Of a stretch of DNA of 64,000 nucleotides, positions 1 to 64,000 are shown in pieces. Location of the stretch: contig NZ_VEEP01000012.1 in NCBI RefSeq assembly GCF_007678455.1, forward strand, positions 62,001-126,000. Reading direction: 5' to 3'. Numbering within the stretch: position 1 is the first letter of the stretch; each line of letters begins with the position of its first letter. The notes beneath the pieces are model-generated. The model was not told the DNA's origin, ran no database searches, and was given only the letters and a program-made list of their open reading frames with translations. The position numbers were made by a program, and so were the translations under genes. Source of the DNA: Cytobacillus oceanisediminis 2691 (GTDB lineage Bacteria; Bacillota; Bacilli; Bacillales; Cytobacillaceae).

Positions 1-1
1 C

Positions 2-310
2 CAGAAATATCTCGCTGCCTATAATGCATCGAAAGCAGGGGTAGTTCTGCTGACTAAAAATGCAGCACTGGAATACGGCAGTGACAACATTCGTGTGAAT
101 GCCATTGCACCAGGAGTCATCGATACACAAATCATCGAAGGCTGGAAGAATGATGTTAGGAAATGGCCGATCATTTCAAGGGCAAATGCACTGGGAAGAA
201 TCGGGACACCTGAAGAGGTTGCGAACGCGGTTTTGTTCCTTGCCTCTGATGAAGCAACTTTTATAACTGGTGCGACGTTGTCAGTCGACGGCGGTGGGCT
301 GACATTTTAG
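2..310 (+). CDS. SDR family oxidoreductase, C-terminal part
   Basis: The gene runs in from the left edge, so its Rossmann nucleotide-binding half is missing. The visible 102 residues contain the active-site YNASK (YxxxK) followed by the typical RVNAIAPG segment and the C-terminal GTPEEVANAVLFLASDEA...GATLSVDGG tail of classical short-chain dehydrogenases (FabG-like). It probably oxidises or reduces a hydroxy/keto-acyl intermediate with NAD(P). It ends 28 bases before the acyl-CoA ligase gene on the same strand, so the two are likely co-transcribed. The substrate cannot be told from this fragment. Confidence 0.9.
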   Translation, partial: QKYLAAYNASKAGVVLLTKNAALEYGSDNIRVNAIAPGVIDTQIIEGWKNDVRKWPIISRANALGRIGTPEEVANAVLFLASDEATFITGATLSVDGGGLTF

Positions 311-338
311 CATAAAATTTATGAATGGAGGAATAGAA

Positions 339-1952
339 ATGAGCGAGAAAAACGTCTGGCTTTCCAAGTACCCTGACTCCATTGCAGCCACTATCACTCT
401 GCCTGAAAAATCTTTGCCGCAAATGCTCCGTGAATCTGCAGGAAAGTATCCTCAAAACAATGCACTTTCGTTTTATGGCAGGAAGATCAGCTATGAACAA
501 TTATTACAAAGTGCAACACATTTCGCATCAGCACTTCAGAACAGGGGTGTTGAATCAGGTGACAGGGTGGCGATCATGCTTCCAAATTGTCCTCAATATG
601 TTATTTCTTATTATGGCACCCTGACTGCCGGGGCAGTCGTCACCCAGGTTAACCCTATGTCTGTGGAACGTGAGCTGGAATATATCTTGAATGATTCTGG
701 CGCAGAAACAATTGTTGTTTTTGATGCTCTTTATCAAAAAGTCAAAAGTGTTCAGGCATCTACCAAATTAAAGAATATTATAGTAGCCAGCCTCCAGCCT
801 TCTGAGCATAATTTTAGTCCTGACACAAGATTTGAGGCTTTTCTATCAGAAAGCAGCGGCAGGATCTCAGTCGTGGATGTGGATCCTGCCGAGGATGTGG
901 CAGTATTGCAATATACAGGCGGAACGACAGGAAGATCCAAAGGTGCTATGCTGACCCACCATAATCTTCTTGCAAATGTACTGCAGTCACATCAGTTTTT
1001 CAAGCATGATATAAAATTTGGAAAAGAGCGTTCCTTGACAGTCATTCCGTTATTTCATGTTTTTGGCATGACCGCTTGTATGAATCTGTCAATCTATACG
1101 GGAGCAGAGATCATTTTGCTGCCTCGTTTTGATCTGGAAGAGGTACTTAATACAATTAAAAATGAGCAGCCGACGATGTTCCCGGGCGTCCCGACAATGT
1201 ATGTTGCGATCACAAACCATCCAAAAGCCGAGGAGTACGGAATCGGCAGCATTGAAATATGCAACAGCGGCAGTGCGCCCATGCCTGTTGAGCTTCTTCG
1301 GGAATTCGAAAGGAAAACTGGTTCGAAAATTCTGGAGGGCTACGGCCTTTCCGAAGCATCGCCGACAACACATTGCAATCCAAGTTTTGCCGAGAGAAAG
1401 CCAGGAAGTGTCGGAATCGGCATGCCATCAACTGAGTACAAGGTCGTGGACCTGGCTTCCGGGACAGAAGAAGTACCAGTGGGGGAACTAGGGGAAGTAA
1501 TCATAAAAGGTCCACAGATTATGAAGGGTTATTGGAATATGCCCGAGGAAACAGCAACCACCTTGCGAAATGGCTGGTTATATACAGGAGATATCGCAAG
1601 AGTTGATGAAGATGGCTACCTGTATATTGTCGACCGAAAAAAAGACATGATTATCGCGAGCGGCTATAATATCTATCCCCGTGATATAGAGGAAGTACTC
1701 TATGAGCACCCTGCCGTACAGGAGGCAGTAGTCATCGGAATTCCTGATGATTATCGGGGTGAAGCCGTGAAAGCCGTCATCGTCCTGAAGGAAGGTAAGG
1801 AAGCGGATGAAGCTGGAATCAAGGAGTTTTGCCGAAAGAATATGGCGGCCTATAAGGTGCCTAACGTGGTTGAATTCCGTGATCAGCTGCCAAAAACAAG
1901 TGTTGGCAAGATATTGCGCAGGGCTCTGAGAGAGGAATTATTAAAAAGTTAA
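339..1952 (+). CDS. AMP-forming long-chain acyl-CoA ligase (FadD-like)
   Basis: A 537-residue adenylate-forming enzyme predicted to activate a carboxylic acid to its acyl-CoA with ATP. The P-loop YTGGTTGRSKG lies near residues 191-201, followed by the GYGLSE core motif, the YTGD motif and the hinge VDRKKDMIIASGYNIYPRD; the C-terminal lysine motif PKTSVGKILRR is intact. The ATG at 339 is chosen because GGAGGA at 327-332 sits six bases before it; the upstream in-frame ATG at 321 overlaps that site. The gene follows an SDR and precedes the TetR gene. It is one of three ligases in the window, and the acid it uses cannot be assigned. Confidence 0.95.
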   Translation: MSEKNVWLSKYPDSIAATITLPEKSLPQMLRESAGKYPQNNALSFYGRKISYEQLLQSATHFASALQNRGVESGDRVAIMLPNCPQYVISYYGTLTAGAVVTQVNPMSVERELEYILNDSGAETIVVFDALYQKVKSVQASTKLKNIIVASLQPSEHNFSPDTRFEAFLSESSGRISVVDVDPAEDVAVLQYTGGTTGRSKGAMLTHHNLLANVLQSHQFFKHDIKFGKERSLTVIPLFHVFGMTACMNLSIYTGAEIILLPRFDLEEVLNTIKNEQPTMFPGVPTMYVAITNHPKAEEYGIGSIEICNSGSAPMPVELLREFERKTGSKILEGYGLSEASPTTHCNPSFAERKPGSVGIGMPSTEYKVVDLASGTEEVPVGELGEVIIKGPQIMKGYWNMPEETATTLRNGWLYTGDIARVDEDGYLYIVDRKKDMIIASGYNIYPRDIEEVLYEHPAVQEAVVIGIPDDYRGEAVKAVIVLKEGKEADEAGIKEFCRKNMAAYKVPNVVEFRDQLPKTSVGKILRRALREELLKS

Positions 1953-1989
1953 TAACTCCATTGATCTAGAAGGGACAGGGGGTAAAATA

Positions 1990-2024
1990 TGGTATAATTT
2001 TTTTATGCAGACTAGTAGGAATGC
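1990..2024 (+). promoter_or_regulatory. Extended -10 promoter and likely TetR autoregulatory operator
   Basis: TG-N-TATAAT (1990-1998) is an extended -10 element just before the TetR gene. Downstream, 2003-2024 is centred on ACTAGT and matches about 15 of 22 positions of the palindrome found at 17907 and 22257. A repressor bound here would cover the start of transcription. The site is the weakest of the four, so the operator role is inferred. Confidence 0.5.
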
Positions 2025-2036
2025 GAGGACAGCAAA

Positions 2037-2600
2037 GTGAAAGAGAAAATAACCGAGTACAGCATAAAATTATTCGAAAAAAAAGGCTTCAGTGAAACAT
2101 CCATCCAGGATATCGTGGATTCAATTGGAGTTACAAAAGGGTCTTTCTATTATTATTTTTCCAGCAAAGAAGAACTTCTGATGGATATCCACCTGAGATA
2201 TATAGACGAATTGCTCGGCAGACAGGAACAGATATTGGCTGATCAATCGACATGCAAACAAAAATTGTTCGATATCGTCTATATGCTGATCAGCAGCATT
2301 AAATCAAAAGGGGCATCAGCAAAAATCTTCTTCAGGGAGATGCGGCATTTAAGTGATGCCAGACTGGCACAGATAATCGCCAAACGGGATGAATTCAGGC
2401 TGAACGTGGAACGGCTGATCCGGGAAGGAATCGAAAACGGTGAACTCCGTAAGGATTTAAATCCAGTCATTGTTACCTTTGGTATTCTTGGTGCTGCTAA
2501 CTGGAGTTATCAGTGGTTTAATCCAGATGGAAAGGTATCTGACAGGGAAGTAGCGGAGATATTTGTCGAAATGATCTTAAAGGGGATCGAGATCAACTGA
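2037..2600 (+). CDS. TetR/AcrR family transcriptional regulator
   Basis: A 187-residue regulator starting at GTG 2037, with an AGGA-containing site about ten bases upstream. The N-terminal helix-turn-helix is typical: the segment IQDIVDSIGVTKGSFYYYF falls at about residues 22-40, followed by the SSKEELL helix. The C-terminal ligand domain resembles TetR regulators of fatty acid degradation. It sits between an acyl-CoA ligase and a thioesterase-led operon. Four similar palindromes lie next to catabolic genes and to itself, so it most likely represses them until an acyl-CoA ligand binds. The family is certain; the ligand and regulon are inferred. Confidence 0.95.
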   Translation: MKEKITEYSIKLFEKKGFSETSIQDIVDSIGVTKGSFYYYFSSKEELLMDIHLRYIDELLGRQEQILADQSTCKQKLFDIVYMLISSIKSKGASAKIFFREMRHLSDARLAQIIAKRDEFRLNVERLIREGIENGELRKDLNPVIVTFGILGAANWSYQWFNPDGKVSDREVAEIFVEMILKGIEIN

Positions 2601-2611
2601 AGAATAAAATA

Positions 2612-2637
2612 GGAAGGGGCTTTTATAAGCCTCTTCC
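2612..2637 (+). terminator. Hairpin after the TetR gene
   Basis: GGAAGGGGCTT (2612-2622) pairs with AAGCCTCTTCC (2627-2637) with one G-T type mismatch and a four-base loop. There is no good T run after it, so it may be only a weak terminator or an attenuator between the regulator and the next operon. Confidence 0.45.
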
Positions 2638-2647
2638 CATATCCTTT

Positions 2648-2669
2648 ACATACCAACCGGTCAGTAGGG
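2648..2669. promoter_or_regulatory. Likely TetR operator before the thioesterase operon
   Basis: The left 14 bases, ACATACCAACCGGT, are identical to the left part of the near-perfect palindrome at 17907-17928; the right arm is degenerate. The site lies about 20 bases before the start codon of the thioesterase gene, a position suited to blocking the operon that begins there. Binding by the TetR protein encoded at 2037 is inferred from repetition of the motif. Confidence 0.6.
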
Positions 2670-2688
2670 GGAAAGTGAGGAGAAAAGG

Positions 2689-3090
2689 ATGCAGGAAGTT
2701 CAGGTCCAGGCTCGTTTTGGCGAGACGGATGCCTTGGGACATATTAATAATACGAGCTATTTTGTCTATCTTGAAGAGGCAAGAATCCGCTTTTTCGAAT
2801 CATTGGGCTACAACATGGAATTGGATGATTGGAAGTTCATACTAGCATCAACTAAATGCGATTTTATCAGCCAGGGATATTTTGACCAGCTTTTGACTGT
2901 GAAGACATATGTGTCAAGAATCGGGACAAAAAGCTTCCAGCTTGAGCATGACATCGTTTGCTCGCAGACGAATGAGCTGATCGCAAAGGGAAATGCCATC
3001 ATTGTGCATTATGATTTTAAAAATCAGAGAAGTGAAGTTTTGCCGGAATTGCTCAAAGAAGGATTAAAGAGCTATTTTTTATCCGTTTAA
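2689..3090 (+). CDS. Acyl-CoA thioesterase, hot-dog fold (YbgC/FadM type)
   Basis: A 133-residue single hot-dog protein. The segment RFGETDALGHINNTSYFVYLEEAR near the N terminus carries the catalytic Asp and the DxxGHxNN signature of 4-hydroxybenzoyl-CoA thioesterase-like enzymes. It should hydrolyse an acyl-CoA to the free acid and CoA, often to relieve CoA sequestration. A GAGGAGAAAAGG ribosome site precedes ATG 2689. It is the first gene of the operon behind the 2648 operator. The substrate chain is unknown. Confidence 0.9.
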   Translation: MQEVQVQARFGETDALGHINNTSYFVYLEEARIRFFESLGYNMELDDWKFILASTKCDFISQGYFDQLLTVKTYVSRIGTKSFQLEHDIVCSQTNELIAKGNAIIVHYDFKNQRSEVLPELLKEGLKSYFLSV

Positions 3091-3136
3091 AAAACTGAAT
3101 ATTTTGTATTTTAATTCATTACGGGGGGTGCAAGGT

Positions 3137-3916
3137 TTGAGGTTCTCAGAAACGGTAGCACTTATTACAGGAGCCGGCAGCGGAATAGGAAAGGCAGCTG
3201 CTTCTAGATTGGCTGCAGAGGGGGCAAAAGTGATTTTGGTAGGTAGGACAAAATCAAAGCTTGAAGCAGCAGCTCATGAAATAAACATTGCCCATAAACT
3301 CCCTAGAGCAGAAATTTTCCCTGCAGATGTGACCGATGAGGAAGACATCAGTGAATTAGCTGACTATGTTCAAGAACAATTTGGAGACTTGCATGTCCTC
3401 ATAAATAATGCGGGCGGCTCTGTACATTCAAAAATCATGGACACATCGACAAGCGACTGGGACTTTGTCCAAAATACGAATCTTAGAAGTGTATTCCTTG
3501 TTTCAAAAGTATTGGGCAGTTTCATGGCAAAAAAGGCAAGTCTGGAGGAAGGAAAGTTGCAAAGCCGTTCCATAGTAAATGTCGCTTCGTTATCGGGACA
3601 TCAGGCAGGCGCCCATATTCCTCATTATAGTGCCGCAAAAGCCGGTGTCATCAATTTCACTAGAGCATTGGCTCTGGAATTATCTCCGTTTGGAATCAGG
3701 GTCAATTCTGTATCCCCTGGTTTTGTCGAAACCCCTTTAACGGAGGAAGGCATGAAGAATGAACAATTCGTGAAGGCGATCAGGAAAAATACTGCGATGA
3801 AACGAGCAGGCAGGCCTGAAGAAATTGCAAGTGTCATCGCTTTTCTTGCCTCACAGGAAGCATCCTATATGACGGGTTCAGATGTCCTTGTCGATGGCGG
3901 ATGGTTAATCAAATAG
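3137..3916 (+). CDS. SDR family oxidoreductase
   Basis: A 259-residue classical short-chain dehydrogenase. The cofactor motif TGAGSGIG is at the N terminus, NNAG in the middle, catalytic Ser in NVASLSG and YSAAK as the active-site Tyr/Lys; the tail ends MTGSDVLVDGG. TTG 3137 is chosen because the GGGGGGTG ribosome site (3123-3130) is correctly spaced; an upstream TTG at 3104 has none. It lies 46 bases after the thioesterase and 23 before the hydratase/isomerase, so it likely oxidises a 3-hydroxyacyl-CoA or related alcohol in the same pathway. Confidence 0.93.
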   Translation: MRFSETVALITGAGSGIGKAAASRLAAEGAKVILVGRTKSKLEAAAHEINIAHKLPRAEIFPADVTDEEDISELADYVQEQFGDLHVLINNAGGSVHSKIMDTSTSDWDFVQNTNLRSVFLVSKVLGSFMAKKASLEEGKLQSRSIVNVASLSGHQAGAHIPHYSAAKAGVINFTRALALELSPFGIRVNSVSPGFVETPLTEEGMKNEQFVKAIRKNTAMKRAGRPEEIASVIAFLASQEASYMTGSDVLVDGGWLIK

Positions 3917-3939
3917 AAAATATGAAAGGGTGACGATTG

Positions 3940-4728
3940 ATGAATGTAAAAACAAGTGACCATTTAATGGTTAACAGAAGCGGTGCAGTTCTTTCATTGA
4001 CACTTAACAGGCCAGAGAGCCTGAATGCTTTCAGCCCAGAAATGATTTTCGGACTGACAGATGAAATCCGGAAGGCCCAGGAGGATCCCAATGTCAAAGT
4101 AATCGTGCTGTCAGGCTCTGGCCGATCCTTCAGTGCCGGAGGAGATGTGAAGACAATGGGACAGGCAAATGCCGTCGGCGTTTATGACCATATCGGCAAA
4201 TTGAATGAATGCATTCTCACCATTAAGGATACTGAGAAGCCAATCATCGCTGAGGTACATGGTTTTGCTGCCGGCGCTGGCTTCAACCTGGCATTGGCAT
4301 GCGATTTGATCATTGCAGCGAACGACAGCAAATTTGCCCTGAGTTTTTCCCAGGTAGGCCTGGTTTCTGATGGAGGCGGATCCTATTTTGTCCCGCGGCT
4401 GGTTGGACCGCACCTGGCAAAACAATTTATGTTCACCGCAGAGCCTGTACCAGCAGAACGCTTATACCAGTTGGGAGTCATCAACTACCTTGTGCCATTG
4501 GAAAATCTCCAAGAAGAAACGTTAAAACTGGCCGGCAAGCTTGCCAATGGGCCAACAAGGACGTATGGCATGATCAAGAAGCTGGTGGACCATTCAATGA
4601 CCGCATCATTAGAGGAAATCCTTGAGCAGGAACGGATAACACAGACGATGATGGTTTCAACAGAGGACCATCAGGAGGGTATCGCAGCTTTTAAGGAAAA
4701 AAGGAAACCTAAATTTACAGGCAACTGA
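3940..4728 (+). CDS. Enoyl-CoA hydratase/isomerase family protein, PaaG-like
   Basis: A crotonase-fold protein of 262 residues. The oxyanion-hole segments SAGGDVK and GFAAGAGFNLALACDL are present. The two glutamates of classical enoyl-CoA hydratase are replaced: the GGGCE position reads GAGFN and the GQPE position reads FSQVG. Instead an Asp occurs in GLVSDGGG, the arrangement seen in PaaG-type isomerases. A double-bond isomerase role, or another crotonase reaction, is therefore more likely than plain hydration. ATG 3940 has an AAAGGGTGA site upstream. It lies between the SDR and the quinone oxidoreductase in one operon. Confidence 0.9.
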   Translation: MNVKTSDHLMVNRSGAVLSLTLNRPESLNAFSPEMIFGLTDEIRKAQEDPNVKVIVLSGSGRSFSAGGDVKTMGQANAVGVYDHIGKLNECILTIKDTEKPIIAEVHGFAAGAGFNLALACDLIIAANDSKFALSFSQVGLVSDGGGSYFVPRLVGPHLAKQFMFTAEPVPAERLYQLGVINYLVPLENLQEETLKLAGKLANGPTRTYGMIKKLVDHSMTASLEEILEQERITQTMMVSTEDHQEGIAAFKEKRKPKFTGN

Positions 4729-4739
4729 GGAGGATCATG

Positions 4740-5714
4740 ATGAAAGCAATTCAATTTACAGAATACGGCGGACCAGAAGTACTGCAGACAGTCGAACTGG
4801 ATCGGCCAATTCCAAAAGGGCAACAAGTCTTAATCGAAATCCATGCGATTGGCGTTAACTATGCTGACACTGCAAGAAGAGAAGGCCAGTATGTAGTACC
4901 TACGAAACTGCCATTTCTCCCTGGAGCAGAAATTGCTGGTGTAGTAATTGAAGCTGGGGATTCAGTAACGAATGTAAAACCGGGTGACCGCGTTGTGACG
5001 CTGATCGAATCCGGAGGCTACGCTGAGTACGCGTTGGCCGATTGCCGAGGCCTGATCCCCTTGCAGGATAATATGGACTTTGAACAGGCAGCCGCATTGC
5101 CGCTGCAGGGATTGAGTGCCTATCACATTCTCAAAACGATGGGGCGGCTGGAAAAAGAAGAAACCGTTTTAGTCCATGCTGCGGCCGGCGGGGTTGGCAC
5201 TCTTGCTGTCCAACTCGCCAAGCTATTAGGGGCTGGCAAAGTAATAGCAACCGCTAGCAATCAGGAGAAACTGGCGCTCGCAGCTGAAATGGGTGCGGAT
5301 GTTTTAATAAATTATACCGAACAGGGATGGGAAGATAAGGTCCTGGAAGCAACCGGCGGCAAAGGGGTGGACGTTGCCCTTGAAATGGCTGGCGGCGAGA
5401 TCTTCAACAAGACGCTAAAATGTCTTGCTACATTTGGCCGGCTTGTCATCTATGGTGTAGCCAGCGGAGAGCAGAGCAGGTTTTATCCATCATCTTTGAT
5501 GGCCAGAAACCAATCTGTCATTGGTTTTTTCCTTCCTCAAATTATGAGGAAGCCGGCATTGATTCAATCAAGCATGGCAGAAATGCTCAGGTTTATATCG
5601 GAGGGGCAGCTTAAGCTGACAATCGGTGGTGTTTACCCGCTCGAACAGGCAGCAGAAGTCCACCGCCTTTTACAGTCCCGGCAAACAAAAGGAAAGCTGA
5701 TTTTAAAACCTTAA
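4740..5714 (+). CDS. Quinone oxidoreductase-like MDR family enzyme (NADPH)
   Basis: A 324-residue medium-chain dehydrogenase/reductase without zinc ligands, of the QOR/zeta-crystallin type. The N-terminal GroES-like domain contains FLPGAEIAGVV; the Rossmann part carries HAAAGGVGTLAVQLAKLLGA around residues 140-160. It would reduce an enone, quinone or enoyl thioester with NADPH. ATG 4740 is preferred over 4737 because GGAGG at 4729-4733 is six bases from it. It follows the crotonase gene by 11 bases and precedes the phosphotriesterase-like gene by 16, which supports a single operon. Confidence 0.9.
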   Translation: MKAIQFTEYGGPEVLQTVELDRPIPKGQQVLIEIHAIGVNYADTARREGQYVVPTKLPFLPGAEIAGVVIEAGDSVTNVKPGDRVVTLIESGGYAEYALADCRGLIPLQDNMDFEQAAALPLQGLSAYHILKTMGRLEKEETVLVHAAAGGVGTLAVQLAKLLGAGKVIATASNQEKLALAAEMGADVLINYTEQGWEDKVLEATGGKGVDVALEMAGGEIFNKTLKCLATFGRLVIYGVASGEQSRFYPSSLMARNQSVIGFFLPQIMRKPALIQSSMAEMLRFISEGQLKLTIGGVYPLEQAAEVHRLLQSRQTKGKLILKP

Positions 5715-5730
5715 AAAGGGGTGCAGCAGT

Positions 5731-6729
5731 TTGGCTATGATCAATACGGTAACCGGTCCAATTAATGCAGAGCAATTGGGAAAGACTTTAATTCATGAAC
5801 ACTTTATCTTTGGCTATCCAGGCTTCCAGGGAGATGTGACGCTAGGTGCTTTCAATGAGGAAGCGGCTTTGGAAGAGGCAATCAACATTGCCAGGCAAAT
5901 GCAGAGCTTCGGTGTCCGGACTGTCGTGGATCCGACCCCAAATGAGTGCGGCAGAAACCCGGAATTTTTAAAGAAAATTTCTGAGGCGACCGGACTTCAG
6001 ATCATCTGTGCAACAGGCTATTATTATGAAGGCGAAGGGGCAACCCCCTATTTCAAATTCAGGCAGGCATTGGGTACAGCTGAAGAAGAGATCTATGAAA
6101 TGTTCAAAAAGGAGCTGACCGAAGGAATTGCCGGTACAGGAATCAAGCCAGGAGTCATCAAATTGGCATCAAGCAAGGATGAAATTACCGAATACGAAAA
6201 AATATTCTTCCGTGCAGGAGCTCGCATCCAGCAGGAAACAGGAGCTGTGATATTGACGCATACACAGGAAGGTACAATGGGTCCAGAACAGGTTCGGCTT
6301 TTGATGGAAAATGGTGCGGATCCAGGAAAAATAATTATTGGCCATATGTGCGGGAATACCGACCCTGAATATCACAAGCAAGTGCTTGACCAGGGTGTAA
6401 GAATCGGCTTTGACCGCTTTGGCATCCAGGGGATGGTGGGAGCACCGTTCGATCAGCAGCGGGTACAGACCCTTCTTGTTTTGCTTAATGCCGGATATGA
6501 GGACCAGATTTTACTTGCCCATGATACCGTGAATATCTGGCTCGGGCGTCCTCCTGTTATGCCTGAACAGGCAGCAAAAATCATGGAGAACTGGCAGGCA
6601 GGACATATTTTCTCCAATATCCTGCCCCAGCTGAGGGAAAACGGAGTGTCAGAGGCACAAATCGATAAGATGCTTGGAGGAAATGCAATTGGTTTATTCA
6701 CGGGATCTTCAGCCAATGTAATTTCCTAG
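5731..6729 (+). CDS. Phosphotriesterase-family metal hydrolase (possible lactonase)
   Basis: A 332-residue TIM-barrel amidohydrolase of the phosphotriesterase-related family. All expected metal ligands can be seen: HEH at residues 22-24, the carbamylated-lysine candidate in GVIKLASS, His in LTHTQEG, His in IIGHMCGN and the C-terminal Asp in LLAHDTV. Members hydrolyse lactones, esters or phosphotriesters. Within an acyl-CoA catabolic operon a lactone or ester substrate is more plausible than a pesticide-like one; this is inference. TTG 5731 has an AAAGGGGTG site eight bases upstream. No signal peptide, so it should act in the cytoplasm. Confidence 0.88.
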   Translation: MAMINTVTGPINAEQLGKTLIHEHFIFGYPGFQGDVTLGAFNEEAALEEAINIARQMQSFGVRTVVDPTPNECGRNPEFLKKISEATGLQIICATGYYYEGEGATPYFKFRQALGTAEEEIYEMFKKELTEGIAGTGIKPGVIKLASSKDEITEYEKIFFRAGARIQQETGAVILTHTQEGTMGPEQVRLLMENGADPGKIIIGHMCGNTDPEYHKQVLDQGVRIGFDRFGIQGMVGAPFDQQRVQTLLVLLNAGYEDQILLAHDTVNIWLGRPPVMPEQAAKIMENWQAGHIFSNILPQLRENGVSEAQIDKMLGGNAIGLFTGSSANVIS

Positions 6730-6762
6730 AGTGCTGAATATTGATTCTATAAGAAAGGGGCG

Positions 6763-7714
6763 ATGACCTATCCAAAAAATCATACCACTTACTCTGGATT
6801 CGCCTTTTTCTGAAGGAATCGTTGTTGTATATGCGGTTCTGGGCGAAACAGCAACACTGATCGACACAGGCAACCCGGGTGAGAAATCCTTTTACCAGCT
6901 CAAATCTCTCTTAAAAGAACATAAACTAGCATTTACTGATTTCGATCATATGATTGTTACACATATGCACACGGACCATTCTGGCGGTGTCAGTTTGATT
7001 CAAGAGGAAGCCGGACTCCCGGTGTATGTGCATGAGCTGGCCGAACCGGTGATCACCGGAGGCGAAACAGAGTTTAATAGAATGAACGTTTTTTTTAATG
7101 ATTTCATCAGACAGTGCGGAGCGAATCCTTGCGTTCATCAGCATACCCGTAAATACAAAGAAGAAATCTGGCGTGATGTCCATTATATTAGCGAAGGAGA
7201 AGAAGTCTACATAGGAGGAAAACCTTACAAGGTCCTGCATGTTCCCGGCCATAGCCAGACGGATATCCTGCTGCTAAATGAACAAAAAGGAATTACCTTT
7301 GTCGGTGACCATATTATCCCTGAGCTTGCCGTTAATGCTTTTATTGAGCCTCCTCCACCCGGGAAGAAAGAACGGCCTGCTCCATTGATCCAGTATAGGG
7401 AATCACTGCGTCGGTCCAGAGATCTTCAACTCGGAAAGTGTTACTCGGGACATGGAAAACCTTTCACGGGGCATATTGAACTGATTGGAAAAAGGTTAGA
7501 CCAACACGATGCCCGCTGCCAGCAAATCCATCGACTGTTGAAGGATCGGGATAAGAATGTTTACGAGATTTGCCAGGAAGTCTACCCCCATCTTAAAGGG
7601 TCGATTGTTTTTCTCGGACTCTCGCAAATTCAGGGGCATCTCGATTTGATGGAATCACGAAATGAGGTGATGAAAGAGAAACGAAACTCCATTTTTTATT
7701 ATCGATTGCTGTGA
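6763..7714 (+). CDS. MBL-fold metallo-hydrolase with apparent N-terminal frameshift
   Basis: The main open frame shows a metallo-beta-lactamase fold protein: HMHTDH metal motif, HVPGHSQTD, GDHI and SGHGKP. The strand before it (VVVYAVLGETATLIDTG) is in the same frame but has no usable start; that frame is closed by TGA at 6764. ATG 6763 has an AAAGGGG site (6754-6760) but enters the other frame. Removing one A from the run at 6774-6779 joins them as MTYPKIIPLTLDSPFSEG, a normal beginning for the family. This is a real frameshift, a sequencing error or slippage. Hydrolysis of a thioester, ester or lactone is plausible, next to a PTE-like hydrolase. Confidence 0.8.
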
Positions 7715-7756
7715 AGTCGCTAGGCCTATCTTTCTTTTTGAAAAGGAGAGGGTTAT

Positions 7757-9274
7757 ATGAAACTTGCAGATCTGCTTGAAAACAATATCAGTGAATATGG
7801 TGAATATCCATTTATTTTTTATCAGGATCAGCAGTTTTCCAATGTGGAAACAAAAAAATATGCTGACCAAATCGCAAATGGTCTCAAGAAACTGGGCATC
7901 GAAAATGGTGACAGGGTTGTTGTCTGTATGCCGAACAACCCTGAAGTAATTTTTTCCTATCAGGGAATTACCAGAAGCGGCGCCGTGATCGTTCCAATCA
8001 TGTTCACCCTTCATCCAAGGGAAATCCAGTATATTATTAAAAACTGCCAGGCGAAAGTTGTGATTGCCTCTGCTTATACGGCAGAAAATATGAAGAAGGC
8101 CATTGCGGAGCTCGAAGTGAAGCCGCTCCTTGTTGTAGCCGATCTTCCAGGCAGCGATGAGATGGTCAATCTATATGATCTTATGTCTGTGGACTCAATT
8201 GCCAACGAAGATAATGTCCATCGGAATGATACCGCTGTCATTTTATACACCTCTGGAACGACTGGAAATCCAAAAGGCGTTCTGTTAACCCACAAAAATC
8301 TCTACACCAATGCCGTTAACTCTGCAGCCCATAACGAAACCGACATAGGCGTTACAATCGGCGTCCTCCCGTTAGCGCACGTATATGGCCTGACCATTTC
8401 TAATACGTGCTATTTAACAGGGAGTTCTATTGTCGTCTTCTCAAGATTTGATCCGCAGGAAATTTTTAAAGCGATAGAGACATACAAAGTAAGGTCCTTC
8501 TCAGCAGTGCCTGCCATGATTCACGCTATGGTTGGAAGTCCGCAGGCTGATCAATATGATACCTCTTCTTTAGAATGGATTGGTTCCGGTTCGGCACCAC
8601 TGCCAATAGCACTGTTGAATGGTTTTCGCCAAAGATTCGGTGCGAAGGTGTTGGAGGGCTATGGATTATCTGAAGCTGCCCCCATCGTTACCGCACATAA
8701 TAAAAAAATCGACATTAAGCCTGGCTCAGTCGGAATCCCGATTCCAGGGGTCCAGATAAAAATCATTGATGACGAGGGCAGAGAGTTGCCGATCGGGGAA
8801 GTTGGCGAACTGCTTGTTGCGGGTGACAGCGTAACACCTGGTTATTATCAGAACAAAGAAGAAACAAACCGTGTCATCAGGGATGGATGGCTGCATACTG
8901 GCGACATGGCGAAAGTTGATGAAGATGGATATCTTTTCATCGTCGACCGGAAAAAAGATCTGGTCATCAGGGGCGGTTTCAATATCTATCCCCGTGACAT
9001 CGAGGAACTGCTGAATGCACATGAGTCTGTCTCGGAAGCCGCTGTCATAGGTGTTCCTGATGAAAGGATGGGCGAGGAGATTGTTGCTTGTGTAGTGAGA
9101 AATCCCGAAACCGATCCGTCAGAAGAGGAACTGATTCAATACTGCCAGGATCACCTTGCAAGGAATAAGACACCAAAAAGGATTGTCTTCATGGAATCAT
9201 TGCCACGGAATGGTGTCGGTAAAATTCTTAAAACTAGACTAAGAGAAACCGCTGCAAATATTCACACACTTTAA
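7757..9274 (+). CDS. AMP-forming acyl-CoA synthetase
   Basis: A 505-residue adenylate-forming ligase. The P-loop YTSGTTGNPKGV is near residues 165-176, GYGLSE and TGD motifs follow, the hinge is VDRKKDLVIRGGFNIYPRD, and the catalytic lysine sits in RNGVGKILK near the C terminus. It converts a carboxylate to acyl-CoA via acyl-AMP. ATG 7757 follows an AAAAGGAGAGG site. It is 42 bases from the MBL hydrolase and 25 from the R2-like oxidase, so the three are likely one transcript. The C-terminal domain is short compared with FadD, suggesting a different chain preference from the 339 ligase. Confidence 0.94.
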   Translation: MKLADLLENNISEYGEYPFIFYQDQQFSNVETKKYADQIANGLKKLGIENGDRVVVCMPNNPEVIFSYQGITRSGAVIVPIMFTLHPREIQYIIKNCQAKVVIASAYTAENMKKAIAELEVKPLLVVADLPGSDEMVNLYDLMSVDSIANEDNVHRNDTAVILYTSGTTGNPKGVLLTHKNLYTNAVNSAAHNETDIGVTIGVLPLAHVYGLTISNTCYLTGSSIVVFSRFDPQEIFKAIETYKVRSFSAVPAMIHAMVGSPQADQYDTSSLEWIGSGSAPLPIALLNGFRQRFGAKVLEGYGLSEAAPIVTAHNKKIDIKPGSVGIPIPGVQIKIIDDEGRELPIGEVGELLVAGDSVTPGYYQNKEETNRVIRDGWLHTGDMAKVDEDGYLFIVDRKKDLVIRGGFNIYPRDIEELLNAHESVSEAAVIGVPDERMGEEIVACVVRNPETDPSEEELIQYCQDHLARNKTPKRIVFMESLPRNGVGKILKTRLRETAANIHTL

Positions 9275-9299
9275 AACTGGTTATCAAGGAGGAATTCAA

Positions 9300-10193
9300 A
9301 TGGAACAGAGAACGATTTTAACGACAAGCAAGCGAGGGCTGCAGGTGGATTCATTCCCGTTCCGACTCTATCAAAAAGCGAAGAAATTCGGCATCTGGAA
9401 TCCTGCAGATATTGATTTTACCCAGGACCAGGAGGACTGGAAGCAGCTCAACGCAGAACAGCAAAATGATATTCTCCGCCTGATCTCGCAATTCCAGGCC
9501 GGTGAGGAAGCAGTCACACTCGACCTCCTGCCGCTGATCATGGCTATCGCAAAGGAAGGCAGGCTTGAGGAAGAGATGTTCCTCACAACCTTCCTGTTTG
9601 AAGAAGCCAAGCATACCGAGTTCTTCAGGCTTGTTCTGAACGCTCTGGGAGAAACAGGTGACCTCTCAGGACACCACACAGAGACTTACAAAACGATTTT
9701 CTATGAAATATTGCCAACTACGATGGATCGCCTTTTGACTGACCAATCACCGGAAGCCATCGCCGAAGCCGCCACCGTCTATAACATGTTCGTTGAAGGG
9801 GTACTTGCCGAAACCGGCTATTATTCCTTCTATCAAAATCTCGAAACCCTCGGCCTGATGCCAGGACTTCTTAAAGGAATCGGCAATTTAAAAAGGGACG
9901 AGTCAAGACATATCGGCTACGGAACCTTCCTGCTGCAAAGGTTGATCTGCGAGCATCCACATTTGTACGAATATGTAGAGGGCAAAATGCAAGAGCTGAC
10001 TCCGCTGGCCATCCGCTTGAACCAGGAGGGCTTCCGTGACAAGGATGTCAGCACTTTTGGCAACCAGATCGAAGATACAATGAACTTTACATTAAAACAG
10101 CTTTCTGTTCGGATGGAAATCCTCTCGAGAGCAAGAGGCAAGCGGATCGAAGAGATATATAGAGTGTCGGAGAGTGAGATGGGAGTTTTGTAA
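9300..10193 (+). CDS. R2-like ligand-binding oxidase (Mn/Fe)
   Basis: A 297-residue ferritin-like protein of the R2lox group, not a true ribonucleotide reductase subunit. Metal ligands appear in order: E69, E102 with H105 (EEAKH), E166, E201 with H204 (DESRH). V72 and Y161 match the Val-Tyr pair that forms the ether cross-link in characterised R2lox proteins, which have a Mn/Fe site and bind a long-chain fatty acid. An oxidase acting on a lipid-like substrate is therefore likely. No R1 subunit gene is near. It is the last gene of the operon and is followed directly by the first 52-bp repeat array. Confidence 0.93.
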   Translation: MEQRTILTTSKRGLQVDSFPFRLYQKAKKFGIWNPADIDFTQDQEDWKQLNAEQQNDILRLISQFQAGEEAVTLDLLPLIMAIAKEGRLEEEMFLTTFLFEEAKHTEFFRLVLNALGETGDLSGHHTETYKTIFYEILPTTMDRLLTDQSPEAIAEAATVYNMFVEGVLAETGYYSFYQNLETLGLMPGLLKGIGNLKRDESRHIGYGTFLLQRLICEHPHLYEYVEGKMQELTPLAIRLNQEGFRDKDVSTFGNQIEDTMNFTLKQLSVRMEILSRARGKRIEEIYRVSESEMGVL

Positions 10194-10198
10194 GGAAC

Positions 10199-10860
10199 TG
10201 CTAGAATCTCCTAGGTGACCTGATAATTCATTTTTGGGAATAAAGGTGTTCCATTAAGCCCTATTGGCAACCTAATAATCCAGTTTCTAGGAAACCATGG
10301 TTCCAATAAGCTCTATTGGTGACCCAATAATCCAGTTACTGGTAAAAAGAAGCTCCAATAAGCTCTATTGGTGCCCTTATAATCCAGTTACTGGTAAATT
10401 GGTGTTTCAATAAGCCGTATTGGTGACCTGATAATCCAATTAGTGGAAAAATGAGGTTCCAATAAGCCCTATTGGTGACCTGATAATCCAGTTAGTGGAA
10501 ATACGGTGTTCCAATAAGGCCTTTTGGGGACATAATAATCCAGTTTGTGGAAATACAGAGTTCCAATATGCCCTATTGGTGACCTAATAATCCAGTTACT
10601 GGTAAACCAAGGTTCCAATAAGCCATATTGGCGACCTGATAATCCAGTTACTGGTAAACCAACACTTCAATAAGCCCTATTGGTGGCCTTATAATCCAGT
10701 TAATGGTAAACCAGGGTTCCAATTAGCCCTATTGACGACCTCATAATCCTGTTACTGGTAAATCAAGGTTCCAATAAACCCTATTAGTGACTTGATAATC
10801 CTGTTACTGGTAAACCAACACTCCAATAAGCCCTATTGGCTAACCAAAAATAGTGACTTC
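10199..10860. repeat. Tandem array of 52-bp units, about 12 copies
   Basis: The unit anchored on CCAATAAG recurs at 10251, 10303, 10355, 10407, 10459, 10511, 10563, 10615, 10667, 10719, 10771 and 10823, exactly 52 bases apart, with a decayed copy before the first. Each unit carries a short dyad CCAATA-agccc-TATTGG and a second one, CCAGT-t-ACTGG, followed by a 10-base variable stretch. The array fills nearly all of the 738-base gap between the R2lox and aldehyde dehydrogenase genes. No open frame of note crosses it. Copies diverge by substitution but keep the period. Function unknown. Confidence 0.97.
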
Positions 10861-10931
10861 TTCAATGACTTAGCTATTCACTAACTAGTTTTTTAATAAA
10901 TTTATATAAAACCCAATAAGGAGGGCACAAG

Positions 10932-12461
10932 ATGACTGTAAATGTCGATGTAAAAACGTTTCCGTTATTCATTAATGGAAAGTGGGAGGCTGCAAGCACC
11001 CAGGAAACCTTTGATGTCTTTAATCCAGCTACCGGGGAATTGGTGGCACGTGTGGCAAAAGGAAATGCAGAGGATGTGGACAGAGCAGTAGAGGCGGCAA
11101 GGAAGGCATTCGATGAAACCGATTGGAAGGGAATGAAGCCAAAGGAAAGGTCGAAAGTGTTGTACGCCATTTCTTATCAGATTGCTGCACATGCTGAAGA
11201 ACTTGCTTACCTTGAAGCTATCAGCTCGGGCGGTACCGTTAGGAGGATTGGGGCAAACGACATTCTGCAAATGGTTGACTTGTTCCAAACATTGGCCAAG
11301 TTTGTGGAAGAGTATCCATTTTCGGAAACGCTTCCAAGTCCGCCGTTCCCTGGGCCGGCTCACAATTTTATCTGGCGCGAGCCAATCGGGGTTTGCGCGG
11401 CGATCACTCCGTGGAATCTCCCGATGATGATTGCGACCTGGAAAATCGCACCGGCTTTGGCGATGGGCAACACAATTGTGATCAAGCCTGCGAGCTATAC
11501 TCCATTATCGACCCTGAAACTTGCTGAAATCATTTCCCAGGTAGTGCCTCCAGGAGTCATAAATGTTGTGACCGGACCAGGTGCCGAAGTTGGGGAAACG
11601 CTGGCAAGCCATCCAAAGGTCGATAAGGTTGCTTTTACAGGGTCGACTGAAGCCGGACGCAAGGTAATGCAGTTAGCCGCAGGCACAGTTAAAAATACAA
11701 CACTTGAGCTAGGCGGGAAATCTCCAAACATCATCCTTGAAGATGCCGACTTAAGCATCGCCCTGCCTGGAAGTTTATTTGGGGTGTTCCTGCATTCCGG
11801 GCAGCTATGTGAATCAGGGACAAGGTTATTTGTGCCTGACCATTTACATGATGTGATTGTGGAAAATCTCGTAAAGCTGGCTGGCAAAATCAAGCTTGGC
11901 AATCCGCTTGATCCAGCTACTGATGTTGGTCCAATCATTTCAAAGAAGCAAAAAGAAACCATCTTATCCTATATCGAAGCGGGCAAAGCCGAGGGTGCAA
12001 CGCTCGTCTGCGGCGGTAAGGAACAAAAAGTGGCCGGCTGCGAAAATGGCCACTTCATCGAACCGACGATTTTCACGAATGTCACAAATGATATGAAAAT
12101 CGCCCGGGAGGAAATCTTCGGACCTGTACTGTCTGTTATTCGATACACTGATTTGGATGATGCCATCAGGATGGCAAATGACTCTATCTATGGGCTTGCT
12201 GCCGGTGTATGGACCCAAGATGTCAATAAAGCATATGACGTTGCACGCAAGCTGCAGGCTGGTGTTGTCTGGATCAACGACTGGCATATGCTGCGCAATG
12301 ATGCACCATTTGGCGGCTACAAACAAAGCGGAATCGGCCGTGAGATGGGGAAGCATTCACTTGATGCCTATACTCAGGTCAAGCATGTCCATACTTCGAT
12401 GGTACCGGAAGTTCATAAGCGTTCCTGGTATGGCTTGCTGCTTTCCGACAGTGCTGAATAA
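10932..12461 (+). CDS. NAD(P)-dependent aldehyde dehydrogenase
   Basis: A 509-residue aldehyde dehydrogenase that oxidises an aldehyde to the acid. Cofactor and substrate motifs are intact: PWNLPMM, the Rossmann turn FTGSTEAGR, the general-base segment LELGGKSPN and the catalytic Cys in SGQLCESGTR. An AAGGAGGG site precedes ATG 10932. It is 23 bases from an iron-type alcohol dehydrogenase gene, so the pair probably takes an alcohol through aldehyde to acid, feeding the acyl-CoA ligases. The leader contains the end of the 52-bp array, which may influence its expression. Substrate unknown. Confidence 0.95.
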   Translation: MTVNVDVKTFPLFINGKWEAASTQETFDVFNPATGELVARVAKGNAEDVDRAVEAARKAFDETDWKGMKPKERSKVLYAISYQIAAHAEELAYLEAISSGGTVRRIGANDILQMVDLFQTLAKFVEEYPFSETLPSPPFPGPAHNFIWREPIGVCAAITPWNLPMMIATWKIAPALAMGNTIVIKPASYTPLSTLKLAEIISQVVPPGVINVVTGPGAEVGETLASHPKVDKVAFTGSTEAGRKVMQLAAGTVKNTTLELGGKSPNIILEDADLSIALPGSLFGVFLHSGQLCESGTRLFVPDHLHDVIVENLVKLAGKIKLGNPLDPATDVGPIISKKQKETILSYIEAGKAEGATLVCGGKEQKVAGCENGHFIEPTIFTNVTNDMKIAREEIFGPVLSVIRYTDLDDAIRMANDSIYGLAAGVWTQDVNKAYDVARKLQAGVVWINDWHMLRNDAPFGGYKQSGIGREMGKHSLDAYTQVKHVHTSMVPEVHKRSWYGLLLSDSAE

Positions 12462-12484
12462 AAAAAAATAATGAGGTGAAAAGG

Positions 12485-13699
12485 ATGCAAAGTACAACAT
12501 TATCTCAATTCTCGCTCCGCTCAGCAATATACAGCGGCTCAAATTCAAGGGCAATGGTGCCTGATTTGTTTAAGGGATTAGGTGCAAAAAGGGTGGTTCT
12601 TTTTAGCGACAGGGGCCTTGAAAAAGCAGGAGTAGTCGAAAAAGTTGCCCAGATTTTTGAATTGACGTCCAAAGGCATGGGTCCTGAATTAGCTGGTATT
12701 TATGTGGATATTGCTCAGGACGCAGAAAGCAGTTCAGTGAATGAGGCACTACGCTATGCAAGGGAAGTTGGTGCGGATGGCTTGCTTGCTGTTGGAGGCG
12801 GAAGCGTACTTGACACGGTCAAAGGCGTAAAATACGCCATGCATAAAGGATTGACCGACATAAAGGAAGCCATACCCGGAGGCTTTTTATATGAGCAATT
12901 CCCGAAAGCAACCCATATTCCGATCCCGCATATTGCAGTACCAACTACTGCTGGTACAGGTTCAGAAGTCTCGCCGATCGCGGTCATATACAATGAGGAT
13001 ATCCAAATGAAAGGAAATATCATCAATCCTTTCATCAGCGCGGACATAGCCGTGCTGGATCCGGACCTTACAGTAGGTCTGCCGCCGGCAATCACCGCGT
13101 TCACAGGCTTCGATGCACTGACACACGCAATTGAAGCCCTGGCATCGCCAAATGCAAATGCACTTACTGATGCACATGCATTGCACGCAATCAGGCTGAT
13201 TGAAAAGAATCTCCCTGTTGCCGTATCTGAAGGCTCTAACCTTAATGCAAGAATGGAAATGCTGCAGGCGAGCCTAATGGGAATTACCGCGTTCAGCTTT
13301 TCATTGAATGCGATCCCGGTCCATAACTTTGCACATGCATATGGCGCACTCTTCAGGATTCCGCATGGCCTGGCGAATGCTGTTTTCCTTCCTGTCGTCA
13401 TGGAACTTGTACCAAGCCTGTACCTTCCGAAGGTAAAAGAACTGGCATCTGCCTTGCGTGTTTCATGCAATGAAGACGATGACAATGAGACCGTACTGCA
13501 AAAAGTCGTTGAAAAGATTCGAGTCCTTCAGCACAAAACTGGCTTGCCGTCAGATTTTGCACAGTATCGTTTAACGGAGGAGGACCTGGAGAAGGTTGCC
13601 GGAGCTGTAGCGAAAGACCCTGCAGCAGTTTCTTTCCCGTTGCCGAAGGAACTGATTCAGGCTGTCGGCCAGCAGGTTGTGCCGATTGGCGTAAAGTAA
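12485..13699 (+). CDS. Iron-containing alcohol dehydrogenase
   Basis: A 404-residue member of the Fe-dependent (group III) alcohol dehydrogenases. The glycine-rich GGGSVLDTVKG and the metal-binding region with FDALTHAIEA and VHNFAHAYGA plus HGLANAVFLP are present. It interconverts an alcohol and its aldehyde or ketone with NAD(H). ATG 12485 is chosen because GAGGTG at 12473-12478 is six bases away; the GTG at 12476 overlaps that site. It likely works with the aldehyde dehydrogenase directly upstream. A palindromic repeat follows before the next gene. Confidence 0.93.
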   Translation: MQSTTLSQFSLRSAIYSGSNSRAMVPDLFKGLGAKRVVLFSDRGLEKAGVVEKVAQIFELTSKGMGPELAGIYVDIAQDAESSSVNEALRYAREVGADGLLAVGGGSVLDTVKGVKYAMHKGLTDIKEAIPGGFLYEQFPKATHIPIPHIAVPTTAGTGSEVSPIAVIYNEDIQMKGNIINPFISADIAVLDPDLTVGLPPAITAFTGFDALTHAIEALASPNANALTDAHALHAIRLIEKNLPVAVSEGSNLNARMEMLQASLMGITAFSFSLNAIPVHNFAHAYGALFRIPHGLANAVFLPVVMELVPSLYLPKVKELASALRVSCNEDDDNETVLQKVVEKIRVLQHKTGLPSDFAQYRLTEEDLEKVAGAVAKDPAAVSFPLPKELIQAVGQQVVPIGVK

Positions 13700-13716
13700 A
13701 AATATAATTTAAAAAA

Positions 13717-13838
13717 ATGTCTAGCTTCAGCGCCTAGCCCCTCGAGTCGTTTCGGTCCGCTTAATAAACTCAAAGAACGACTTCACCGGTCGGCCCTCTA
13801 ACGCTTGTCGGGGCTGACCAGGCGCTTAACGCTTTTCT
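13717..13838. repeat. Complex palindromic intergenic repeat
   Basis: About 120 bases with nested dyads: AGCGCCT-AGCCCC (13729-13741) against GGGGCT-gacc-AGGCGCT (13810-13826), and an inner pair AGTCGTTTC / GAACGACT. It is much richer in GC than its surroundings and lies between the alcohol dehydrogenase and an acyl-CoA dehydrogenase. It resembles a dispersed repeat I recognise from other Bacillaceae intergenic regions. No clear target duplication was found. It may act as a transcript-end or stability element. Confidence 0.7.
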
Positions 13839-13854
13839 TAAGGAGTGATCATCA

Positions 13855-15072
13855 ATGATGAATTTTGAATTTACAGATGAACAAGAGTTGTTAAGGAAAA
13901 CGGTCAGGAATTTTGTTGACAGGGAAATCATGCCTTATATTAAAGAATGGGATGAAAAGCAGCACTTTGAGAGTAATATTCTGACAAGGCTTGCGGATCT
14001 TGGCCTCATGGGAGTCTGCATACCGGAACAATATGGCGGCAGCGGGATGGATTATAATTCACTGGCAATTGTGTGTGAAGAACTTGAGCGCGGGGATACT
14101 GCCTTCAGGACCGCAGTCTCCGTTCACACTGGCCTAAACAGTATGACTCTCCTGCAATGGGGAAATGAAGAGCAAAAACAGAAGTATTTAGTTCCTCAGT
14201 CAAAAGGGGAAAAGGTAGGGGCTTTTGGATTGACCGAGCCGAATGCAGGTTCGGACGTTGCGGCAATGCAGACAACAGCCGCTGACGCGGGGGATCACTA
14301 TATTCTGAATGGGTCAAAAACCTGGATTTCATTATGTGATGTTGCTGACCATTTCCTCGTATTTGGGTATACGGATAAAAGCAAAAAACACCATGGCATA
14401 TCGGCCTTCATCGTGGAGAGAAACTGGGAGGGCTTCTCCTCCAAGGCTATAAAAGGGAAGCTTGGAATCAGGGCCGGGAATACCGGCGAAATCTTTTTTG
14501 ACAATGTAAAGGTTCCTAAACAAAACCTTCTGGGCAAAGAAGGTGACGGCTTTAAAATCGCGATGTCCGCCCTGGATAATGGCCGTTTCACCGTGGCCGC
14601 AGGTGCGTGCGGAACGATTATGGCAAGTCTTGAAGCAAGCTTGAAGTATTGTCATGAAAGAAGTACATTCGGCAAGGAAATTGGCAGGCATCAGCTCTTC
14701 CAGCAGATGATCGCGAAGATGGAAGCGGGGCTGATACAATCACGCTTGCTCGTGTACCGGGCAGGCTGGCTTAAAAATCAGGGCAAACGGAATACCCGTG
14801 AAACCTCACTGGCCAAATGGCAGGCATGCGACTATGCTTATGAAGCAGCAAATGATGCCGTACAAATCCATGGGGCCTACGGTTTCTCAAACGAATATCC
14901 TGTCGAACGATATTTGCGGAACGCAAAAGCGCCGGTGATCTATGAAGGAACACGGGAAATCCATACGGTTATGCAAGCGGAATATGCGCTAGGCTATCGA
15001 GTTGATAAACCACTTTCGAATATGCTCCCGGCATGGCCTTTTGAGTCGGTATCAGAAGAAATCATGAAATAA
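13855..15072 (+). CDS. Acyl-CoA dehydrogenase
   Basis: A 405-residue FAD flavoenzyme with the full ACAD layout: N-terminal helical domain, the FAD/substrate motif GAFGLTEPNAGSD (about residues 122-134), a beta domain, and the C-terminal helical domain with QIHGAYGFSNEYPVERY and YEGTREIH containing the catalytic-base glutamate. It introduces a 2,3 double bond into an acyl-CoA and passes electrons to ETF. ATG 13855 follows AAGGAG at 13840-13845. It stands alone after the palindromic repeat and is closed by a strong terminator. Chain specificity cannot be read from the sequence. Confidence 0.94.
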   Translation: MMNFEFTDEQELLRKTVRNFVDREIMPYIKEWDEKQHFESNILTRLADLGLMGVCIPEQYGGSGMDYNSLAIVCEELERGDTAFRTAVSVHTGLNSMTLLQWGNEEQKQKYLVPQSKGEKVGAFGLTEPNAGSDVAAMQTTAADAGDHYILNGSKTWISLCDVADHFLVFGYTDKSKKHHGISAFIVERNWEGFSSKAIKGKLGIRAGNTGEIFFDNVKVPKQNLLGKEGDGFKIAMSALDNGRFTVAAGACGTIMASLEASLKYCHERSTFGKEIGRHQLFQQMIAKMEAGLIQSRLLVYRAGWLKNQGKRNTRETSLAKWQACDYAYEAANDAVQIHGAYGFSNEYPVERYLRNAKAPVIYEGTREIHTVMQAEYALGYRVDKPLSNMLPAWPFESVSEEIMK

Positions 15073-15100
15073 AATAAAGTGACACCACCAAGCTAAGAAA

Positions 15101-15143
15101 AAAAAGGGAGATGTGCTTCAATACTGAAGAGCATCTCCTTTTT
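15101..15143 (+). terminator. Rho-independent terminator
   Basis: A-rich lead, stem GGGAGATGTGCTTCA pairing with TGAAGAGCATCTCC around a four-base loop, then TTTTT. It ends the acyl-CoA dehydrogenase transcript. The adjoining sequence TTACAATT is the left target duplication of the MITE-like element. Confidence 0.85.
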
Positions 15144-15340
15144 ACAATTGGCTGTTTTCGTAAAGATTGTTGTTAAAATCTTAAAGCCGATTTTAACGGG
15201 CTATAAGCAATTTTGCAGTTCGTTTTTAAGTGGGCAAGCTCTTTTCTCATAATAAGCTTGAATTTTATAAAGAAAACTAGGTCATTCAATCCAATTTAGT
15301 AGTCAATAGCAACAAAGTTTGAGAAAAGAGCCTTACAATT
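15142..15340. mobile_element. MITE-like element, 183 bp, with 8-bp target duplication
   Basis: The element spans 15150-15332. Its ends are imperfect inverted repeats of 26 bases beginning GGCT (15150-15175 and 15307-15332), 20 of 26 positions matching. TTACAATT is present on both sides (15142-15149 and 15333-15340) as an exact 8-bp direct repeat. Inside there is a perfect 9-bp hairpin (GTTAAAATC / GATTTTAAC, 15172-15197) and GCTCTTTTCTCA (15238-15249), which repeats in inverted form in the right end. There is no coding capacity. GGCTCTTT-type ends and 8-bp duplications fit ISL3-family transposases, so it is probably a non-autonomous derivative. The right duplication overlaps the M42 stop codon. 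Confidence 0.8.
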
Positions 15341-16388
15341 ATAAGACCATTTCAGATTGCACATAGTGATAAAGCAGCTTAGCTGTATTTTCAATAGAAT
15401 CTTTATGTGTTCTTTCAAATGCGTGTGAGGAATCGATTCCGGGACCAATAAGACCGTGGATAATATCGTGTCCTGAACGGATTGCGGCTGAAGCGTCCGA
15501 TCCGTAAAACGGATAGATATCGAGTTTGTAGCCGATTCCATTGTCAATGGCCAGTTGTGTCAGCCTTTTTCTAAGTTCATAATGATAAGGGCCGCTCGCA
15601 TCCTTCACACAAATGGAAACCGTGTATTCATCGGTAGATTGGCCATCACCCATCGCCCCCATATCCACCGCCAGGTACTCGACTGTTTCCGGCGTGATAT
15701 TCGAATTGCCTCCATAGCCGATTTCTTCATTATTTGAAATCAGGAAATGAGTCGTATATGGCAATTCGATGTTTTCACTTTTCATTTGTTTGATTAGCTG
15801 AAGCAGGATCGCTACGCTTGCTTTATCATCCAGATGACGCGATTTAATATATCCGGACGGTGTTAGCTGTACACGAGGATCAAAAGAAACAAAATCTCCA
15901 ACCTCGATGCCAAGTGCTCTCACATCATCAGCGTTATGTACTTTTTCATCGACTCGCACTTCCATATTATCCTGATTGCGCTCAGCTTTCCCGGCATCCT
16001 TATAGACATGTACGGAGGTTTGGTGCATCAAAATTGTTCCCGTGAACTTTTTGCCGCTTGAAGTTTCAATCTCGCAATATTCGCCCTCGATGGAGTTGTA
16101 CTTAAAGCCGCCGATTAAATCAAGCTTAAGGCGTCCGCTTGGCTTAATTTCTTTTACGATGGCTCCAAGAGTATCGACGTGGGCAGTCAGCATCCTATGA
16201 TTTTGCTGATCTTTACCTGGCAAGCTAGCAGTCAACCCGCCCTTGCGGTTTCTTTTTGTTTCTACCTGCAATTCCTTTAAATAATTCTCTACATATGTAA
16301 TCACTTCATTGGTATTTCCTGAAGGACTCGGGATGCTGACCAGTTCCTTTAACAGATTCACCGTCTCATCCGTATTTGGGTATGCCAT
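15339..16388 (-). CDS. M42 family metallopeptidase (glutamyl aminopeptidase type)
   Basis: A 349-residue dinuclear-zinc aminopeptidase. Ligand motifs are present in order: AHVDTLG, SRHLDDKAS, NNEEIGYGG with the catalytic Glu, VDMGA and SSHAFERTH. It should remove N-terminal residues from peptides in the cytoplasm. GGGAGGAAT precedes the ATG at 16388. The gene is transcribed against its neighbours, and its stop codon lies in the target duplication of a MITE-like insertion, so its original downstream sequence has been displaced without damage to the coding region. Confidence 0.94.
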   Translation of the reverse strand: MAYPNTDETVNLLKELVSIPSPSGNTNEVITYVENYLKELQVETKRNRKGGLTASLPGKDQQNHRMLTAHVDTLGAIVKEIKPSGRLKLDLIGGFKYNSIEGEYCEIETSSGKKFTGTILMHQTSVHVYKDAGKAERNQDNMEVRVDEKVHNADDVRALGIEVGDFVSFDPRVQLTPSGYIKSRHLDDKASVAILLQLIKQMKSENIELPYTTHFLISNNEEIGYGGNSNITPETVEYLAVDMGAMGDGQSTDEYTVSICVKDASGPYHYELRKRLTQLAIDNGIGYKLDIYPFYGSDASAAIRSGHDIIHGLIGPGIDSSHAFERTHKDSIENTAKLLYHYVQSEMVL

Positions 16389-16539
16389 AAATGAAATTCC
16401 TCCCTAAAATAAATTCTCACATAATTAATATTATAAGCTTTTTTCCCGAAGCAAAGTACCATTTATCTTTAATTCCTGTAATCCCTAAACCAGTCTGCTC
16501 ATATTTTGATTATGGATGTAGTTTTGGGGAGGCGATTAA

Positions 16540-17433
16540 ATGAACGGGTATTGGTTTAGGTATTCATTGCAGGAATGGTGCAGGGAAATGGAAGAGAAAT
16601 GGGACTCCGTTAAGGCTCAGCTTAGAGAATCTGGTGATCAAGACTCGTTAGAAAAATGGGAAGAAAACTTTTTCACCTTGAAAAAGAAAGCAGAAAGCAA
16701 CTTGGATGAGGAACAGATATATGCAGAAGCGAGAAAATTATTTGACGAACTTACAGATTATGCGAATGACCCTGAAATTGGCCGCCAGCAAGCGCAGAGA
16801 CTACAGCCGGTGCCAATAGGAGGTCACAAATTGCCGCCACTGCCTTATGCCTATAATGCGCTCGAGCCTGTGATCGATAGAGAGATCATGAGACTTCATC
16901 ACTTAAAGCATCACCAAAGCTATGTTGATGGCTTAAACAAAGCTGAAAAAGAAATGCAGAAAGCCAGGCAAACCGGTGATTTCTCTTTGATTAAACACTG
17001 GGAAAGGGAAGCAGCTTTCCACGGATCGGGACATTACCTCCACACGATTTTTTGGAACATTATGGTCCCGAACGGCGGGGGAGCTCCAAAGGGACAGCTT
17101 AGCAAAGCAATAAATGATACATTCGGCGGCTTTGAGGGCTTTAAAAAACATTTTACAGAAGCCGCTAAAAATGTCGAAGCTGTAGGGTGGTCCATCCTTG
17201 TCTGGTCTCCGCGTTCCCACCGCCTCGAAATTCTCCAGGCTGAAAAGCATCAAAATCTGACACAGTGGGATGTTATTCCACTTCTCGTTCTGGATGTTTG
17301 GGAGCACGCCTACTATCTGCAATATAAAAATGAACGGGCTAAATATGTTGAAAACTGGTGGAATGTCGTCAACTGGAAGGAAGTCGAGCAGCGGTTCAAT
17401 AAAGCCAGGACATTAGCCTGGCAGCCATTTTAG
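16540..17433 (+). CDS. Fe/Mn superoxide dismutase with N-terminal extension
   Basis: A 297-residue protein. The last 200 residues are a complete Fe/Mn superoxide dismutase: metal His in HHLKHHQSYVDG, second His in HGSGHYLHTIFWN, and DVWEHAYYLQY with the Asp and His ligands. About 95 extra N-terminal residues, charged and helical, precede it, as in the SodF proteins of Bacillus. It converts superoxide to oxygen and peroxide. ATG 16540 has GGGGAGG upstream. Its terminator is at 17434. There is no functional link to the surrounding catabolic genes except possible oxidase by-products. Confidence 0.93.
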   Translation: MNGYWFRYSLQEWCREMEEKWDSVKAQLRESGDQDSLEKWEENFFTLKKKAESNLDEEQIYAEARKLFDELTDYANDPEIGRQQAQRLQPVPIGGHKLPPLPYAYNALEPVIDREIMRLHHLKHHQSYVDGLNKAEKEMQKARQTGDFSLIKHWEREAAFHGSGHYLHTIFWNIMVPNGGGAPKGQLSKAINDTFGGFEGFKKHFTEAAKNVEAVGWSILVWSPRSHRLEILQAEKHQNLTQWDVIPLLVLDVWEHAYYLQYKNERAKYVENWWNVVNWKEVEQRFNKARTLAWQPF

Positions 17434-17461
17434 AAGAGTGACGGAATGTCACTCTTTTTTT
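17434..17461 (+). terminator. Rho-independent terminator
   Basis: AAGAGTGAC, loop GGAAT, GTCACTCTT, then a run of T. It ends the superoxide dismutase gene one base after its stop and lies upstream of the real start of the next small gene. Confidence 0.93.
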
Positions 17462-17514
17462 GTATAAATGCTTCCCTTTGGCAAAGACTAAACATATGTT
17501 CGGGAGGTGGTATT

Positions 17515-17826
17515 TTGGATAATAAAGATTTCAACCAGATTTACAAGGAATACAAGGAGCAAAGCAGAGCACAAGCTGAAATTGAAGCGAACACAGACCA
17601 GCCCGGGAAAGAGCAAATTGTGGCTGTCCGGAAAAATGACGACGGGGATCTGATCGCATTTAAGACAGAAAATGGCAGGGAGCTGGATTATGTCACTGCC
17701 CTTAATGAAGCAAAGGCTGGCAGACTGGCCCATGTGGATGTATTCCATAAATACGGACGGGATATTCTCAGAAGTGAGCCGGACGGAATCAAAGAAAACA
17801 ATCTTGATCAACTGCCTGATTTTTAG
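17515..17826 (+). CDS. DUF3892 domain protein
   Basis: A 103-residue soluble protein. The second half matches the DUF3892 pattern: IVAVRKNDDGDLIAFKTENG, then an AL.EAK.GR segment and the ending RSEPDGIKENNLDQLPDF. Function of the family is not known. TTG 17515 is chosen because GGGAGGTGG sits upstream and the SOD terminator occupies the upstream part of the longer open frame. The N-terminal 40 residues are polar and charged. It forms a single-gene unit with terminators on both sides. Confidence 0.85.
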   Translation: MDNKDFNQIYKEYKEQSRAQAEIEANTDQPGKEQIVAVRKNDDGDLIAFKTENGRELDYVTALNEAKAGRLAHVDVFHKYGRDILRSEPDGIKENNLDQLPDF

Positions 17827-17850
17827 CAGGGAATCTTCCCTGCTATTTTT
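17824..17850 (+). terminator. Rho-independent terminator
   Basis: TAGCAGGGAA, two-base loop, TTCCCTGCTA, then TTTTT. It overlaps the stop codon of the DUF3892 gene and separates it from the next promoter. Confidence 0.93.
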
Positions 17851-17869
17851 GTTTTCATTTATAAAAAAC

Positions 17870-17928
17870 TTGATTTTTCAGAAATTTCAATCTAAAATTA
17901 ACAATAACATACCAACCGGTAGGTATGT
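17870..17928 (+). promoter_or_regulatory. Sigma-A promoter with TetR-type operator
   Basis: The -35 box TTGATT (17870-17875) and -10 box TAAAAT (17893-17898) are 17 bases apart. A 22-bp palindrome at 17907-17928, arms ACATACC and GGTATGT around ACCGGT, has only one mismatched pair (two bases) and would cover the transcription start. Repression by the TetR protein of 2037 is inferred from related sites at 2003, 2648 and 22257. Confidence 0.8.
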
Positions 17929-18000
17929 GAAAAAGGATAGTAACATACAATTTTAATAATGATGCAGATTTATAAGAAAAAAGTTAGGGGAGTGACTTGA

Positions 18001-19176
18001 ATGCATTTACGCCTTACAGAAGAACAAAAAATGGTCCAGAAGACCATCCGCAGGTTCGTTGAAAAAGAACTGGTGCCTCTGGAAAATGAGGTTCTCAGGA
18101 ATGAAAGAGAAGGACGCCCAAGCCTTCCGCCAGGTAAATTAAAGGAGCTGCAATTAAAGGCAAAGGAAGCAGGCTTCTGGGGAATCAATACACCTGAACA
18201 ATATGGCGGTGCCGATCTTGGTCAAATGATGATGGCCATCGTATTGATGGAAATTTCCAAGACCTTCGTTCCTTTCCAATTCGGTGGGTCAGCAGACAAT
18301 ATTCTTTACTACGGAAACGAAGAACAGAAGCAGAAATATTTGATCCCAACCATCAACGGCGAGAAAAAGTCCTGCTTCGCAATGACAGAGCCAGGCGCGG
18401 GATCGGATACAAGAAATATTAAAATGACCGCAGTCAAAGATGGCAATGAGTGGGTTTTGAATGGCGAAAAGACGTTTATAACGGGTGGAAATGAAGCGGA
18501 CTTTGTCATGGTCATTGCCATTACCGATAAGGAGAAGCATCGGGCAACCGGCCGTGATGGAGTGACCTGCTTTATCGTCGACCGGGATATGGGCTGGAAG
18601 TCGGAGTATATACATACGATGGGTGAGTGGGGTCCTGCCGGTCTTGTGTTTGATAATGTCCGCGTTCCAGAAGAAAACATTCTTGGTGAAGTAGATGGCG
18701 GTTACAAATTAGGACTTGAATGGATTGGCTTTGCAAGGTGGGTTGTTGGTGCAAGGGCAATCGGATCTGCAGAACGTCTACTGCAAATGGCGATTGACTA
18801 TTCAAAAGAACGCATCACCTTTGGCAAACCGATTGCTGAAAGACAAGCCATCCAGTGGATGATTGCTGATTCGGCGGTTGAAATCGAAGCAGCAAGGTGG
18901 CTGGTATTGAACGCCGCCTATACGCTGGATGCAGGTGAAGATAACAGGCATATGGCCTCGATGGCTAAATTGTATGGCTCGAATATGGGGAACAGGGTAG
19001 TGGACCGCGTCATGCAAATACATGGCGGTATGGGATACACAAGGGAATTGCCAATCGAGCGCTGGTATCGTGAAGCCAGGCTTTGGAGAATTTACGATGG
19101 AACAGATGAAATCCAGCGCATGATCATCGCCAGGGACCTGTTAAAAGGACATGTAAAAATTGGGCAGTTTGTTTAA
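18001..19176 (+). CDS. Acyl-CoA dehydrogenase (Asp at the catalytic-base position)
   Basis: A 391-residue ACAD with CFAMTEPGAGSDT (FAD/substrate loop), the C-terminal QIHGGMGYTRELPIERWYR and a YDGTDEIQ motif. In the MCAD-type enzymes this motif is YEGT, with Glu as catalytic base; here it is Asp. Some ACAD branches acting on branched or bulky acyl-CoAs, including ACAD11, have Asp there, so activity is still likely. It is the first gene after the operator at 17907 and is followed by an SDR and two MaoC proteins on the same strand. Electrons should pass to ETF. Confidence 0.93.
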   Translation: MHLRLTEEQKMVQKTIRRFVEKELVPLENEVLRNEREGRPSLPPGKLKELQLKAKEAGFWGINTPEQYGGADLGQMMMAIVLMEISKTFVPFQFGGSADNILYYGNEEQKQKYLIPTINGEKKSCFAMTEPGAGSDTRNIKMTAVKDGNEWVLNGEKTFITGGNEADFVMVIAITDKEKHRATGRDGVTCFIVDRDMGWKSEYIHTMGEWGPAGLVFDNVRVPEENILGEVDGGYKLGLEWIGFARWVVGARAIGSAERLLQMAIDYSKERITFGKPIAERQAIQWMIADSAVEIEAARWLVLNAAYTLDAGEDNRHMASMAKLYGSNMGNRVVDRVMQIHGGMGYTRELPIERWYREARLWRIYDGTDEIQRMIIARDLLKGHVKIGQFV

Positions 19177-19225
19177 TAAGTGAATTTGTAAGCGTTAACA
19201 GTTGACTCGATAGGGAGGAATTATT

Positions 19226-19987
19226 ATGGGAAGATTTGATGGCCGAGTGGCTTTTGTAACAGGAGGAAGCCGGGGAATCGGAAAAGGAATCGTCCAGCTT
19301 TTCGCGCAAGAAGGAGCTAAAGTTGCTTTTATTGATTTGAATGAGGAAGCTCTTGCAGATACAACGAATGAACTTAATGAAAAGGGATATGAAGTCTACT
19401 CAAAGGTAGCGAATGTTACTGACGCAGAGCAAGTTGAACAAGCATTCAAAGAGGTGAAGGACACTTTTGGTTCTGTTGATATCCTGGTAAACAATGCGGG
19501 TGTTATTCGTGACAACCTTCTTTTCAAAATGACTGATTCTGACTGGCAAACTGTCATGGATGTCCATTTGAAGGGATCCTTCAATGCAGCCAGGACTGCA
19601 CAGAAGTACATGGTCGAACAGAAATATGGCCGAATCATCAATATTTCTTCGACTTCCGCACTTGGAAACCGAGGACAGGCAAACTATGCTGCAGCCAAGG
19701 CAGGGCTTCAGGGGTTCACAAAAACCCTGGCCATTGAGCTGGGGCGCTACGGCATTACCGCAAACTCCGTGGCTCCAGGGTTTATCGAAACGGAAATGAC
19801 AAAAGAAACTGCAGCTCGAATTGGCATCCCTTTTGAGGATTTAATTAAACACAGTGTAGCGGGCATTCCGGTTGGCAGAAGCGGAAAACCAGAGGATATT
19901 GCCAATGCTGTCGCATTCTTTGCAGATGAAAAATCATCCTTTGTAAATGGGCAGGTCATCTATGTAGCAGGCGGACCTAAAAATTAA
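19226..19987 (+). CDS. 3-oxoacyl reductase-type SDR (FabG-like)
   Basis: A 253-residue short-chain dehydrogenase with TGGSRGIG, NNAG, catalytic Ser in NISSTSA and YAAAK, and a C-terminal FVNGQVIYVAGG. It resembles FabG and 3-hydroxyacyl-CoA dehydrogenases. GGGAGGAATT precedes ATG 19226. Lying between an acyl-CoA dehydrogenase and two hydratase genes (17 bases before the first), it most likely oxidises the 3-hydroxyacyl-CoA made by the MaoC pair. Confidence 0.94.
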   Translation: MGRFDGRVAFVTGGSRGIGKGIVQLFAQEGAKVAFIDLNEEALADTTNELNEKGYEVYSKVANVTDAEQVEQAFKEVKDTFGSVDILVNNAGVIRDNLLFKMTDSDWQTVMDVHLKGSFNAARTAQKYMVEQKYGRIINISSTSALGNRGQANYAAAKAGLQGFTKTLAIELGRYGITANSVAPGFIETEMTKETAARIGIPFEDLIKHSVAGIPVGRSGKPEDIANAVAFFADEKSSFVNGQVIYVAGGPKN

Positions 19988-20004
19988 CGCGAGGTGAAGG
20001 ATCA

Positions 20005-20454
20005 ATGTTCAAAGAGCATATTGGCAAGCAATCGAATAAAGTGAAAAACATGGTCGAGCGCGGCGCTGTCAAAAAGTTCGCGGAAGCAATCGGGGATCTT
20101 CATACCATTTTCGTGGATGAGGAAACGGGCAAAAACTCCAGATACAGCAAAAACATCGCGCCGCCAACGTTTCCGAGGGTATTTGACTATGGAACAATCG
20201 ACGGATTGAACCTTCCAAATAAAGGCCTGATCCATGGTGAACAAACCTACCATTATGAGCGTCCCTTATTGGTAGGCGAAGAAATCACCTGCTACTCGGT
20301 AGTGAAAAATTACTTTGAAAAAAAAGGCACCCAGGGAGAAATGGGCTTCCTTGTATTAGAAAGCTTTGGTGAGGACGAGATGGGGCAGGTTGTTTTCACC
20401 TCTACACAAACAGTCATTATTACTGAAGCAGTAAGGAAGGTGCTGATTGGATGA
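20005..20454 (+). CDS. MaoC-like N-terminal dehydratase domain protein
   Basis: A 149-residue hot-dog fold protein of the FAS1-like dehydratase (MaoC_dehydrat_N) group, with the segment YSKNIAPPTFPRVFDYG and the HGEQTYHYERPLLVGEEI strand region. Such proteins lack their own full catalytic pair and typically form a heterodimer with a separate MaoC protein; the next gene, overlapping by four bases, encodes that partner. Together they are expected to hydrate a 2-enoyl-CoA. ATG 20005 follows GAGGTGAAGGA. Confidence 0.88.
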   Translation: MFKEHIGKQSNKVKNMVERGAVKKFAEAIGDLHTIFVDEETGKNSRYSKNIAPPTFPRVFDYGTIDGLNLPNKGLIHGEQTYHYERPLLVGEEITCYSVVKNYFEKKGTQGEMGFLVLESFGEDEMGQVVFTSTQTVIITEAVRKVLIG

Positions 20455-20858
20455 GTAGATTAGCAGAATTGAAGATTGGTGAATCTCTAAAGGAAATCCT
20501 GCTGGATCCAGTGGATCGAATCACTTTGATTAAATACGCTGGCGCGTCCGGAGATTATAATCCGATCCATACAATAGACGAAGAAGCAAAGAAGGCAGGA
20601 CTGCCGGGGATTATCGCACACGGAATGTGGACGATGGGCAATCTGGCCAAACTGTTTACTGATTTTTACGAGGAAGGTTTCATTCAGGACTATACAATCC
20701 GCTTCAAAGGAATGGTGTTCCTGAATGACGTTGTCACTCTCCAGGCAGAACTGGCAGAGGAAAATGAAAACAATCTCCGATTCCTCGTCCGTGCAATCAA
20801 CCAAAATGGCAATGAGGTCATTAAGGGAGATGTTTCGTACCATCTGTATGCGTCTTAA
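20451..20858 (+). CDS. MaoC family (R)-specific enoyl-CoA hydratase
   Basis: A 135-residue hot-dog protein that contains the hydratase-2 motif AGASGDYNPIHTIDEEA with catalytic Asp and His, followed by IIAHGMWTMG. It should add water to a 2-enoyl-CoA giving a 3-hydroxyacyl-CoA. The start overlaps the previous stop (ATGA), so translation is coupled and a one-to-one complex with the upstream MaoC-N protein is likely. It closes the operon that starts at 18001; a hairpin follows. Confidence 0.92.
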   Translation: MSRLAELKIGESLKEILLDPVDRITLIKYAGASGDYNPIHTIDEEAKKAGLPGIIAHGMWTMGNLAKLFTDFYEEGFIQDYTIRFKGMVFLNDVVTLQAELAEENENNLRFLVRAINQNGNEVIKGDVSYHLYAS

Positions 20859-20866
20859 TACAAATT

Positions 20867-20893
20867 AAACCCGGCATAGCATTGCTGGGTTTA
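20867..20893 (+). terminator. Terminator hairpin
   Basis: AAACCCGGCA, loop TAGCAT, TGCTGGGTTT with one internal mismatch. The T run afterwards is short, so readthrough into the next operon is possible. Confidence 0.7.
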
Positions 20894-20910
20894 TTGCTAT
20901 AGGTGGTGCA

Positions 20911-21012
20911 GCATTTAGGAATATAAATCGATTTTAAGGAAAATAAGTTCATTTTTAAGGAATAAAAAGAAAAAGTCAGGAATAAATGATCAATTTTAAG
21001 GAATAAAATCAG
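20911..21012. repeat. Five short direct repeats spaced 20-21 bp
   Basis: The word TTTAAGGAATAAA or a close variant recurs with its GGA at 20918, 20938, 20959, 20979 and 21000, giving spacings of 20, 21, 20 and 21 bases. That is two turns of the DNA helix. The block lies between the hairpin at 20867 and the acyl-CoA dehydrogenase gene at 21104 and has no coding potential. It could be a set of phased protein-binding sites or phased A/T tracts causing a bend. Confidence 0.8.
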
Positions 21013-21103
21013 AAATTCCGGTATATCTGCTGCCAATTGATTCAGCAAGATCTACTTTTGATAAAAACTTTTGTTTTTACCAGAAATGAGGTGACAAATA
21101 CAG

Positions 21104-22249
21104 GTGAATTTTGACTTTGATGAGGATTTATTAGCATTAAAACGCAATGTCCGCGATTTCATCCAGGGTGAAGTCGAGCCTGTTGCGATGCAAATTGAAG
21201 AAGAAGACAAAATCCCAGAGCGGATCATCCAGCTTTCCAAGGAAATGGGACTTTTTGGACTCAGCATCCCAGAAGAATACCATGGACTCGGTATCGGCAT
21301 GGTTCAAAAATGTGCACTTTATGAGGAAATTGGCCAGACACACAACGGGTACACCACTTTAATAGGCGCCCATACCGGCATAGGCACGGTTGGCATCGTC
21401 GAAATGGGTAATGAGCAGCAAAAACACAAATACTTGCCGGCGATGGCAAGGGGTGAAAAGATCGGCGCTTTCGCCCTCACTGAGCCTGATGCTGGTTCCA
21501 ATGCGGCTAACCTTAAGACGACTGCGGTCAGAGAAGGTGATAAATATGTGCTTAACGGTTTGAAGCATTATATTACAAATGCTGTAGAGGCAAGTGTTTT
21601 TACAGTGATGGCGGTAACAGACCCTGAAAAAGGGGCGAAAGGCATCACTTCCTTCATTGTTGAGAAGGACTTCCCGGGGTTCAAGCTTGGCAAAGTCGAA
21701 AAAAAGATGGGACTCAAAGGTTCTCATTCAGCTGAATTGGTTTTCGAGGATTGCGAGGTCCCTGTTGAAAATATGCTTGGAGAAGAAGGACAGGGTTATG
21801 TGAATGCCTTGAAAATACTTGCAAACGGAAGGGCGGGCCTTGCATCGCGCAATCTCGGGTCCTGCCAGAAGCTTCTCGACATGTCGGTTGCCTATGCAAA
21901 GGAAAGGATCCAGTTCGGCAAACCGATCATCAAGCAACAGGCGGTAAGCCATATGCTGGCGGAAATGGCGGTTGAAATCGAAGCGCTTCGATCACTTACA
22001 TACCGAGTCGCCTGGATGGTGGATTCGGGCAAGAAGGTCATCAAGGAAGCGGCCATGCTGAAGCTATATGGTTCGGAAGTGTATAACCGGGTGGCTGATA
22101 AAGCTGTTCAAATCCACGGAGGGCTAGGCTATATTTCGGACTATCCTGTCGAAAGGTTTTTCCGTGATGCCAGGATTACAAGGATTTATGAGGGAACTTC
22201 CGAAATCCAGAAAAACATCATAGCAACACAGCTTGAAAAAGAATATTAA
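21104..22249 (+). CDS. Acyl-CoA dehydrogenase, short/medium-chain type
   Basis: A 381-residue ACAD of canonical length. GAFALTEPDAGSNAA is the FAD/substrate loop, QIHGGLGYISDYPVERFFRDAR precedes RIYEGTSEIQ, which holds the catalytic Glu. It oxidises an acyl-CoA to the trans-2-enoyl-CoA. GTG 21104 has GAGGTGA ten bases upstream. The region before it carries five phased repeats, and the next gene has its own operator 8 bases after this gene's stop, suggesting separate control. Confidence 0.94.
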   Translation: MNFDFDEDLLALKRNVRDFIQGEVEPVAMQIEEEDKIPERIIQLSKEMGLFGLSIPEEYHGLGIGMVQKCALYEEIGQTHNGYTTLIGAHTGIGTVGIVEMGNEQQKHKYLPAMARGEKIGAFALTEPDAGSNAANLKTTAVREGDKYVLNGLKHYITNAVEASVFTVMAVTDPEKGAKGITSFIVEKDFPGFKLGKVEKKMGLKGSHSAELVFEDCEVPVENMLGEEGQGYVNALKILANGRAGLASRNLGSCQKLLDMSVAYAKERIQFGKPIIKQQAVSHMLAEMAVEIEALRSLTYRVAWMVDSGKKVIKEAAMLKLYGSEVYNRVADKAVQIHGGLGYISDYPVERFFRDARITRIYEGTSEIQKNIIATQLEKEY

Positions 22250-22256
22250 ACAGGAA

Positions 22257-22278
22257 ACATACCTACTAGTTAGTATGA
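22257..22278. promoter_or_regulatory. Likely TetR operator
   Basis: A 22-bp palindrome with arms ACATACCT and AGTATGA around ACTAGT, related to the site at 17907. It lies 28 bases before the ACAD11-like gene. It is placed to control the operon 22307-34681. No confident promoter boxes were identified around it. Confidence 0.65.
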
Positions 22279-22306
22279 AAGAGACAAAAAGAAAGAGGTG
22301 GACTAA

Positions 22307-23512
22307 ATGAATTTTGACTATACAGAAAAGGTCAAGGGATACCAGGCCAGGCTGACGGAGTTCATGGATGAATACATCTACCCGAATGAACAGGTGTATA
22401 AAGAACAAATTGACAAGATTGACCCTTTTTCAAAAGTTCCTCCGATCATGGAAGAACTGAAGGCAAAGGCAAAAGAAAAAGGTCTTTGGAATCTGTTTTT
22501 GCCAGAGAGCGAATATGGTGAAGGACTGACAAATCTCGAATACGCTCCCCTTTGCGAAATCATGGGCAGGTCCAGCATCGCGCCAGAGGTATTCAATTGT
22601 GCTGCACCGGATACCGGGAATATGGAAGTGCTGGTCCGTTACGGAACTGAAGAGCATAAGGAACAATGGCTGAAACCGCTTTTGGACGGTGAGATTCGTT
22701 CCTGTTTCTCCATGACGGAGCCAGATGTCGCTTCATCTGATGCAACGAATATCCAGGCAAGCATCCTTCGCGATGGTGACGAGTATGTCATTAACGGGAC
22801 AAAATGGTGGTCATCTGGTGCCGGCGATCCACGCTGCAAGATTGCGATCGTAATGGGCAAAAATGACCCAAATGCTCCAAAGCATGAGCAGCAATCTATG
22901 ATTCTCGTTCCGCTGGATAGTCCAGGAGTGACAATTAAGAGAATCCTGCCAGTCTTTGGTTACGATCATGCTCCGCATGGCCATGCCGAAATAGAATACA
23001 AGAATGTCAGAGTGCCTGCTTCCAATATGCTTTGGGATGAAGGGAAAGGCTTTGCGATTGCCCAGGGGCGTCTTGGTCCTGGCAGGATCCACCACTGCAT
23101 GAGGACAATTGGAGCGGCTGAAAGAGCGCTTGAAGAAATGAGCAAACGGGTCCTGGAGAGAACCGCTTTTGGAAAAAAACTTGCCGAGCAGGGGGTCATC
23201 CAGGAATGGATCGCGGAAGCACGAATCGATATTGAGCAGTCCAGACTCCTGACATTGAAAGCTGCCTACATGATGGATACGGTCGGAAACAAAGAAGCGA
23301 AAGCAGAAATTGCGATGATCAAGGTCGTTGCGCCAAATATGGCGTTGAATATCATCGACAGGGCGATTCAGGCTTTTGGCGCAGCCGGGGTAAGTGATGA
23401 TACCACACTAGCTGCTTCCTGGGCGAATATCAGGACATTGAGGCTGGCGGATGGGCCGGATGAAGTGCACAAACGCGCAATCGCAAGGTACGAACTGAAA
23501 AAATATATGTAA
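22307..23512 (+). CDS. ACAD10/11-type acyl-CoA dehydrogenase
   Basis: A 401-residue protein of the branch that includes human ACAD11 and LvaC of the Pseudomonas levulinate pathway. Marks are [42 protein letters not shown] and the C-terminal LADGPDEVH, where Asp replaces the usual catalytic Glu. In that branch the enzyme works on 4-phosphoacyl-CoA, eliminating phosphate to give an enoyl-CoA. A kinase gene of the matching type is 2 kb downstream in the same operon, which supports the same chemistry here. Assignment to the branch is strong; the substrate is inferred. Confidence 0.9.
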
Positions 23513-23524
23513 GGGGGAGCAGCA

Positions 23525-24298
23525 ATGCATGTATCAAAATTATTTTCACTAAAAGGAAAAGTCGCCATTGTCACTGGGGGCGGACGCGGTCTCGGCGAAC
23601 AGATCGCTGTGGGTTTTGCTGAAGCAGGAGCCAATGTTGTCGTCTGTTCGCGACGAGTCGAAGCATGTGAGGAAGTAAGCCAAAAACTAAAGGAAATCGG
23701 TGTTGAATCTCTTGCTTTGAAATGTGACATCACGAACCCGGAAGACGTGAAAAATGTCGTAGACCAAACTGTTGAGAAATTCGGCCGGATCGATATTCTC
23801 GTCAATAACAGCGGAGCATCATGGGGGGCGCCGGCGGAAGAGATGCCGCTGGAGGCCTGGCAAAAGGTAATGAATGTCAATGTGACTGGAACATTCCTAA
23901 TGTCACAGACAGCAGGTAAAGTCATGCTAGAGCAAGGTTCAGGCAAAATCATCAATATTGCATCAGTGGCGGGATTAAAAGGTTCAAACCCAAAGGTGAT
24001 GGATGCGATCGGCTATAACGCCAGCAAGGGAGCCGTCATTACTTTTACAAAAGACCTGGCAGTAAAATGGGGACCGCGTGGCATCTACGTCAATGCAATA
24101 GCACCTGGATTTTTTCCGACAAAGATGTCAAAAGGGCTGCTGGAAAAAGGCGGCCAGGCGATTCTCGAAGGAACGCCACTAAGGAAATTCGGCTCTGATA
24201 CTGACCTTAAGGGAGTCGCTGTATTCCTGGCGGCACCGGCTTCAGACTACATCACGGGAGACATAGTCGTAGTGGATGGCGGGACACATGTTCTTTAG
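23525..24298 (+). CDS. SDR family oxidoreductase
   Basis: A 257-residue classical SDR: TGGGRGLG cofactor motif, NNSG, catalytic Ser in NIASVAG, active-site YNASK, and ITGDIVVVDGG at the end. It starts 12 bases after the ACAD11-like gene and ends 15 before the thiolase. It could be the 3-hydroxyacyl-CoA dehydrogenase of the operon or, as LvaD does in Pseudomonas, act on a 4-keto/4-hydroxyacyl-CoA. The sequence does not separate these. Confidence 0.93.
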   Translation: MHVSKLFSLKGKVAIVTGGGRGLGEQIAVGFAEAGANVVVCSRRVEACEEVSQKLKEIGVESLALKCDITNPEDVKNVVDQTVEKFGRIDILVNNSGASWGAPAEEMPLEAWQKVMNVNVTGTFLMSQTAGKVMLEQGSGKIINIASVAGLKGSNPKVMDAIGYNASKGAVITFTKDLAVKWGPRGIYVNAIAPGFFPTKMSKGLLEKGGQAILEGTPLRKFGSDTDLKGVAVFLAAPASDYITGDIVVVDGGTHVL

Positions 24299-24313
24299 AA
24301 GGGGGATACTGCT

Positions 24314-25483
24314 TTGAAAAGAGAAGCTGTAATCGTTTCGGCCGTCAGGTCAGCCATCGGCAGGCAGGGCGGAGCGCTTGCCACGGTACCTGCCCATGTC
24401 TTTGGAGCAGAAGTCATAAAGGAAGCTATCAGGAGGGCGAGTGTCCAGCCTGAAATGATCGAAGATATAATCATGGGGAATGTCATCAGCGGCGGAGGCA
24501 ATATTGCCCGGCTGACCGCCCTGCAAACAGGACTATCACTCGAATTGCCCGGCCTGACGATTGACCGGCAGTGCGGATCGGGAATCAACGCAGTTACTCT
24601 CGCGGCCCAGGCGATCAGGGCAGGTGATGGGGATATCTATATTGCAGGCGGGATTGAAAGCATGAGCCGTGCACCATACTTGATGGATAAACCCGACAAA
24701 CCATACAGCCCCGTTCCCCCAAGCTTCCGGAAGTCCCGGCTGTCACCGGAGGAAATCGGCAATCCGCCAATGGGCATCACAGCAGAAAACCTTGCAGAAA
24801 AGTACTCGATCTCAAGAGAAGAACAGGATGAATTCGCCCTGGCAAGCCAGCATAAAATGGCTGCCGCGATGGCTGATGGACGTTTTGACAAGCAAATTGT
24901 TCCAATCACGATTCCGGTCCGAAAAGGGGAGCTAATCGTTTTTAATAAGGATGAACACCCAAGGCCGCAAACGACAATTGAAGCACTTTCCAAGTTGCCG
25001 CCAGCCTTTTTACAGGGAGGAACGGTTACAGCCGGCAGCAGTTCCGGCCTGAATGATGCTGCAGCCGCACTAGTCATCATGTCGAGAGAGAAAGCTCAGG
25101 AATTAGGTGTGAAACCGATGGCCGTGATCAGGGAACAGGCAATAGCAGGGGTCGACCCGAACATCATGGGCATCGGTCCTGTACCAGCCGTTAGAAAAGT
25201 TCTTGAAAGATCAGGTCTTAATCTTGACGACATGGATCTGATTGAAATTAACGAAGCTTTCGCAGCCCAGGTGATTGCCTGCGATCGGGAGCTTAATATG
25301 GATATGGAGAAGGTCAACGTGAATGGCGGTGCGATTGCCCATGGCCATCCACTGGGGGCTACTGGAGCGATCCTGATGACAAAAGCCGTCTATGAACTTG
25401 AAAGAAGAGACGGGCGTTACGCAATGATTACGGCCTGCATCGGCGGTGGCCAGGGAATCGCGGCTATTATTGAACGTGAATAA
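24314..25483 (+). CDS. Acetyl-CoA acyltransferase (thiolase)
   Basis: A 389-residue degradative or biosynthetic thiolase. The nucleophilic Cys is in DRQCGSG (residue 87), the His in AHGHPLG (residue 345) and the second Cys in TACIGGG (residue 375). It cleaves 3-ketoacyl-CoA with CoA to acetyl-CoA and a shortened acyl-CoA. TTG 24314 follows a GAAGGGGGA site. Position after an SDR and before the kinase gene fits the last step of a beta-oxidation-like spiral. Confidence 0.95.
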
Positions 25484-25508
25484 ATTTTCAAAAGGAGGAA
25501 TGGCACTT

Positions 25509-26567
25509 ATGGCTTCTGATACGATACCGATCAGGCAAGGAGAAGAGCTAGATACAAGTGTTATCGAAAAGTACCTGAGGGAGCAATTGCCTGATCTTCC
25601 AGAAGGCATTCTAACAATCGACCAGTTCAGTTTCGGTAAATCAAATCTGACCTACCAGCTGAAAATCGGAGAATGGGAGGCGGTTTTAAGGCGTCCGCCT
25701 CTCGGTCCTGTTGCGCCAAAAGCGCATGATATGGAAAGGGAGTACAAGATCCTTAAAGAGATTAGCCCTCACTTTGCGGCTGCTCCCAGGCCCTATTTAT
25801 TTGCTGATGAAAATGTCATCGGCAGTCCGTTTTTCGTGATGGAAAGAAAGCGCGGCATAGTCCTTGATACGGACTTTCCTGAAGGCATCATGCCGACTGA
25901 CGAAATGTGCAGATCCCTTTCGGAAACGATGGTCGACCACCTTGTTGAGCTGCACAGCATCGATTATACGAAGACCAGGCTTACCGAAATGACAAAACCT
26001 GAAGGCTTCATGGAACGGCAGGTCATCGGTTGGATTCGCCGTTATGAGCGGGCGGAAACAGATATTGTCGAGGGCGTGGAGCACTTAAAGCAATGGATGC
26101 TGAAGAATGTTTCGGAATCCAAAACGCCAGCGATCATTCATTACGATTATAAACTGAATAATTCCATGTTCAATGAGGATTTAACGAAGATGGTCGGTCT
26201 TTTCGACTGGGAGATGACGACGGTAGGTGACCCGCTGGCCGATCTGGGTGTGGCGATGAGCTACTGGATTCAACCGGACGATTCCGATCTGTTAAAAAGA
26301 GGGATGGGAAAACCGCCGGTCACAGTGATACCAGGGTTCATGACCCGTGATGACTTCATGGAGCGGTATGCGAGGAAAAGCGGCATGGACCTTGCGAACA
26401 TGAATTTTTACCAAACATTTGCCTATTTCAAGCTTGCCGTCATTTGCCAGCAAATTTATTACAGGTGGAAAAAGGGCCAGACAAAGGATAGCAGGTTTGC
26501 GCATCTTGATGCATTTGTCAGCAGCCTGATCCAATATGCGTTATATACCGCAACAAAGAAAGGGTGA
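25509..26567 (+). CDS. APH-family kinase, likely 4-hydroxyacyl-CoA kinase (LvaA/ACAD10-11 kinase type)
   Basis: A 352-residue aminoglycoside-phosphotransferase-fold protein. Key motifs are the AHDMEREYKIL segment typical of ACAD10/11-associated kinases, the catalytic HYDYKLNN, and the metal-binding DWEMTTVGDPLADLG. LvaA of Pseudomonas putida and the N-terminal domain of human ACAD11 phosphorylate the 4-hydroxyl of 4-hydroxyacyl-CoAs, and an ACAD11-like dehydrogenase is in this same operon. Antibiotic resistance is unlikely. ATG 25509 is chosen because GGAGG (25494-25498) is ten bases before it; the ATG at 25500 is too close. A small LvaB-like partner was not seen. Confidence 0.88.
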   Translation: MASDTIPIRQGEELDTSVIEKYLREQLPDLPEGILTIDQFSFGKSNLTYQLKIGEWEAVLRRPPLGPVAPKAHDMEREYKILKEISPHFAAAPRPYLFADENVIGSPFFVMERKRGIVLDTDFPEGIMPTDEMCRSLSETMVDHLVELHSIDYTKTRLTEMTKPEGFMERQVIGWIRRYERAETDIVEGVEHLKQWMLKNVSESKTPAIIHYDYKLNNSMFNEDLTKMVGLFDWEMTTVGDPLADLGVAMSYWIQPDDSDLLKRGMGKPPVTVIPGFMTRDDFMERYARKSGMDLANMNFYQTFAYFKLAVICQQIYYRWKKGQTKDSRFAHLDAFVSSLIQYALYTATKKG

Positions 26568-26572
26568 AGGAC

Positions 26573-28291
26573 ATGATGAAGATTCACCTTTTGCTAAAAA
26601 AAGAGGACATCGACAAGCAAAAAATGGCCGATAACAAAATCGCTGTCGTCTTTGATGTTCTTCTGGCAACTTCCACGATCACCTCTGCCCTGGAGTTCGG
26701 TGCCAAAGAAGTAATTCCGGTCCTTGATGGAAAGGAAGCGAAAAAAGAAGCTGAAGGCAGGGAAAAAGATCATTTCGTACTGGTCGGCGAGTATCAGGGG
26801 AAAACAATCGATGGGTTTCTGTCACCAAATCCGTTGGAATTAAGAGAAAAAATCGAGGGGAAGTCCGTCATCCTGTCGACCACCAACGGAACCGTCGCCC
26901 TTAAAAGTTCTGCCGAAGCAAAGGCTGTTTATGCAGTGTCGCTGATGAACTGCAAGGCAGTAGCCAATCATATTTTAAAAGATTACCAGGGAGAGACGAT
27001 TGTCGTCGTCTGTTCTGGTTCTTCGAATGAGTTTAATGCAGAGGATTTCCATGGAGCGGGATGCTTCATTGACTGCCTTATAAAGGAATATGACAAGGAA
27101 TTTTTCCTGACGGATTCTGCTTATGCCGCGCGCTGTTTCTACCATGCCCACAATCAAAACAGTGATGATATTCTAAAAGACTCCAGAGTCGGCCGGATGC
27201 TAAGTAAACATGGCTTTGACCAGGAAATTGAATTTGTTTCACAGCAAAATGTTTTTGCCACGGTTCCAATACTGATAGACAGAAAGAGGATTATTGACGC
27301 GGCAAATGATAGCGTTTACAAAAAAGGAGAGGAAAGTATGTCATTGAAGCCGGAAGTAAAAGCGTTGCTTGAAGCCTATGCTCAAAATCCAGTGCCGCCC
27401 TTGGAGCAGCTTCCGCTTGCAGAAGCAAGGAAGGGTTTTGAACAGTCTGCAAAACTCATGAGCAAGGCTGAGAAACTTGCAAACACAAAGGATTTCAAAA
27501 TCCAGGGATACAAGGATGAGATCAAGATAAGACTTTATTCACCAGACGGAACAGATGGAACCAAGCTTCCCGCGATTGTCTACTACCATGGAGGCGGCTG
27601 GGTGATCGGCAATATCGAAACACATGATGCCCTTTGCCACACTTTATCCAATGAAGCTGGATGTATCGTAGTTTCCGTGGATTATAGTCTTGCACCTGAA
27701 AGCAAGTTCCCGGTTGCAGTCGAGGATTCATATCTAGCTGCCAAATGGGTGTTTGAAAACGCTGATGAAATGAACATCGATGAAAACTTTATCGCTGTCG
27801 CAGGAGATAGTGCGGGAGGAAACCTGGCAGCAGTGGTAAGTTACCTTGCTGTCCAGAGACAGACACCGTCGATTGCTTATCAAATGTTGTTTTACCCGTC
27901 TACAGGCTTTGAATATACTCCATCCTATGAAAAATACGGTGAAGGCTATTATTTGACCAAGTCTACAATGACCTGGTTCCGCGAACAATACTTAAACTCA
28001 CCTGAAGATACGCAAAATCCACTGGCCGCGCCGTTGTTGATCCCAGATGAGATTACCCCGCTGCTGCCGCCGGCTTATATCCTGACTGCGGAGCTTGATC
28101 CACTATGTGATGGCGGAGAGCATTTTGCTGCGAAATTAAAGAATGCAGGCGTAGAAACCGAGTATGTCTGCGCTCCGGGGATGCTCCATGGTTTCCTTGG
28201 GATGACTGAATATTTGCCCGATGGAAAGGAAGCAATCAAGGCTGCTGCGGAAGCCATTAAAAAAAGAAGTGCTCTTAAACCGGTTGAATAA
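26573..28291 (+). CDS. Fusion: ComB-like phosphatase plus alpha/beta hydrolase (HSL family)
   Basis: One open frame of 572 residues with two normally separate proteins. Residues 1-255 resemble 2-phosphosulfolactate phosphatase (ComB/YitC): AVVFDVLLATSTI, SPNPLELRE, LSTTNGTVAL, CSGSSNEFNAEDFHGAG. Residues 256-572 form a complete hormone-sensitive-lipase-type hydrolase with oxyanion HGGGW, nucleophile elbow GDSAGGN, AELDPL Asp and MLHGF His. No stop separates them, yet an AAGGAGAGG site precedes the internal ATG 27338, so the hydrolase could also be made alone. The start at 26573 is 5 bases after the kinase stop. A phosphatase plus esterase or lactonase beside a 4-hydroxyacyl kinase is suggestive, but the substrates are unknown. 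Confidence 0.85.
   Translation: MMKIHLLLKKEDIDKQKMADNKIAVVFDVLLATSTITSALEFGAKEVIPVLDGKEAKKEAEGREKDHFVLVGEYQGKTIDGFLSPNPLELREKIEGKSVILSTTNGTVALKSSAEAKAVYAVSLMNCKAVANHILKDYQGETIVVVCSGSSNEFNAEDFHGAGCFIDCLIKEYDKEFFLTDSAYAARCFYHAHNQNSDDILKDSRVGRMLSKHGFDQEIEFVSQQNVFATVPILIDRKRIIDAANDSVYKKGEESMSLKPEVKALLEAYAQNPVPPLEQLPLAEARKGFEQSAKLMSKAEKLANTKDFKIQGYKDEIKIRLYSPDGTDGTKLPAIVYYHGGGWVIGNIETHDALCHTLSNEAGCIVVSVDYSLAPESKFPVAVEDSYLAAKWVFENADEMNIDENFIAVAGDSAGGNLAAVVSYLAVQRQTPSIAYQMLFYPSTGFEYTPSYEKYGEGYYLTKSTMTWFREQYLNSPEDTQNPLAAPLLIPDEITPLLPPAYILTAELDPLCDGGEHFAAKLKNAGVETEYVCAPGMLHGFLGMTEYLPDGKEAIKAAAEAIKKRSALKPVE
27325..27340 (+). promoter_or_regulatory. Internal ribosome binding site and start inside the fusion gene
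   Basis: AAGGAGAGG (27325-27333) stands five bases before an in-frame ATG (27338-27340) that matches the usual N terminus of the alpha/beta hydrolase part. This is a strong Shine-Dalgarno within coding sequence, as expected if two genes became fused through loss of a stop codon. Confidence 0.75.
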
Positions 28292-28314
28292 TAATCTTTG
28301 AGGAGGACTAGACG

Positions 28315-29991
28315 ATGCCTAATCTACACTTTGATCACTGGCCGAAAATCTCTAAATCACTGACATTGCCCGAAACATCACTCTATGAAAATCTCAAAGT
28401 CAGTGCGGAGAGATATCCGGACCAAAGCGCAATCTATTACTATGGAAACGCCATCTCATACAGTGAGCTTAACGAAGAAGTTAATTCGCTTGCTGGATTC
28501 CTCCAGCAGAAACTTGAGGTTGCAAAGGGAGACAGAGTTTTATTATTCATGCAAAATTCTCCCCAGTTCGTCATTGGATTCTATGCAATTTCACGAGCTG
28601 ATGCAGTCGTCGTGCCCATCAATCCAATGCTGACTGCAGATGAATTGAGCTTTTACATTAAAGATTGTGAGATTACTTCGGCGTTGGTTGGACAGGAGCT
28701 TTATGACAAAGTTGAGCCGCTGATTGATTCTACCCCATTACAGAATGTCGTGGTTGCTGCCTATTCTGATTACAAAGGAGAGAATTTTAACGGTGTCATG
28801 CCTCCAGAGGTCGAGGCTGCCAGGGTGGTTTACGAACAGCCAGGGCACTTCCATTGGAAAGAAGCCATTGCAGCACAATATGAGACAGGGACCCACACGT
28901 CAAAGGCGGATGATATTGTTGTGCTTCCGTATACATCCGGGACAACCGGACTTCCAAAAGGCTGCATGCATACCAATCGGACCGTCCAGGCGAATACCAT
29001 CGGTGCCTATCACTGGTCCAGCTCGACAACAAGTGCCGTTCACCTTATGACACTGCCATTATTCCATGTGACCGGGATGGTACACAGCATGCATATGCCG
29101 ATTTTTTCCGGAAGCACGATGGTCCTGATGACGAGATGGAACCGGGAGGCTGCCGTGGAACTGATTAAATCCCAGGGATGCACGCACTGGGTAGCGATCG
29201 CTACTATGATTGTCGATTTCCTGGCAAATCCAAAACTGGACCCAAAAGATATTGCCACGTTGACATCGATATCAGGCGGGGGTGCAGCTCTTCCAGAAGC
29301 AGTGGGGGAAAAGCTTTACAAACTTACTGGCCTGCGATTTGTAGAAGGATATGGACTTTCCGAAACAATCGCCCAGACACACTTCAATCCGCCAGACCGG
29401 CCTAAAATGCAGTGTCTTGGGATTCCATCCTTCGACGTAGACGCGAGGGTTATTGAACCGGCTACGGGAAAAGAACTTGGTCCTGGTGAAGCAGGAGAAA
29501 TTGTCGTAAATGGCCCACAGGTGATGGTCGGCTACTACAACAGGGAGGACGAAAACAGGAATTCCTTCATTGAGATTGATGGCAAGAAGTTTTTCCGGAC
29601 AGGCGATATTGGCCGGTATGATGAAGAAGGCTACTATTTCATGGTCGACCGTGTTAAAAGGATGATCAACGCATCTGGATATAAGGTTTGGCCTACAGAG
29701 GTTGAATCTTACCTTTACAAGCATCCGGCCATCCAGCAAGCAGTTGTAGTAGGAATACCTGACCCAAGAAGGGGCGAATCGGTAAAAGCATTTGTCATTT
29801 TAAATGATGGATATGAAGGCAAAATCAGCGAAGAAGAAATCATTGAATGGTCCAAACAGCATATGGCGGCTTATAAATACCCTCGCGAGGTAGAATTCAG
29901 GACGCAATTCCCAATTACCAGCAGCGGCAAGATCCTGTGGCGGAAGCTTCAGGAGGAAGAGAGGGAAAAAGCTGAAAATCAGGTGAGGTAA
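28315..29991 (+). CDS. Long-chain acyl-CoA ligase, AMP-forming
   Basis: A 558-residue acyl-CoA ligase. The P-loop YTSGTTGLPKG is near residues 206-216, then GYGLSET, TGD and the hinge VDRVKRMINASGYKVWPTE, and the C-terminal lysine in ITSSGKILWRK. It activates a fatty or related acid to its CoA ester. It starts 23 bases after the fusion gene and is followed 41 bases later by the ABC permease, so import and activation of one acid may be coupled. GAGGAGG precedes ATG 28315. Confidence 0.95.
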   Translation: MPNLHFDHWPKISKSLTLPETSLYENLKVSAERYPDQSAIYYYGNAISYSELNEEVNSLAGFLQQKLEVAKGDRVLLFMQNSPQFVIGFYAISRADAVVVPINPMLTADELSFYIKDCEITSALVGQELYDKVEPLIDSTPLQNVVVAAYSDYKGENFNGVMPPEVEAARVVYEQPGHFHWKEAIAAQYETGTHTSKADDIVVLPYTSGTTGLPKGCMHTNRTVQANTIGAYHWSSSTTSAVHLMTLPLFHVTGMVHSMHMPIFSGSTMVLMTRWNREAAVELIKSQGCTHWVAIATMIVDFLANPKLDPKDIATLTSISGGGAALPEAVGEKLYKLTGLRFVEGYGLSETIAQTHFNPPDRPKMQCLGIPSFDVDARVIEPATGKELGPGEAGEIVVNGPQVMVGYYNREDENRNSFIEIDGKKFFRTGDIGRYDEEGYYFMVDRVKRMINASGYKVWPTEVESYLYKHPAIQQAVVVGIPDPRRGESVKAFVILNDGYEGKISEEEIIEWSKQHMAAYKYPREVEFRTQFPITSSGKILWRKLQEEEREKAENQVR

Positions 29992-30035
29992 AAAGGCTCC
30001 GTCACATCAGCTATTAAATTATAAGGAGGATCTTG

Positions 30036-30899
30036 ATGGAGATTTTGGTTCAGCAGCTGTTCAATGGCCTTACCATTGGCAGTGTTTATGCTCTTGTCGC
30101 TCTTGGACTCACTCTTGTTTACGGTATCCTTCATATCCCGAACTTTGCCCATGGCGCTTTATACATGATGGGTGGATATATCACCTTGATGATGATGGTG
30201 CAATACGGCCTTCATTACTGGCTGGCCATTCTTGTTTCTGTCATCGCGGTAGGATTAATCGGCGTTCTGATGGAGCGACTGGTCTTCCATCCCTTAAGAC
30301 ATGCCCCGCCGATTCATGACAAAATCGCAGCAATTGGAATTCTGTTATTTTTGGAAGCCTTCGCGCAATTCATCTGGGGCGCGGATTACCAAATGATGCC
30401 GACACCTTACGGCCAGGTCGTCCAGGTGTTCGGCCTGACCTTCACGATGCAAAGACTGCTGATCATCATTGCAGCAATTGGTGTAATGGTACTGCTTTAC
30501 CTGTTCCTGAAAAAGACGTTCACGGGTGCGACGATCATTGCGATGTCCCAGGAACGGGATGGAGCGAATCTTGTAGGAATCAATACTAACCGCGTGGCAA
30601 TGCTTACATTCCTGATATCCGGAGGGCTTGCAGCAATAGCCAGCTCTCTTGCAGCGCCTATAAATCTCGTTTTTCCTGGAATGGGCCAGCTGGTAATCTT
30701 AAAGGCTTTTGTCATCATCATTCTGGGAGGGATGGGCAGCATTCCCGGAGCGATTATTGGAGGCTATATTTTAGGTTTCAGTGAAAGTCTCGGCGCCACG
30801 TACATTTCTAATGATTACAAAGACATCATAGCGTTCATCCTGCTGGTCATCATTTTAACAGTAAAACCAACCGGCCTGTTTGCCAAGGGGGGACATTGA
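30036..30899 (+). CDS. livH: Branched-chain amino acid-type ABC transporter permease, LivH family
   Basis: A 287-residue inner-membrane permease with about eight hydrophobic segments and the LivH motif GLTLVYGILHIPNFAHGALYM at the N terminus and the ILGGMGSIPGAIIGG loop near residue 233. It forms the channel with the LivM-type protein encoded by the next gene. AAGGAGG at 30023-30029 favours ATG 30036. Given the catabolic context, an organic or fatty acid-like substrate is more likely than leucine; the symbol denotes family only. Confidence 0.9.
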   Translation: MEILVQQLFNGLTIGSVYALVALGLTLVYGILHIPNFAHGALYMMGGYITLMMMVQYGLHYWLAILVSVIAVGLIGVLMERLVFHPLRHAPPIHDKIAAIGILLFLEAFAQFIWGADYQMMPTPYGQVVQVFGLTFTMQRLLIIIAAIGVMVLLYLFLKKTFTGATIIAMSQERDGANLVGINTNRVAMLTFLISGGLAAIASSLAAPINLVFPGMGQLVILKAFVIIILGGMGSIPGAIIGGYILGFSESLGATYISNDYKDIIAFILLVIILTVKPTGLFAKGGH

Positions 30900-31924
30900 T
30901 GGCGAAGGTAATCAATAAACGTACTATTATACTTGCACTTTTGTTATTTGCGATTGCCTTTCCATTCGTTACCCAAAATGATTATTTCATCCATGTAATG
31001 ACTCTGTCGTTCATCTGGATGATCGGTGTCTATGGGCTTAACCTATTGGCGGGCTATACAGGCTATCTCTCGCTGGCGCATGCTGGGTTCTTTGCGATCG
31101 GTGCGTATTCATTGGGCCTCCTGACGGTAAAGGCCCAGATAAATTTCTGGCTTGCTTTTGTTCTGTCGCTTCTTATCACCTCAATTATTGGATTTTTAGT
31201 CGGTGTCATTGCCCTAAGGACCAAGGAACATTTCTTCGCCATCTATACCCTATGTGTCGGGTATATCATCTACCTTGTCATTGATAAATGGGACAGTTTG
31301 ACAGAAGGCGTCCGCGGTTTGATCGGTATCCCCGCGCCGGCAAATATTGGACCGATCTCATTCGAGTCATCCCTGTCACAATATTATCTTGTTTTGGCCA
31401 TATTGCTTCTCGTGATCCTGTTTGTTTATCGAATCGTGCATTCCCTGACCGGAAGGACGTATATTGCGATTCGCAATAGTGAAGACCTTGCGCAGACTAT
31501 CGGAATCTCAACAATGAAAAATAAATTGGAAGTTTTCGTGCTTTCCACTTTTTTCGCCGGACTGTCAGGAGCTCTATATGCGTCATTCATCCGTTTCATC
31601 GGGCCAGATATCGGAAATATCGTTATCACATTTGATTTGCTGACATACCTCCTGATTGGCGGGATCGGCACGTTATCAGGACCTATTGTCGGCACCGTAT
31701 TGGTTGTATGGATTTCCCAACAGCTGCAGTTCCTTCAGGATTACCGGATGCTCATTTTCGGACCTGTGCTGACACTCCTGGTCATATTTTACCCGCAGGG
31801 AATCGCCGGGGCAATTGGCGGCTGGAGGTTAAAGCGCGCCGAAAAGAAGCTGCATAAAGATGAGATAAAAGAGGGATATTCACAAAATACGATCAGTACA
31901 GACAAACAGGTGAAGGAGGGGTAA
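30899..31924 (+). CDS. livM: Branched-chain amino acid-type ABC transporter permease, LivM family
   Basis: A 341-residue permease with roughly ten hydrophobic segments and the LivM signatures GLNLLAGYTGYLSLAHAGFFAIGAY and AGLSGALYASF, followed by GGIGTLSGPIVG. The start ATG overlaps the livH stop by one base (TGATG), implying coupled translation. The C-terminal 30 residues are hydrophilic and charged, likely cytoplasmic. Partner of the LivH protein in an importer whose substrate is unassigned. Confidence 0.9.
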   Translation: MAKVINKRTIILALLLFAIAFPFVTQNDYFIHVMTLSFIWMIGVYGLNLLAGYTGYLSLAHAGFFAIGAYSLGLLTVKAQINFWLAFVLSLLITSIIGFLVGVIALRTKEHFFAIYTLCVGYIIYLVIDKWDSLTEGVRGLIGIPAPANIGPISFESSLSQYYLVLAILLLVILFVYRIVHSLTGRTYIAIRNSEDLAQTIGISTMKNKLEVFVLSTFFAGLSGALYASFIRFIGPDIGNIVITFDLLTYLLIGGIGTLSGPIVGTVLVVWISQQLQFLQDYRMLIFGPVLTLLVIFYPQGIAGAIGGWRLKRAEKKLHKDEIKEGYSQNTISTDKQVKEG

Positions 31925-31926
31925 GG

Positions 31927-32691
31927 ATGTTCCTGGAAACGAAGAATTTAACGAAGAAATTTGGCGGTTTGACAGCTGTTAACGATGTTGATTTTTCGAT
32001 CGAAAAAGGAAAAATCAATGCGATCATAGGACCGAATGGAGCTGGCAAGTCCACTTTTTTCAATCTCATCAGCGGCTTTCACCCTCCTACATCAGGCCAT
32101 ATTATTTTTAAAGGCAGGGACATTACCAATCTGCCGGCAAATAAAATTGCAGAACTGGGAATAGCACGTACCTTTCAAACTACCAATCTGTTTGAACAAT
32201 CCACTGTCCTTGACAATGTGATCGTAGGACATCGATTGAGGACAAACTCCAATTTGCTCGATGCAGTGTTCAGGTCGAAAAGATTAAAGAAGGAAGAAGA
32301 GAAATGCCGGGAAAAGGCTTTTGAAGTAATAGAGTTTACAGGATTGGAAAAAGTGGCAAACAAACTTGTTGGAAGCCTCACGCAGGAAGAAAAAAAACGG
32401 ACGGCATTTGCGCTGGCATTAGCAACAGATCCTGAAATTGTGTTCCTTGATGAGCCTGCAGCTGGTGTGAATCCTGATGAGACAGAGGGATTGGCTCTTT
32501 TGATGAAAAAAATGGCTGATAAAGGGATTACTGTCTGTTTGATTGAGCACAAAATGCAAATGATCATGAAGCTTGCGGATAAAATAATGGTCCTCAATTA
32601 CGGAGAAAAAATCGCCGAGGGAAATGCAGAAGAAATCAGGAATAATCCTACTGTAATCAAGGCCTACCTGGGAGGGAGCGCCAGTGCTTAA
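31927..32691 (+). CDS. livG: ABC transporter ATPase, LivG family, with degenerate signature motif
   Basis: A 254-residue nucleotide-binding subunit. Walker A is GPNGAGKST, Walker B VFLDEPAAGVNPDE, and the switch His is in IEHKM. The ABC signature, usually LSYGQQR or LAYGQQR, here reads SLTQEEKKR, lacking the Ser-Gly-Gly core. LivF, its partner, has a standard LSGGQ, so one of the two ATP sites may be weak. ATG 31927 is 2 bases after livM, and the end overlaps livF by 8. The rest of the protein, including the C-terminal RNNPTVIKAYLGG, is typical for LivG. Confidence 0.9.
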   Translation: MFLETKNLTKKFGGLTAVNDVDFSIEKGKINAIIGPNGAGKSTFFNLISGFHPPTSGHIIFKGRDITNLPANKIAELGIARTFQTTNLFEQSTVLDNVIVGHRLRTNSNLLDAVFRSKRLKKEEEKCREKAFEVIEFTGLEKVANKLVGSLTQEEKKRTAFALALATDPEIVFLDEPAAGVNPDETEGLALLMKKMADKGITVCLIEHKMQMIMKLADKIMVLNYGEKIAEGNAEEIRNNPTVIKAYLGGSASA

Positions 32692-33391
32692 ACTGCGAGA
32701 TGTTAAAGTGAATTATGGGAGCTACACAGCGGTAGACAAGGTGAACCTCGATGTCTCTAAAGGGGAAATCGTTGTCCTTCTGGGTGCCAATGGTGCCGGG
32801 AAAAGTACAATTTTCAAGACAATCAGCGGATTGAATAAAGTTTCTTCAGGAGACATTCTGTTTGAGGGAAAATCCCTGAACAAAACTACACCGGATAGAA
32901 TCGTCCAATCAGGAATTGCCCAATGCGCGGAAGGCCGAAAGCTGTTTCCATCAATGACCATTCAGGAGAATTTGAGAATGGGCGCTTATGTCCATAGAAA
33001 GCATAAAAAAGGAATAAAGGAATCGATGAATCATGTGTTTGAACTGTTTCCGATCCTGGAAGAAAAACAGCATGATATGGCAGGTTCACTCAGCGGGGGG
33101 CAGCAGCAGATGCTTGCAATTGGGAGGGCGTTGATGGCAAAGCCAAAATTGCTGCTTCTTGATGAGCCGTCTATCGGACTTGCACCACTTATTGTTGAGC
33201 AAATGTTTGACGTGATCCAGACCATCAATCGGGAGGGAACGACAATCCTTCTGGCCGAACAAAATGCGAATGCTGCCTTGAAAATTGCAGATAAAGGCTA
33301 TGTATTCCAAAACGGATCTGTAGTACTGGAAGGGACTTCTGATGAATTGTTTGCTAATGATGAAATAAAAAAGGCATATATCGGTGCCTAG
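32684..33391 (+). CDS. livF: ABC transporter ATPase, LivF family
   Basis: A 235-residue ATPase with Walker A GANGAGKST, the complete signature SLSGGQQQ, Walker B LLLLDEPSIGLAP and AEQNAN, the LivF switch region. It starts at GTG 32684 inside the end of livG. It should pair with the LivG protein to drive import through the LivH/LivM channel. The lipoprotein gene follows after 90 bases. Confidence 0.93.
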   Translation: MLKLRDVKVNYGSYTAVDKVNLDVSKGEIVVLLGANGAGKSTIFKTISGLNKVSSGDILFEGKSLNKTTPDRIVQSGIAQCAEGRKLFPSMTIQENLRMGAYVHRKHKKGIKESMNHVFELFPILEEKQHDMAGSLSGGQQQMLAIGRALMAKPKLLLLDEPSIGLAPLIVEQMFDVIQTINREGTTILLAEQNANAALKIADKGYVFQNGSVVLEGTSDELFANDEIKKAYIGA

Positions 33392-33481
33392 AACTGCTTC
33401 TTTCTTTTGGGGAGGTGGTTGGCTAGCAGTACAAATATCAATTTCTGAATATTGAAAATTCAAACTCAAGGGGGAAAACGA

Positions 33482-34681
33482 ATGAAAAAGTCCAAATTGC
33501 TGTTGGTCTTAAGTGTAATATTTGCCTTGATTTTCAGTCTAGCCGCTTGCAATAACTCAGAAAAAACAGATTCAGGAGGAAAGGGTTCTGAAGCAGCATC
33601 TGGTGAAGGGATAATCAATATTGGATATACTGGACCGCTGAGCGGACCTGCCGCGTTTTATGGAGAAAGGACATTGAACGGTGTCCAGATGGCAACTGAG
33701 GAAATCAACAATGCCGGCGGAATTGAAGTGAATGGCAAGAAGTATAAATTCAATGTTGTCTCCCTGGACGACAAGTATTTGCCTAATGAAGCCGGTGCGA
33801 ATGCTAAAAGACTCATGCAGGAAAATAAGACACCCATCATTTTCACACCGCATAGCGGCGGCGTGGCTGCTTTGCAGGTGTTCAACCAGCAGGATAAATT
33901 CATTATTGGCGCATACACAAGTGAACCAAAGGTAACGGAAGTCGGGAATAAATTAACGGTGAGGATCCCTCCTCGTTATGATGGCTATCTTGAGCCATTC
34001 ACGAATTATACGATGGAGAAGTTCGGCAAAAAAATCGCATTCCTGCCAACTTCATCTCAGTATGGAAAGGATTGGGCTGAAAAGCTGCAGCCTCACTGGG
34101 AAAAGTCAGGTGGTGAAGTGGTGTACAATTCATCAATCGACTTTGCCAAGGATACAGATTTCTTTACCATCATCACAAATGCACTAAAGGAAAAACCAGA
34201 TGTACTTTTTATCGGCGGACCGTCTGAACCAACTGCAAAAGTCGCCAAGCAGGCCAGGGAACTTGGCTTCAAGGGTGGTTTTATCGTGATGGACCAGGCA
34301 AAGTTCGATGAAATGAAGAAGGTGACAGGTACGTATGACGTCCTAAACGGCGCAATCGGTGTCATGCCGCTGGTCAATTCCGAAAGTCCCGGCATTCCCG
34401 AGTTTGTAAAGAACTACAATGCAAAATACAAAGAGGATCCAGGCTCTGAAGCTGGCTTGAATTACATTGCCATGCATGTTTTCGCTGAAGCCATAAAAGC
34501 AGCAGGGTCTGTGGATGACCCCGAAAAAATCATGGCCCATATGCAGGATGGGCTGGATAACCTGCCAGAGGACAAAAAAGTTTATGTCATTCCAAAAATC
34601 GACCCAAATGGCGGATTTGAAGGTGAATTGATTGTTGCGGCAATTGAGGATGGAAAAATCGTCCCGATAAAAGCTGATTAA
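33482..34681 (+). CDS. ABC transporter substrate-binding lipoprotein (periplasmic-binding type I, LivJ-like)
   Basis: A 399-residue protein with a lipoprotein signal: MKKSKLLLVLSVIFALIFSL then AAC as the lipobox cysteine, followed by a Ser/Gly-rich linker. The rest is a type I binding fold of the leucine-binding kind (IGYTGPLSGPAAFYGE at the start of the mature protein). ATG 33482 is preceded by an AAGGGGG site. It captures the solute outside the membrane for the LivHMGF complex. The solute is unknown; context points to an acid fed into the adjacent acyl-CoA ligase pathway. Confidence 0.92.
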   Translation: MKKSKLLLVLSVIFALIFSLAACNNSEKTDSGGKGSEAASGEGIINIGYTGPLSGPAAFYGERTLNGVQMATEEINNAGGIEVNGKKYKFNVVSLDDKYLPNEAGANAKRLMQENKTPIIFTPHSGGVAALQVFNQQDKFIIGAYTSEPKVTEVGNKLTVRIPPRYDGYLEPFTNYTMEKFGKKIAFLPTSSQYGKDWAEKLQPHWEKSGGEVVYNSSIDFAKDTDFFTIITNALKEKPDVLFIGGPSEPTAKVAKQARELGFKGGFIVMDQAKFDEMKKVTGTYDVLNGAIGVMPLVNSESPGIPEFVKNYNAKYKEDPGSEAGLNYIAMHVFAEAIKAAGSVDDPEKIMAHMQDGLDNLPEDKKVYVIPKIDPNGGFEGELIVAAIEDGKIVPIKAD

Positions 34682-34820
34682 TTTGCAGTAAGAAAAACAG
34701 ATACTTTTACGGGATAGCCGGGTAGAGTAGAAACAGATACTGGTTTTGCTATTCTAACAGTCTATACTTTTTAAAAAAGTTCAATGCTGATGTTTACTGT
34801 GAGGAAGTAATGAATGATGG

Positions 34821-34855
34821 AAGCGGCAGTTCGGATGAACTGCCGCTTTTTCGTT
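34821..34855 (+). terminator. Rho-independent terminator
   Basis: AAGCGGCAGTTC, loop GGAT, GAACTGCCGCTTTTT. It ends the 22307-34681 operon and lies inside the longer open frame of the next gene, which rules out the upstream start there. Confidence 0.93.
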
Positions 34856-34926
34856 GCTTTCATGTTTTCCGAAGACATACAATAAGAAATAAGAGTTCAC
34901 CAACGATTCCTAAAAGGAGTGGTAGC

Positions 34927-35730
34927 ATGAATAATAGCATCGGAATTGACGCGGGAGGATCACTTCTCAAAATTGCATATGAAGAAAATGGGAGATTGCA
35001 TTTTCGAAAACAGCCTAATTCAGAAATGGATGGAGCATTACAGTGGCTGAAAATCATTTCATTAAATAAGACAATTTATCTGACAGGCGGAAAGGCAGGA
35101 ACTATTAAAGCCAATTACTTCCCGGAGGCAAAGGTAGTAGATGAATTTTCGGCTGTATGCGAAGGCAGCAGGTACCTGAAAATGAAGGAAGCCATGTCTG
35201 TCAGTGATCCTTACATACTGGTCAACATCGGGACAGGCACTTCCTGGTTTACCATTGACGGGGAACAGTATGAGCGGGTTCTTGGCAGTGGAATTGGCGG
35301 CGGTACTTTTATGGGACTAGGTAAAATGTTTACTGAAGCTGATGCTTTTTCCGATCTGGTAAGTTTGGCTGCTGAGGGGGACAAGGGGAATGTTGACCTG
35401 CTCGTGAAGGATATTTATCATCCGGAAAAACCCCCGATTCATGGTGAATTAACAGCAAGCAATTTCGCGAAGTCACAAGGGATTACTTCAAGTTCTCCAG
35501 CCGACAAAATGGCTTCCCTTAACAATATGATTGCAGAAACGTTGACTCTTCTCACTGTCCAGGCTGCTAGTCTTCACAACATAAAGCAGGCTGTCTTTAT
35601 CGGAAGTACTCTTGCAGGAAATCAACTCCTCCGGGAAAATCTGGAGACGTATTGTAAAATGTCTGGAATTGATCCGGTTTTTCTGGAACATGGTGAGTTC
35701 AGCGGGGCGATCGGGGCAATGCTCACATAG
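34927..35730 (+). CDS. coaW: Type II pantothenate kinase
   Basis: A 267-residue acetate/sugar kinase-fold protein with GIDAGGSLLKIAYE (phosphate 1), NIGTGTSWF and GSGIGGGTFMGLG (phosphate 2) as in the staphylococcal CoaW, of the same length. It phosphorylates pantothenate, the first step to coenzyme A. Type II enzymes are not inhibited by CoA, which could be useful next to a CoA-hungry pathway; that link is inferred. AAAGGAG precedes ATG 34927. It forms its own unit between two terminators. Confidence 0.92.
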   Translation: MNNSIGIDAGGSLLKIAYEENGRLHFRKQPNSEMDGALQWLKIISLNKTIYLTGGKAGTIKANYFPEAKVVDEFSAVCEGSRYLKMKEAMSVSDPYILVNIGTGTSWFTIDGEQYERVLGSGIGGGTFMGLGKMFTEADAFSDLVSLAAEGDKGNVDLLVKDIYHPEKPPIHGELTASNFAKSQGITSSSPADKMASLNNMIAETLTLLTVQAASLHNIKQAVFIGSTLAGNQLLRENLETYCKMSGIDPVFLEHGEFSGAIGAMLT

Positions 35731-35734
35731 TGAC

Positions 35735-35772
35735 AAAAGAGGAGAAGCCACTTTGGCTCCTCCTCTTTTGTT
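35735..35772. terminator. Bidirectional terminator
   Basis: CAAAAGAGGAG-a-AGCCA, short loop, TGGCT-c-CTCCTCTTTTG. It lies between coaW (+) and the flavin oxidoreductase gene (-), with A and T runs on both sides, and can serve both. Confidence 0.88.
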
Positions 35773-35777
35773 GAATT

Positions 35778-36800
35778 TTATCTGTTTCCTTTAAATACTT
35801 CAGAGACAATTTCAAAGGATTTCAATCTGGCTTTGTGATCAAAAATTTGTGCGTTGATGATCATTTCATCTGCCTGAGTTTCATCAAGGAATTCCTGAAG
35901 CTTGGTTTTAATGGTCTGCGGGCCGCCAACAATCGAGGAACCGATCCGGCTGTCCAGCAGCATTTTTTCATATTCGCTGACCTGGTTATTAAAATCTTTT
36001 ACAGGCGGCAGCAGGGGACTAGGGTTATTCCTGAAAAGATTCAGGAATTGCTGCTGCATAGACGTGGCCAGAAAATCTGCTTCCTCATCCGTTTCGGCCG
36101 CAATCACATTTACGCCAACCATTGCATATGGCTGGTCTAATACTTCAGATGGCTGAAAATTCCTCCGGTATAGCTTGAGAGCTCCTAAAGTATTTTCGGG
36201 AGAGAAGTGGCTTGCGAATGAAAAAGGCAAGCCGAGTTGTCCTGCAAGCTGCGCGCTATAGCCACTTGATCCCAACAGCCAGATTGGAATGTTCAATCCC
36301 TCACCTGGAATGGCACGGACACTTCGAAATTGTGAATCAAGTTCCGGGTTGAAGTATGCTCGAAGTTCATCCAATTGCTCAGGAAAGTCCTGGCCATCAC
36401 TGCGTCGTTCGCGCCTTAAAGCATAGGCTGTCACCTGGTCGGTTCCAGGCGCGCGTCCGAGTCCGAGGTCAATCCGGCCCGGGAAGAGAGATTCAAGGGT
36501 CCCGAATTGTTCAGCAATTACTAGCGGAGCATGGTTTGGCAGCATGATACCGCCGGAGCCAACCCTGATCGTGGATGTTCCTGCTGCCACATGTCCGATG
36601 ACCACCGAAGTCGCAGAACTGGCAATTCCAGGCATATTATGATGTTCTGCCAGCCAGTAGCGGCGATATCCCCACTGTTCCGCATGCCTGGCAAGATCAA
36701 GCGTATTTTGAAGTGAATCTGAAGCTGTGCCTCCTTGAATGATTGGAGCAAGATCAAGCACAGAAAATTTAATATCGTTTAAACGTTTGCCGTCCGTCAT
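35778..36800 (-). CDS. LLM-class flavin-dependent oxidoreductase (luciferase-like)
   Basis: A 340-residue member of the bacterial luciferase family, single-domain type. The signatures [31 protein letters not shown] and [11 protein letters not shown] are intact, and the FMN-binding TIM-barrel pattern continues to [11 protein letters not shown]. It probably oxidises an organic substrate with reduced FMN and oxygen; the reductase partner is not adjacent, though a flavin reductase-family gene lies at 59461. A paralogue is at 48739. AAAGGAAG precedes the ATG. Confidence 0.93.
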
Positions 36801-36939
36801 AATTGCATCTTCCTTTATTGAATGATATTAACAGCCAGGAATAGCTTTTAACCATCCCCAGCGATTATACAATTCAATAGTAACAATTATCTTTCGGTAA
36901 TCAAAATAAAATGGTTTGAATCGACAGTTAGCCTGGCAG

Positions 36940-38259
36940 TTAATTAATGGAAGGCCGCTGGGTTACAAGGGAAGGATTTTCACTCCTGTGAGCGCTGCTG
37001 GATTCTCTAATGCTTGCTTCGATATTGACAAACTCCGGGTATCCGTAATTACCATGTTCACTGATGTCCAGTCCAATATTTTCTTCCTCTTCTGTAACTC
37101 GCAAGCCATTCATCGCGGTTTTCATTCCCAATAAAATGAGATAGGAAACAATGAAAGCAAAAGCACCCGAAACCAAAACCCCCAGTGCCTGCACACCCAG
37201 CTGGTCAAAACCTCCGCCATAAAATAAACCGGGTTTTCCGACGGTCGCCAATTCTGGAGTTGCGAAGAATCCAGTCGATAAGGTACCCCAAACTCCTGCT
37301 GCCCCGTGAACGGATAAAGCAAATATAGGGTCATCGATTTTTTTGCTTTCAAAAAACCTGATGCTGTAGAAGACGAGAATTCCGGCAACCAATCCAATCA
37401 CAACTGCTGCCCAGGTATCAACAAAGGCACAGGAAGCGGTGATTGCGACAAGGCCGGCAAGTGTTCCATTCAGCATCATCGGGATATCAGCCTTTCCCAT
37501 TACGATCCACGAAATAGCAAGTGCAGCAATGGTACCAGCCGCGGCTGCAAGATTAGTGTTCAGTGCCACGAATCCGAAAAATGCACCATCTACCGAAACC
37601 GTGCTGCCTGCATTGAAACCAAACCAGCCCACCCAAAGGAAGAGTACACTCAAGGCGGTGAATACGAGGTTATGGCCTTCAATTTTATTGGCCGAACCAT
37701 CTTGATTATATTTGCCTATACGAGGTTTCAGCAGGAGTGTAGCTGCCAGTGCGGCCATAGCACCTGTCAGGTGAACGACTGTCGAACCGGCAAAATCCTG
37801 TTTCCCATGCTCCGCAAGCCAGCCGCCACCCCAAATCCAGTGTGCAATAAACGGATAAACCAGGACGGAAAATAAAAGTGCGAAAACAACATATACAGAT
37901 AATTTCGCTCTTTCAGCAAACCCGCCAAAAGCAATCGTGATCGAAATGCCTGCGAAAGCCAGTTGAAATAGGAAGAAGACGGATCCTGAAAGGCCAAGCC
38001 CTTCAACATCATAGCCTGAATAAAAGAAATCCGAGAATCCTAAAATCGAATTTCCTTCACCGAAAATCAATCCATATCCTACAGCCCAGAAAACAATGGA
38101 GGAGATGCCGAATGTTAAAATCGTTTTACCTGCGATATGTCCAGCATTTTTCATCCTTGTTGAACCTGTTTCAAGTAAAATGAAACCCCCAATCATCAAA
38201 ATAACCAATACTGCAGAAATCATGACCCATAAACTATTCAATAAAAAAACAGTATCCAT
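36940..38259 (-). CDS. amt: Ammonium transporter
   Basis: A 439-residue AmtB/NrgA-type channel with eleven or so membrane segments. The twin-His pore residues are in STVVHLTGAMAAL and ALSVHGAAGVWGTL, with Asp in DFAGS beside the first. The C-terminal cytoplasmic tail contains the usual GLDISEHGNYGYPEF followed by about 24 extra polar residues. It conducts ammonium under nitrogen limitation. A perfect TnrA/GlnR box lies 69 bases upstream of its start and the tnrA gene is next to it. No PII gene (glnK/nrgB) accompanies it in this window. Confidence 0.95.
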   Translation of the reverse strand: MDTVFLLNSLWVMISAVLVILMIGGFILLETGSTRMKNAGHIAGKTILTFGISSIVFWAVGYGLIFGEGNSILGFSDFFYSGYDVEGLGLSGSVFFLFQLAFAGISITIAFGGFAERAKLSVYVVFALLFSVLVYPFIAHWIWGGGWLAEHGKQDFAGSTVVHLTGAMAALAATLLLKPRIGKYNQDGSANKIEGHNLVFTALSVLFLWVGWFGFNAGSTVSVDGAFFGFVALNTNLAAAAGTIAALAISWIVMGKADIPMMLNGTLAGLVAITASCAFVDTWAAVVIGLVAGILVFYSIRFFESKKIDDPIFALSVHGAAGVWGTLSTGFFATPELATVGKPGLFYGGGFDQLGVQALGVLVSGAFAFIVSYLILLGMKTAMNGLRVTEEEENIGLDISEHGNYGYPEFVNIEASIRESSSAHRSENPSLVTQRPSIN

Positions 38260-38327
38260 TTGCTCAACTCCCTTAATAGTGATGTTTTATGTATTTTGTC
38301 ATTTAATTCAGAATGAAACCACGTTTA

Positions 38328-38344
38328 TGTCAGGTAACCTCACA
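38328..38344. promoter_or_regulatory. TnrA/GlnR box upstream of amt
   Basis: TGTCAGGTAACCTCACA matches the TGTNA-N7-TNACA consensus exactly. It is between the tnrA terminator and amt, at an activator-like distance from the amt start, consistent with TnrA activation of ammonium uptake in low nitrogen. Confidence 0.88.
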
Positions 38345-38356
38345 TGGTTTTTGAGA

Positions 38357-38383
38357 CAAAAAAAAACCTTCTTTTACGAAGGT
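38357..38383 (-). terminator. Terminator of tnrA
   Basis: On the minus strand ACCTTC, loop, GAAGGT followed by a run of about nine T. It directly follows the tnrA stop. Confidence 0.88.
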
Positions 38384-38385
38384 CA

Positions 38386-38721
38386 TCATTTTTTTCGTAT
38401 ACCAAATCGGGCATTTATTTGTCCCTGGATCATTTTCTTATGTTCTTCTGCTTCATTTCGTTTCTTTTGCTTCACCATTTCCTGCCTGATTTCATACGTC
38501 TGTACGCCGTCTTCAATTTTATTGGCTATCTCTACCAATAATTCTACATCTGAAAACGAATATCTTCTGCTCCCGCCTGGAGTTCGATCAGGGAAAACTA
38601 ATTTTCTTTCTTCATAATATCTTATTTGCCGTTCTGAAAGTCCAGTTAGTTCACTAACAATCCCGATTGTAATGACTTTTTTGTCTTTATAGGAGGAATC
38701 GGCAGCCAGGAGGATCACCAC
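38386..38721 (-). CDS. tnrA: MerR-family nitrogen regulator TnrA
   Basis: A 111-residue protein nearly matching Bacillus Tnr[32 protein letters not shown] winged-helix, [24 protein letters not shown], and the C-terminal [13 protein letters not shown] tail that in Bacillus contacts feedback-inhibited glutamine synthetase. It activates nitrogen-scavenging genes when glutamine is low. The start is GTG 38721, since no ATG lies before the conserved region. It is next to amt, with TnrA boxes before both genes, implying autoregulation. Confidence 0.95.
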
Positions 38722-38733
38722 ACTTCTTTTTTA

Positions 38734-38750
38734 TGTTATATTTTCTCACA
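38734..38750. promoter_or_regulatory. TnrA box upstream of tnrA
   Basis: TGTTATATTTTCTCACA fits TGTNA-N7-TNACA on all conserved positions. It is 13 bases before the tnrA start, so it suggests autoregulation; this is closer than usual for activation and might instead repress. Confidence 0.8.
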
Positions 38751-38784
38751 TGATTTGATGTTTTGTAAATAAAAACTCGAAGAA

Positions 38785-38931
38785 CTAACGCCCAGTTGTT
38801 AAATTTTTCAGTTCTGTCAGTGTTAATTTCTTTAATTCATTTTCAGTATCATTCGAAAGCCCTGTTTTAATCAAATGCTGGATATAATGGTCTTTCAGTT
38901 TATCAACAGCTGTCCGTAAATGTAATGACAC
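38785..38931 (-). CDS. Small FbpA-like basic protein
   Basis: A 48-residue open frame starting at GTG 38931 after a GGGGG site. It contains AVDKLKDHYIQHLIKTGL and the C-terminal KLTLTELKNL, which fit the Fur-regulated basic protein A family (AVE..K..LI..LI..G and LTLSELE). FbpA proteins in Bacillus are small, iron-limitation-linked helpers. No convincing Fur box was found upstream. It follows the 47-residue gene by 12 bases. Recognition rests on a short motif, so confidence is moderate. Confidence 0.6.
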   Translation of the reverse strand: MSLHLRTAVDKLKDHYIQHLIKTGLSNDTENELKKLTLTELKNLTTGR

Positions 38932-38943
38932 AGAGAAACCCCC

Positions 38944-39087
38944 TTAAAAATAGTCATTTTGAACTTCACGCAGGATTTCTAAAGCCCGCATGCCTTCTTT
39001 TTTCAAAAGCTGCTCATACAGTTCATCGCGAAAAAGATCAACCATGACAATCAATTGCGCCAAACCCATTTCCTTCTGTCCGTCCAT
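38944..39087 (-). CDS. Small protein of unknown function (47 aa)
   Basis: A 47-residue frame starting at ATG 39087 with a GAGGAG site seven bases upstream. The sequence is amphipathic and helical (MDGQKEMGLAQLIVMVDLF..., then DELYEQLLKKEG...). I do not recognise a family. It is the first gene of a two-gene unit with the FbpA-like protein. The good ribosome site and tight spacing support that it is real. Confidence 0.55.
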   Translation of the reverse strand: MDGQKEMGLAQLIVMVDLFRDELYEQLLKKEGMRALEILREVQNDYF

Positions 39088-39255
39088 AGAAATCTCCTCA
39101 TTTCTTTTAATTAATTTGATTCATCTTAACGAATAACTTTTGTGCAGTCATTAAGTTCGGAAGGATATCTGACAGGGATTTTAACGGCATAAGTAATGAA
39201 TTGCGTGCGAACCGGAAAACCTATAATGATGATTTGTCCATAAGGAGGAGTAGTG

Positions 39256-40122
39256 ATGGAACAGAATACGCAGCCAAATAATAGAGGGTATATCATTAAT
39301 GAATATGATGTACTTAAGAAAGTCATTCTTTGCCAGCCACAATATATGACCATCCGCGATGTCATAAATGAAACCCAAAAACATTTTAAGGATGAAGGCA
39401 TACATATCGAAGTTGCCTTGGAGCAGCATCATGAATTTGTGAATACATTAAAGAATTACGGCGTAGAGGTCATCCTGCTCCCGTACCATAAAAAATTCCC
39501 GGAGCAAGTCTTCACAAGGGACATCGGATTTACACTTGGTGAAACTATTTTTGTAGCAGATATGGCCAGCGACGTCCGAAAGGGTGAGGAGGATGTCTTG
39601 AAACAGTGGCTAGAGGATGAAGAGATCTCCTATTATAATCTCCTGGGTGATCAGATCGAAGGTGGCGATGTAGTCATTGACCAGGACACCGTATATGTGG
39701 GCTTGAGCAATCGGACCAACCAGCAGGCGGCGGATCACCTTAAGGGATTGCTCCCGAACTTAAACGTGCGAGCTATTTCCTTCAAAGCTGAGTACCTTCA
39801 TCTTGATTGTGTTTTCAACGTCGTCTCACCTGAAGTAGCATTGATTTATCGCCCAGCATTGACAGACGAAGACATTGAACTATTCAGCTCCCGTTATGAC
39901 CTGATTGATGTCAGCGAAGAGGAACAATTTACACTTGGGACCAATGTCCTGAGCATTGGAAACAAACGGATCCTCAGTCTGCCTGTGAATAAAGGCGTGA
40001 ATGAGCAACTCAGGGGTAAAGGATTCGAAATAATCGAAGTCGATATTACTGAGATTATTAAATCCGGAGGCTCATTTCGCTGCTGCTCATTGCCCATTTT
40101 ACGTGAGAGGAATGTACATTAG
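39256..40122 (+). CDS. Arginine deiminase/DDAH-like amidinotransferase-fold hydrolase
   Basis: A 288-residue protein of the dimethylargininase/amidinotransferase superfamily, similar in build to Bacillus YkgA. Visible marks are FTRDIGFTLGE (substrate Asp), EGGDVVIDQDTVYVGLSNRTN, HLDCVFNVVS (catalytic His) and GGSFRCCSLP, with the nucleophilic Cys near the C terminus. It probably hydrolyses a guanidino-compound such as methylated arginine or arginine. ATG 39256 has AAGGAGGAG before it; the GTG at 39253 is too close. Exact substrate unknown. Confidence 0.87.
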   Translation: MEQNTQPNNRGYIINEYDVLKKVILCQPQYMTIRDVINETQKHFKDEGIHIEVALEQHHEFVNTLKNYGVEVILLPYHKKFPEQVFTRDIGFTLGETIFVADMASDVRKGEEDVLKQWLEDEEISYYNLLGDQIEGGDVVIDQDTVYVGLSNRTNQQAADHLKGLLPNLNVRAISFKAEYLHLDCVFNVVSPEVALIYRPALTDEDIELFSSRYDLIDVSEEEQFTLGTNVLSIGNKRILSLPVNKGVNEQLRGKGFEIIEVDITEIIKSGGSFRCCSLPILRERNVH

Positions 40123-40206
40123 TATTAATCCCCTAAGTTATGTTATGAGAAAATCACTCTGAAGCAGGTGGCAATCGTCATTTGCTTTTTTCATTTAAAA
40201 AAGGTA

Positions 40207-40672
40207 ACTTCGGACAGCTTTGGGGATTGCATGCGAAAGTTGTTCGAACTCAGACTACTTCGGACAACTTTTGTGGTCGCAGGTGAAAAGCTGTCCGAAC
40301 CTGAAGCTACTTCGGACAGCTTTCGTCGTCGCAGGGGAAAAGCTAGCCGAACTCGAGGCTACTTTGGACAGCTTTCGTGGTCACAGGTGAAAAGCTGTCC
40401 AAACTCCGGGCTACTTCGGACAACTTTTGTGGTCGCAGGTGAAAAGCTGTCCGAACTCGGAGCTACTTAGGACAACTTTGGTGCTCGCAAACCAAAAGCT
40501 GTCCGAACCGGGAACTACTTCGGACAGCTTTCGTCGTCGCCGGGGAAAAGCTGTCCGAACTCGGGGCTACTTCGGCCAGCTTTCATGCACGAAGATGAAA
40601 AGTTGTCCGAACTAAAGGTAACTTAAGATAACTATTATACCCGCAGATAAAAAGTTGACTAAATCGAACAAC
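40207..40672. repeat. Tandem array of 52-bp hairpin units, nine copies
   Basis: Units beginning ACTTCGGACAG recur at 40207, 40257, 40309, 40361, 40413, 40465, 40517, 40569 and 40621; all steps are 52 bases except the first, which is 50. Each unit contains a 13-bp inverted repeat, TTCGGACAGCTTT against AAAGCTGTCCGAA, around a 15-base loop, then an 8-base variable stretch. The last copy is decayed. Apparent open frames through it are by-products of the repeat, whose period is not a multiple of three. It lies between the DDAH-like and AGCS symporter genes; sequence unrelated to the array at 10199. Nothing else was recognised in 40123-40206 or, besides the promoter, in 40673-40856. Confidence 0.97.
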
Positions 40673-40787
40673 TGTCCAACCCAACTTGCTCCATATTTTT
40701 GTTTTTGTGATAACTACTGCAAACGCTGTCAAATACTGTATTTATAACAGACCAAAAAATAGTTTGCTGTTAAACATCAGTTTTTGA

Positions 40788-40816
40788 TTGTCCTTTGTGC
40801 CCAATTATCTTATAAT
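40788..40816 (+). promoter_or_regulatory. Likely sigma-A promoter of the symporter gene
   Basis: TTGTCC (40788-40793) and TATAAT (40811-40816) are separated by 17 bases, 41 bases before the start codon. The -10 is perfect; the -35 is partial. Confidence 0.65.
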
Positions 40817-40856
40817 TCAAAATAGAAAGAAATCAAACAAGTAAAGGGGGATTCAT

Positions 40857-42317
40857 TTGGAAGCTTTTGTTTCTTGGCTCAATGGGATTTTGTGGAGCAA
40901 CCCGGTCATTTATATCATTTTGGGAATTGGCCTGGTGTTCTCCATCCTGACACGTTTTTTACAAGTAAGACTCTTGAAGGACATGGTTACACTTATGTTC
41001 AAAGGGAGAAGTTCCGATGCGGGCGTTTCATCTTTTCAGGCCTTATCTATCGCTTTATCCGGCCGTGTAGGAACTGGTAACATCGCTGGTACTGCTACTG
41101 CAATTGCAATGGGTGGACCTGGTGCGGTTTTCTGGATGTGGACAATTGCGTTTATCGGGGCGAGCAGCGCTTTTGTTGAATCTACATTAGCCCAGATTTA
41201 TAAGGTTAAGCAAGATGGTCTTTATCGAGGCGGTCCTGCTTATTACATCGAGAAAGGTCTTGGCATCAAATGGTTTGCGATTGTGTTTTCTGTTGCGGCC
41301 TTGCTTGCAATGGCTCTTTTAATGCCAGGAATTCAGTCAAACTCGATTGCTCTTGGACTTGAGAATGCTTTTGGTGTCAGCAAATCAGTTTCTGGTTTAG
41401 TTATCATCGCTCTTTTGGGTTTTATCATTTTTGGCGGCGTTAAAAGGATCGCTACGGTGGCCCAATATACTGTTCCATTTATGGCGATCGGGTACATTCT
41501 TGTAGCTCTTGTCATTATTGGAATGAATATAACTGAAGTTCCTGCTGTTTTCGCTTTGATTTTCAAGAGTGCTTTCGGTGCTGACTCCATTTTTGGCGGT
41601 ATTTTGGGCAGCGCGATTGCCTGGGGTGTAAAACGGGGTATTTATTCCAATGAAGCTGGACAGGGTACAGGTCCTCACGCAGCTGCTGCAGCTGAGGTTT
41701 CCCACCCGGCAAAACAGGGTCTTGTCCAGGCATTTTCAGTTTACATCGATACCTTATTTGTTTGTTCAGCTACAGCCTTTATGATCCTGTTCACAGGAAT
41801 GTTCAACACTGTTGGCGCTGACGGTTCATTCATCGTCGAAAACTTGAAAGGTGTAGAGTCAGGGCCAGGATATACACAGGCTGCTGTTGATGCTGTTCTA
41901 CCTGGATTCGGTGCAGAATTTGTTGCTGTAGCGCTATTCTTCTTCGCTTTCACAACAATCATGGCCTATTATTATATGGCTGAAACAAACATCGCTTATC
42001 TTCTCAGAGGAAGAAATGGCAAGGTTCCGATGTTTGTCCTTAAAGTCGTCATCCTTGGAGCAACTTTCTACGGTGCCGTTAAAGAAGCGTCACTTGCATG
42101 GGCGCTTGGAGATGCTGGTCTCGGATTGATGGTATGGCTCAACCTGATTGCCATCGTCCTGCTTGCGAAGCCGGCACTGATTGCTTTGAAGGACTATGAG
42201 GAACAGAAAAAGCAAGGGCTTGATCCGGTCTTCAATTCCAAAAAGCTCGGTATCAAGAATGCAGAGTATTGGGAAGAAGAATATTCCTTCAACCATGAAA
42301 AAGAAAAAGTATCATAA
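40857..42317 (+). CDS. Alanine/glycine:cation symporter (AGCS family)
   Basis: A 486-residue sodium:amino acid symporter with about eleven membrane segments. Family signatures are SIALSGRVGTGNIAGTATAIAMGGPGAVFWMW and GVKRGIYSNEAGQGTGPHAAAAAEVSHP. It imports alanine or glycine with sodium. The start is TTG 40857 with AAAGGGGGA seven bases ahead. It follows the second 52-bp array and is closed by a strong terminator. The hydrophilic C-terminal tail of 50 residues is unremarkable. Confidence 0.95.
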   Translation: MEAFVSWLNGILWSNPVIYIILGIGLVFSILTRFLQVRLLKDMVTLMFKGRSSDAGVSSFQALSIALSGRVGTGNIAGTATAIAMGGPGAVFWMWTIAFIGASSAFVESTLAQIYKVKQDGLYRGGPAYYIEKGLGIKWFAIVFSVAALLAMALLMPGIQSNSIALGLENAFGVSKSVSGLVIIALLGFIIFGGVKRIATVAQYTVPFMAIGYILVALVIIGMNITEVPAVFALIFKSAFGADSIFGGILGSAIAWGVKRGIYSNEAGQGTGPHAAAAAEVSHPAKQGLVQAFSVYIDTLFVCSATAFMILFTGMFNTVGADGSFIVENLKGVESGPGYTQAAVDAVLPGFGAEFVAVALFFFAFTTIMAYYYMAETNIAYLLRGRNGKVPMFVLKVVILGATFYGAVKEASLAWALGDAGLGLMVWLNLIAIVLLAKPALIALKDYEEQKKQGLDPVFNSKKLGIKNAEYWEEEYSFNHEKEKVS

Positions 42318-42330
42318 GACTGATTTTGTG

Positions 42331-42363
42331 AAGAGCTGCCTGATCAATGGCAGCTCTTCTTTC
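42331..42363 (+). terminator. Rho-independent terminator
   Basis: AAGAGCTGCC, eight-base loop, GGCAGCTCTT then CTTTC. Ends the symporter transcript. Confidence 0.88.
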
Positions 42364-42439
42364 AGTCTATCCGGTTTATTCATATTGTTTTGGTGGAATG
42401 GGAAGGATGATAGTATCAAGGATGTAGCGGGTGACTATC

Positions 42440-43354
42440 ATGAAATTGTTATGCATTGACGGTGGCGGTATTAGAGGTGTATTCCCGATTGCCATCCTGA
42501 AGGCTATTGAAGAAGAATTCGGCAAGCCTGTTGGCCAGCTGTTTGATGTGATCTCGGGCACCAGCACAGGGGCCATCATTGCCGCTTCAGTTGCTTTGAA
42601 TACATCAATGGGAGAGTTGATGGAAAGGTACGAGATTTATGGGGAAAAGATTTTCGTCAAAAAATCAAAGGTAGGCCTTTTTAAAAGTGTATACAGTGAC
42701 CGTTATTTAAGGAGGCTGTTGAAGCATGCCTTCAAAGACCTTACCCTTGGAGAAATCCAAAAGCCTTTGTTGATTCCTGCTGTTGATATCACCCATGGAA
42801 AACCCTATGTCCATCGAACAGACTTTGGTTATTCATCGGAAAATGAACTTTCAATCAAGCTATGGGATGCTGTTCTTTCATCTTGTTCGGCGCCTATCTA
42901 TTTTCCTCCAAACAATGTTAACAATCAATACTTATCGATTGATGGGGGATTGTGGGCAAATAATCCATCATTGGTTTGTGTGACTGAGGCATTACATCAT
43001 TTTAAAATCGATCTGGAGGAAATACATATCCTCTCGATCGGGACAGGCCAGCAGAACATCGACTTTACGATGGAGGAGAATAAATACTGGGGAATCCGTC
43101 AGTGGCTGCCATTCCAGTTTCCATCCTTTAAGGTAACACCTAAGCTCTTGGATCTGGCAATGGACTTATCCTCTGAATCCGTTTCCTATCACTGCAGGCT
43201 TTTGCTGCGTGACCATTATCTCCGCTTAAATACAGAGTTGTCTGAGGAAGTGCCTTTTGATGATTTTACTTATACGGAAAAATTAAAGGAACTGGGAAAG
43301 CAGGTATTTGAGTCAAACAAAGGGCAAATCACAGCCTTTCTTTTTGAGAATTAG
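42440..43354 (+). CDS. Patatin-like phospholipase
   Basis: A 304-residue lipid acyl hydrolase. DGGGIRG at residues 7-13 is the oxyanion hole, GTSTG holds the nucleophile Ser, and the catalytic Asp is in IDGGLWANNPS. No signal peptide or membrane segment, so it is cytoplasmic. ATG 42440 is preferred because GGGTGA lies just before it; the GTG at 42431 is part of that site. It probably releases fatty acids from membrane or storage lipids. Confidence 0.9.
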   Translation: MKLLCIDGGGIRGVFPIAILKAIEEEFGKPVGQLFDVISGTSTGAIIAASVALNTSMGELMERYEIYGEKIFVKKSKVGLFKSVYSDRYLRRLLKHAFKDLTLGEIQKPLLIPAVDITHGKPYVHRTDFGYSSENELSIKLWDAVLSSCSAPIYFPPNNVNNQYLSIDGGLWANNPSLVCVTEALHHFKIDLEEIHILSIGTGQQNIDFTMEENKYWGIRQWLPFQFPSFKVTPKLLDLAMDLSSESVSYHCRLLLRDHYLRLNTELSEEVPFDDFTYTEKLKELGKQVFESNKGQITAFLFEN

Positions 43355-43425
43355 ACCATTTGTTTTACAGAATGAGCCATCCTTCATTGGGTATACTATT
43401 TTTACAATTTAGAGGAGGAACCATA

Positions 43426-43695
43426 ATGGAAAAAATTGAAGTTGGTGAAGTTTTTACAATTAGCGACGAAAGCGATATCGAGCAGGAGGTCGAAGTAATC
43501 GGTACGTTGAACATAGACGGATCTGATTATGCAGCTGTAAGCTTTGTTGACGACCTGCAAACGGAATCTGACGAAGACATTGATATCTTTTTTCTCAAGC
43601 TCGACGAAGATGGAGATTTTGCTGCCATCGAATCTGATGAGGAATTCGAAAAGGTTTCTGCAGCTTTTGATGAAATGATGAATGAAGAAGAATAA
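43426..43695 (+). CDS. DUF1292 family protein
   Basis: An 89-residue very acidic protein, ending DEMMNEEE. The pattern of short strands with DESDIEQEVEVIGTLNIDGSDYAAVSF and LDEDGDFAAIESDEEFEKV fits DUF1292/UPF0473, of unknown function in Firmicutes. TTAGAGGAGG precedes ATG 43426. It has its own terminator. Confidence 0.85.
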   Translation: MEKIEVGEVFTISDESDIEQEVEVIGTLNIDGSDYAAVSFVDDLQTESDEDIDIFFLKLDEDGDFAAIESDEEFEKVSAAFDEMMNEEE

Positions 43696-43701
43696 CGGGG
43701 A

Positions 43702-43731
43702 GGAGGGGAGGTTAAGCTCCTCTCCTTTTTT
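43702..43731 (+). terminator. Rho-independent terminator
   Basis: GGAGGGGAG, loop GTTAAG, CTCCTCTCC with one G-T pair, then TTTTTT. Confidence 0.88.
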
Positions 43732-43826
43732 GGTATATATACATAGGAAGTACGTTCGTAAAAAAGTTGTAAATAGAAGGAAATCATTCGCGTCTGTCGA
43801 ATTGATTTTTAAAGGAGTTGATACAA

Positions 43827-44096
43827 TTGGATAGCGTCATCCTCGTAACCTTTAAAATCAAGGGAATACCGATTCCTATCAAAATAGCATCTACAAATGA
43901 ACCAAGCAGAGAGCAAATCCTCAAAAAGATCACTGATTTGGCCAAGGGATATGATTTATCGGGCGAAATTCAATTCAAGAAGCTCCTAAAAGAGCACGGC
44001 CACAAAATGTATATATATGAAATTGGGGATAAAAAATGCATGGTGCTGGTAGAGCGGCTAGAGAAGATAAAAGAGTTTGAAGAAATAGGTTCATAG
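43827..44096 (+). CDS. Hypothetical protein (89 aa)
   Basis: An 89-residue soluble protein starting at TTG 43827, ten bases after AAAGGAG (the TTG at 43818 is too close). It begins with a beta-strand-rich part (DSVILVTFKIKGIPIPIKIAS), has a Lys-rich helix EQILKKITDLAKGYDL and ends with a helical acidic tail. I do not recognise a family. It converges with the PhoD-like gene. Confidence 0.6.
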   Translation: MDSVILVTFKIKGIPIPIKIASTNEPSREQILKKITDLAKGYDLSGEIQFKKLLKEHGHKMYIYEIGDKKCMVLVERLEKIKEFEEIGS

Positions 44097-44115
44097 CACG
44101 CTAATACAATCGGTT

Positions 44116-46176
44116 TTACAATAAATTTTCATCATTCGATATCGGTTCCGCAGCCATAAGCAAGGTATTCTCAGGTAACGCTTTATCAAAATGAAGATAG
44201 CCAATTGAGTTTTTTGTTTCGGCAATGCTGCCGTCTTGGAATGAGTAGTAGTTAATCGTTTCTTCCCATAGATTTTGCTTCGGGATTTCTGTTTTATCTT
44301 TGGTAAGGGTCATGCTGTAGGTCTCACTGCAGCTGCGGTAAAGCGATTGTTCCTTTCGTTTTTGAGCGTTGAGCCACAGTACCGACTTCATTAAAATACC
44401 CCATATCCCAGTAAAACTTTCATTATGGACGGGGCTGCTCGTAAACTGATAGAAAGAATGTATTTTACCATCGTTAAGCTTGACTTCTGATTTTACCGAT
44501 GAAGAGAAGTGGACATCCCCAGACAGTAAAATGACGCAACTTGGGTCCCAGCTGGAAACTTGTGAAAGGAATGCATGAAATCCTTTGCCGTTATACTTCC
44601 ATCCATCAAAATCAAATGACGTCTGTACTGGGAATCCTAATACTTTGAAAGGATATACATATTTATGGAGGAAGGATTCAATTAGTCCCATTCCATAAAC
44701 AGGAGTTGGGGAGACAATATTCAAAGGAGTACGCTTATTCCACCCGCTACTAAGGAGTTTTTCGGTCGTGCTTTGCCAGCCTTTTTCAGAAATCAGCAAA
44801 GGTGTCCTGGTTGTCTCCTCCATCAAACTTCCAAGCTGAACCGCTCTGGGCCTTGGATCGAAACCACGCTGTGTACGCGTATCAAGGAAAACAGTTTTAG
44901 GAACAGTTGGAGCAATGAAGTGCCAGGAGTGATAGTCCCATAAAAAATCCAGTCCTACTTTATAATCCTGTGATTCCATGTTTCCAGACTCGAGATACTT
45001 TTCGATTTTATTACGGAAAGTTGTGTCAAAGCTTTTAGGGTCGTTGCCCCAGCCCTGGAACAGCCAATAAGCCGCCAATCCGTTGCCAATGATATATTTG
45101 CCCAGCGGTGAATTCCTGGCCGTCGCCGTCCACTTTTCGGATATATTCCAATCATCCGTTACATCATGGTCATCAAAGATCATGTAGGTTGGTATGTTCG
45201 CCATCAATCTTCTGGTCGCTGATATAGATACAATGAATTCCCTGATCTGTTCCATTTGTTCCTCATATCTGGCTTCCAGCCTGGAAAGCTCCTTTTCCCG
45301 CTTTTTCGGTTCACCCTCGAATTTCAAGTAAAGCTTTTTATTATCAATAATTTGCCTGAAGGATTGGATTAGATCGTTTTCCTGGATGAATTCCCAGATT
45401 TCCGGGCTCCAGCTGATTAAATACATTGCTGCATATTCTCCGAATGTGATTAAATGGTTATCACCTTTTCCGGTTGAAAAGTTTGACAGATGTTCAATCA
45501 GGAATTGCCGTGCATTTACCTTAGAAAGCCGGGAATGCAAAACATGAGGAATCAAATCGGATAATTTACTATCATCACGATGACCGACTAATTCGGATGA
45601 AAGTACCGATAGAATCGGGAATAGCGGGTCCGCAACATCATCGGCATAAATCTGGTCACCCATAAAAAATAATCCATTGGGCCTTTGTGAATGATCCAGA
45701 TGTTTTTCCTCCACAAGGAAGTCTGCTGAAATCAAAGCATCTTCGCCAACGCCATGGGGCTTTCGGCAGGAGCCATAAAGCAAATTTGTCGGCAGGCTTT
45801 CATGATCGATATAAAATGCTGGATACTTCAGATTCCCGTATACAATTGATCGGCTATGTTCCTTGGTAAGAAGGCCATAGTTTCCCAGATCACGGACCAT
45901 CGCGTCTTTTTTAAAAAATAAGTTATAGCCAAGGAGAGTGCAGGAAGGGAAAGGAGTCCTTCTCGGTGAAATCTTAATCAGGTAAATATATAACTGCTCG
46001 CCAGCTTTGAAAGTTTTTGTCTCGGTATTGATATCCAAAGGGATATAGGTATCCTGATTGATTTGAAATAATTGAGCGTCCATCTTGATTTGGCGGCTCA
46101 AAGCAATCCAAATGTAAAGGGATGTTGGTTCAACCCTCCTGAGGATTGGGCCAGACAAAATAAATGGTAACTTCAT
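44116..46176 (-). CDS. PhoD-like alkaline phosphatase family protein
   Basis: A 686-residue metallophosphatase. Conserved parts are LLYGSCRKPHG, LFFMGDQIYADDV, MIFDDHDVTDDWN and LLSGDVHFSSSV, which hold Asp, Asn and His metal ligands of the PhoD/MPP fold. There is no recognisable Tat signal, unlike secreted PhoD, so it may be cytoplasmic or membrane-associated. ATG 46176 is used; a GTG pair a few codons upstream is possible. Substrate unknown. Confidence 0.85.
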   Translation of the reverse strand: MKLPFILSGPILRRVEPTSLYIWIALSRQIKMDAQLFQINQDTYIPLDINTETKTFKAGEQLYIYLIKISPRRTPFPSCTLLGYNLFFKKDAMVRDLGNYGLLTKEHSRSIVYGNLKYPAFYIDHESLPTNLLYGSCRKPHGVGEDALISADFLVEEKHLDHSQRPNGLFFMGDQIYADDVADPLFPILSVLSSELVGHRDDSKLSDLIPHVLHSRLSKVNARQFLIEHLSNFSTGKGDNHLITFGEYAAMYLISWSPEIWEFIQENDLIQSFRQIIDNKKLYLKFEGEPKKREKELSRLEARYEEQMEQIREFIVSISATRRLMANIPTYMIFDDHDVTDDWNISEKWTATARNSPLGKYIIGNGLAAYWLFQGWGNDPKSFDTTFRNKIEKYLESGNMESQDYKVGLDFLWDYHSWHFIAPTVPKTVFLDTRTQRGFDPRPRAVQLGSLMEETTRTPLLISEKGWQSTTEKLLSSGWNKRTPLNIVSPTPVYGMGLIESFLHKYVYPFKVLGFPVQTSFDFDGWKYNGKGFHAFLSQVSSWDPSCVILLSGDVHFSSSVKSEVKLNDGKIHSFYQFTSSPVHNESFTGIWGILMKSVLWLNAQKRKEQSLYRSCSETYSMTLTKDKTEIPKQNLWEETINYYSFQDGSIAETKNSIGYLHFDKALPENTLLMAAEPISNDENLL

Positions 46177-46251
46177 CGCTTGCACCACCGTTCAGTTCTT
46201 TACTGCTACCTTATTCAAGCAGGTTCAGAACGGTGTCCAACAGCCTAAAGC

Positions 46252-46276
46252 AAAAAAAGCCCTTTTAAGGCTTTTT
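46252..46276 (-). terminator. Terminator of the GH18 gene
   Basis: On the minus strand AAAAAGCC, loop, GGCTTTTTTT, directly after the GH18 stop. Confidence 0.8.
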
Positions 46277-47421
46277 CACTTTCTTGTATAATAACGAGCG
46301 TCTTGATGCTCCAATAATTCATTAGCAATCAGTTTGGCTGCACTTTGATTTCCGGGGGCATCAAGTCCTGCTTCCCAGAGCATCATACCGCCCAACTGCT
46401 CAGAAAGCGCGAGTTCTGTCTTCTTTTTCAAAGTGGAATGCCCATTATAATGGTATGTGATTCCATTTATATTGACCTGATCCTTGCCCGGATTCTCAAG
46501 GGCATGATCAATTAGTGCTTCATATGAGATTTGCTTTGCCGAAGGGTCTTCAGGCTGTGCATAAAGAGGGACTCCAAGAACAAGTTTCTCTCTGGAAAAG
46601 CCATGTGAATCAAATAAAGAGGTCCAATAGTTTACTATATTTGCGGAATAGGTGAAAGGTGATAGATTCGCTGCGTTGTACTCTCCATCCCACTGACCAT
46701 CATATGCCATCAAATTGACATGGTCAAAGTATCCGAACATCTCGGGCTCAAAGACAACAGAGTGAATTTCAGTCCCTGTAACGCTGTGCACTTTGGCGTT
46801 TACAGCGATTGAAAGTTCTTTGCCCATCGGTTTTAGCTGTGCACTCAAATCTTTAGAGAACTCAGCAAGATATCGGGCATCATCTGCTGATCTGGGATGC
46901 TCAAAGTCGATGTCAATTCCATCGAGATTCTCTCTTTCTGCAAAACTAACAAGCTCGTGTACTAGTTTTTCTCTTGAAGCCGGAGTTGAAATGGCCGCCT
47001 TAAAATAATCGTAAGATTCTCCGCCATTGATATGGTACCAGCCACCAATGGCCAGGATGACTTTTGTCTCGTGCTTACTTGCATTGTCCACGATTGCCCT
47101 CAAATTTTTGATTGCCTGATCTCCATTTAATAAAATCCTGCCATCAGCAGTTGGGTGAGCAAACGAAAATATGACATGGGTCAGGCTTTGGTAATCGATT
47201 TCAGCAGGATTACGGAAGTCCTGAACATATCCGATCAATACCTTTGCGTCCTGTCTTTTCTCAGGTGTTTTTTTCACAGCGGCTGTTTTGGACGACAATG
47301 TGACAGGAGAACTGGACGCTTTCTCGTTGTTTTGTTGTTTATTGGCAAATATAGCGCCTGATAAAAACCCTCCTATGAAGGTTATCATGATAATCAATAT
47401 GGACAGGGAACGTTTTCTCAT
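46276..47421 (-). CDS. Membrane-anchored GH18 family glycoside hydrolase
   Basis: A 381-residue protein with an N-terminal signal-anchor (SILIIMITFIGGFLSGAIFA, residues 6-25), a polar linker and a GH18 barrel. The catalytic DGIDIDFEHP (DxxDxDxE) has its acid/base Glu. GH18 relatives in Bacillus cut chitin-like or spore cortex/peptidoglycan glycans. YSANIVNYW and the C-terminal GGMMLWEAGLD fit the barrel end. No LysM or SLH repeats. The substrate is therefore uncertain. Confidence 0.92.
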   Translation of the reverse strand: MRKRSLSILIIMITFIGGFLSGAIFANKQQNNEKASSSPVTLSSKTAAVKKTPEKRQDAKVLIGYVQDFRNPAEIDYQSLTHVIFSFAHPTADGRILLNGDQAIKNLRAIVDNASKHETKVILAIGGWYHINGGESYDYFKAAISTPASREKLVHELVSFAERENLDGIDIDFEHPRSADDARYLAEFSKDLSAQLKPMGKELSIAVNAKVHSVTGTEIHSVVFEPEMFGYFDHVNLMAYDGQWDGEYNAANLSPFTYSANIVNYWTSLFDSHGFSREKLVLGVPLYAQPEDPSAKQISYEALIDHALENPGKDQVNINGITYHYNGHSTLKKKTELALSEQLGGMMLWEAGLDAPGNQSAAKLIANELLEHQDARYYTRK

Positions 47422-47582
47422 TTAGGAATCCTCCTGGGTTTTGTCAACTTTAAAATTGTAACAGAGAAAGCGTCATTGATGCTGTGGTAATATCAGGCTA
47501 AATACATAAATATCAAACGTATAGATTAGTAAATGTGTTTCAGGGAATAAACTAATTAGTATAAAAGATAGGAGAGATTGGA

Positions 47583-48374
47583 ATGAATACACAAAAAATA
47601 AAGGCAGCAGACACAGAAATCAGTTTTTATGATGAGGGAAATGGAAAACCGATTGTCCTTATTCATGGTTTTGCCGGCGGGAAAGAGTATTGGGACAAAG
47701 TCCTTCCTGATTTGGCCAAAGAGAACAGGGTGATTGCTTTGGACCTCCCTGGACATGGAGGATCCGGCATGGGGAAGGAAAGTTATTCCATTGAGGATAT
47801 GGCAGATGTGATAAAAGACTTTCTTGATCATTTAGGGCTTAAGAAAGTAACAATGTTTGGACATTCACTTGGCGGATATATTACTCTTGCTTTTGCCGAG
47901 CTTTATCCTCAATACTTAAACGGTTTTTCACTGATCCATTCCACAGGAAATCCTGACACTGACGAAGCTAAAAAAGGCAGGGACACAAATTCGAAAAAAA
48001 TACTGGAGGAGGGTCCGGGTTCATTTATCGATGGACTATCCAAAAAGCTCTTTTCGCCTGATAACCTTGATTTGAATATGGATGAAATTGCAGAGACAGT
48101 CAATATCGGCCTTAAGACTTCTGTAAAGGGGCTTGTGAGTGCACTGACTGCGATGAAAAATAGACCGGACCGGAATTATGTGCTGGAAGAGACCGGGCTT
48201 CCGGTGCTGTTGGTTGCTGGTGAACTCGACCAAATCGTTCCACCAGAGAAAACATTTACGGTTGATAGACAAAATATCCAAAAAAACATTATCAGAAACA
48301 GCGGACATATGAGCATGTATGAACAGCCCCAGGATCTGGTGAGGGCAATGAACGTATTCCTTGCCAAACTATAA
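47583..48374 (+). CDS. Alpha/beta hydrolase
   Basis: A 263-residue hydrolase with HGFAGGKEYWDKV (oxyanion), GHSLGGY nucleophile elbow, Asp in VAGELDQIVPPE and His in NSGHMSMYEQP. No signal peptide. AGGAGAG precedes ATG 47583. It stands alone; the next terminator is at 48382. Esterase, lipase or C-C hydrolase activity cannot be distinguished. Confidence 0.92.
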   Translation: MNTQKIKAADTEISFYDEGNGKPIVLIHGFAGGKEYWDKVLPDLAKENRVIALDLPGHGGSGMGKESYSIEDMADVIKDFLDHLGLKKVTMFGHSLGGYITLAFAELYPQYLNGFSLIHSTGNPDTDEAKKGRDTNSKKILEEGPGSFIDGLSKKLFSPDNLDLNMDEIAETVNIGLKTSVKGLVSALTAMKNRPDRNYVLEETGLPVLLVAGELDQIVPPEKTFTVDRQNIQKNIIRNSGHMSMYEQPQDLVRAMNVFLAKL

Positions 48375-48381
48375 ATGCCTA

Positions 48382-48416
48382 TCAGCCTGCCCGTTTAGGA
48401 CAGGCTTTATCTTTTG
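48382..48416 (+). terminator. Rho-independent terminator
   Basis: AGCCTG-c-CC, loop, GG-a-CAGGCT followed by TTATCTTTT. Confidence 0.7.
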
Positions 48417-48453
48417 TAAACACATAAGAGTTGAATAGCAGGGAGTGTTGGTA

Positions 48454-48735
48454 TTGGTAAAAGAAATCGTCTTAGATGGCTTTCCAATCGAGATCCGTAA
48501 ATTTGAACATTCACGTGAACACGGACTTCGCATAGTCTCAGTAGAATTTCCGGTGACTAGTGAAAGGTACCATGATGTGACTACCTTATTATATAAGGGC
48601 GAATTTGATATAAATATTTCAGGTTACCCTTCCTTTCGCGGAAAAGTTGTGGAGTACTCTACTTCGGTTACAAATCTGTACGCAAGAGGGCAGGTGGGTC
48701 AATTTAAATTAGCATTGATGGAGGTGAAAAACTAA
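48454..48735 (+). CDS. DUF3219 family protein (YkvR-like)
   Basis: A 93-residue protein resembling Bacillus YkvR: VEFPVTSERYHDVTTLLYKGEFDI and YSTSVTNLYARGQVGQFKLALMEV. Function unknown. TTG 48454 fits GGGAG at 48441-48445. It is three bases from the LLM oxidoreductase gene, so the two are co-transcribed. Confidence 0.82.
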   Translation: MVKEIVLDGFPIEIRKFEHSREHGLRIVSVEFPVTSERYHDVTTLLYKGEFDINISGYPSFRGKVVEYSTSVTNLYARGQVGQFKLALMEVKN

Positions 48736-48738
48736 ACC

Positions 48739-49734
48739 ATGAAATTAAGCATTCTTGACCAGGCACCAGTCTCAAGTAACCAGACAGCCAGAGAAGCATT
48801 GGAGCAATCCGTCCTGCTTGCACAGACAGCAGAGAGGTATGGATATACTCGCTACTGGATTGCTGAGCATCATGATATGACGGGGTTGGCCTGTCCGGCT
48901 CCTGAAGTAATGCTCCCTTATATAGGTGCCAGCACAAGCAGGATCCGTATTGGGTCCGGCGCTGTTCTGCTGCCACATTATAAACCGTATAAAGTGGCGG
49001 AAATCTACAATATGCTGGCAACCCTATTCCCAGACCGGGTGGATATCGGGATTGGCCGTGCACCAGGCGGCTCTGCGGAAGTAACAAATGCATTATCTGA
49101 TCATTTCCTCCAGAATGTATGGAATATGACTGAAACATTGAAGGATTTACTTCATTTTATCCATAATGATCACCCTGCTGGAAGCGAACTCGCTAAAATC
49201 AAGGCTGCGCCTCTTCCTGAAATCTCTCCGGAACCATGGCTTTTGGGGACAAGCAAGAAAAGTGCTCTGCTGGCTGCAGAGCATGGAATGGCATATGCAT
49301 TTGGGATGTTTATGAGCGACAAGGATGCCGTGGAAATTGTCAATCTTTACAAAGATTCTTTTCAGCCAGGAAGCATACAATCACCAAAGACAATCTTAGC
49401 TGTTTCGGCGATCTGTGCTGAGACGACCAAACAAGCGGAAGAGATTGCTTTAAGTTCCCTGTGCTGGAGTATCCAGAGGAAAAATGGGGAGGGATTAACT
49501 GGGGTGCCATCAATTGCTGAGGCAAAAGATTTTATTCTCTCAGCCACAGAAAAGGAAGAGCTAAGAGGGATGCGAGAAAAGATGATCATTGGAAATCCTG
49601 CAGATGTAAAAAATCGACTGCTTGACTTGCAGAAACAAACGAAAACAGATGAAATCATGATTATCACCATTACATATTCTCCACAGGATCGTCTGAATTC
49701 TTATCAATTAATTGCAGAAGAGTTATTAGAGTAA
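48739..49734 (+). CDS. LLM-class flavin-dependent oxidoreductase (luciferase-like)
   Basis: A 331-residue paralogue of the protein at 35778. RYWIAEHHDMTG, RIGSGAVLLPHYKPYKVAE and DIGIGRAPGG are conserved; GTSKKSALLAAEHG marks the FMN site. It is predicted to oxidise a small organic compound using reduced flavin. It follows the DUF3219 gene by 3 bases. Confidence 0.93.
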   Translation: MKLSILDQAPVSSNQTAREALEQSVLLAQTAERYGYTRYWIAEHHDMTGLACPAPEVMLPYIGASTSRIRIGSGAVLLPHYKPYKVAEIYNMLATLFPDRVDIGIGRAPGGSAEVTNALSDHFLQNVWNMTETLKDLLHFIHNDHPAGSELAKIKAAPLPEISPEPWLLGTSKKSALLAAEHGMAYAFGMFMSDKDAVEIVNLYKDSFQPGSIQSPKTILAVSAICAETTKQAEEIALSSLCWSIQRKNGEGLTGVPSIAEAKDFILSATEKEELRGMREKMIIGNPADVKNRLLDLQKQTKTDEIMIITITYSPQDRLNSYQLIAEELLE

Positions 49735-49864
49735 TTAACTTTTATAGATTTTTCTCCTGCAATCAACTGGATAAAAGTGTAATGAACTCATTCATCTTGG
49801 GTGAACGGGGCTCGCGAGATCATCTACACTAAAATTCCTCGTGAAGCAGAGAGATAGTTCCCTA

Positions 49865-49892
49865 TTAACAAATTCCCTTTTTAAGGTATAAT
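49865..49892 (+). promoter_or_regulatory. Sigma-A promoter of the YebC-family gene
   Basis: TTAACA (49865-49870), 16-base spacer, TATAAT (49887-49892). Confidence 0.65.
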
Positions 49893-49975
49893 ATTATTTG
49901 TGAAACGCTGCATGGCTTGTAATCTAGTACCTTTAGCATGCAGTTAACTGATATAACTTGAAAGAGAGTGGGATT

Positions 49976-50692
49976 ATGGGTCGTAAATGGAACAACATCA
50001 AAGAAAAGAAAGCGTCCAAGGATGCTAATACCAGCAGGGTTTATTCTAAATTTGCATTGGAAATATATGTTGCAGCCAGGCAAGGTGAGCCGAATCCAGA
50101 ATCGAACCAGGCTCTGAAATTCGTTCTTGAGAGAGCGAAAACATATAATGTACCAAGAGTCATTATTGACCGTGCAATTGATAAAGCCAAGGGCGGAGGA
50201 GAAGAAAGCTATGATGAGCTTCGTTATGAAGGCTTTGGTCCTAACGGCTCAATGATCATTGTTGATGCACTCACAAACAACGTAAACCGTACTGCTTCCA
50301 ATGTACGCGCTGCTTTTGGCAAGAACGGCGGCAATATGGGAGTAGCCGGATCGGTTTCCTACATGTTCGATAAAACAGCGGTAATCGGTTTTGAAGGAAA
50401 GTCAGCCGATGAAGCATTGGAAATTTTAATGGAAGCTGATGTGGATGCACGTGATATCCTTGAGGAAGAAGATTCAGTCATTATCTATGGCGAGCCTGAA
50501 CAATTCCATGCTATCCAGGAAGCTTTCAGGAATGCCGGCATTACAGATTTCACTGTTGCCGAATTGACGATGCTTCCACAAAATGATGTCACCCTTGATT
50601 CGGACTCACTAGCCCAGTTCGAGAAGCTTGTTGATGCTTTGGAAGATTTAGAGGATGTTCAGCAGGTTTATCATAACGTAGATCTTGATTAA
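49976..50692 (+). CDS. YebC/PmpR family protein (YeeI/YebC2 type)
   Basis: A 238-residue protein very close to Bacillus Yee[51 protein letters not shown] and [11 protein letters not shown]. Long annotated as a transcriptional regulator; recent work on the YebC2 group indicates a ribosome-associated role that helps with stalled translation. ATG 49976 follows GAGAGTGGG. It has its own promoter and terminator. Confidence 0.94.
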
Positions 50693-50696
50693 TATA

Positions 50697-50731
50697 AACA
50701 ACCCATTCCGCTGATGGAATGGGTTGTTTTT
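50697..50731. terminator. Bidirectional terminator
   Basis: AACCCATTCC, loop, GGAATGGGTT then GTTTTT; between two convergent genes. Confidence 0.9.
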
Positions 50732-50740
50732 GTGTAAAGT

Positions 50741-51067
50741 TCATCCTGCCTTCTTATGTTTAACAAGTTCCTCAGCCAGTTTCCCAAATAAAGTTAACCG
50801 GTACATGCGAAAATCAGCACGCAAAGACCAGACGGGGTGGCCAAAAGTAGCTGGCTTGTTCCCTTCAATAAAAAAATGGCTGAACCACGCGAAAGCATAG
50901 GCAGTTACAGGCGCCAGCAAAATCAGCCACAAATTCCTGGTAAAAAGAGCTGCTAAGACAAAAACAAAAACGAAAGTAGTTCCAACAAAGTGCCATTTTC
51001 TTGTTGAAGCTTTACTGTGCTGTGATAAGTAAAATGGCCAGAACTCTTCATAATTTTTAAACTCCAT
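50741..51067 (-). CDS. DUF962 (Mpo1-like) membrane protein
   Basis: A 108-residue protein with two membrane helices (TTFVFVFVLAALF and LWLILLAPVTAYAFAWF). The motifs HSKASTRKWHFVGT and SHFFIEGNKPATFGHPVWSLRADFRM fit the DUF962 family, whose yeast member Mpo1 is an Fe-dependent dioxygenase of fatty acid alpha-oxidation. Role in bacteria is unknown. The second of two adjacent ATGs (51067) is six bases from GGAGG. Confidence 0.88.
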   Translation of the reverse strand: MEFKNYEEFWPFYLSQHSKASTRKWHFVGTTFVFVFVLAALFTRNLWLILLAPVTAYAFAWFSHFFIEGNKPATFGHPVWSLRADFRMYRLTLFGKLAEELVKHKKAG

Positions 51068-51249
51068 CATAAACCTCCAAAAAATAATTACTAATATATT
51101 TCTATTTCCGAATGAAAATTCCTCTAAATTTATTGTCCTGATTTCTATGATTGAGTATGTAATTGATAGTCAACACTTAAATCCCTATAAGTTTAATCCC
51201 CTTGATTTTCAGGAATAGACAGATATATTGGAAATGACAGGTGGTATAA

Positions 51250-52299
51250 ATGATAGATACTTTTATCAGGGACATCTCACGTGAAGAAATCATCAGATTT
51301 GCCGTTATTCTGGTGATCATAATTATATTCAATTGGGGTATCAAAAAAGCAGCCCAGTTTTCTGCGGCAAAAAAATCACGCCTTTTTCAAAAAGCTTTGC
51401 CGATCATCGATTCCATGGCAGACTGGATCACCTTTTATGGCATCATTATTTTATTATTGCTGACCATGCCTAAAACGGATTGGCTTTTTTATACGCTGTA
51501 CACTAATGGTGAAATCAAGGTCACAATCCTGCTTATCGTAATAGCCTTTTTGATTGTGTCGCTTGCGCATAGACTGGTTAAGTTATTCAATAAATATATT
51601 CTGACATCCGTTTATGACTATTACGGTGTGGACAGGGGCCTTGGCTATACATTTAATCAAATCATCTATTATATCGTCATGTTTGCAGCACTGGCTATAA
51701 GTCTTACAAGTGTGGGCATCAACCTGACTGCCATAGGTGCTGTAGTTGGTGTTCTTGGCATAGGGATTGGGTTTGGGATGAGGAATGTTGCCGGCAACTT
51801 TGTATCAGGCATTATTATTCTTTTTGAAAGACCAATTGAAGTGGGGGAAGTCATCCAAATCAATGATAAAATAGGGCGTGTTGAAAAAATCCGCTTAAGG
51901 TCAACAGTAATCCGTACAGCCAAGGAAGGCACATTGATTGTGCCCAATCAGTATTTCATCGAACAAATCATCAAGAACCGCACGAGTGCCAGGATGATGG
52001 CCCAGGTACAGGTCAGTGTGGCTTACGGGACAGATACCCATAAAGTACAGGCTCTTCTTGAAGAGGCCGTAAGGGAAATCAAGGACGGCGAGAAAGGGAT
52101 TCTGGACCAGCCTGAACCTGATATCCGTTTTATTGATTTCCGGAGTAATGCCCTGGAATTCCTGATTGAAATTCCCGTTGTTAATTTTGAAATTAAAGAA
52201 AAAATCGAAAGTAAATTAAGGCATATGATTGCAACAATTTTCATAGAAAATAAGATCCAGCTGCCGAATTTGCCGTTTCAGGCAATTGAGAGTAACTGA
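51250..52299 (+). CDS. MscS family mechanosensitive channel
   Basis: A 349-residue small-conductance channel with three to four N-terminal membrane helices. The pore helix region GAVVGVLGIGIGFGMRNVAGNFVSGIIILFERP is typical, followed by the beta domain with VIQINDKIGRVEKIRLRST. It releases solutes on osmotic downshift. The C-terminal domain ends LPNLPFQAIESN. Confidence 0.93.
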   Translation: MIDTFIRDISREEIIRFAVILVIIIIFNWGIKKAAQFSAAKKSRLFQKALPIIDSMADWITFYGIIILLLLTMPKTDWLFYTLYTNGEIKVTILLIVIAFLIVSLAHRLVKLFNKYILTSVYDYYGVDRGLGYTFNQIIYYIVMFAALAISLTSVGINLTAIGAVVGVLGIGIGFGMRNVAGNFVSGIIILFERPIEVGEVIQINDKIGRVEKIRLRSTVIRTAKEGTLIVPNQYFIEQIIKNRTSARMMAQVQVSVAYGTDTHKVQALLEEAVREIKDGEKGILDQPEPDIRFIDFRSNALEFLIEIPVVNFEIKEKIESKLRHMIATIFIENKIQLPNLPFQAIESN

Positions 52300-52365
52300 T
52301 CTTTAAATCAAAAGATCTTAGGATCAGGAAAGAAATGATATAGGTAGAAGAGAATATTGTCCGTA

Positions 52366-52399
52366 AAAAAGAGTTTACCAGGCTGGTAAACTCTTTTTC
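52366..52399. terminator. Bidirectional terminator
   Basis: AAAAAAGAGTTTACCA, loop GGC, TGGTAAACTCTTTTT, between the channel gene (+) and the NmrA-like gene (-). Confidence 0.92.
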
Positions 52400-52408
52400 A
52401 TTTTCTGT

Positions 52409-53053
52409 TTATAGAGTTTTTAGTGCTTCCGCCACATCTGTATCACCGGATATTAAATCGAAGGATTTTCTGAATGTGTTTTCCTCATTCAAGCATGACA
52501 GGATAGTTCTTGCTACATCATTCCTTGGGATTGTACCTCTATCCAGGTTCTCAGCAACCTTTATTTTTCCAGTACCTGCTTCATTCAGCAATCCGCCCGG
52601 CCTGATGATGGTATAATTCAAGCTGCTCTGCAGCAATGCCCGGTCTGCATAGTGTTTTGCAACATAATAAGGTTTGATGGTTTCAGACCAATTTTCCCGT
52701 TTGTGGGCTTGCAGGGCACTGACCATGATAAACCTTTCGATTCCGGCCTGTTCTGCAGCTTCTACCGTCTTAACGGCACCATCCAGATCAACTAAAAGGG
52801 TTTTATCCAATCCTGTATGGCCTCCTGATCCTGCTGCGAACACGACCGCATCGCATCCTTTTAATGCAGACGCGATATCCTTAACAGTACCTTCCAGACT
52901 GGCGATTGCTGTTTCTACACCTCTTTGTTCAAACTCCTTAGTTTGTTCTGGTTTTCTAAGCATTGCTCTAACTTCATATTCTTTACTTTCATTAAGCAGA
53001 TCGACAAGCTGTTTGCCAATCTGTCCATTTGCACCTACGACAAGAACTTTCAT
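52409..53053 (-). CDS. NAD(P)-binding atypical SDR (NmrA-like, YhfK type)
   Basis: A 214-residue Rossmann protein with VVGANGQIG at residues 5-13 and the IIRPGGLL segment. The second half, DRGTIPRNDVARTILSCL, is typical of YhfK/YwnB-like atypical SDRs. It may act as a redox sensor or oxidoreductase. ATG 53053 has GGGAGG upstream; the longer frame to 53140 has no ribosome site. Confidence 0.9.
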   Translation of the reverse strand: MKVLVVGANGQIGKQLVDLLNESKEYEVRAMLRKPEQTKEFEQRGVETAIASLEGTVKDIASALKGCDAVVFAAGSGGHTGLDKTLLVDLDGAVKTVEAAEQAGIERFIMVSALQAHKRENWSETIKPYYVAKHYADRALLQSSLNYTIIRPGGLLNEAGTGKIKVAENLDRGTIPRNDVARTILSCLNEENTFRKSFDLISGDTDVAEALKTL

Positions 53054-53291
53054 CAAGTTACCTCCCTGAATAGCAGAATTCGTTTTAATAAAACTATTGC
53101 CTGGTAAAAGCGTCGGCGTACTATGCTTTATTGATGACATTACGGACTGTATTAGTCCACATGTATATAATCTACCCTTTAATCAGGAATGTAAAAGGAA
53201 TGGGCACTTTTTGATGATAAAGGTTAAATAAGGGGTAAAATCACTATTCAAGGGGAATACAAAGAAGGAAACGAAGCAGGAGGGAGATAAG

Positions 53292-53483
53292 ATGGGTGCA
53301 ATAGAACGAAGCGGCTATGTATTCGAACCTGAATATAGTGTGATCAGCCAGGATGGAGCTATTCATGTTTATTATAAAGGGGCGTTTATCGAGGAAATTA
53401 CATTTTCTTTTGAAGGTGAAAAACCGGAACCAGATAAGATTGAGAAGTTAGTTGATGATTATTGTGAAAAACATGAACTATGA
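53292..53483 (+). CDS. YbxH family small protein
   Basis: A 63-residue protein, MGAIERSGYVFEPEYSVISQ at the N terminus, resembling the Bacillus YbxH protein in sequence and length. Function unknown. A GGAGGGAGA site precedes ATG 53292. Confidence 0.82.
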   Translation: MGAIERSGYVFEPEYSVISQDGAIHVYYKGAFIEEITFSFEGEKPEPDKIEKLVDDYCEKHEL

Positions 53484-53516
53484 GGGAAACATCAAGGTAT
53501 GGAAGATATTCAATAT

Positions 53517-53552
53517 AAAAACAGCTGCCCGGAATTAAAGAGCAGCTGTTTC
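53517..53552. terminator. Bidirectional terminator
   Basis: AAACAGCTGC, loop, GCAGCTGTTT between convergent genes. Confidence 0.85.
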
Positions 53553-53567
53553 ATTAAAGTTCAGAAA

Positions 53568-54809
53568 TTATGCTGTTACATTTTCCTCGATTTCAACCTC
53601 TCCTAAGGTTTCCCCTTCAGAGCGTGCGACATACACAGCACAGGCAGCATCCCCGGTAATATTAACTGCTGTCCTGCACATATCAAGGAGACGGTCCACC
53701 CCAAGGACTAAAGCGATGGCTTCAACCGGCAAACCGACTGATGTTAATACCATAGACAGCATGATCAATCCTACTCCAGGGACTCCAGCTGTCCCAATGC
53801 TTGCCAGTGTTGCAGTCAAAATGACCGTCAATAGCTGGCCAAATCCTAATTCCGCACCATAGACCTGGGCAATAAAGATGGTCGCAACCCCTTGCATGAT
53901 GGCAGTGCCATCCATATTGATGGTCGCCCCTAGCGGCTGAACGAACCCACTGACACTTTTAGAAACCTTCAGGTTGTTTTGCAAGGTTTTCATCGAAATC
54001 GGCAGGGTAGCCGCACTGCTTGAAGTGCTGAAGGCAACAATCATAGCAGGGGAGAACTCTTTAAAGAATTTAAGAGGATTCAATTTTCCAAGCATAGATA
54101 CAGCCGATCCATAGACGATGACCATGTGAAGCAACAATACAAACAGTACGACAAACATGTATTTACCCATGGCTGCAATGGCGTCCAGTCCCTGGCTGCC
54201 GATTGCTGTAGCAATCAAACCAAAAGCTCCATATGGCGCAAATTTCATGACTGCCTGAACCAAATACATCATGACCTCGTTTGCCTGTTCAACAAGCTTG
54301 GTCAACCCGGCAGCTTTTTCGCCAACTCTTGATATTCCAAAACCAATGATAATCGAGAAAGCAATAACCTGAAGCATAGAGCCTTCTACCATTGCACCAA
54401 GAGGATTGGCCGGGATAATATTTAACAAAGTTTCAATCACCGGCGGAGCCTCAGCAGCTTCAAAGTTGGCGCCATCCAATTGGAAGCTGCCTGAACCAGG
54501 TTGCACAAGCAGAGACATGCCAATCGCCAAAACCAAAGCAATTCCAGTAGTGATTAAAAAGAAAGCAATCGTTTTGCCGCCGATTCTGCCAAGCTTTTTT
54601 GGATCACTGATTCCCGCTGTCCCTAGTATTAGTGAAACAATGACAATCGGAACAACAAGCATCTTAATTAAATTGACAAAAATCTTTCCCAGAGGCACAA
54701 ATAAATAACTATTTATGCTTTCGAATACACCTGGCAAGGCAAGGTTAAAAATGAGGCCAACAATGATACCAAGCCCCATACCATAAAGGATTTTACGAGT
54801 GAGTGACAT
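53568..54809 (-). CDS. Dicarboxylate/amino acid:cation symporter (DAACS family)
   Basis: A 413-residue glutamate/dicarboxylate carrier. The Ser-rich hairpin AFSTSSSAATLP, NMDGTAIMQ and DRLLDMCRTAVNITGDAACA are the substrate- and cation-binding motifs of GltP/GltT/DctA proteins. It imports glutamate, aspartate or C4-dicarboxylates with protons or sodium. A cre-like site lies 32 bases upstream of the start, suggesting CcpA repression in the presence of sugars. Confidence 0.95.
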   Translation of the reverse strand: MSLTRKILYGMGLGIIVGLIFNLALPGVFESINSYLFVPLGKIFVNLIKMLVVPIVIVSLILGTAGISDPKKLGRIGGKTIAFFLITTGIALVLAIGMSLLVQPGSGSFQLDGANFEAAEAPPVIETLLNIIPANPLGAMVEGSMLQVIAFSIIIGFGISRVGEKAAGLTKLVEQANEVMMYLVQAVMKFAPYGAFGLIATAIGSQGLDAIAAMGKYMFVVLFVLLLHMVIVYGSAVSMLGKLNPLKFFKEFSPAMIVAFSTSSSAATLPISMKTLQNNLKVSKSVSGFVQPLGATINMDGTAIMQGVATIFIAQVYGAELGFGQLLTVILTATLASIGTAGVPGVGLIMLSMVLTSVGLPVEAIALVLGVDRLLDMCRTAVNITGDAACAVYVARSEGETLGEVEIEENVTA

Positions 54810-54840
54810 TCCATCTCCTCCTAATAAAATTTAATAAAAA

Positions 54841-54856
54841 ATGAAAGCGCTTACTA
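54841..54856. promoter_or_regulatory. Likely catabolite-responsive element (cre)
   Basis: ATGAAAGCGCTTACTA matches 13 of 14 core positions of the CcpA consensus TGWAANCGNTNWCA; T replaces the last A. It lies just before the DAACS symporter gene. Confidence 0.7.
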
Positions 54857-54979
54857 AAATAACTGATAATTATAAATATTTAGTTATATTCAAAGTATGC
54901 CTAATCTTTGTATATTTTCCGCTATATTATAAGACTATTTTCTTAATGGAATGTGAAAACAGCAGAAGATTTTATATAG

Positions 54980-55001
54980 TATAATTCGAGTTAACTCGAA
55001 T
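54980..55001 (+). promoter_or_regulatory. -10 box overlapping a perfect 18-bp palindrome
   Basis: TATAAT (54980-54985) runs into ATTCGAGTTAACTCGAAT (54984-55001), a perfect palindrome 21 bases before the methyltransferase start codon. This layout suits a repressor operator. The -35 box is poor. The binding protein is not known. Confidence 0.7.
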
Positions 55002-55022
55002 TTTTGAAAGCAGGGGTAACTA

Positions 55023-55586
55023 ATGGATTCACAAGAAAAATGGAATTCAAAATACACGAATCGATTGACTGATAATGCACCACCTGAACCAAATAACAGA
55101 TTACTAATGATGTCAGGGTATTTAAGCGAAGGGGAAGCGCTCGACATTGCTTGTGGCCTTGGAGGCAATAGTATTTTTCTTGCAGAAATGGGTTATGAAG
55201 TGACAGCATTTGATATCTCGGACGTTGCTGTTGACTTTGTTCAAGAGCGGGCAGCTGGCAAAAAGCTGCATATTACGGTTAAAACTGCCGATCTCACGAA
55301 AGAAAAATCGGTTTTATCGGGAATGAAATATAATATTGTGGTGTTGACCTATTATTTGGACCGTTCTTTGTTTCCACTGATGAAGGAATTGATCCAAGCA
55401 GATGGTTATTTGTTCATAGAAACCTTTTTTCAAAATGGCTCTTCAGGAAACCCGAATATTGCGAATCGATACAAACTGGAATCAAATGAATTGCTGAGAG
55501 AATTCAGTGACTGGAGAGTTCTTTATTTTGAGGAAAACGAGCATGAAGGACGTCAGACAATTTTTTGCCAGAAACCAGCAATATAA
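55023..55586 (+). CDS. SAM-dependent methyltransferase (TehB-like)
   Basis: A 187-residue class I methyltransferase. LDIACGLGGNSIFLAEMG is motif I and FDISDVAVDFV motif II. It resembles tellurite/thiopurine-type small-molecule methyltransferases. AAGCAGGGG precedes ATG 55023. The palindrome in its promoter suggests induction by a signal or toxic compound. Substrate unknown. Confidence 0.9.
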   Translation: MDSQEKWNSKYTNRLTDNAPPEPNNRLLMMSGYLSEGEALDIACGLGGNSIFLAEMGYEVTAFDISDVAVDFVQERAAGKKLHITVKTADLTKEKSVLSGMKYNIVVLTYYLDRSLFPLMKELIQADGYLFIETFFQNGSSGNPNIANRYKLESNELLREFSDWRVLYFEENEHEGRQTIFCQKPAI

Positions 55587-55601
55587 CAATGGCTAAAAAT
55601 C

Positions 55602-55640
55602 AAAAAGCAGAAATCAGTTAAATACCTGTTTCTGCTTTTT
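55602..55640. terminator. Bidirectional terminator
   Basis: AAAAAGCAGAAA, loop, TTTCTGCTTTTT between convergent genes. Confidence 0.88.
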
Positions 55641-55745
55641 CAAGGATATAAAGTTAAATAGATTCTGCTATGATTCTCCGTTCCAGTTTTAAGGCAACAA
55701 ACAAGAAAGAGAACGCGGCAGCCATCCTGAATAGCGAGATGAGAT

Positions 55746-56879
55746 TCATGGCCGCAGCCATGCAAGTCCATTAAGAAGCATGACTCCCATCTGCGGGGCA
55801 ATGAATCCGACGATTGAAAGCAGGAAGTTATAATTGGCAATATAATTCGTGCGGCCTTTTTCCGGTGATGCCTTAAGGAGCTGGTTGAATAACAGCAGGT
55901 TGGTTCCAGATACAAACAAGCCAATCCACAGGTTGATCAAAGTTAAATAAACAAGATTACTTGAAAGTATAGTTAAAGCAGGTGCTGTTGCCATACCTGC
56001 TGCGGCGATGAATAATACGAAGCTGTTTCCACGCCGATCTGCGGCATTTGCCCACCATTTTATACTGATGATTTGTGCCAGCTGGTTAGTAACGGAAAAA
56101 AGGCTTAACCATAATGCCGTCGCGTTTGCCTCTTTAATTTGATAGATACTGAAGAGTGACCATGCCATCTGGGCAGTAAAATTGAACAACAAAGCAGATA
56201 TGACGAACGCTAAAAACGGTTTGTGCTTATATAGGTCAAGTGACAGCTTCTTTCTTTTTTCTTCTAGTCTCTCTTCATTTTTTATTCTTTCAGGTTCCTT
56301 GTGTTTAATAAGAAAATAAACCTCTGCTGCCGCAAACAGAAAGGCAGCAATAAATAAAAGTTGGTAAGGAAAAGCATTATCTTTATCAAATTGTTGCAAG
56401 AAAACTCCGGTACCGAATGTTACAGCCATTGCGGCAATCGTGTTATATCTATTTCGTGAACTGAAAAATTCTCCTCTCCGCTTTTCGGGTACCAGGTCAC
56501 CGATCATGGATTGCCATGACAGCCCAGATAACGCACCAGGGAAGTTAAGCAAAGCGATAAGGATCACCAGCGCCCATGCTGCATACGGATTCCCGAGAAA
56601 TGGAACGAAAAGAATCAAGCTGAATAGAAGGCGGGTAACGAATGTTGAAATGACCGCAAAATTCTTTTTGCTTTGTGCGCGGTTCAGCCAAATGGCCCCC
56701 GGTATCAATGCAAGCATTCCTATAATTGAAGGAAGGGAGACAATCAGACCTATCTGCTGGTTTGTAGCTCCAAGAACACTGATGGCGAATAAAGGAATAT
56801 ACCCGTTGACCATATTGGTAGCTGCGGTGGAAGCAAGTCCGTTATAGATGCTCCACTTCTCATTTCCATTAAATTTCAA
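55746..56879 (-). CDS. MFS transporter, C-terminal end frameshifted
   Basis: An MFS carrier of 377 residues from TTG 56879, which has an AGAGGGG site (GTG 56906 has none). Eleven hydrophobic segments fit the fold. The frame ends in NGLAWLRP, yet in the neighbouring frame a hydrophobic helix with a basic tail (MNLISLFRMAAAFSFLFVAL then KLERRIIAESI) runs on to 55654, exactly what the missing twelfth helix should look like. One lost base near 55750-55765 would explain it. Substrate not assigned. Either a real truncation or a sequencing error. Confidence 0.85.
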   Translation of the reverse strand: MKFNGNEKWSIYNGLASTAATNMVNGYIPLFAISVLGATNQQIGLIVSLPSIIGMLALIPGAIWLNRAQSKKNFAVISTFVTRLLFSLILFVPFLGNPYAAWALVILIALLNFPGALSGLSWQSMIGDLVPEKRRGEFFSSRNRYNTIAAMAVTFGTGVFLQQFDKDNAFPYQLLFIAAFLFAAAEVYFLIKHKEPERIKNEERLEEKRKKLSLDLYKHKPFLAFVISALLFNFTAQMAWSLFSIYQIKEANATALWLSLFSVTNQLAQIISIKWWANAADRRGNSFVLFIAAAGMATAPALTILSSNLVYLTLINLWIGLFVSGTNLLLFNQLLKASPEKGRTNYIANYNFLLSIVGFIAPQMGVMLLNGLAWLRP

Positions 56880-57100
56880 TCTTTTTTCCCCTCTCAAAAA
56901 ATTCACACGAGATGGATTGTACGATTTTGCTTCTCATTAGGCAATAGAGGCAAGTAAAAACAGTACATTCAGCATACCTTCTCAATAAAGAACTAAACCT
57001 CTTTACATAAAGAAATATAAGCCTAATTCAAAAAGAGAATGAAACAATGAAGGGATAGAATATAATAAAATATAGTCAATGAGAAAGAGGGAGGTGAGCC

Positions 57101-58060
57101 ATGTTTAATATCCTCTTGTTCACGGATTCCGGGGTGGATGATTCTTTGGCACTGATGTATGCGCTGCTGCATCCTCAGCTCAATGTCGTAGGTGTTGTAA
57201 CCGGTTATGGAAACATCACTAAGGAACAGGCAATTAATAATACTGCCTATTTATTGCAGCTTGGCGGAAGAGAGGAAATACCAATCATCGCAGGCGCTTC
57301 AGGTCCCTTATCCGGTGAACTGGCAACCTTTTATCCAGAAATCCATGGCCCAGAAGGTCTTGGCCCAATTAGGCCTCCAGAGGATTTTGGAGAGGTAGAG
57401 GTATTTGATATTGATAAAATCATGGATATTGTGAATGAATACCCAGATAATTTAGTGATTGTCGGTGTCGGAAGGCAAACGGAACTGGCTATCCCATTCA
57501 TCCTATATGGAAAGGATGCCTTCAAAACCGTTAATGCTTTTTATATCATGGGGGGAGCATTCCTTGTACCCGGAAATGTCACAGCAGAAGCCGAGGCGAA
57601 TTTTTATGCAGATCCGATTGCGGCCAATCAGGTGCTGGAAAAGGCAAGAAATGTTTTCCTGCATCCTTTGAACATTACCAACAAAGCAATTATCCCGCCT
57701 GCAGTAATCGACTACCTTGCTGAAAACAGCCATTCCCCTTTCAAAAAGCTCATCAAACCTGTATACGATTATTACTTTGAAGCATATAAAGAGAACGTAC
57801 CTGGCATACTGGGAGCGCCCCTGCATGATGTGATCACTTTAAGTGCTCTCGTGAATAAAAACCTCGTCAAATATCTGCCCAGAAGGGTTACCGTCGAATT
57901 GTTCGGCCGCGCCAAAGGGAAAAGCATGGCCGACTTCAGACCGAAACCAGCACCTGAACCGGAAGATGACCTGGACTGGATCGGTATGGAGGCAGACATA
58001 CCAGCTTTCATCGAAGATTTCACCCTTATTTTTATGGGGAGTAAGACAACTAAAGGATAA
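57101..58060 (+). CDS. Nucleoside hydrolase
   Basis: A 319-residue inosine/uridine-preferring nucleoside hydrolase family protein. The calcium motif FTDSGVDDSLALMYAL (the family's DxDxxxDD with Ser and one Asp changed to Thr-Asp-Ser), HPLNITNKA and GAPLHDVIT are present. It splits nucleosides to base and ribose. GAGGGAGGTG precedes ATG 57101. Confidence 0.9.
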   Translation: MFNILLFTDSGVDDSLALMYALLHPQLNVVGVVTGYGNITKEQAINNTAYLLQLGGREEIPIIAGASGPLSGELATFYPEIHGPEGLGPIRPPEDFGEVEVFDIDKIMDIVNEYPDNLVIVGVGRQTELAIPFILYGKDAFKTVNAFYIMGGAFLVPGNVTAEAEANFYADPIAANQVLEKARNVFLHPLNITNKAIIPPAVIDYLAENSHSPFKKLIKPVYDYYFEAYKENVPGILGAPLHDVITLSALVNKNLVKYLPRRVTVELFGRAKGKSMADFRPKPAPEPEDDLDWIGMEADIPAFIEDFTLIFMGSKTTKG

Positions 58061-58063
58061 ACC

Positions 58064-58098
58064 AAAAGAACTCCCTTAGAGTAAAAGGGAGTTCTTTT
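58064..58098. terminator. Bidirectional terminator
   Basis: AAAAGAACTCCCTT, loop, AAGGGAGTTCTTTT between convergent genes. Confidence 0.92.
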
Positions 58099-58106
58099 GC
58101 GAGGAA

Positions 58107-59327
58107 TCATAAGCCCTGTTTTACTTCTTTATACTTCCTTGGGCCGGCATTTGAAATGAGGATCACTAGAATGCTGGAGATAATCAATGTTCCATGAAAA
58201 ATCCAGACCATTTTTGCCAGTGAAAGAGCCTCTAGCAGGATAGGTGCAACCAAAAACCCTAGCGCAAATCCCAGTGATTTCAAAAGCATGCCGACTCCAA
58301 ATATTCTTCCTCTAATATAATTATCTGTTTGCTGAAGAATCGTAGCATGCAAGGTCGTAAAGCATGCATCAAAGATTCCCGTAAAGAAAGCAAACATCAG
58401 TACGACCCAAATATTTATATTCGAGAGAAACGTTATGAAGCCAGCTGACATCAAGATTGCTGAAACAAAATAGGTACGATACAAGCGATTTCCCTTGATA
58501 AAATTCATCCTCGGCAAAAGCATGCTGGCCAATACAGAACCTATTCCCCAGACGCCCCAGATCAGTCCATATATTAAGCTTTGCTTACTGGTATCAATTG
58601 CATCAGCCAACAATGGAATTCCCAGGTTATGTGAGGCACCGGCGAATGAACCGACGAGAAATATGATGTTTATGTATAACAACATCGGCACAGATAAAAT
58701 GAAAGAATATACTTCTTTTAAGTCTTTGCCAATCTGTGATACTTTTTCTTTCACTCCAGACGCTATAAGATCTGTACCGACTGACGCAGTTGTTTGCCAT
58801 TTCATTTTGATTAGAACGCCTGCTGATAACAGATATGTGGCTGCGTCGATGATTAAGGTAATCTGGTATCCAAGAAAATCGGTTATCATTCCTGCTCCAA
58901 TGAACCCTAATACGAGACTGATCGATGTCAGTCTTGAAATCAGCGCGTTCGTTTCGAGGACCTTATCCTGGCCGAATATTTGTGGAATTTCGGCACTGTA
59001 GCTTACAGCAAAAAAGCTGCTTGTCAAACCGATCAGGAAGCATACAATCAGGATCATAACCGGATTAGGGAAGGGGATTAAGCTAAGAATGATGACTGCC
59101 CGAAAAATATCGGTCCAAATCATGATTTTCCTCCGGTCAAAACGGTCTGCAAGGACACCTGAAAATAAGCTCGACAGGACACCGCCTAAGGTCCGGAATG
59201 CCATTGTGGCAGCAAGCCAGACAGGACTTCCAGTTGCAATATACATTAATACATTGATAGCAATTAAATCCATAAAAGTGCCGAGATCCGAAAATGCTTT
59301 TACATACAGAAAAACTTTGCGGTTCAT
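58107..59327 (-). CDS. MFS transporter (drug-exporter type)
   Basis: A 406-residue transporter with twelve hydrophobic segments. The loop after helix 2, SGVLADRFDRRKIM, is the MFS motif A and FFAVSYSAEIPQIF resembles MFS_3-type exporters. It probably exports a small molecule; the substrate is unknown. Confidence 0.92.
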   Translation of the reverse strand: MNRKVFLYVKAFSDLGTFMDLIAINVLMYIATGSPVWLAATMAFRTLGGVLSSLFSGVLADRFDRRKIMIWTDIFRAVIILSLIPFPNPVMILIVCFLIGLTSSFFAVSYSAEIPQIFGQDKVLETNALISRLTSISLVLGFIGAGMITDFLGYQITLIIDAATYLLSAGVLIKMKWQTTASVGTDLIASGVKEKVSQIGKDLKEVYSFILSVPMLLYINIIFLVGSFAGASHNLGIPLLADAIDTSKQSLIYGLIWGVWGIGSVLASMLLPRMNFIKGNRLYRTYFVSAILMSAGFITFLSNINIWVVLMFAFFTGIFDACFTTLHATILQQTDNYIRGRIFGVGMLLKSLGFALGFLVAPILLEALSLAKMVWIFHGTLIISSILVILISNAGPRKYKEVKQGL

Positions 59328-59460
59328 TAGAAGTCTCCCTTAACCCGTGCGTGGTAGTAAGTCGCTGTGTTTTATTTTAAGGATTTTGAATTTACTTAGC
59401 GATACGAAATTTCAGTTTTTTGTTATAATATGCTTAAAAATAAAGAGGAGAAATTAGATC

Positions 59461-60021
59461 ATGATTCAAAGAGTCAATCAAACCGTTATGCATAGCTATC
59501 CAGGGATGGTCGCACTCGTAACGGTGAGCCATAAGGGAGAACACAATATAATGGCAGCTGGCTGGCACACGTATATTTCTTATGATCCGCCAATTTACGG
59601 AGTTGCAATCGGCCGTGAGCGTCATTCGTATCAATTGGTAAAAGAGGCCGGAAAATTCGCCATTAATTTTGTCCCATTTGAAAAAGCAGAGCTCATACAA
59701 CAAGCGGGTGTATATTCTGGATTCGAACACGACAAATTCGAAAAATCGAACATCTGTTTCCACCATGGTTCAGCTACAAATTCACCAGTACTGAAGGATG
59801 CTTATATTGCGTATGAGTGTGAAGTGATTGATCGCCATACATATGGGGACCATGACTGGTTTGTGGCAAATATCGTCCGATTTTACCGGGATGATGAGAA
59901 ATTTCTTGCTAATGGTTTGCCAGATTTCGAGAAGCTATCGATTCCTCTATATATAGGAAGATCTACATATGCAAAGGTTGATAAAGATACACAGTTTGTT
60001 ACACATACAGTAAAAGAATAA
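59461..60021 (+). CDS. Flavin reductase family protein
   Basis: A 186-residue FMN-binding split-barrel protein. MVALVTVSHKGEHNIMAAGWHTYISYDPPIYGVAIG is the flavin-binding start of the family. It may reduce FMN with NAD(P)H or bind flavin as part of an oxidoreductase. AGAGGAG precedes ATG 59461. Two FMN-dependent LLM oxidoreductases in the window could use such a product, but they are not adjacent. Confidence 0.9.
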   Translation: MIQRVNQTVMHSYPGMVALVTVSHKGEHNIMAAGWHTYISYDPPIYGVAIGRERHSYQLVKEAGKFAINFVPFEKAELIQQAGVYSGFEHDKFEKSNICFHHGSATNSPVLKDAYIAYECEVIDRHTYGDHDWFVANIVRFYRDDEKFLANGLPDFEKLSIPLYIGRSTYAKVDKDTQFVTHTVKE

Positions 60022-60082
60022 TGACCATAGGAATGCAGAACTTAACGTTTTAAAAAATAAACTCCTATTTAATGAGAAAATA

Positions 60083-60137
60083 AAAAAAGCTTGAGACGTT
60101 GTCTATTTGAAAAGACTTTGCCCACAAGCTTTTTTTA
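60083..60137 (+). terminator. Terminator with long loop
   Basis: AAAAAAAGCTTG pairs with CAAGCTTTTTTT across a 31-base loop; T run at the end. Confidence 0.7.
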
Positions 60138-60260
60138 AATTGACGACATACCCTTCTAAGACTCTCGGCATGATTGCAGACTGCAAAAGCACTTGATGTG
60201 CAAAAGTTCTATAACCAACAAAAGCAACAAGCAAGGCCTGCATAAGCAGGGAAATATATG

Positions 60261-60494
60261 TCATACCACGCTATTTTTCACACTGTTAGATTCCGACAGA
60301 TCTGGATCGTTCACAATATTTACAGGAAAGTTTACAGGGGCCAAATCCCCATTTTGCTCTCCAAATCCCTGATTTCGTTTTGTTGACAGAAATACATCTG
60401 CCTGTTGGATTGAACCAAAAGAAATCTGTGAAGAACGGTCCATTACGTTGACTTTAATGGCAAATACATTCGTCACTGAAGGTGCGAATATCAA
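60261..60494 (-). CDS. GerPA/GerPF-like spore protein (paralogue A)
   Basis: A 77-residue protein starting at TTG 60494 after GAGGAGG. It has a beta-rich N-terminal part, KRNQGFGEQNGDLAPVN and the end DPDLSES, the pattern of GerPA/GerPF-type spore germination proteins, which in Bacillus are involved in germinant passage through the coat. It is in one unit with the 60507 gene (12 bases apart). Two more members of the same family occur in this window. Confidence 0.75.
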   Translation of the reverse strand: MIFAPSVTNVFAIKVNVMDRSSQISFGSIQQADVFLSTKRNQGFGEQNGDLAPVNFPVNIVNDPDLSESNSVKNSVV

Positions 60495-60506
60495 ATTATC
60501 CCTCCT

Positions 60507-60752
60507 CTAAAATATCTTTGGCACGTTTGATTCGAAGCTGGATGGCGAATCGATTTGATCCCTGTCGTCAACAAAATTCCGGTTGCCGACAAAAGCACTG
60601 CCATCTCCATAGCTCTGCCCATAACCTTGATTTCTTTTGTCCGAATTTTGCCATTCAGCTAGCAGGTTTTGTCCGATATTGACAGCAGAAGCATTTTCGA
60701 AGGAATTAATTTTCAAAATAAAAATATTAATATTAACAGCAGGTGTGGCCAT
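60507..60752 (-). CDS. GerPA/GerPF-like spore protein (paralogue B)
   Basis: An 81-residue member with KRNQGYGQSYGD and DDRDQIDSPS near the C terminus, matching the pattern in the two others. The first part, NINIFILKINSFENASAVNIG, aligns with the beta-rich domain. AAGGGGGAATC precedes ATG 60752. It diverges from the Hsp20 gene, whose start is 68 bases away. Confidence 0.75.
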   Translation of the reverse strand: MATPAVNINIFILKINSFENASAVNIGQNLLAEWQNSDKRNQGYGQSYGDGSAFVGNRNFVDDRDQIDSPSSFESNVPKIF

Positions 60753-60819
60753 GAAGATTCCCCCTTATGAAAATCAATATATGCCCCTGGCTCCAGTATT
60801 ATGTTTAGGAGGAAGCGCT

Positions 60820-61293
60820 ATGGATTTACACAAATTGAAGGAATGGATGGAAATGGCCCAAAAGGTCCAAGGAGGGGATTTTTGGAACCAGATATTTGAT
60901 CATGACTATGCCAAGCAATTTATGGCTGATGCTTCAACAGAAAACCCTTCTGAAGGAAAAAAAGAAAATTCTCCTGCTGTTGATTATCCCGCAATTGATA
61001 TTTTAGAAAGTGATGATCAGGTATTCATCCTAGTTGATATCCCAGGTGTGCAGAAGGAGGATGTCAGGCTTTCTTTACAAGGCGATAGGCTAGTCATCCG
61101 ATGTATCATCAACTCTCCAGCCTACGGTTTAAAGCCGATTCAGAAGGAGAGGAAGTATGGCAACTTCGAACGGGTATTGAAACTTCCAGAACTGCCAATG
61201 GATTATAAATTGAATGCAAAATTCCAAAATGGACTCCTGGAAATCAGCTACTATAAATATTTGAAAAATGAGGAATATATATCAATTGATTAG
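60820..61293 (+). CDS. Hsp20/alpha-crystallin family protein (spore coat type likely)
   Basis: A 157-residue protein. An N-terminal part of about 60 residues is followed by the alpha-crystallin domain: YPAIDILESDDQVFILVDIPG, then DVRLSLQGDRLVIR, ERKYGNFERVLKLPE and the A.FQNGLLEI motif. Small heat-shock proteins hold unfolded proteins; in Bacillus several (for example CotM, CotP) are in spore coats, and the neighbours here are spore-type. ATG 60820 has AGGAGG eight bases before. Confidence 0.85.
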   Translation: MDLHKLKEWMEMAQKVQGGDFWNQIFDHDYAKQFMADASTENPSEGKKENSPAVDYPAIDILESDDQVFILVDIPGVQKEDVRLSLQGDRLVIRCIINSPAYGLKPIQKERKYGNFERVLKLPELPMDYKLNAKFQNGLLEISYYKYLKNEEYISID

Positions 61294-61520
61294 CTCGTGG
61301 CTTTTTTAACAGAATGACTATCAATTAAGTCTCCATCCAGTATAATATTAACTTCCCCTGAAGCCGGTGCCATATCACCAGATTGCTCACCCCACCCATG
61401 TGTAAATTTATAATTCATCACTATACGCTGCTGGACCGTTTTTTGTGTGGAAATGGTTCCAGAAGTAACACTATTCAACTTAAAGCTGCCAATATTAATT
61501 TCCGTTGGTTTAAACTTCAT
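61290..61520 (-). CDS. GerPA/GerPF-like spore protein (paralogue C)
   Basis: A 76-residue protein: beta-rich start (INIGSFKLNSVTSGTIST), then HGWGEQSGDMAPASGEVNI and DGDLIDSHS, aligned with paralogues A and B. AAAGGAATGA precedes ATG 61520. Its last bases overlap the end of the convergent Hsp20 gene by four. Confidence 0.75.
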   Translation of the reverse strand: MKFKPTEINIGSFKLNSVTSGTISTQKTVQQRIVMNYKFTHGWGEQSGDMAPASGEVNIILDGDLIDSHSVKKATS

Positions 61521-61590
61521 AATCTTTCATTCCTTTCTGCCAAAGAGTGGTTGTAAATTAAATTACTGAAGGAAACGTGGTGCCGATTTC

Positions 61591-62508
61591 ATGCCTATAA
61601 AAAGGTTATTCAATCCAGTTGATAAAGATGTAAACATGGAGAACCTGATTAAGAAAGTTGATATCCTCGATTCACAAGTAAAAAAACTCAAGACGGTTGA
61701 TCTGCATTTTAAAAGAATCTTAGAGATGGAAAAAACACTTAAGCTTTATGAGTTAAAAGAAAAAGATAAACAAAACCAGGACTGGACAGCAGCCAAAACA
61801 GGGAAGTCTGGCAAAAATACAGATCATCATTCTGATAAAATCCAAAAAGACAATCAAAACAAGCCAGTTTACCGATCAGTGGATGGTGAAAATCGAAAAA
61901 TATCCGCTTCCTCAGAATGGACAAGGATAGAGGAGATGGAACAGAGAATTAAGCGTCTTGAAGAAGCAGTGGTCAAACAACAGGATTTGCAGCTGGTGAA
62001 ACATGAAGTACAAAACATTGAACGTGAAAATATAGCAAAATGGTTTACACAGCTTATATACCAGGAATTAGAGCCCTACAAACAGCAACTGAAGATATGG
62101 AACGATAAAGTATCCCAGCTTGAAATGTATTTTGATGAATTAAAAAAAGAATTTTCAATGATAAAAGAGAACCACAAAACAGCTGATGAAAACAAAAACA
62201 CAGAATCTACTTTTTCAAAAGAACCCAATCCTGAAAAAGGTCCATCATCGGTTATTTATCAAGAAATCAAAATTGAGAAAGTTTATCTCGATAAGTATGA
62301 GCTGAACAATAACTTTGCCCAGCTTGGGATTAAAGAACTTGGCGGTCAGCTGAACATAGGCGCGACTTATGGAAGCGGGGCCATTCCTGAGGAAGTTATC
62401 GAGCAAGGTAAAGAAGCAAAGGAGTCAATGCAGGAAATGAAGGAAGAATTTGAGGCTGAAAGGGATTTAGCAAAGGAAGATAGCAATCCTAAAGATGACG
62501 AACTCTAA
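61591..62508 (+). CDS. Coiled-coil protein, GerPC-like
   Basis: A 305-residue hydrophilic, mainly helical protein. Residues 10-55 and 105-200 show heptad-like patterns (NLIKKVDILDSQVKKL; RIEEMEQRIKRLEEAV). Near residue 230 a strand-rich segment, IEKVYLDKYELNNNFAQLGI then ELGGQLNIGATYG, resembles the C-terminal part of GerPC. The tail is acidic. With three GerP-type neighbours a spore coat/germination role is likely, but recognition is weak. Confidence 0.6.
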   Translation: MPIKRLFNPVDKDVNMENLIKKVDILDSQVKKLKTVDLHFKRILEMEKTLKLYELKEKDKQNQDWTAAKTGKSGKNTDHHSDKIQKDNQNKPVYRSVDGENRKISASSEWTRIEEMEQRIKRLEEAVVKQQDLQLVKHEVQNIERENIAKWFTQLIYQELEPYKQQLKIWNDKVSQLEMYFDELKKEFSMIKENHKTADENKNTESTFSKEPNPEKGPSSVIYQEIKIEKVYLDKYELNNNFAQLGIKELGGQLNIGATYGSGAIPEEVIEQGKEAKESMQEMKEEFEAERDLAKEDSNPKDDEL

Positions 62509-62785
62509 TTGGGTTATGACAGGCTGTAATTTTAAAATATAATTCGAAAAAAACTTTTGAAGGAAACCATCAACCATTCACATGAATCTCCCCTATGGGT
62601 GGGCTTTTTTATTTGCAAAAAAATTTCCCAACATCCGTTTACAGAAAAAATTACATATCTGGAAGGTTTTAGCATTTATTTAGTCGAAAGAATAGCAAGG
62701 GGGTAAGGACAGGTGAGGACAATGTCGAGTATTGTCCGGTTTTGTCATATTAAAAATATTACAGAATAAGGGGTTGGGAAGTAAA

Positions 62786-63364
62786 ATGAAAGTAATGAAG
62801 GTCTTGCTTAGTCTCGTATTGGTATTGAGCATATTCGCAAGTGCCGGCTCTATTAAAACGGAAGCCGCTGCCAGAACTTTGTACGTTCCAATTTACAATC
62901 AGCAAGAGGATAATTGGTGCTGGGTGGCTACGGCACAATCGATTGTATATTACCACACGGGAGATAGACAGACTACCCAATGTACATTTTTTAAATGGGG
63001 GAAGGCAACCACCACTTGTTACGATGCTACGGGTTCATTGGAATTAGAAACTACACGCATCCTGTCTAAGGCATATTTTGCAGCCACTGGATACACAGTT
63101 GGCGACATTGTGAGTTACTCCGTAGTTAAAAGTCAGGTTGAAAAACAACAGCCAATGCTGACCAGGATTGTTTGGTCAAGTGGTGCTACAGTCGGTCATC
63201 AGGCGGTCATATACGGTTATGATGACAACGGCACCGGCTCGGACTATATAACATGGTCGGATGTCGGCACATCGGGTACTACCCCGAGAAAAACTACCTA
63301 CAAATATTTCGTGAGTAATGCAACCTTCTCTTGGGATGACACCAGGGTAGGAATGTACGACTAA
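62786..63364 (+). CDS. Secreted papain-like cysteine protease
   Basis: A 192-residue protein with a signal peptide (MKVMKVLLSLVLVLSIFASA, cleavage likely after the Ala at 27-29). The mature protein begins LYVPIYNQQEDNWCWVATAQSI, with catalytic Cys45, and has His138 in VGHQAVIYGYDD, matching the papain-like/AvrRpt2-type C70 or C39-like families. ATG 62786 is preferred because GGGGTTGGGAAG lies in front. It is 15 bases before another secreted protein gene. Confidence 0.85.
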   Translation: MKVMKVLLSLVLVLSIFASAGSIKTEAAARTLYVPIYNQQEDNWCWVATAQSIVYYHTGDRQTTQCTFFKWGKATTTCYDATGSLELETTRILSKAYFAATGYTVGDIVSYSVVKSQVEKQQPMLTRIVWSSGATVGHQAVIYGYDDNGTGSDYITWSDVGTSGTTPRKTTYKYFVSNATFSWDDTRVGMYD

Positions 63365-63379
63365 AAAGGGGGATTCACA

Positions 63380-64000
63380 ATGAAGAAACTGATGATGGTT
63401 TGCACTTTATTATTAAGCATTTTATTTACTTCTTTTCATGCGAGCGCTGCGGAAACCGAAATTCCTAAAGGTGCCCAAGATTTTGCAGACACTCATTTCA
63501 AGAACATTGTTTTGGACACAGTAAAAGGCGATACGCCGGGAAGTTTCAATTTTACTCCATCCGAAAACATCACATTCGGCCCACTGCTGAAAATCTATGT
63601 GATGGGTAAGGATTTCTATGTCGGCAAGAAAAAAGGAAGCGAAGGCATCGTGGATGCCAACGAATATATCTCTGTCGTATACCAGGATGGAAAGCCTGTC
63701 AACGCAATCTCTACATACTTAAATGAGGCAGGGGCCTATGATCTGGCAATATTCGGCTATCCATACGAGGATGTAAAGGAATTGGCGAAAATCAAGGAAA
63801 ACGAAAGCCTCCTTTATAATATGGAAAACGAACTATGGTTTGTTTATAACGGGAAAAAGGTAAAGGGTTTAAATAAGGCAGGCAAAGACCTCCTTAAGAC
63901 ACAGGAGAAATCCATTGAAGATTATCAGTCTGTCATAGTTGATATGTATGAGGGAAAGGTCGGCACAGATACAGGCCAAGATGGTGCAAAGGGCAGCATA
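63380..64000 (+). CDS. Secreted protein of unknown function (cut by window end)
   Basis: At least 207 residues, open to the right edge. It begins with a signal peptide (MKKLMMVCTLLLSILFTSFH, then ASAAE). The mature part is soluble, with alternating strand- and helix-like segments. It follows the cysteine protease gene by 15 bases with an AAAAAGGGGG site, so the two are co-expressed and may act together, for example as enzyme and partner or inhibitor. No family recognised. Confidence 0.75.
   Translation, partial: MKKLMMVCTLLLSILFTSFHASAAETEIPKGAQDFADTHFKNIVLDTVKGDTPGSFNFTPSENITFGPLLKIYVMGKDFYVGKKKGSEGIVDANEYISVVYQDGKPVNAISTYLNEAGAYDLAIFGYPYEDVKELAKIKENESLLYNMENELWFVYNGKKVKGLNKAGKDLLKTQEKSIEDYQSVIVDMYEGKVGTDTGQDGAKGSI

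Follow-up and report, generated by a model that had tools for sequence, protein, structure and literature searches.

Two tandem arrays of 52-bp units, unrelated to each other in sequence, belong to a class of constant-length, variable-sequence repeats already described in Bacillus, and the units of this class show an oscillation of A/T versus G/C content with a 10.4-bp period (z about 7-8). The arrays lie in a window of 64,000 nt from the soil bacterium Cytobacillus oceanisediminis 2691 (NZ_VEEP01000012.1, positions 62,001-126,000, forward strand), the whole stretch of DNA that was analysed. The explanation that we prefer, to which we give a probability of roughly 0.45, is that they are members of this known class whose period would be kept by helical phasing, and that they may act as platforms for a DNA-wrapping or DNA-bending protein, with gyrase as a candidate. 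With a helical wave in the units, a length that was constant for no known reason becomes a physical claim open to test.

The arrays and the class to which they belong

The features considered here are collected in Table 1. In array 1, TRF delimits a core (10248-10839) of 11.4 copies with a period of 52 and 0% indels, and decayed copies, recognised by reading the sequence directly, extend back to about 10202. The unit contains two palindromic blocks, CCAATA..TATTGG and CCAGT.ACTGG, placed 26 bp apart from centre to centre. The core of array 2 (40207-40613) has 7.9 copies of the same period with 1% indels, also according to TRF, and decays to about 40672; in its units, the repeat search identified the inverted arms TTCGGACAGCTTT and AAAGCTGTCCGAA in alternation. 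The step from copy to copy is exactly 52 bp in both arrays (ungapped repeat search). The best circular identity between the two consensus units, on either strand, is 0.404 versus a mean of 0.397 for shuffled sequences, and 51% of the shuffles reach or exceed it; consequently, the consensus units are considered unrelated. TRF and the repeat search thus bear out the initial annotation, which had reported two unrelated arrays with a common 52-bp period, and its coordinates are correct within a few bases.

Table 1. Arrays and neighbouring genes in the window
Feature	Position	Strand	Basis or family
Array 1	10202..10850, including decayed copies	.	TRF and ungapped repeat search; outer limits by eye
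Array 2	40207..40672	.	TRF, repeat search and direct reading of the sequence; outer limit by eye
Weak 21-bp array	20917..21011	.	TRF (4.7 copies, 64% matches)
Gene before array 1	9300..10193	+	Ribonucleotide reductase small-chain family (Pfam PF00268)
Gene after array 1	10932..12461	+	Aldehyde dehydrogenase (Pfam PF00171)
Gene before array 2	39253..40122	+	DDAH / arginine deiminase family (Pfam PF19420, PF02274)
Gene after array 2	40857..42317	+	Sodium:alanine symporter family (Pfam PF01235)

Both arrays are non-coding spacers between genes, the one before array 1 presumably encoding an R2-like oxidase. The weak 21-bp array is possibly a member of a companion class with units of 20/21 bp, and no array was detected at the orthologous place in genome G006.

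A tabulation of the periods of other arrays in the organism, which the initial annotation had suggested as a check, rules out coincidence. We sampled this genome at even spacing in 40 stretches of 20 kb (800 kb in all) and counted arrays with a period of at least 10 and at least two copies. Of 61 tandem arrays, 22 had a period of 52-53, and a further 27 had one of 20-21 or 41-42; after local shuffling, the same sample yielded only three arrays (periods 18, 21 and 24), none of them near 52. In a 939-kb set from the organism's own genome, the window's contig included, periods of 51-53 accounted for 26 of 69 arrays; the figures were 26 of 52 in 700 kb from five other genomes of the genus and 4 of 29 in 640 kb from nine genomes belonging to other genera. 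When only periods of at least 25 are counted, these proportions become 26/35, 26/32 and 4/6, respectively. Arrays with a period of 52 or 53 were present in 8 of the 13 related genomes sampled.

The initial annotation knew of no described system, but the class is already in print: tandem repeats of 52 and of 20-21 nt with fixed length and varying sequence have been reported in Bacillus (Subirana & Messeguer 2021, PMC8161180), in a paper that lists 49 repeats of 51-53 nt for the sister species B. selenatarsenatis, of the same genus, and through which we know of an earlier one by the same authors on constant-length repeats (J Bacteriol 2020). As described in PMC8161180, those repeats share with the arrays studied here a length of 51-53, the coexistence of several unrelated families per genome, their non-coding nature, short motifs with their reverse within one unit, a copy number that varies from strain to strain and a companion class of 20-21 nt. 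With a 60% identity threshold, 75 units fall into 18-20 clusters, and short sequences with their reverse are found within one unit in both window arrays. Between conspecific genomes, array length was 592 vs 228 bp in one case (7 whole units) and 407 vs 614 bp in another (about 4), and two further 52-bp arrays on C33 showed no length change. Nothing contradicts membership in the class. Dyad symmetry of the whole unit was rejected as a universal feature, as it exceeds a z of 2 in only 35 of 67 units, some families being strongly symmetrical and others weakly.

According to PMC8161180, the function of these repeats and the reason for one exact length were left open in the papers that describe them; a protein that polymerises on DNA, with a role in the nucleoid, is proposed there, and an RNA-level role is also among the proposals. 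By contrast with the main text and tables of that paper, the present analysis contains the 10.4-bp A/T wave, substitutions that depend on it, the exchange of a 52-bp array for a 21-bp array or an empty site, and the position of the arrays relative to terminators.

A helical wave in base composition

The wave is A/T-specific. In 18 clusters of our own units, 0.101 of the A/T variance falls at 10.4 bp versus 0.039-0.042 in shuffled units (z 8.2 and 7.6). The published units, which come for the most part from other species, form 20 clusters and give a share of 0.104 (z 8.2); this set is not fully independent of ours, as its B. alkalitelluris and B. oceanisediminis units resemble the array 2 family and B. 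indicus is present in both. None of 2000 sets of intergenic 52-mers reached this strength, and z was 6.8 in own and published sets alike with shuffles that keep the symmetry. No more than 5 of the 18 own and 6 of the 20 published clusters have the 10.4-bp component as their strongest harmonic, and the two window units taken singly give p values of 0.04 and 0.19. When the own set is clustered at 52%, the effect rests on 4 clusters (z 2.8), and the wave of the 20/21-bp units stands out less from dinucleotide shuffles (z 2.5). This oscillation strengthens the link made by the initial annotation between 52 bp and five helical turns. Neither the literature searched nor PMC8161180, in its main text and tables, describes a helical wave inside such units.

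Substitutions depend on the wave as well. Flips between A/T and G/C are 1.41 times commoner at columns that disagree with it (36 of 51 arrays), with values of 0.92-1.08 for other harmonics, and substitutions that break the wave are the rarer ones. There are 27 substitutions per indel event in the arrays and 6 in the intergenic background, a ratio that is biased because TRF favours indel-poor arrays. Pairs of indels with a net length of zero were seen in 15 of 22 units with two indel bases, which are too few and too dependent on the alignment to be used.

A platform for a wrapping or bending protein

Under our preferred explanation, the period is probably set by helical phasing at the level of the DNA: it would be maintained to hold A/T-rich and G/C-rich patches on a constant side of the helix, the 52-bp unit corresponding to five turns of 10.4 bp and the 20/21-bp unit probably to two. 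The sequence of the unit would drift and be homogenised by unequal exchange, processes that would together lead to unrelated sequences with one period. The arrays would then serve as platforms on which DNA is wrapped or bent by a protein that recognises bendability instead of sequence, a candidate role to which we give slightly less than even odds. The filament-forming protein put forward by the initial annotation as a shared mechanism, or a wrapping one, is near to this reading and is a possible candidate. If phasing holds, a change of half a turn in the length of the unit should abolish function, while a new sequence that keeps the wave should not.

That the reader is DNA gyrase in particular is doubtful when taken by itself; gyrase is nevertheless the leading candidate because, in its published motif, a 36-bp centre is flanked by two 47-bp stretches whose G/C content is phased (Topo-Seq; PMC6379681, PMC12393610), and because the BIME-2 arrays of E. 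coli are gyrase sites (PMC6379681). As this motif is described, it shares with the arrays a degenerate sequence and a G/C variation phased at about 10 bp over roughly 47-bp stretches, which our units show at the population level (10.4 bp) and only weakly when considered singly. By contrast, the gyrase motif, which was defined in E. coli, carries a 36-bp centre between its phased parts. BIME-2/REP elements of E. coli also resemble the arrays in being intergenic, tandem and made of alternating inverted elements. A broader and more speculative proposal, which we would sooner doubt than accept, is that 52-bp and 20/21-bp arrays are a single kind of element selected for its mechanics and not for its sequence. 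Nothing but the length and the helically phased wave, which would make the DNA easy to wrap, would then be conserved, and such arrays would be the Gram-positive equivalent of BIME-2: putative sites between transcription units where gyrase, or some other protein that wraps DNA, could land. Were gyrase or another wrapping protein to read them, the arrays would serve these chromosomes as recurrent topological elements.

Alternative explanations

The period could also derive from descent without function, if one ancient 52-bp family had spread and drifted while unequal exchange preserved a length that was never selected. Related unit families do occur within and between genomes, two of them abut in locus L058, copy number changes by whole units, and arrays come and go at orthologous places, one of which is empty or carries either a 52-bp or a 21-bp array, depending on the genome. 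However, descent predicts neither the 10.4-bp wave and its replication nor the wave-dependent bias in substitutions, nor a second class at 20-21 bp, and we regard it as unlikely.

An equally unlikely explanation is that the arrays function as RNA, their transcripts forming rows of hairpins that would serve, for instance, as 3′ UTR elements, sponges for Hfq or other proteins, or small RNAs. The inverted arms of many units (the dyad symmetry given above) and the transcription of arrays in published RNA-seq data from B. coagulans (PMC8625621) agree with such a function, but compensatory changes in the arms are not in excess: in the 50 of 51 arrays with a usable stem, 18 doubly changed cells were observed vs 22.3 expected, 8 of them complementary. 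The purine-rich strand is not firmly tied to gene direction either (n=32; the sense strand is purine-rich in 14 cases, pyrimidine-rich in 7 and neutral in 11), and no Rfam family matches any array at gathering score in the eight sources searched of ten intended. The single Rfam hit was a TPP riboswitch in L068, located away from the array. Additionally, a role as RNA would not lead one to expect a helical A/T wave, and terminator-like sites ahead of the arrays are commoner than in controls; such a site separates the array from the stop codon in 16 of 30 convergent (controls 62/234) and 16 of 26 codirectional cases (controls 174/449). RNA structure was consequently rejected as the basis of the arrays, given the lack of compensatory excess, firm strand bias and Rfam match. 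An enrichment between convergent genes, suggested by 16 convergent and 9 divergent cases among 57 in a BLAST-enriched set, was discarded, as it was not significant in the stretches used for the counts of periods of 51-53 (13 vs 6, p 0.17).

It is more improbable still that a generator makes units of fixed length, be it a REP/RAYT-like transposase that reads structure or a replication-slippage machine that advances by 52 nt. Such a generator, which the initial annotation had also considered, would explain unrelated sequences with one length, and Y1 transposase matches are found in 18 of 21 genomes of the genus. Nevertheless, PF01797 (Y1) has no match in G016, G019 and G020, and arrays of the 52-bp class are present in G016 (in the same record as L105) and G020, so a transposase of this kind is not required. 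REPs are described as palindromes with a GTAG or CGTC tag associated with RAYT transposases (PMC3733652), while the arrays vary freely in sequence. Mobile carriers are likewise unsupported, as array 2 has no match in plasmids or phages and array 1 none in phages. Orthologous places show differences in copy number, replacement or absence of arrays. Finally, CRISPR loci are also regular repeats in intergenic DNA, but they carry unique spacers between repeats, whereas TRF and the repeat search show the whole 52-bp unit of the arrays running head to tail, and this identity was rejected.

The 52-bp period and its distribution

The initial annotation held that two arrays of the window are unrelated and still share a 52-bp period, which was confirmed: in an ungapped repeat search, copy-to-copy spacing is exactly 52 bp in both, in agreement with TRF (see the table), and the identity between their consensus units (0.404) is not above that of shuffles (0.397). 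Decayed copies extend out to approximately 10202 in array 1 and 40672 in array 2. Array 1 is flanked by a gene of the ribonucleotide reductase small chain family (R2-like oxidase) and one for an aldehyde dehydrogenase; array 2, by a DDAH/arginine deiminase family gene and a sodium:alanine symporter gene.

Coordinates of the arrays and of other features observed in the window, fetched loci (L) and genomes (G; G000 is the genome of the window)
Feature	Location	Strand	Description
Array 1	window 10248-10839		11.4 copies x 52 bp, 0% indels (TRF)
Array 2	window 40207-40613		7.9 copies x 52 bp, 1% indels (TRF)
Adjoining unit families	L058 1471-2268 (G000:C455:88059-88856)		two related families of equal period
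TPP riboswitch	L068 17205-17314	minus	reaches the gathering score
R2-like gene	G016:C33:350867-351757		internal TGA
R2-like gene	G014:C25:63273-64162		split, two matches

Among the BLAST relatives of either array in their own genome, the stronger ones are 52-53 bp arrays and a few of the weakest are not. A similarity-free sample of this genome (800 kb in 40 stretches of 20 kb at even spacing; arrays of period at least 10 and at least 2 copies) also has the peak at 52 that the annotation took as support for a common mechanism, with 22 of 61 arrays at 52-53 (21 at 52 and 1 at 53); of the others, 24 lie at 20-21, 3 at 41-42 and 12 elsewhere. The same sample shuffled in 200-base blocks gave 3 arrays, none near 52. 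Periods of 51-53 account for 26 of 52 arrays in 700 kb from five congeneric genomes (G003, G005, G008, G010 and G020) and for 4 of 29 in 640 kb from nine genomes of other genera. With 40-80 kb sampled per genome, a period of 52 or 53 is present in 8 of 13 genomes and was not seen in G030, G118, G143, G040 and G092. Around the R2-like gene, 79 fetched loci gave ten arrays at 52, two at 53, one at 51 and thirteen at 21, and those of 51-53 bp include ones from records named Mesobacillus, Neobacillus and Metabacillus. The 20/21-bp arrays match the 52-bp class in number in the 800-kb sample (L071, L069, L087 and L082 are examples from the same genome), and their cores include TATAGCGACTTT, TTCGACCAC and AACGGTT, among others.

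The shared period is not new, and the annotation's statement that no such system had been described does not hold, since PMC8161180 reports tandem repeats of constant length and variable sequence in 176 Bacillus genomes, 1886 with a length of 51-53 nt and 781 with one of 20-21 nt, with copy number differing between strains and short motifs accompanied by their reverse within one unit. For instance, B. selenatarsenatis (now Mesobacillus) carries 49 in the 51-53-nt range and 30 in the 20-21-nt range, which two close relatives share with it. The authors of that paper remark that 20-21 nt equals two helical turns, and propose a protein that polymerises on the DNA, a nucleoid role or small RNAs.

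Turnover at fixed sites

Array 1 spans 592 bp in the genome of the window and 228 bp in the conspecific G006 (seven units fewer), and array 2 spans 407 and 614 bp, respectively (four units more in G006, minus one base); two further 52-bp arrays, on contig C33, do not differ between the two genomes. Downstream of the R2-like gene, related 52-bp arrays are found in the window (10202-10850), L101 and L104, a 21-bp array stands just past position 10900 in L102, L105 and L173, and the intergenic gap is merely about 42 bp in L103 and L147. Both classes can therefore occupy one orthologous gene junction. A second site has approximately 20 units in L103, 9 in L105 and 3 in L104, with one unit in L173 and an arm remnant in L147 (by eye), and no array in the window or L101. 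As a consequence of these copy differences and of the 52-bp, 21-bp and empty states across relatives, it follows that arrays grow, shrink, vanish and alternate with the 21-bp class. The abutting families in L058 are likely an intermediate of unit turnover. In arrays such as those of L006, L049 and L058, higher-order periods corresponding to two and three units (104 and 156 bp) show that multi-unit blocks were amplified jointly.

A generator of 52-bp units had been suggested, but a REP-type transposase is not needed, as G016 (the L105 record) and G020 carry 52-bp-class arrays without a Y1 match. Separately, G006 has five scattered matches to the Y1 transposase that score equally and all have open frames of 161 residues; this kind has no match in the window's genome, which suggests a recent IS200-like burst in G006. 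The R2-like gene may be in decay in some relatives (see the table). The R2-like protein of L101 (JAGGQZ010000009.1, titled Chryseobacterium sp. ISL-80) is 98% identical; this record matches G012, placed in the window's genus, and its title looks misassigned.

A helix-phased A/T wave

Three observations bear on how the unit length is kept: a wave of A/T against G/C in step with the helix, substitutions that depend on this wave, and few indels. To measure the oscillation, consensus units were treated as circular, and the share of the A/T variance that falls on the fifth harmonic (10.4 bp) was taken. A first test with 20 cluster representatives gave z 6.0. The cluster-averaged share is 0.101 (75 units in 18 clusters at 60% identity); mononucleotide shuffles give 0.039 (z 8.2) and dinucleotide shuffles 0.042 (z 7.6), and harmonics 4 and 6 fall below background in these 52-bp clusters. 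In 23 of 27 published consensus units (20 clusters), a few of them kin of families in our set, the share is 0.104 (z 8.2 with both shuffles). None of 2000 draws of intergenic 52-mer sets from the same genome was as high. For each of the two sets z was still 6.8 with shuffles that preserve dyad symmetry, and with clustering at 52% identity it was 2.8 (4 clusters, present set) and 5.6 (15 clusters, published set). The signal lies in A/T versus G/C (z 7.3), is weak in purine/pyrimidine (2.5) and is absent from A/C versus G/T (-0.1). Units of 20/21 bp (38, in 15 clusters) have a weaker wave at 10-10.5 bp (share 0.204, z 4.5 and 2.5; 4 of 2000 intergenic sets equally high). By contrast, 10.4 bp is the strongest harmonic in just 5 of 18 present and 6 of 20 published clusters. 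Taken singly, the window units give p 0.04 and 0.19, although in both raw arrays the strongest A/T period within 6-30 bp is 10.4 bp.

Substitutions depend on the wave, which points to selection. The rate of A/T<->G/C flips is 0.072 per site at consensus positions in agreement with the wave and 0.102 at those in disagreement (ratio 1.41; same direction in 36 of 51 arrays), compared with ratios of 0.92-1.08 at harmonics 3, 4, 6, 7 and 8 and 1.12 for non-flipping substitutions at harmonic 5. When 51 arrays are aligned to their own consensus, there are 27 substitutions per indel event (3109 and 114), versus 6 (222 and 37) in intergenic DNA of C33 compared with G006, a contrast inflated by the preference of TRF for indel-poor arrays. 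Although descent without function accounts for related families and whole-unit copy changes, it leaves the wave and the wave-dependent substitutions unexplained.

Candidate readers and genomic placement

DNA that is wrapped or bent always in the same direction would be expected to have such a wave. As a candidate reader, DNA gyrase has a fit that is suggestive only, and HU- or Lrp-type proteins would fit equally well. The gyrase motif is described in PMC6379681 as 130 bp, with two 47-bp stretches of phased G/C flanking a 36-bp centre, its phasing being explained through minor grooves facing protein or solvent; gyrase sites are over-represented in BIME-2 elements according to the same paper, and some 48 bp of DNA wind around the GyrA pinwheel according to PMC12393610. 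The motif's 130 bp equal 2.5 units of 52 bp.

In the 52-bp class, whole-unit dyad symmetry exceeds z 2 in 35 of 67 units (mean 2.1), a set that includes arrays fetched by similarity to those of the window; in the 20-22-bp class it does so in 1 of 38. Where inverted elements recur in a periodic array, half a period separates the dyad axes, which in the 52-bp class is 26 bp (2.5 turns). A function at the RNA level is weakened on three counts, although such repeats are transcribed in B. coagulans according to PMC8625621. First, the arms do not covary (18 double-changed cells versus 22.3 expected, 8 of them complementary) and, because there is no compensatory excess, they are better seen as DNA features than as selected RNA hairpins. 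Second, there is no firm strand bias: the purine-rich strand is not clearly tied to gene direction (of 32, 14 are purine-rich on the sense strand, 7 pyrimidine-rich and 11 neutral). Third, arrays are often sited beyond terminators. With genes called by a custom longest-ORF rule, a simple terminator rule was satisfied in 32 of the 54 intervals that separate a stop codon from an array (controls, 245 of 697) and, after matching for orientation and length, in 16 of 30 convergent (controls, 62 of 234; p 0.005) and 16 of 26 codirectional cases (174 of 449; p 0.024). The genes flanking 47 arrays run in the same direction in 28 cases, converge in 13 and diverge in 6, the last two not differing significantly (p 0.17), and the median distance to the array is 73.5 bp from stop codons (n=54) and 145.5 bp from start codons (n=40).
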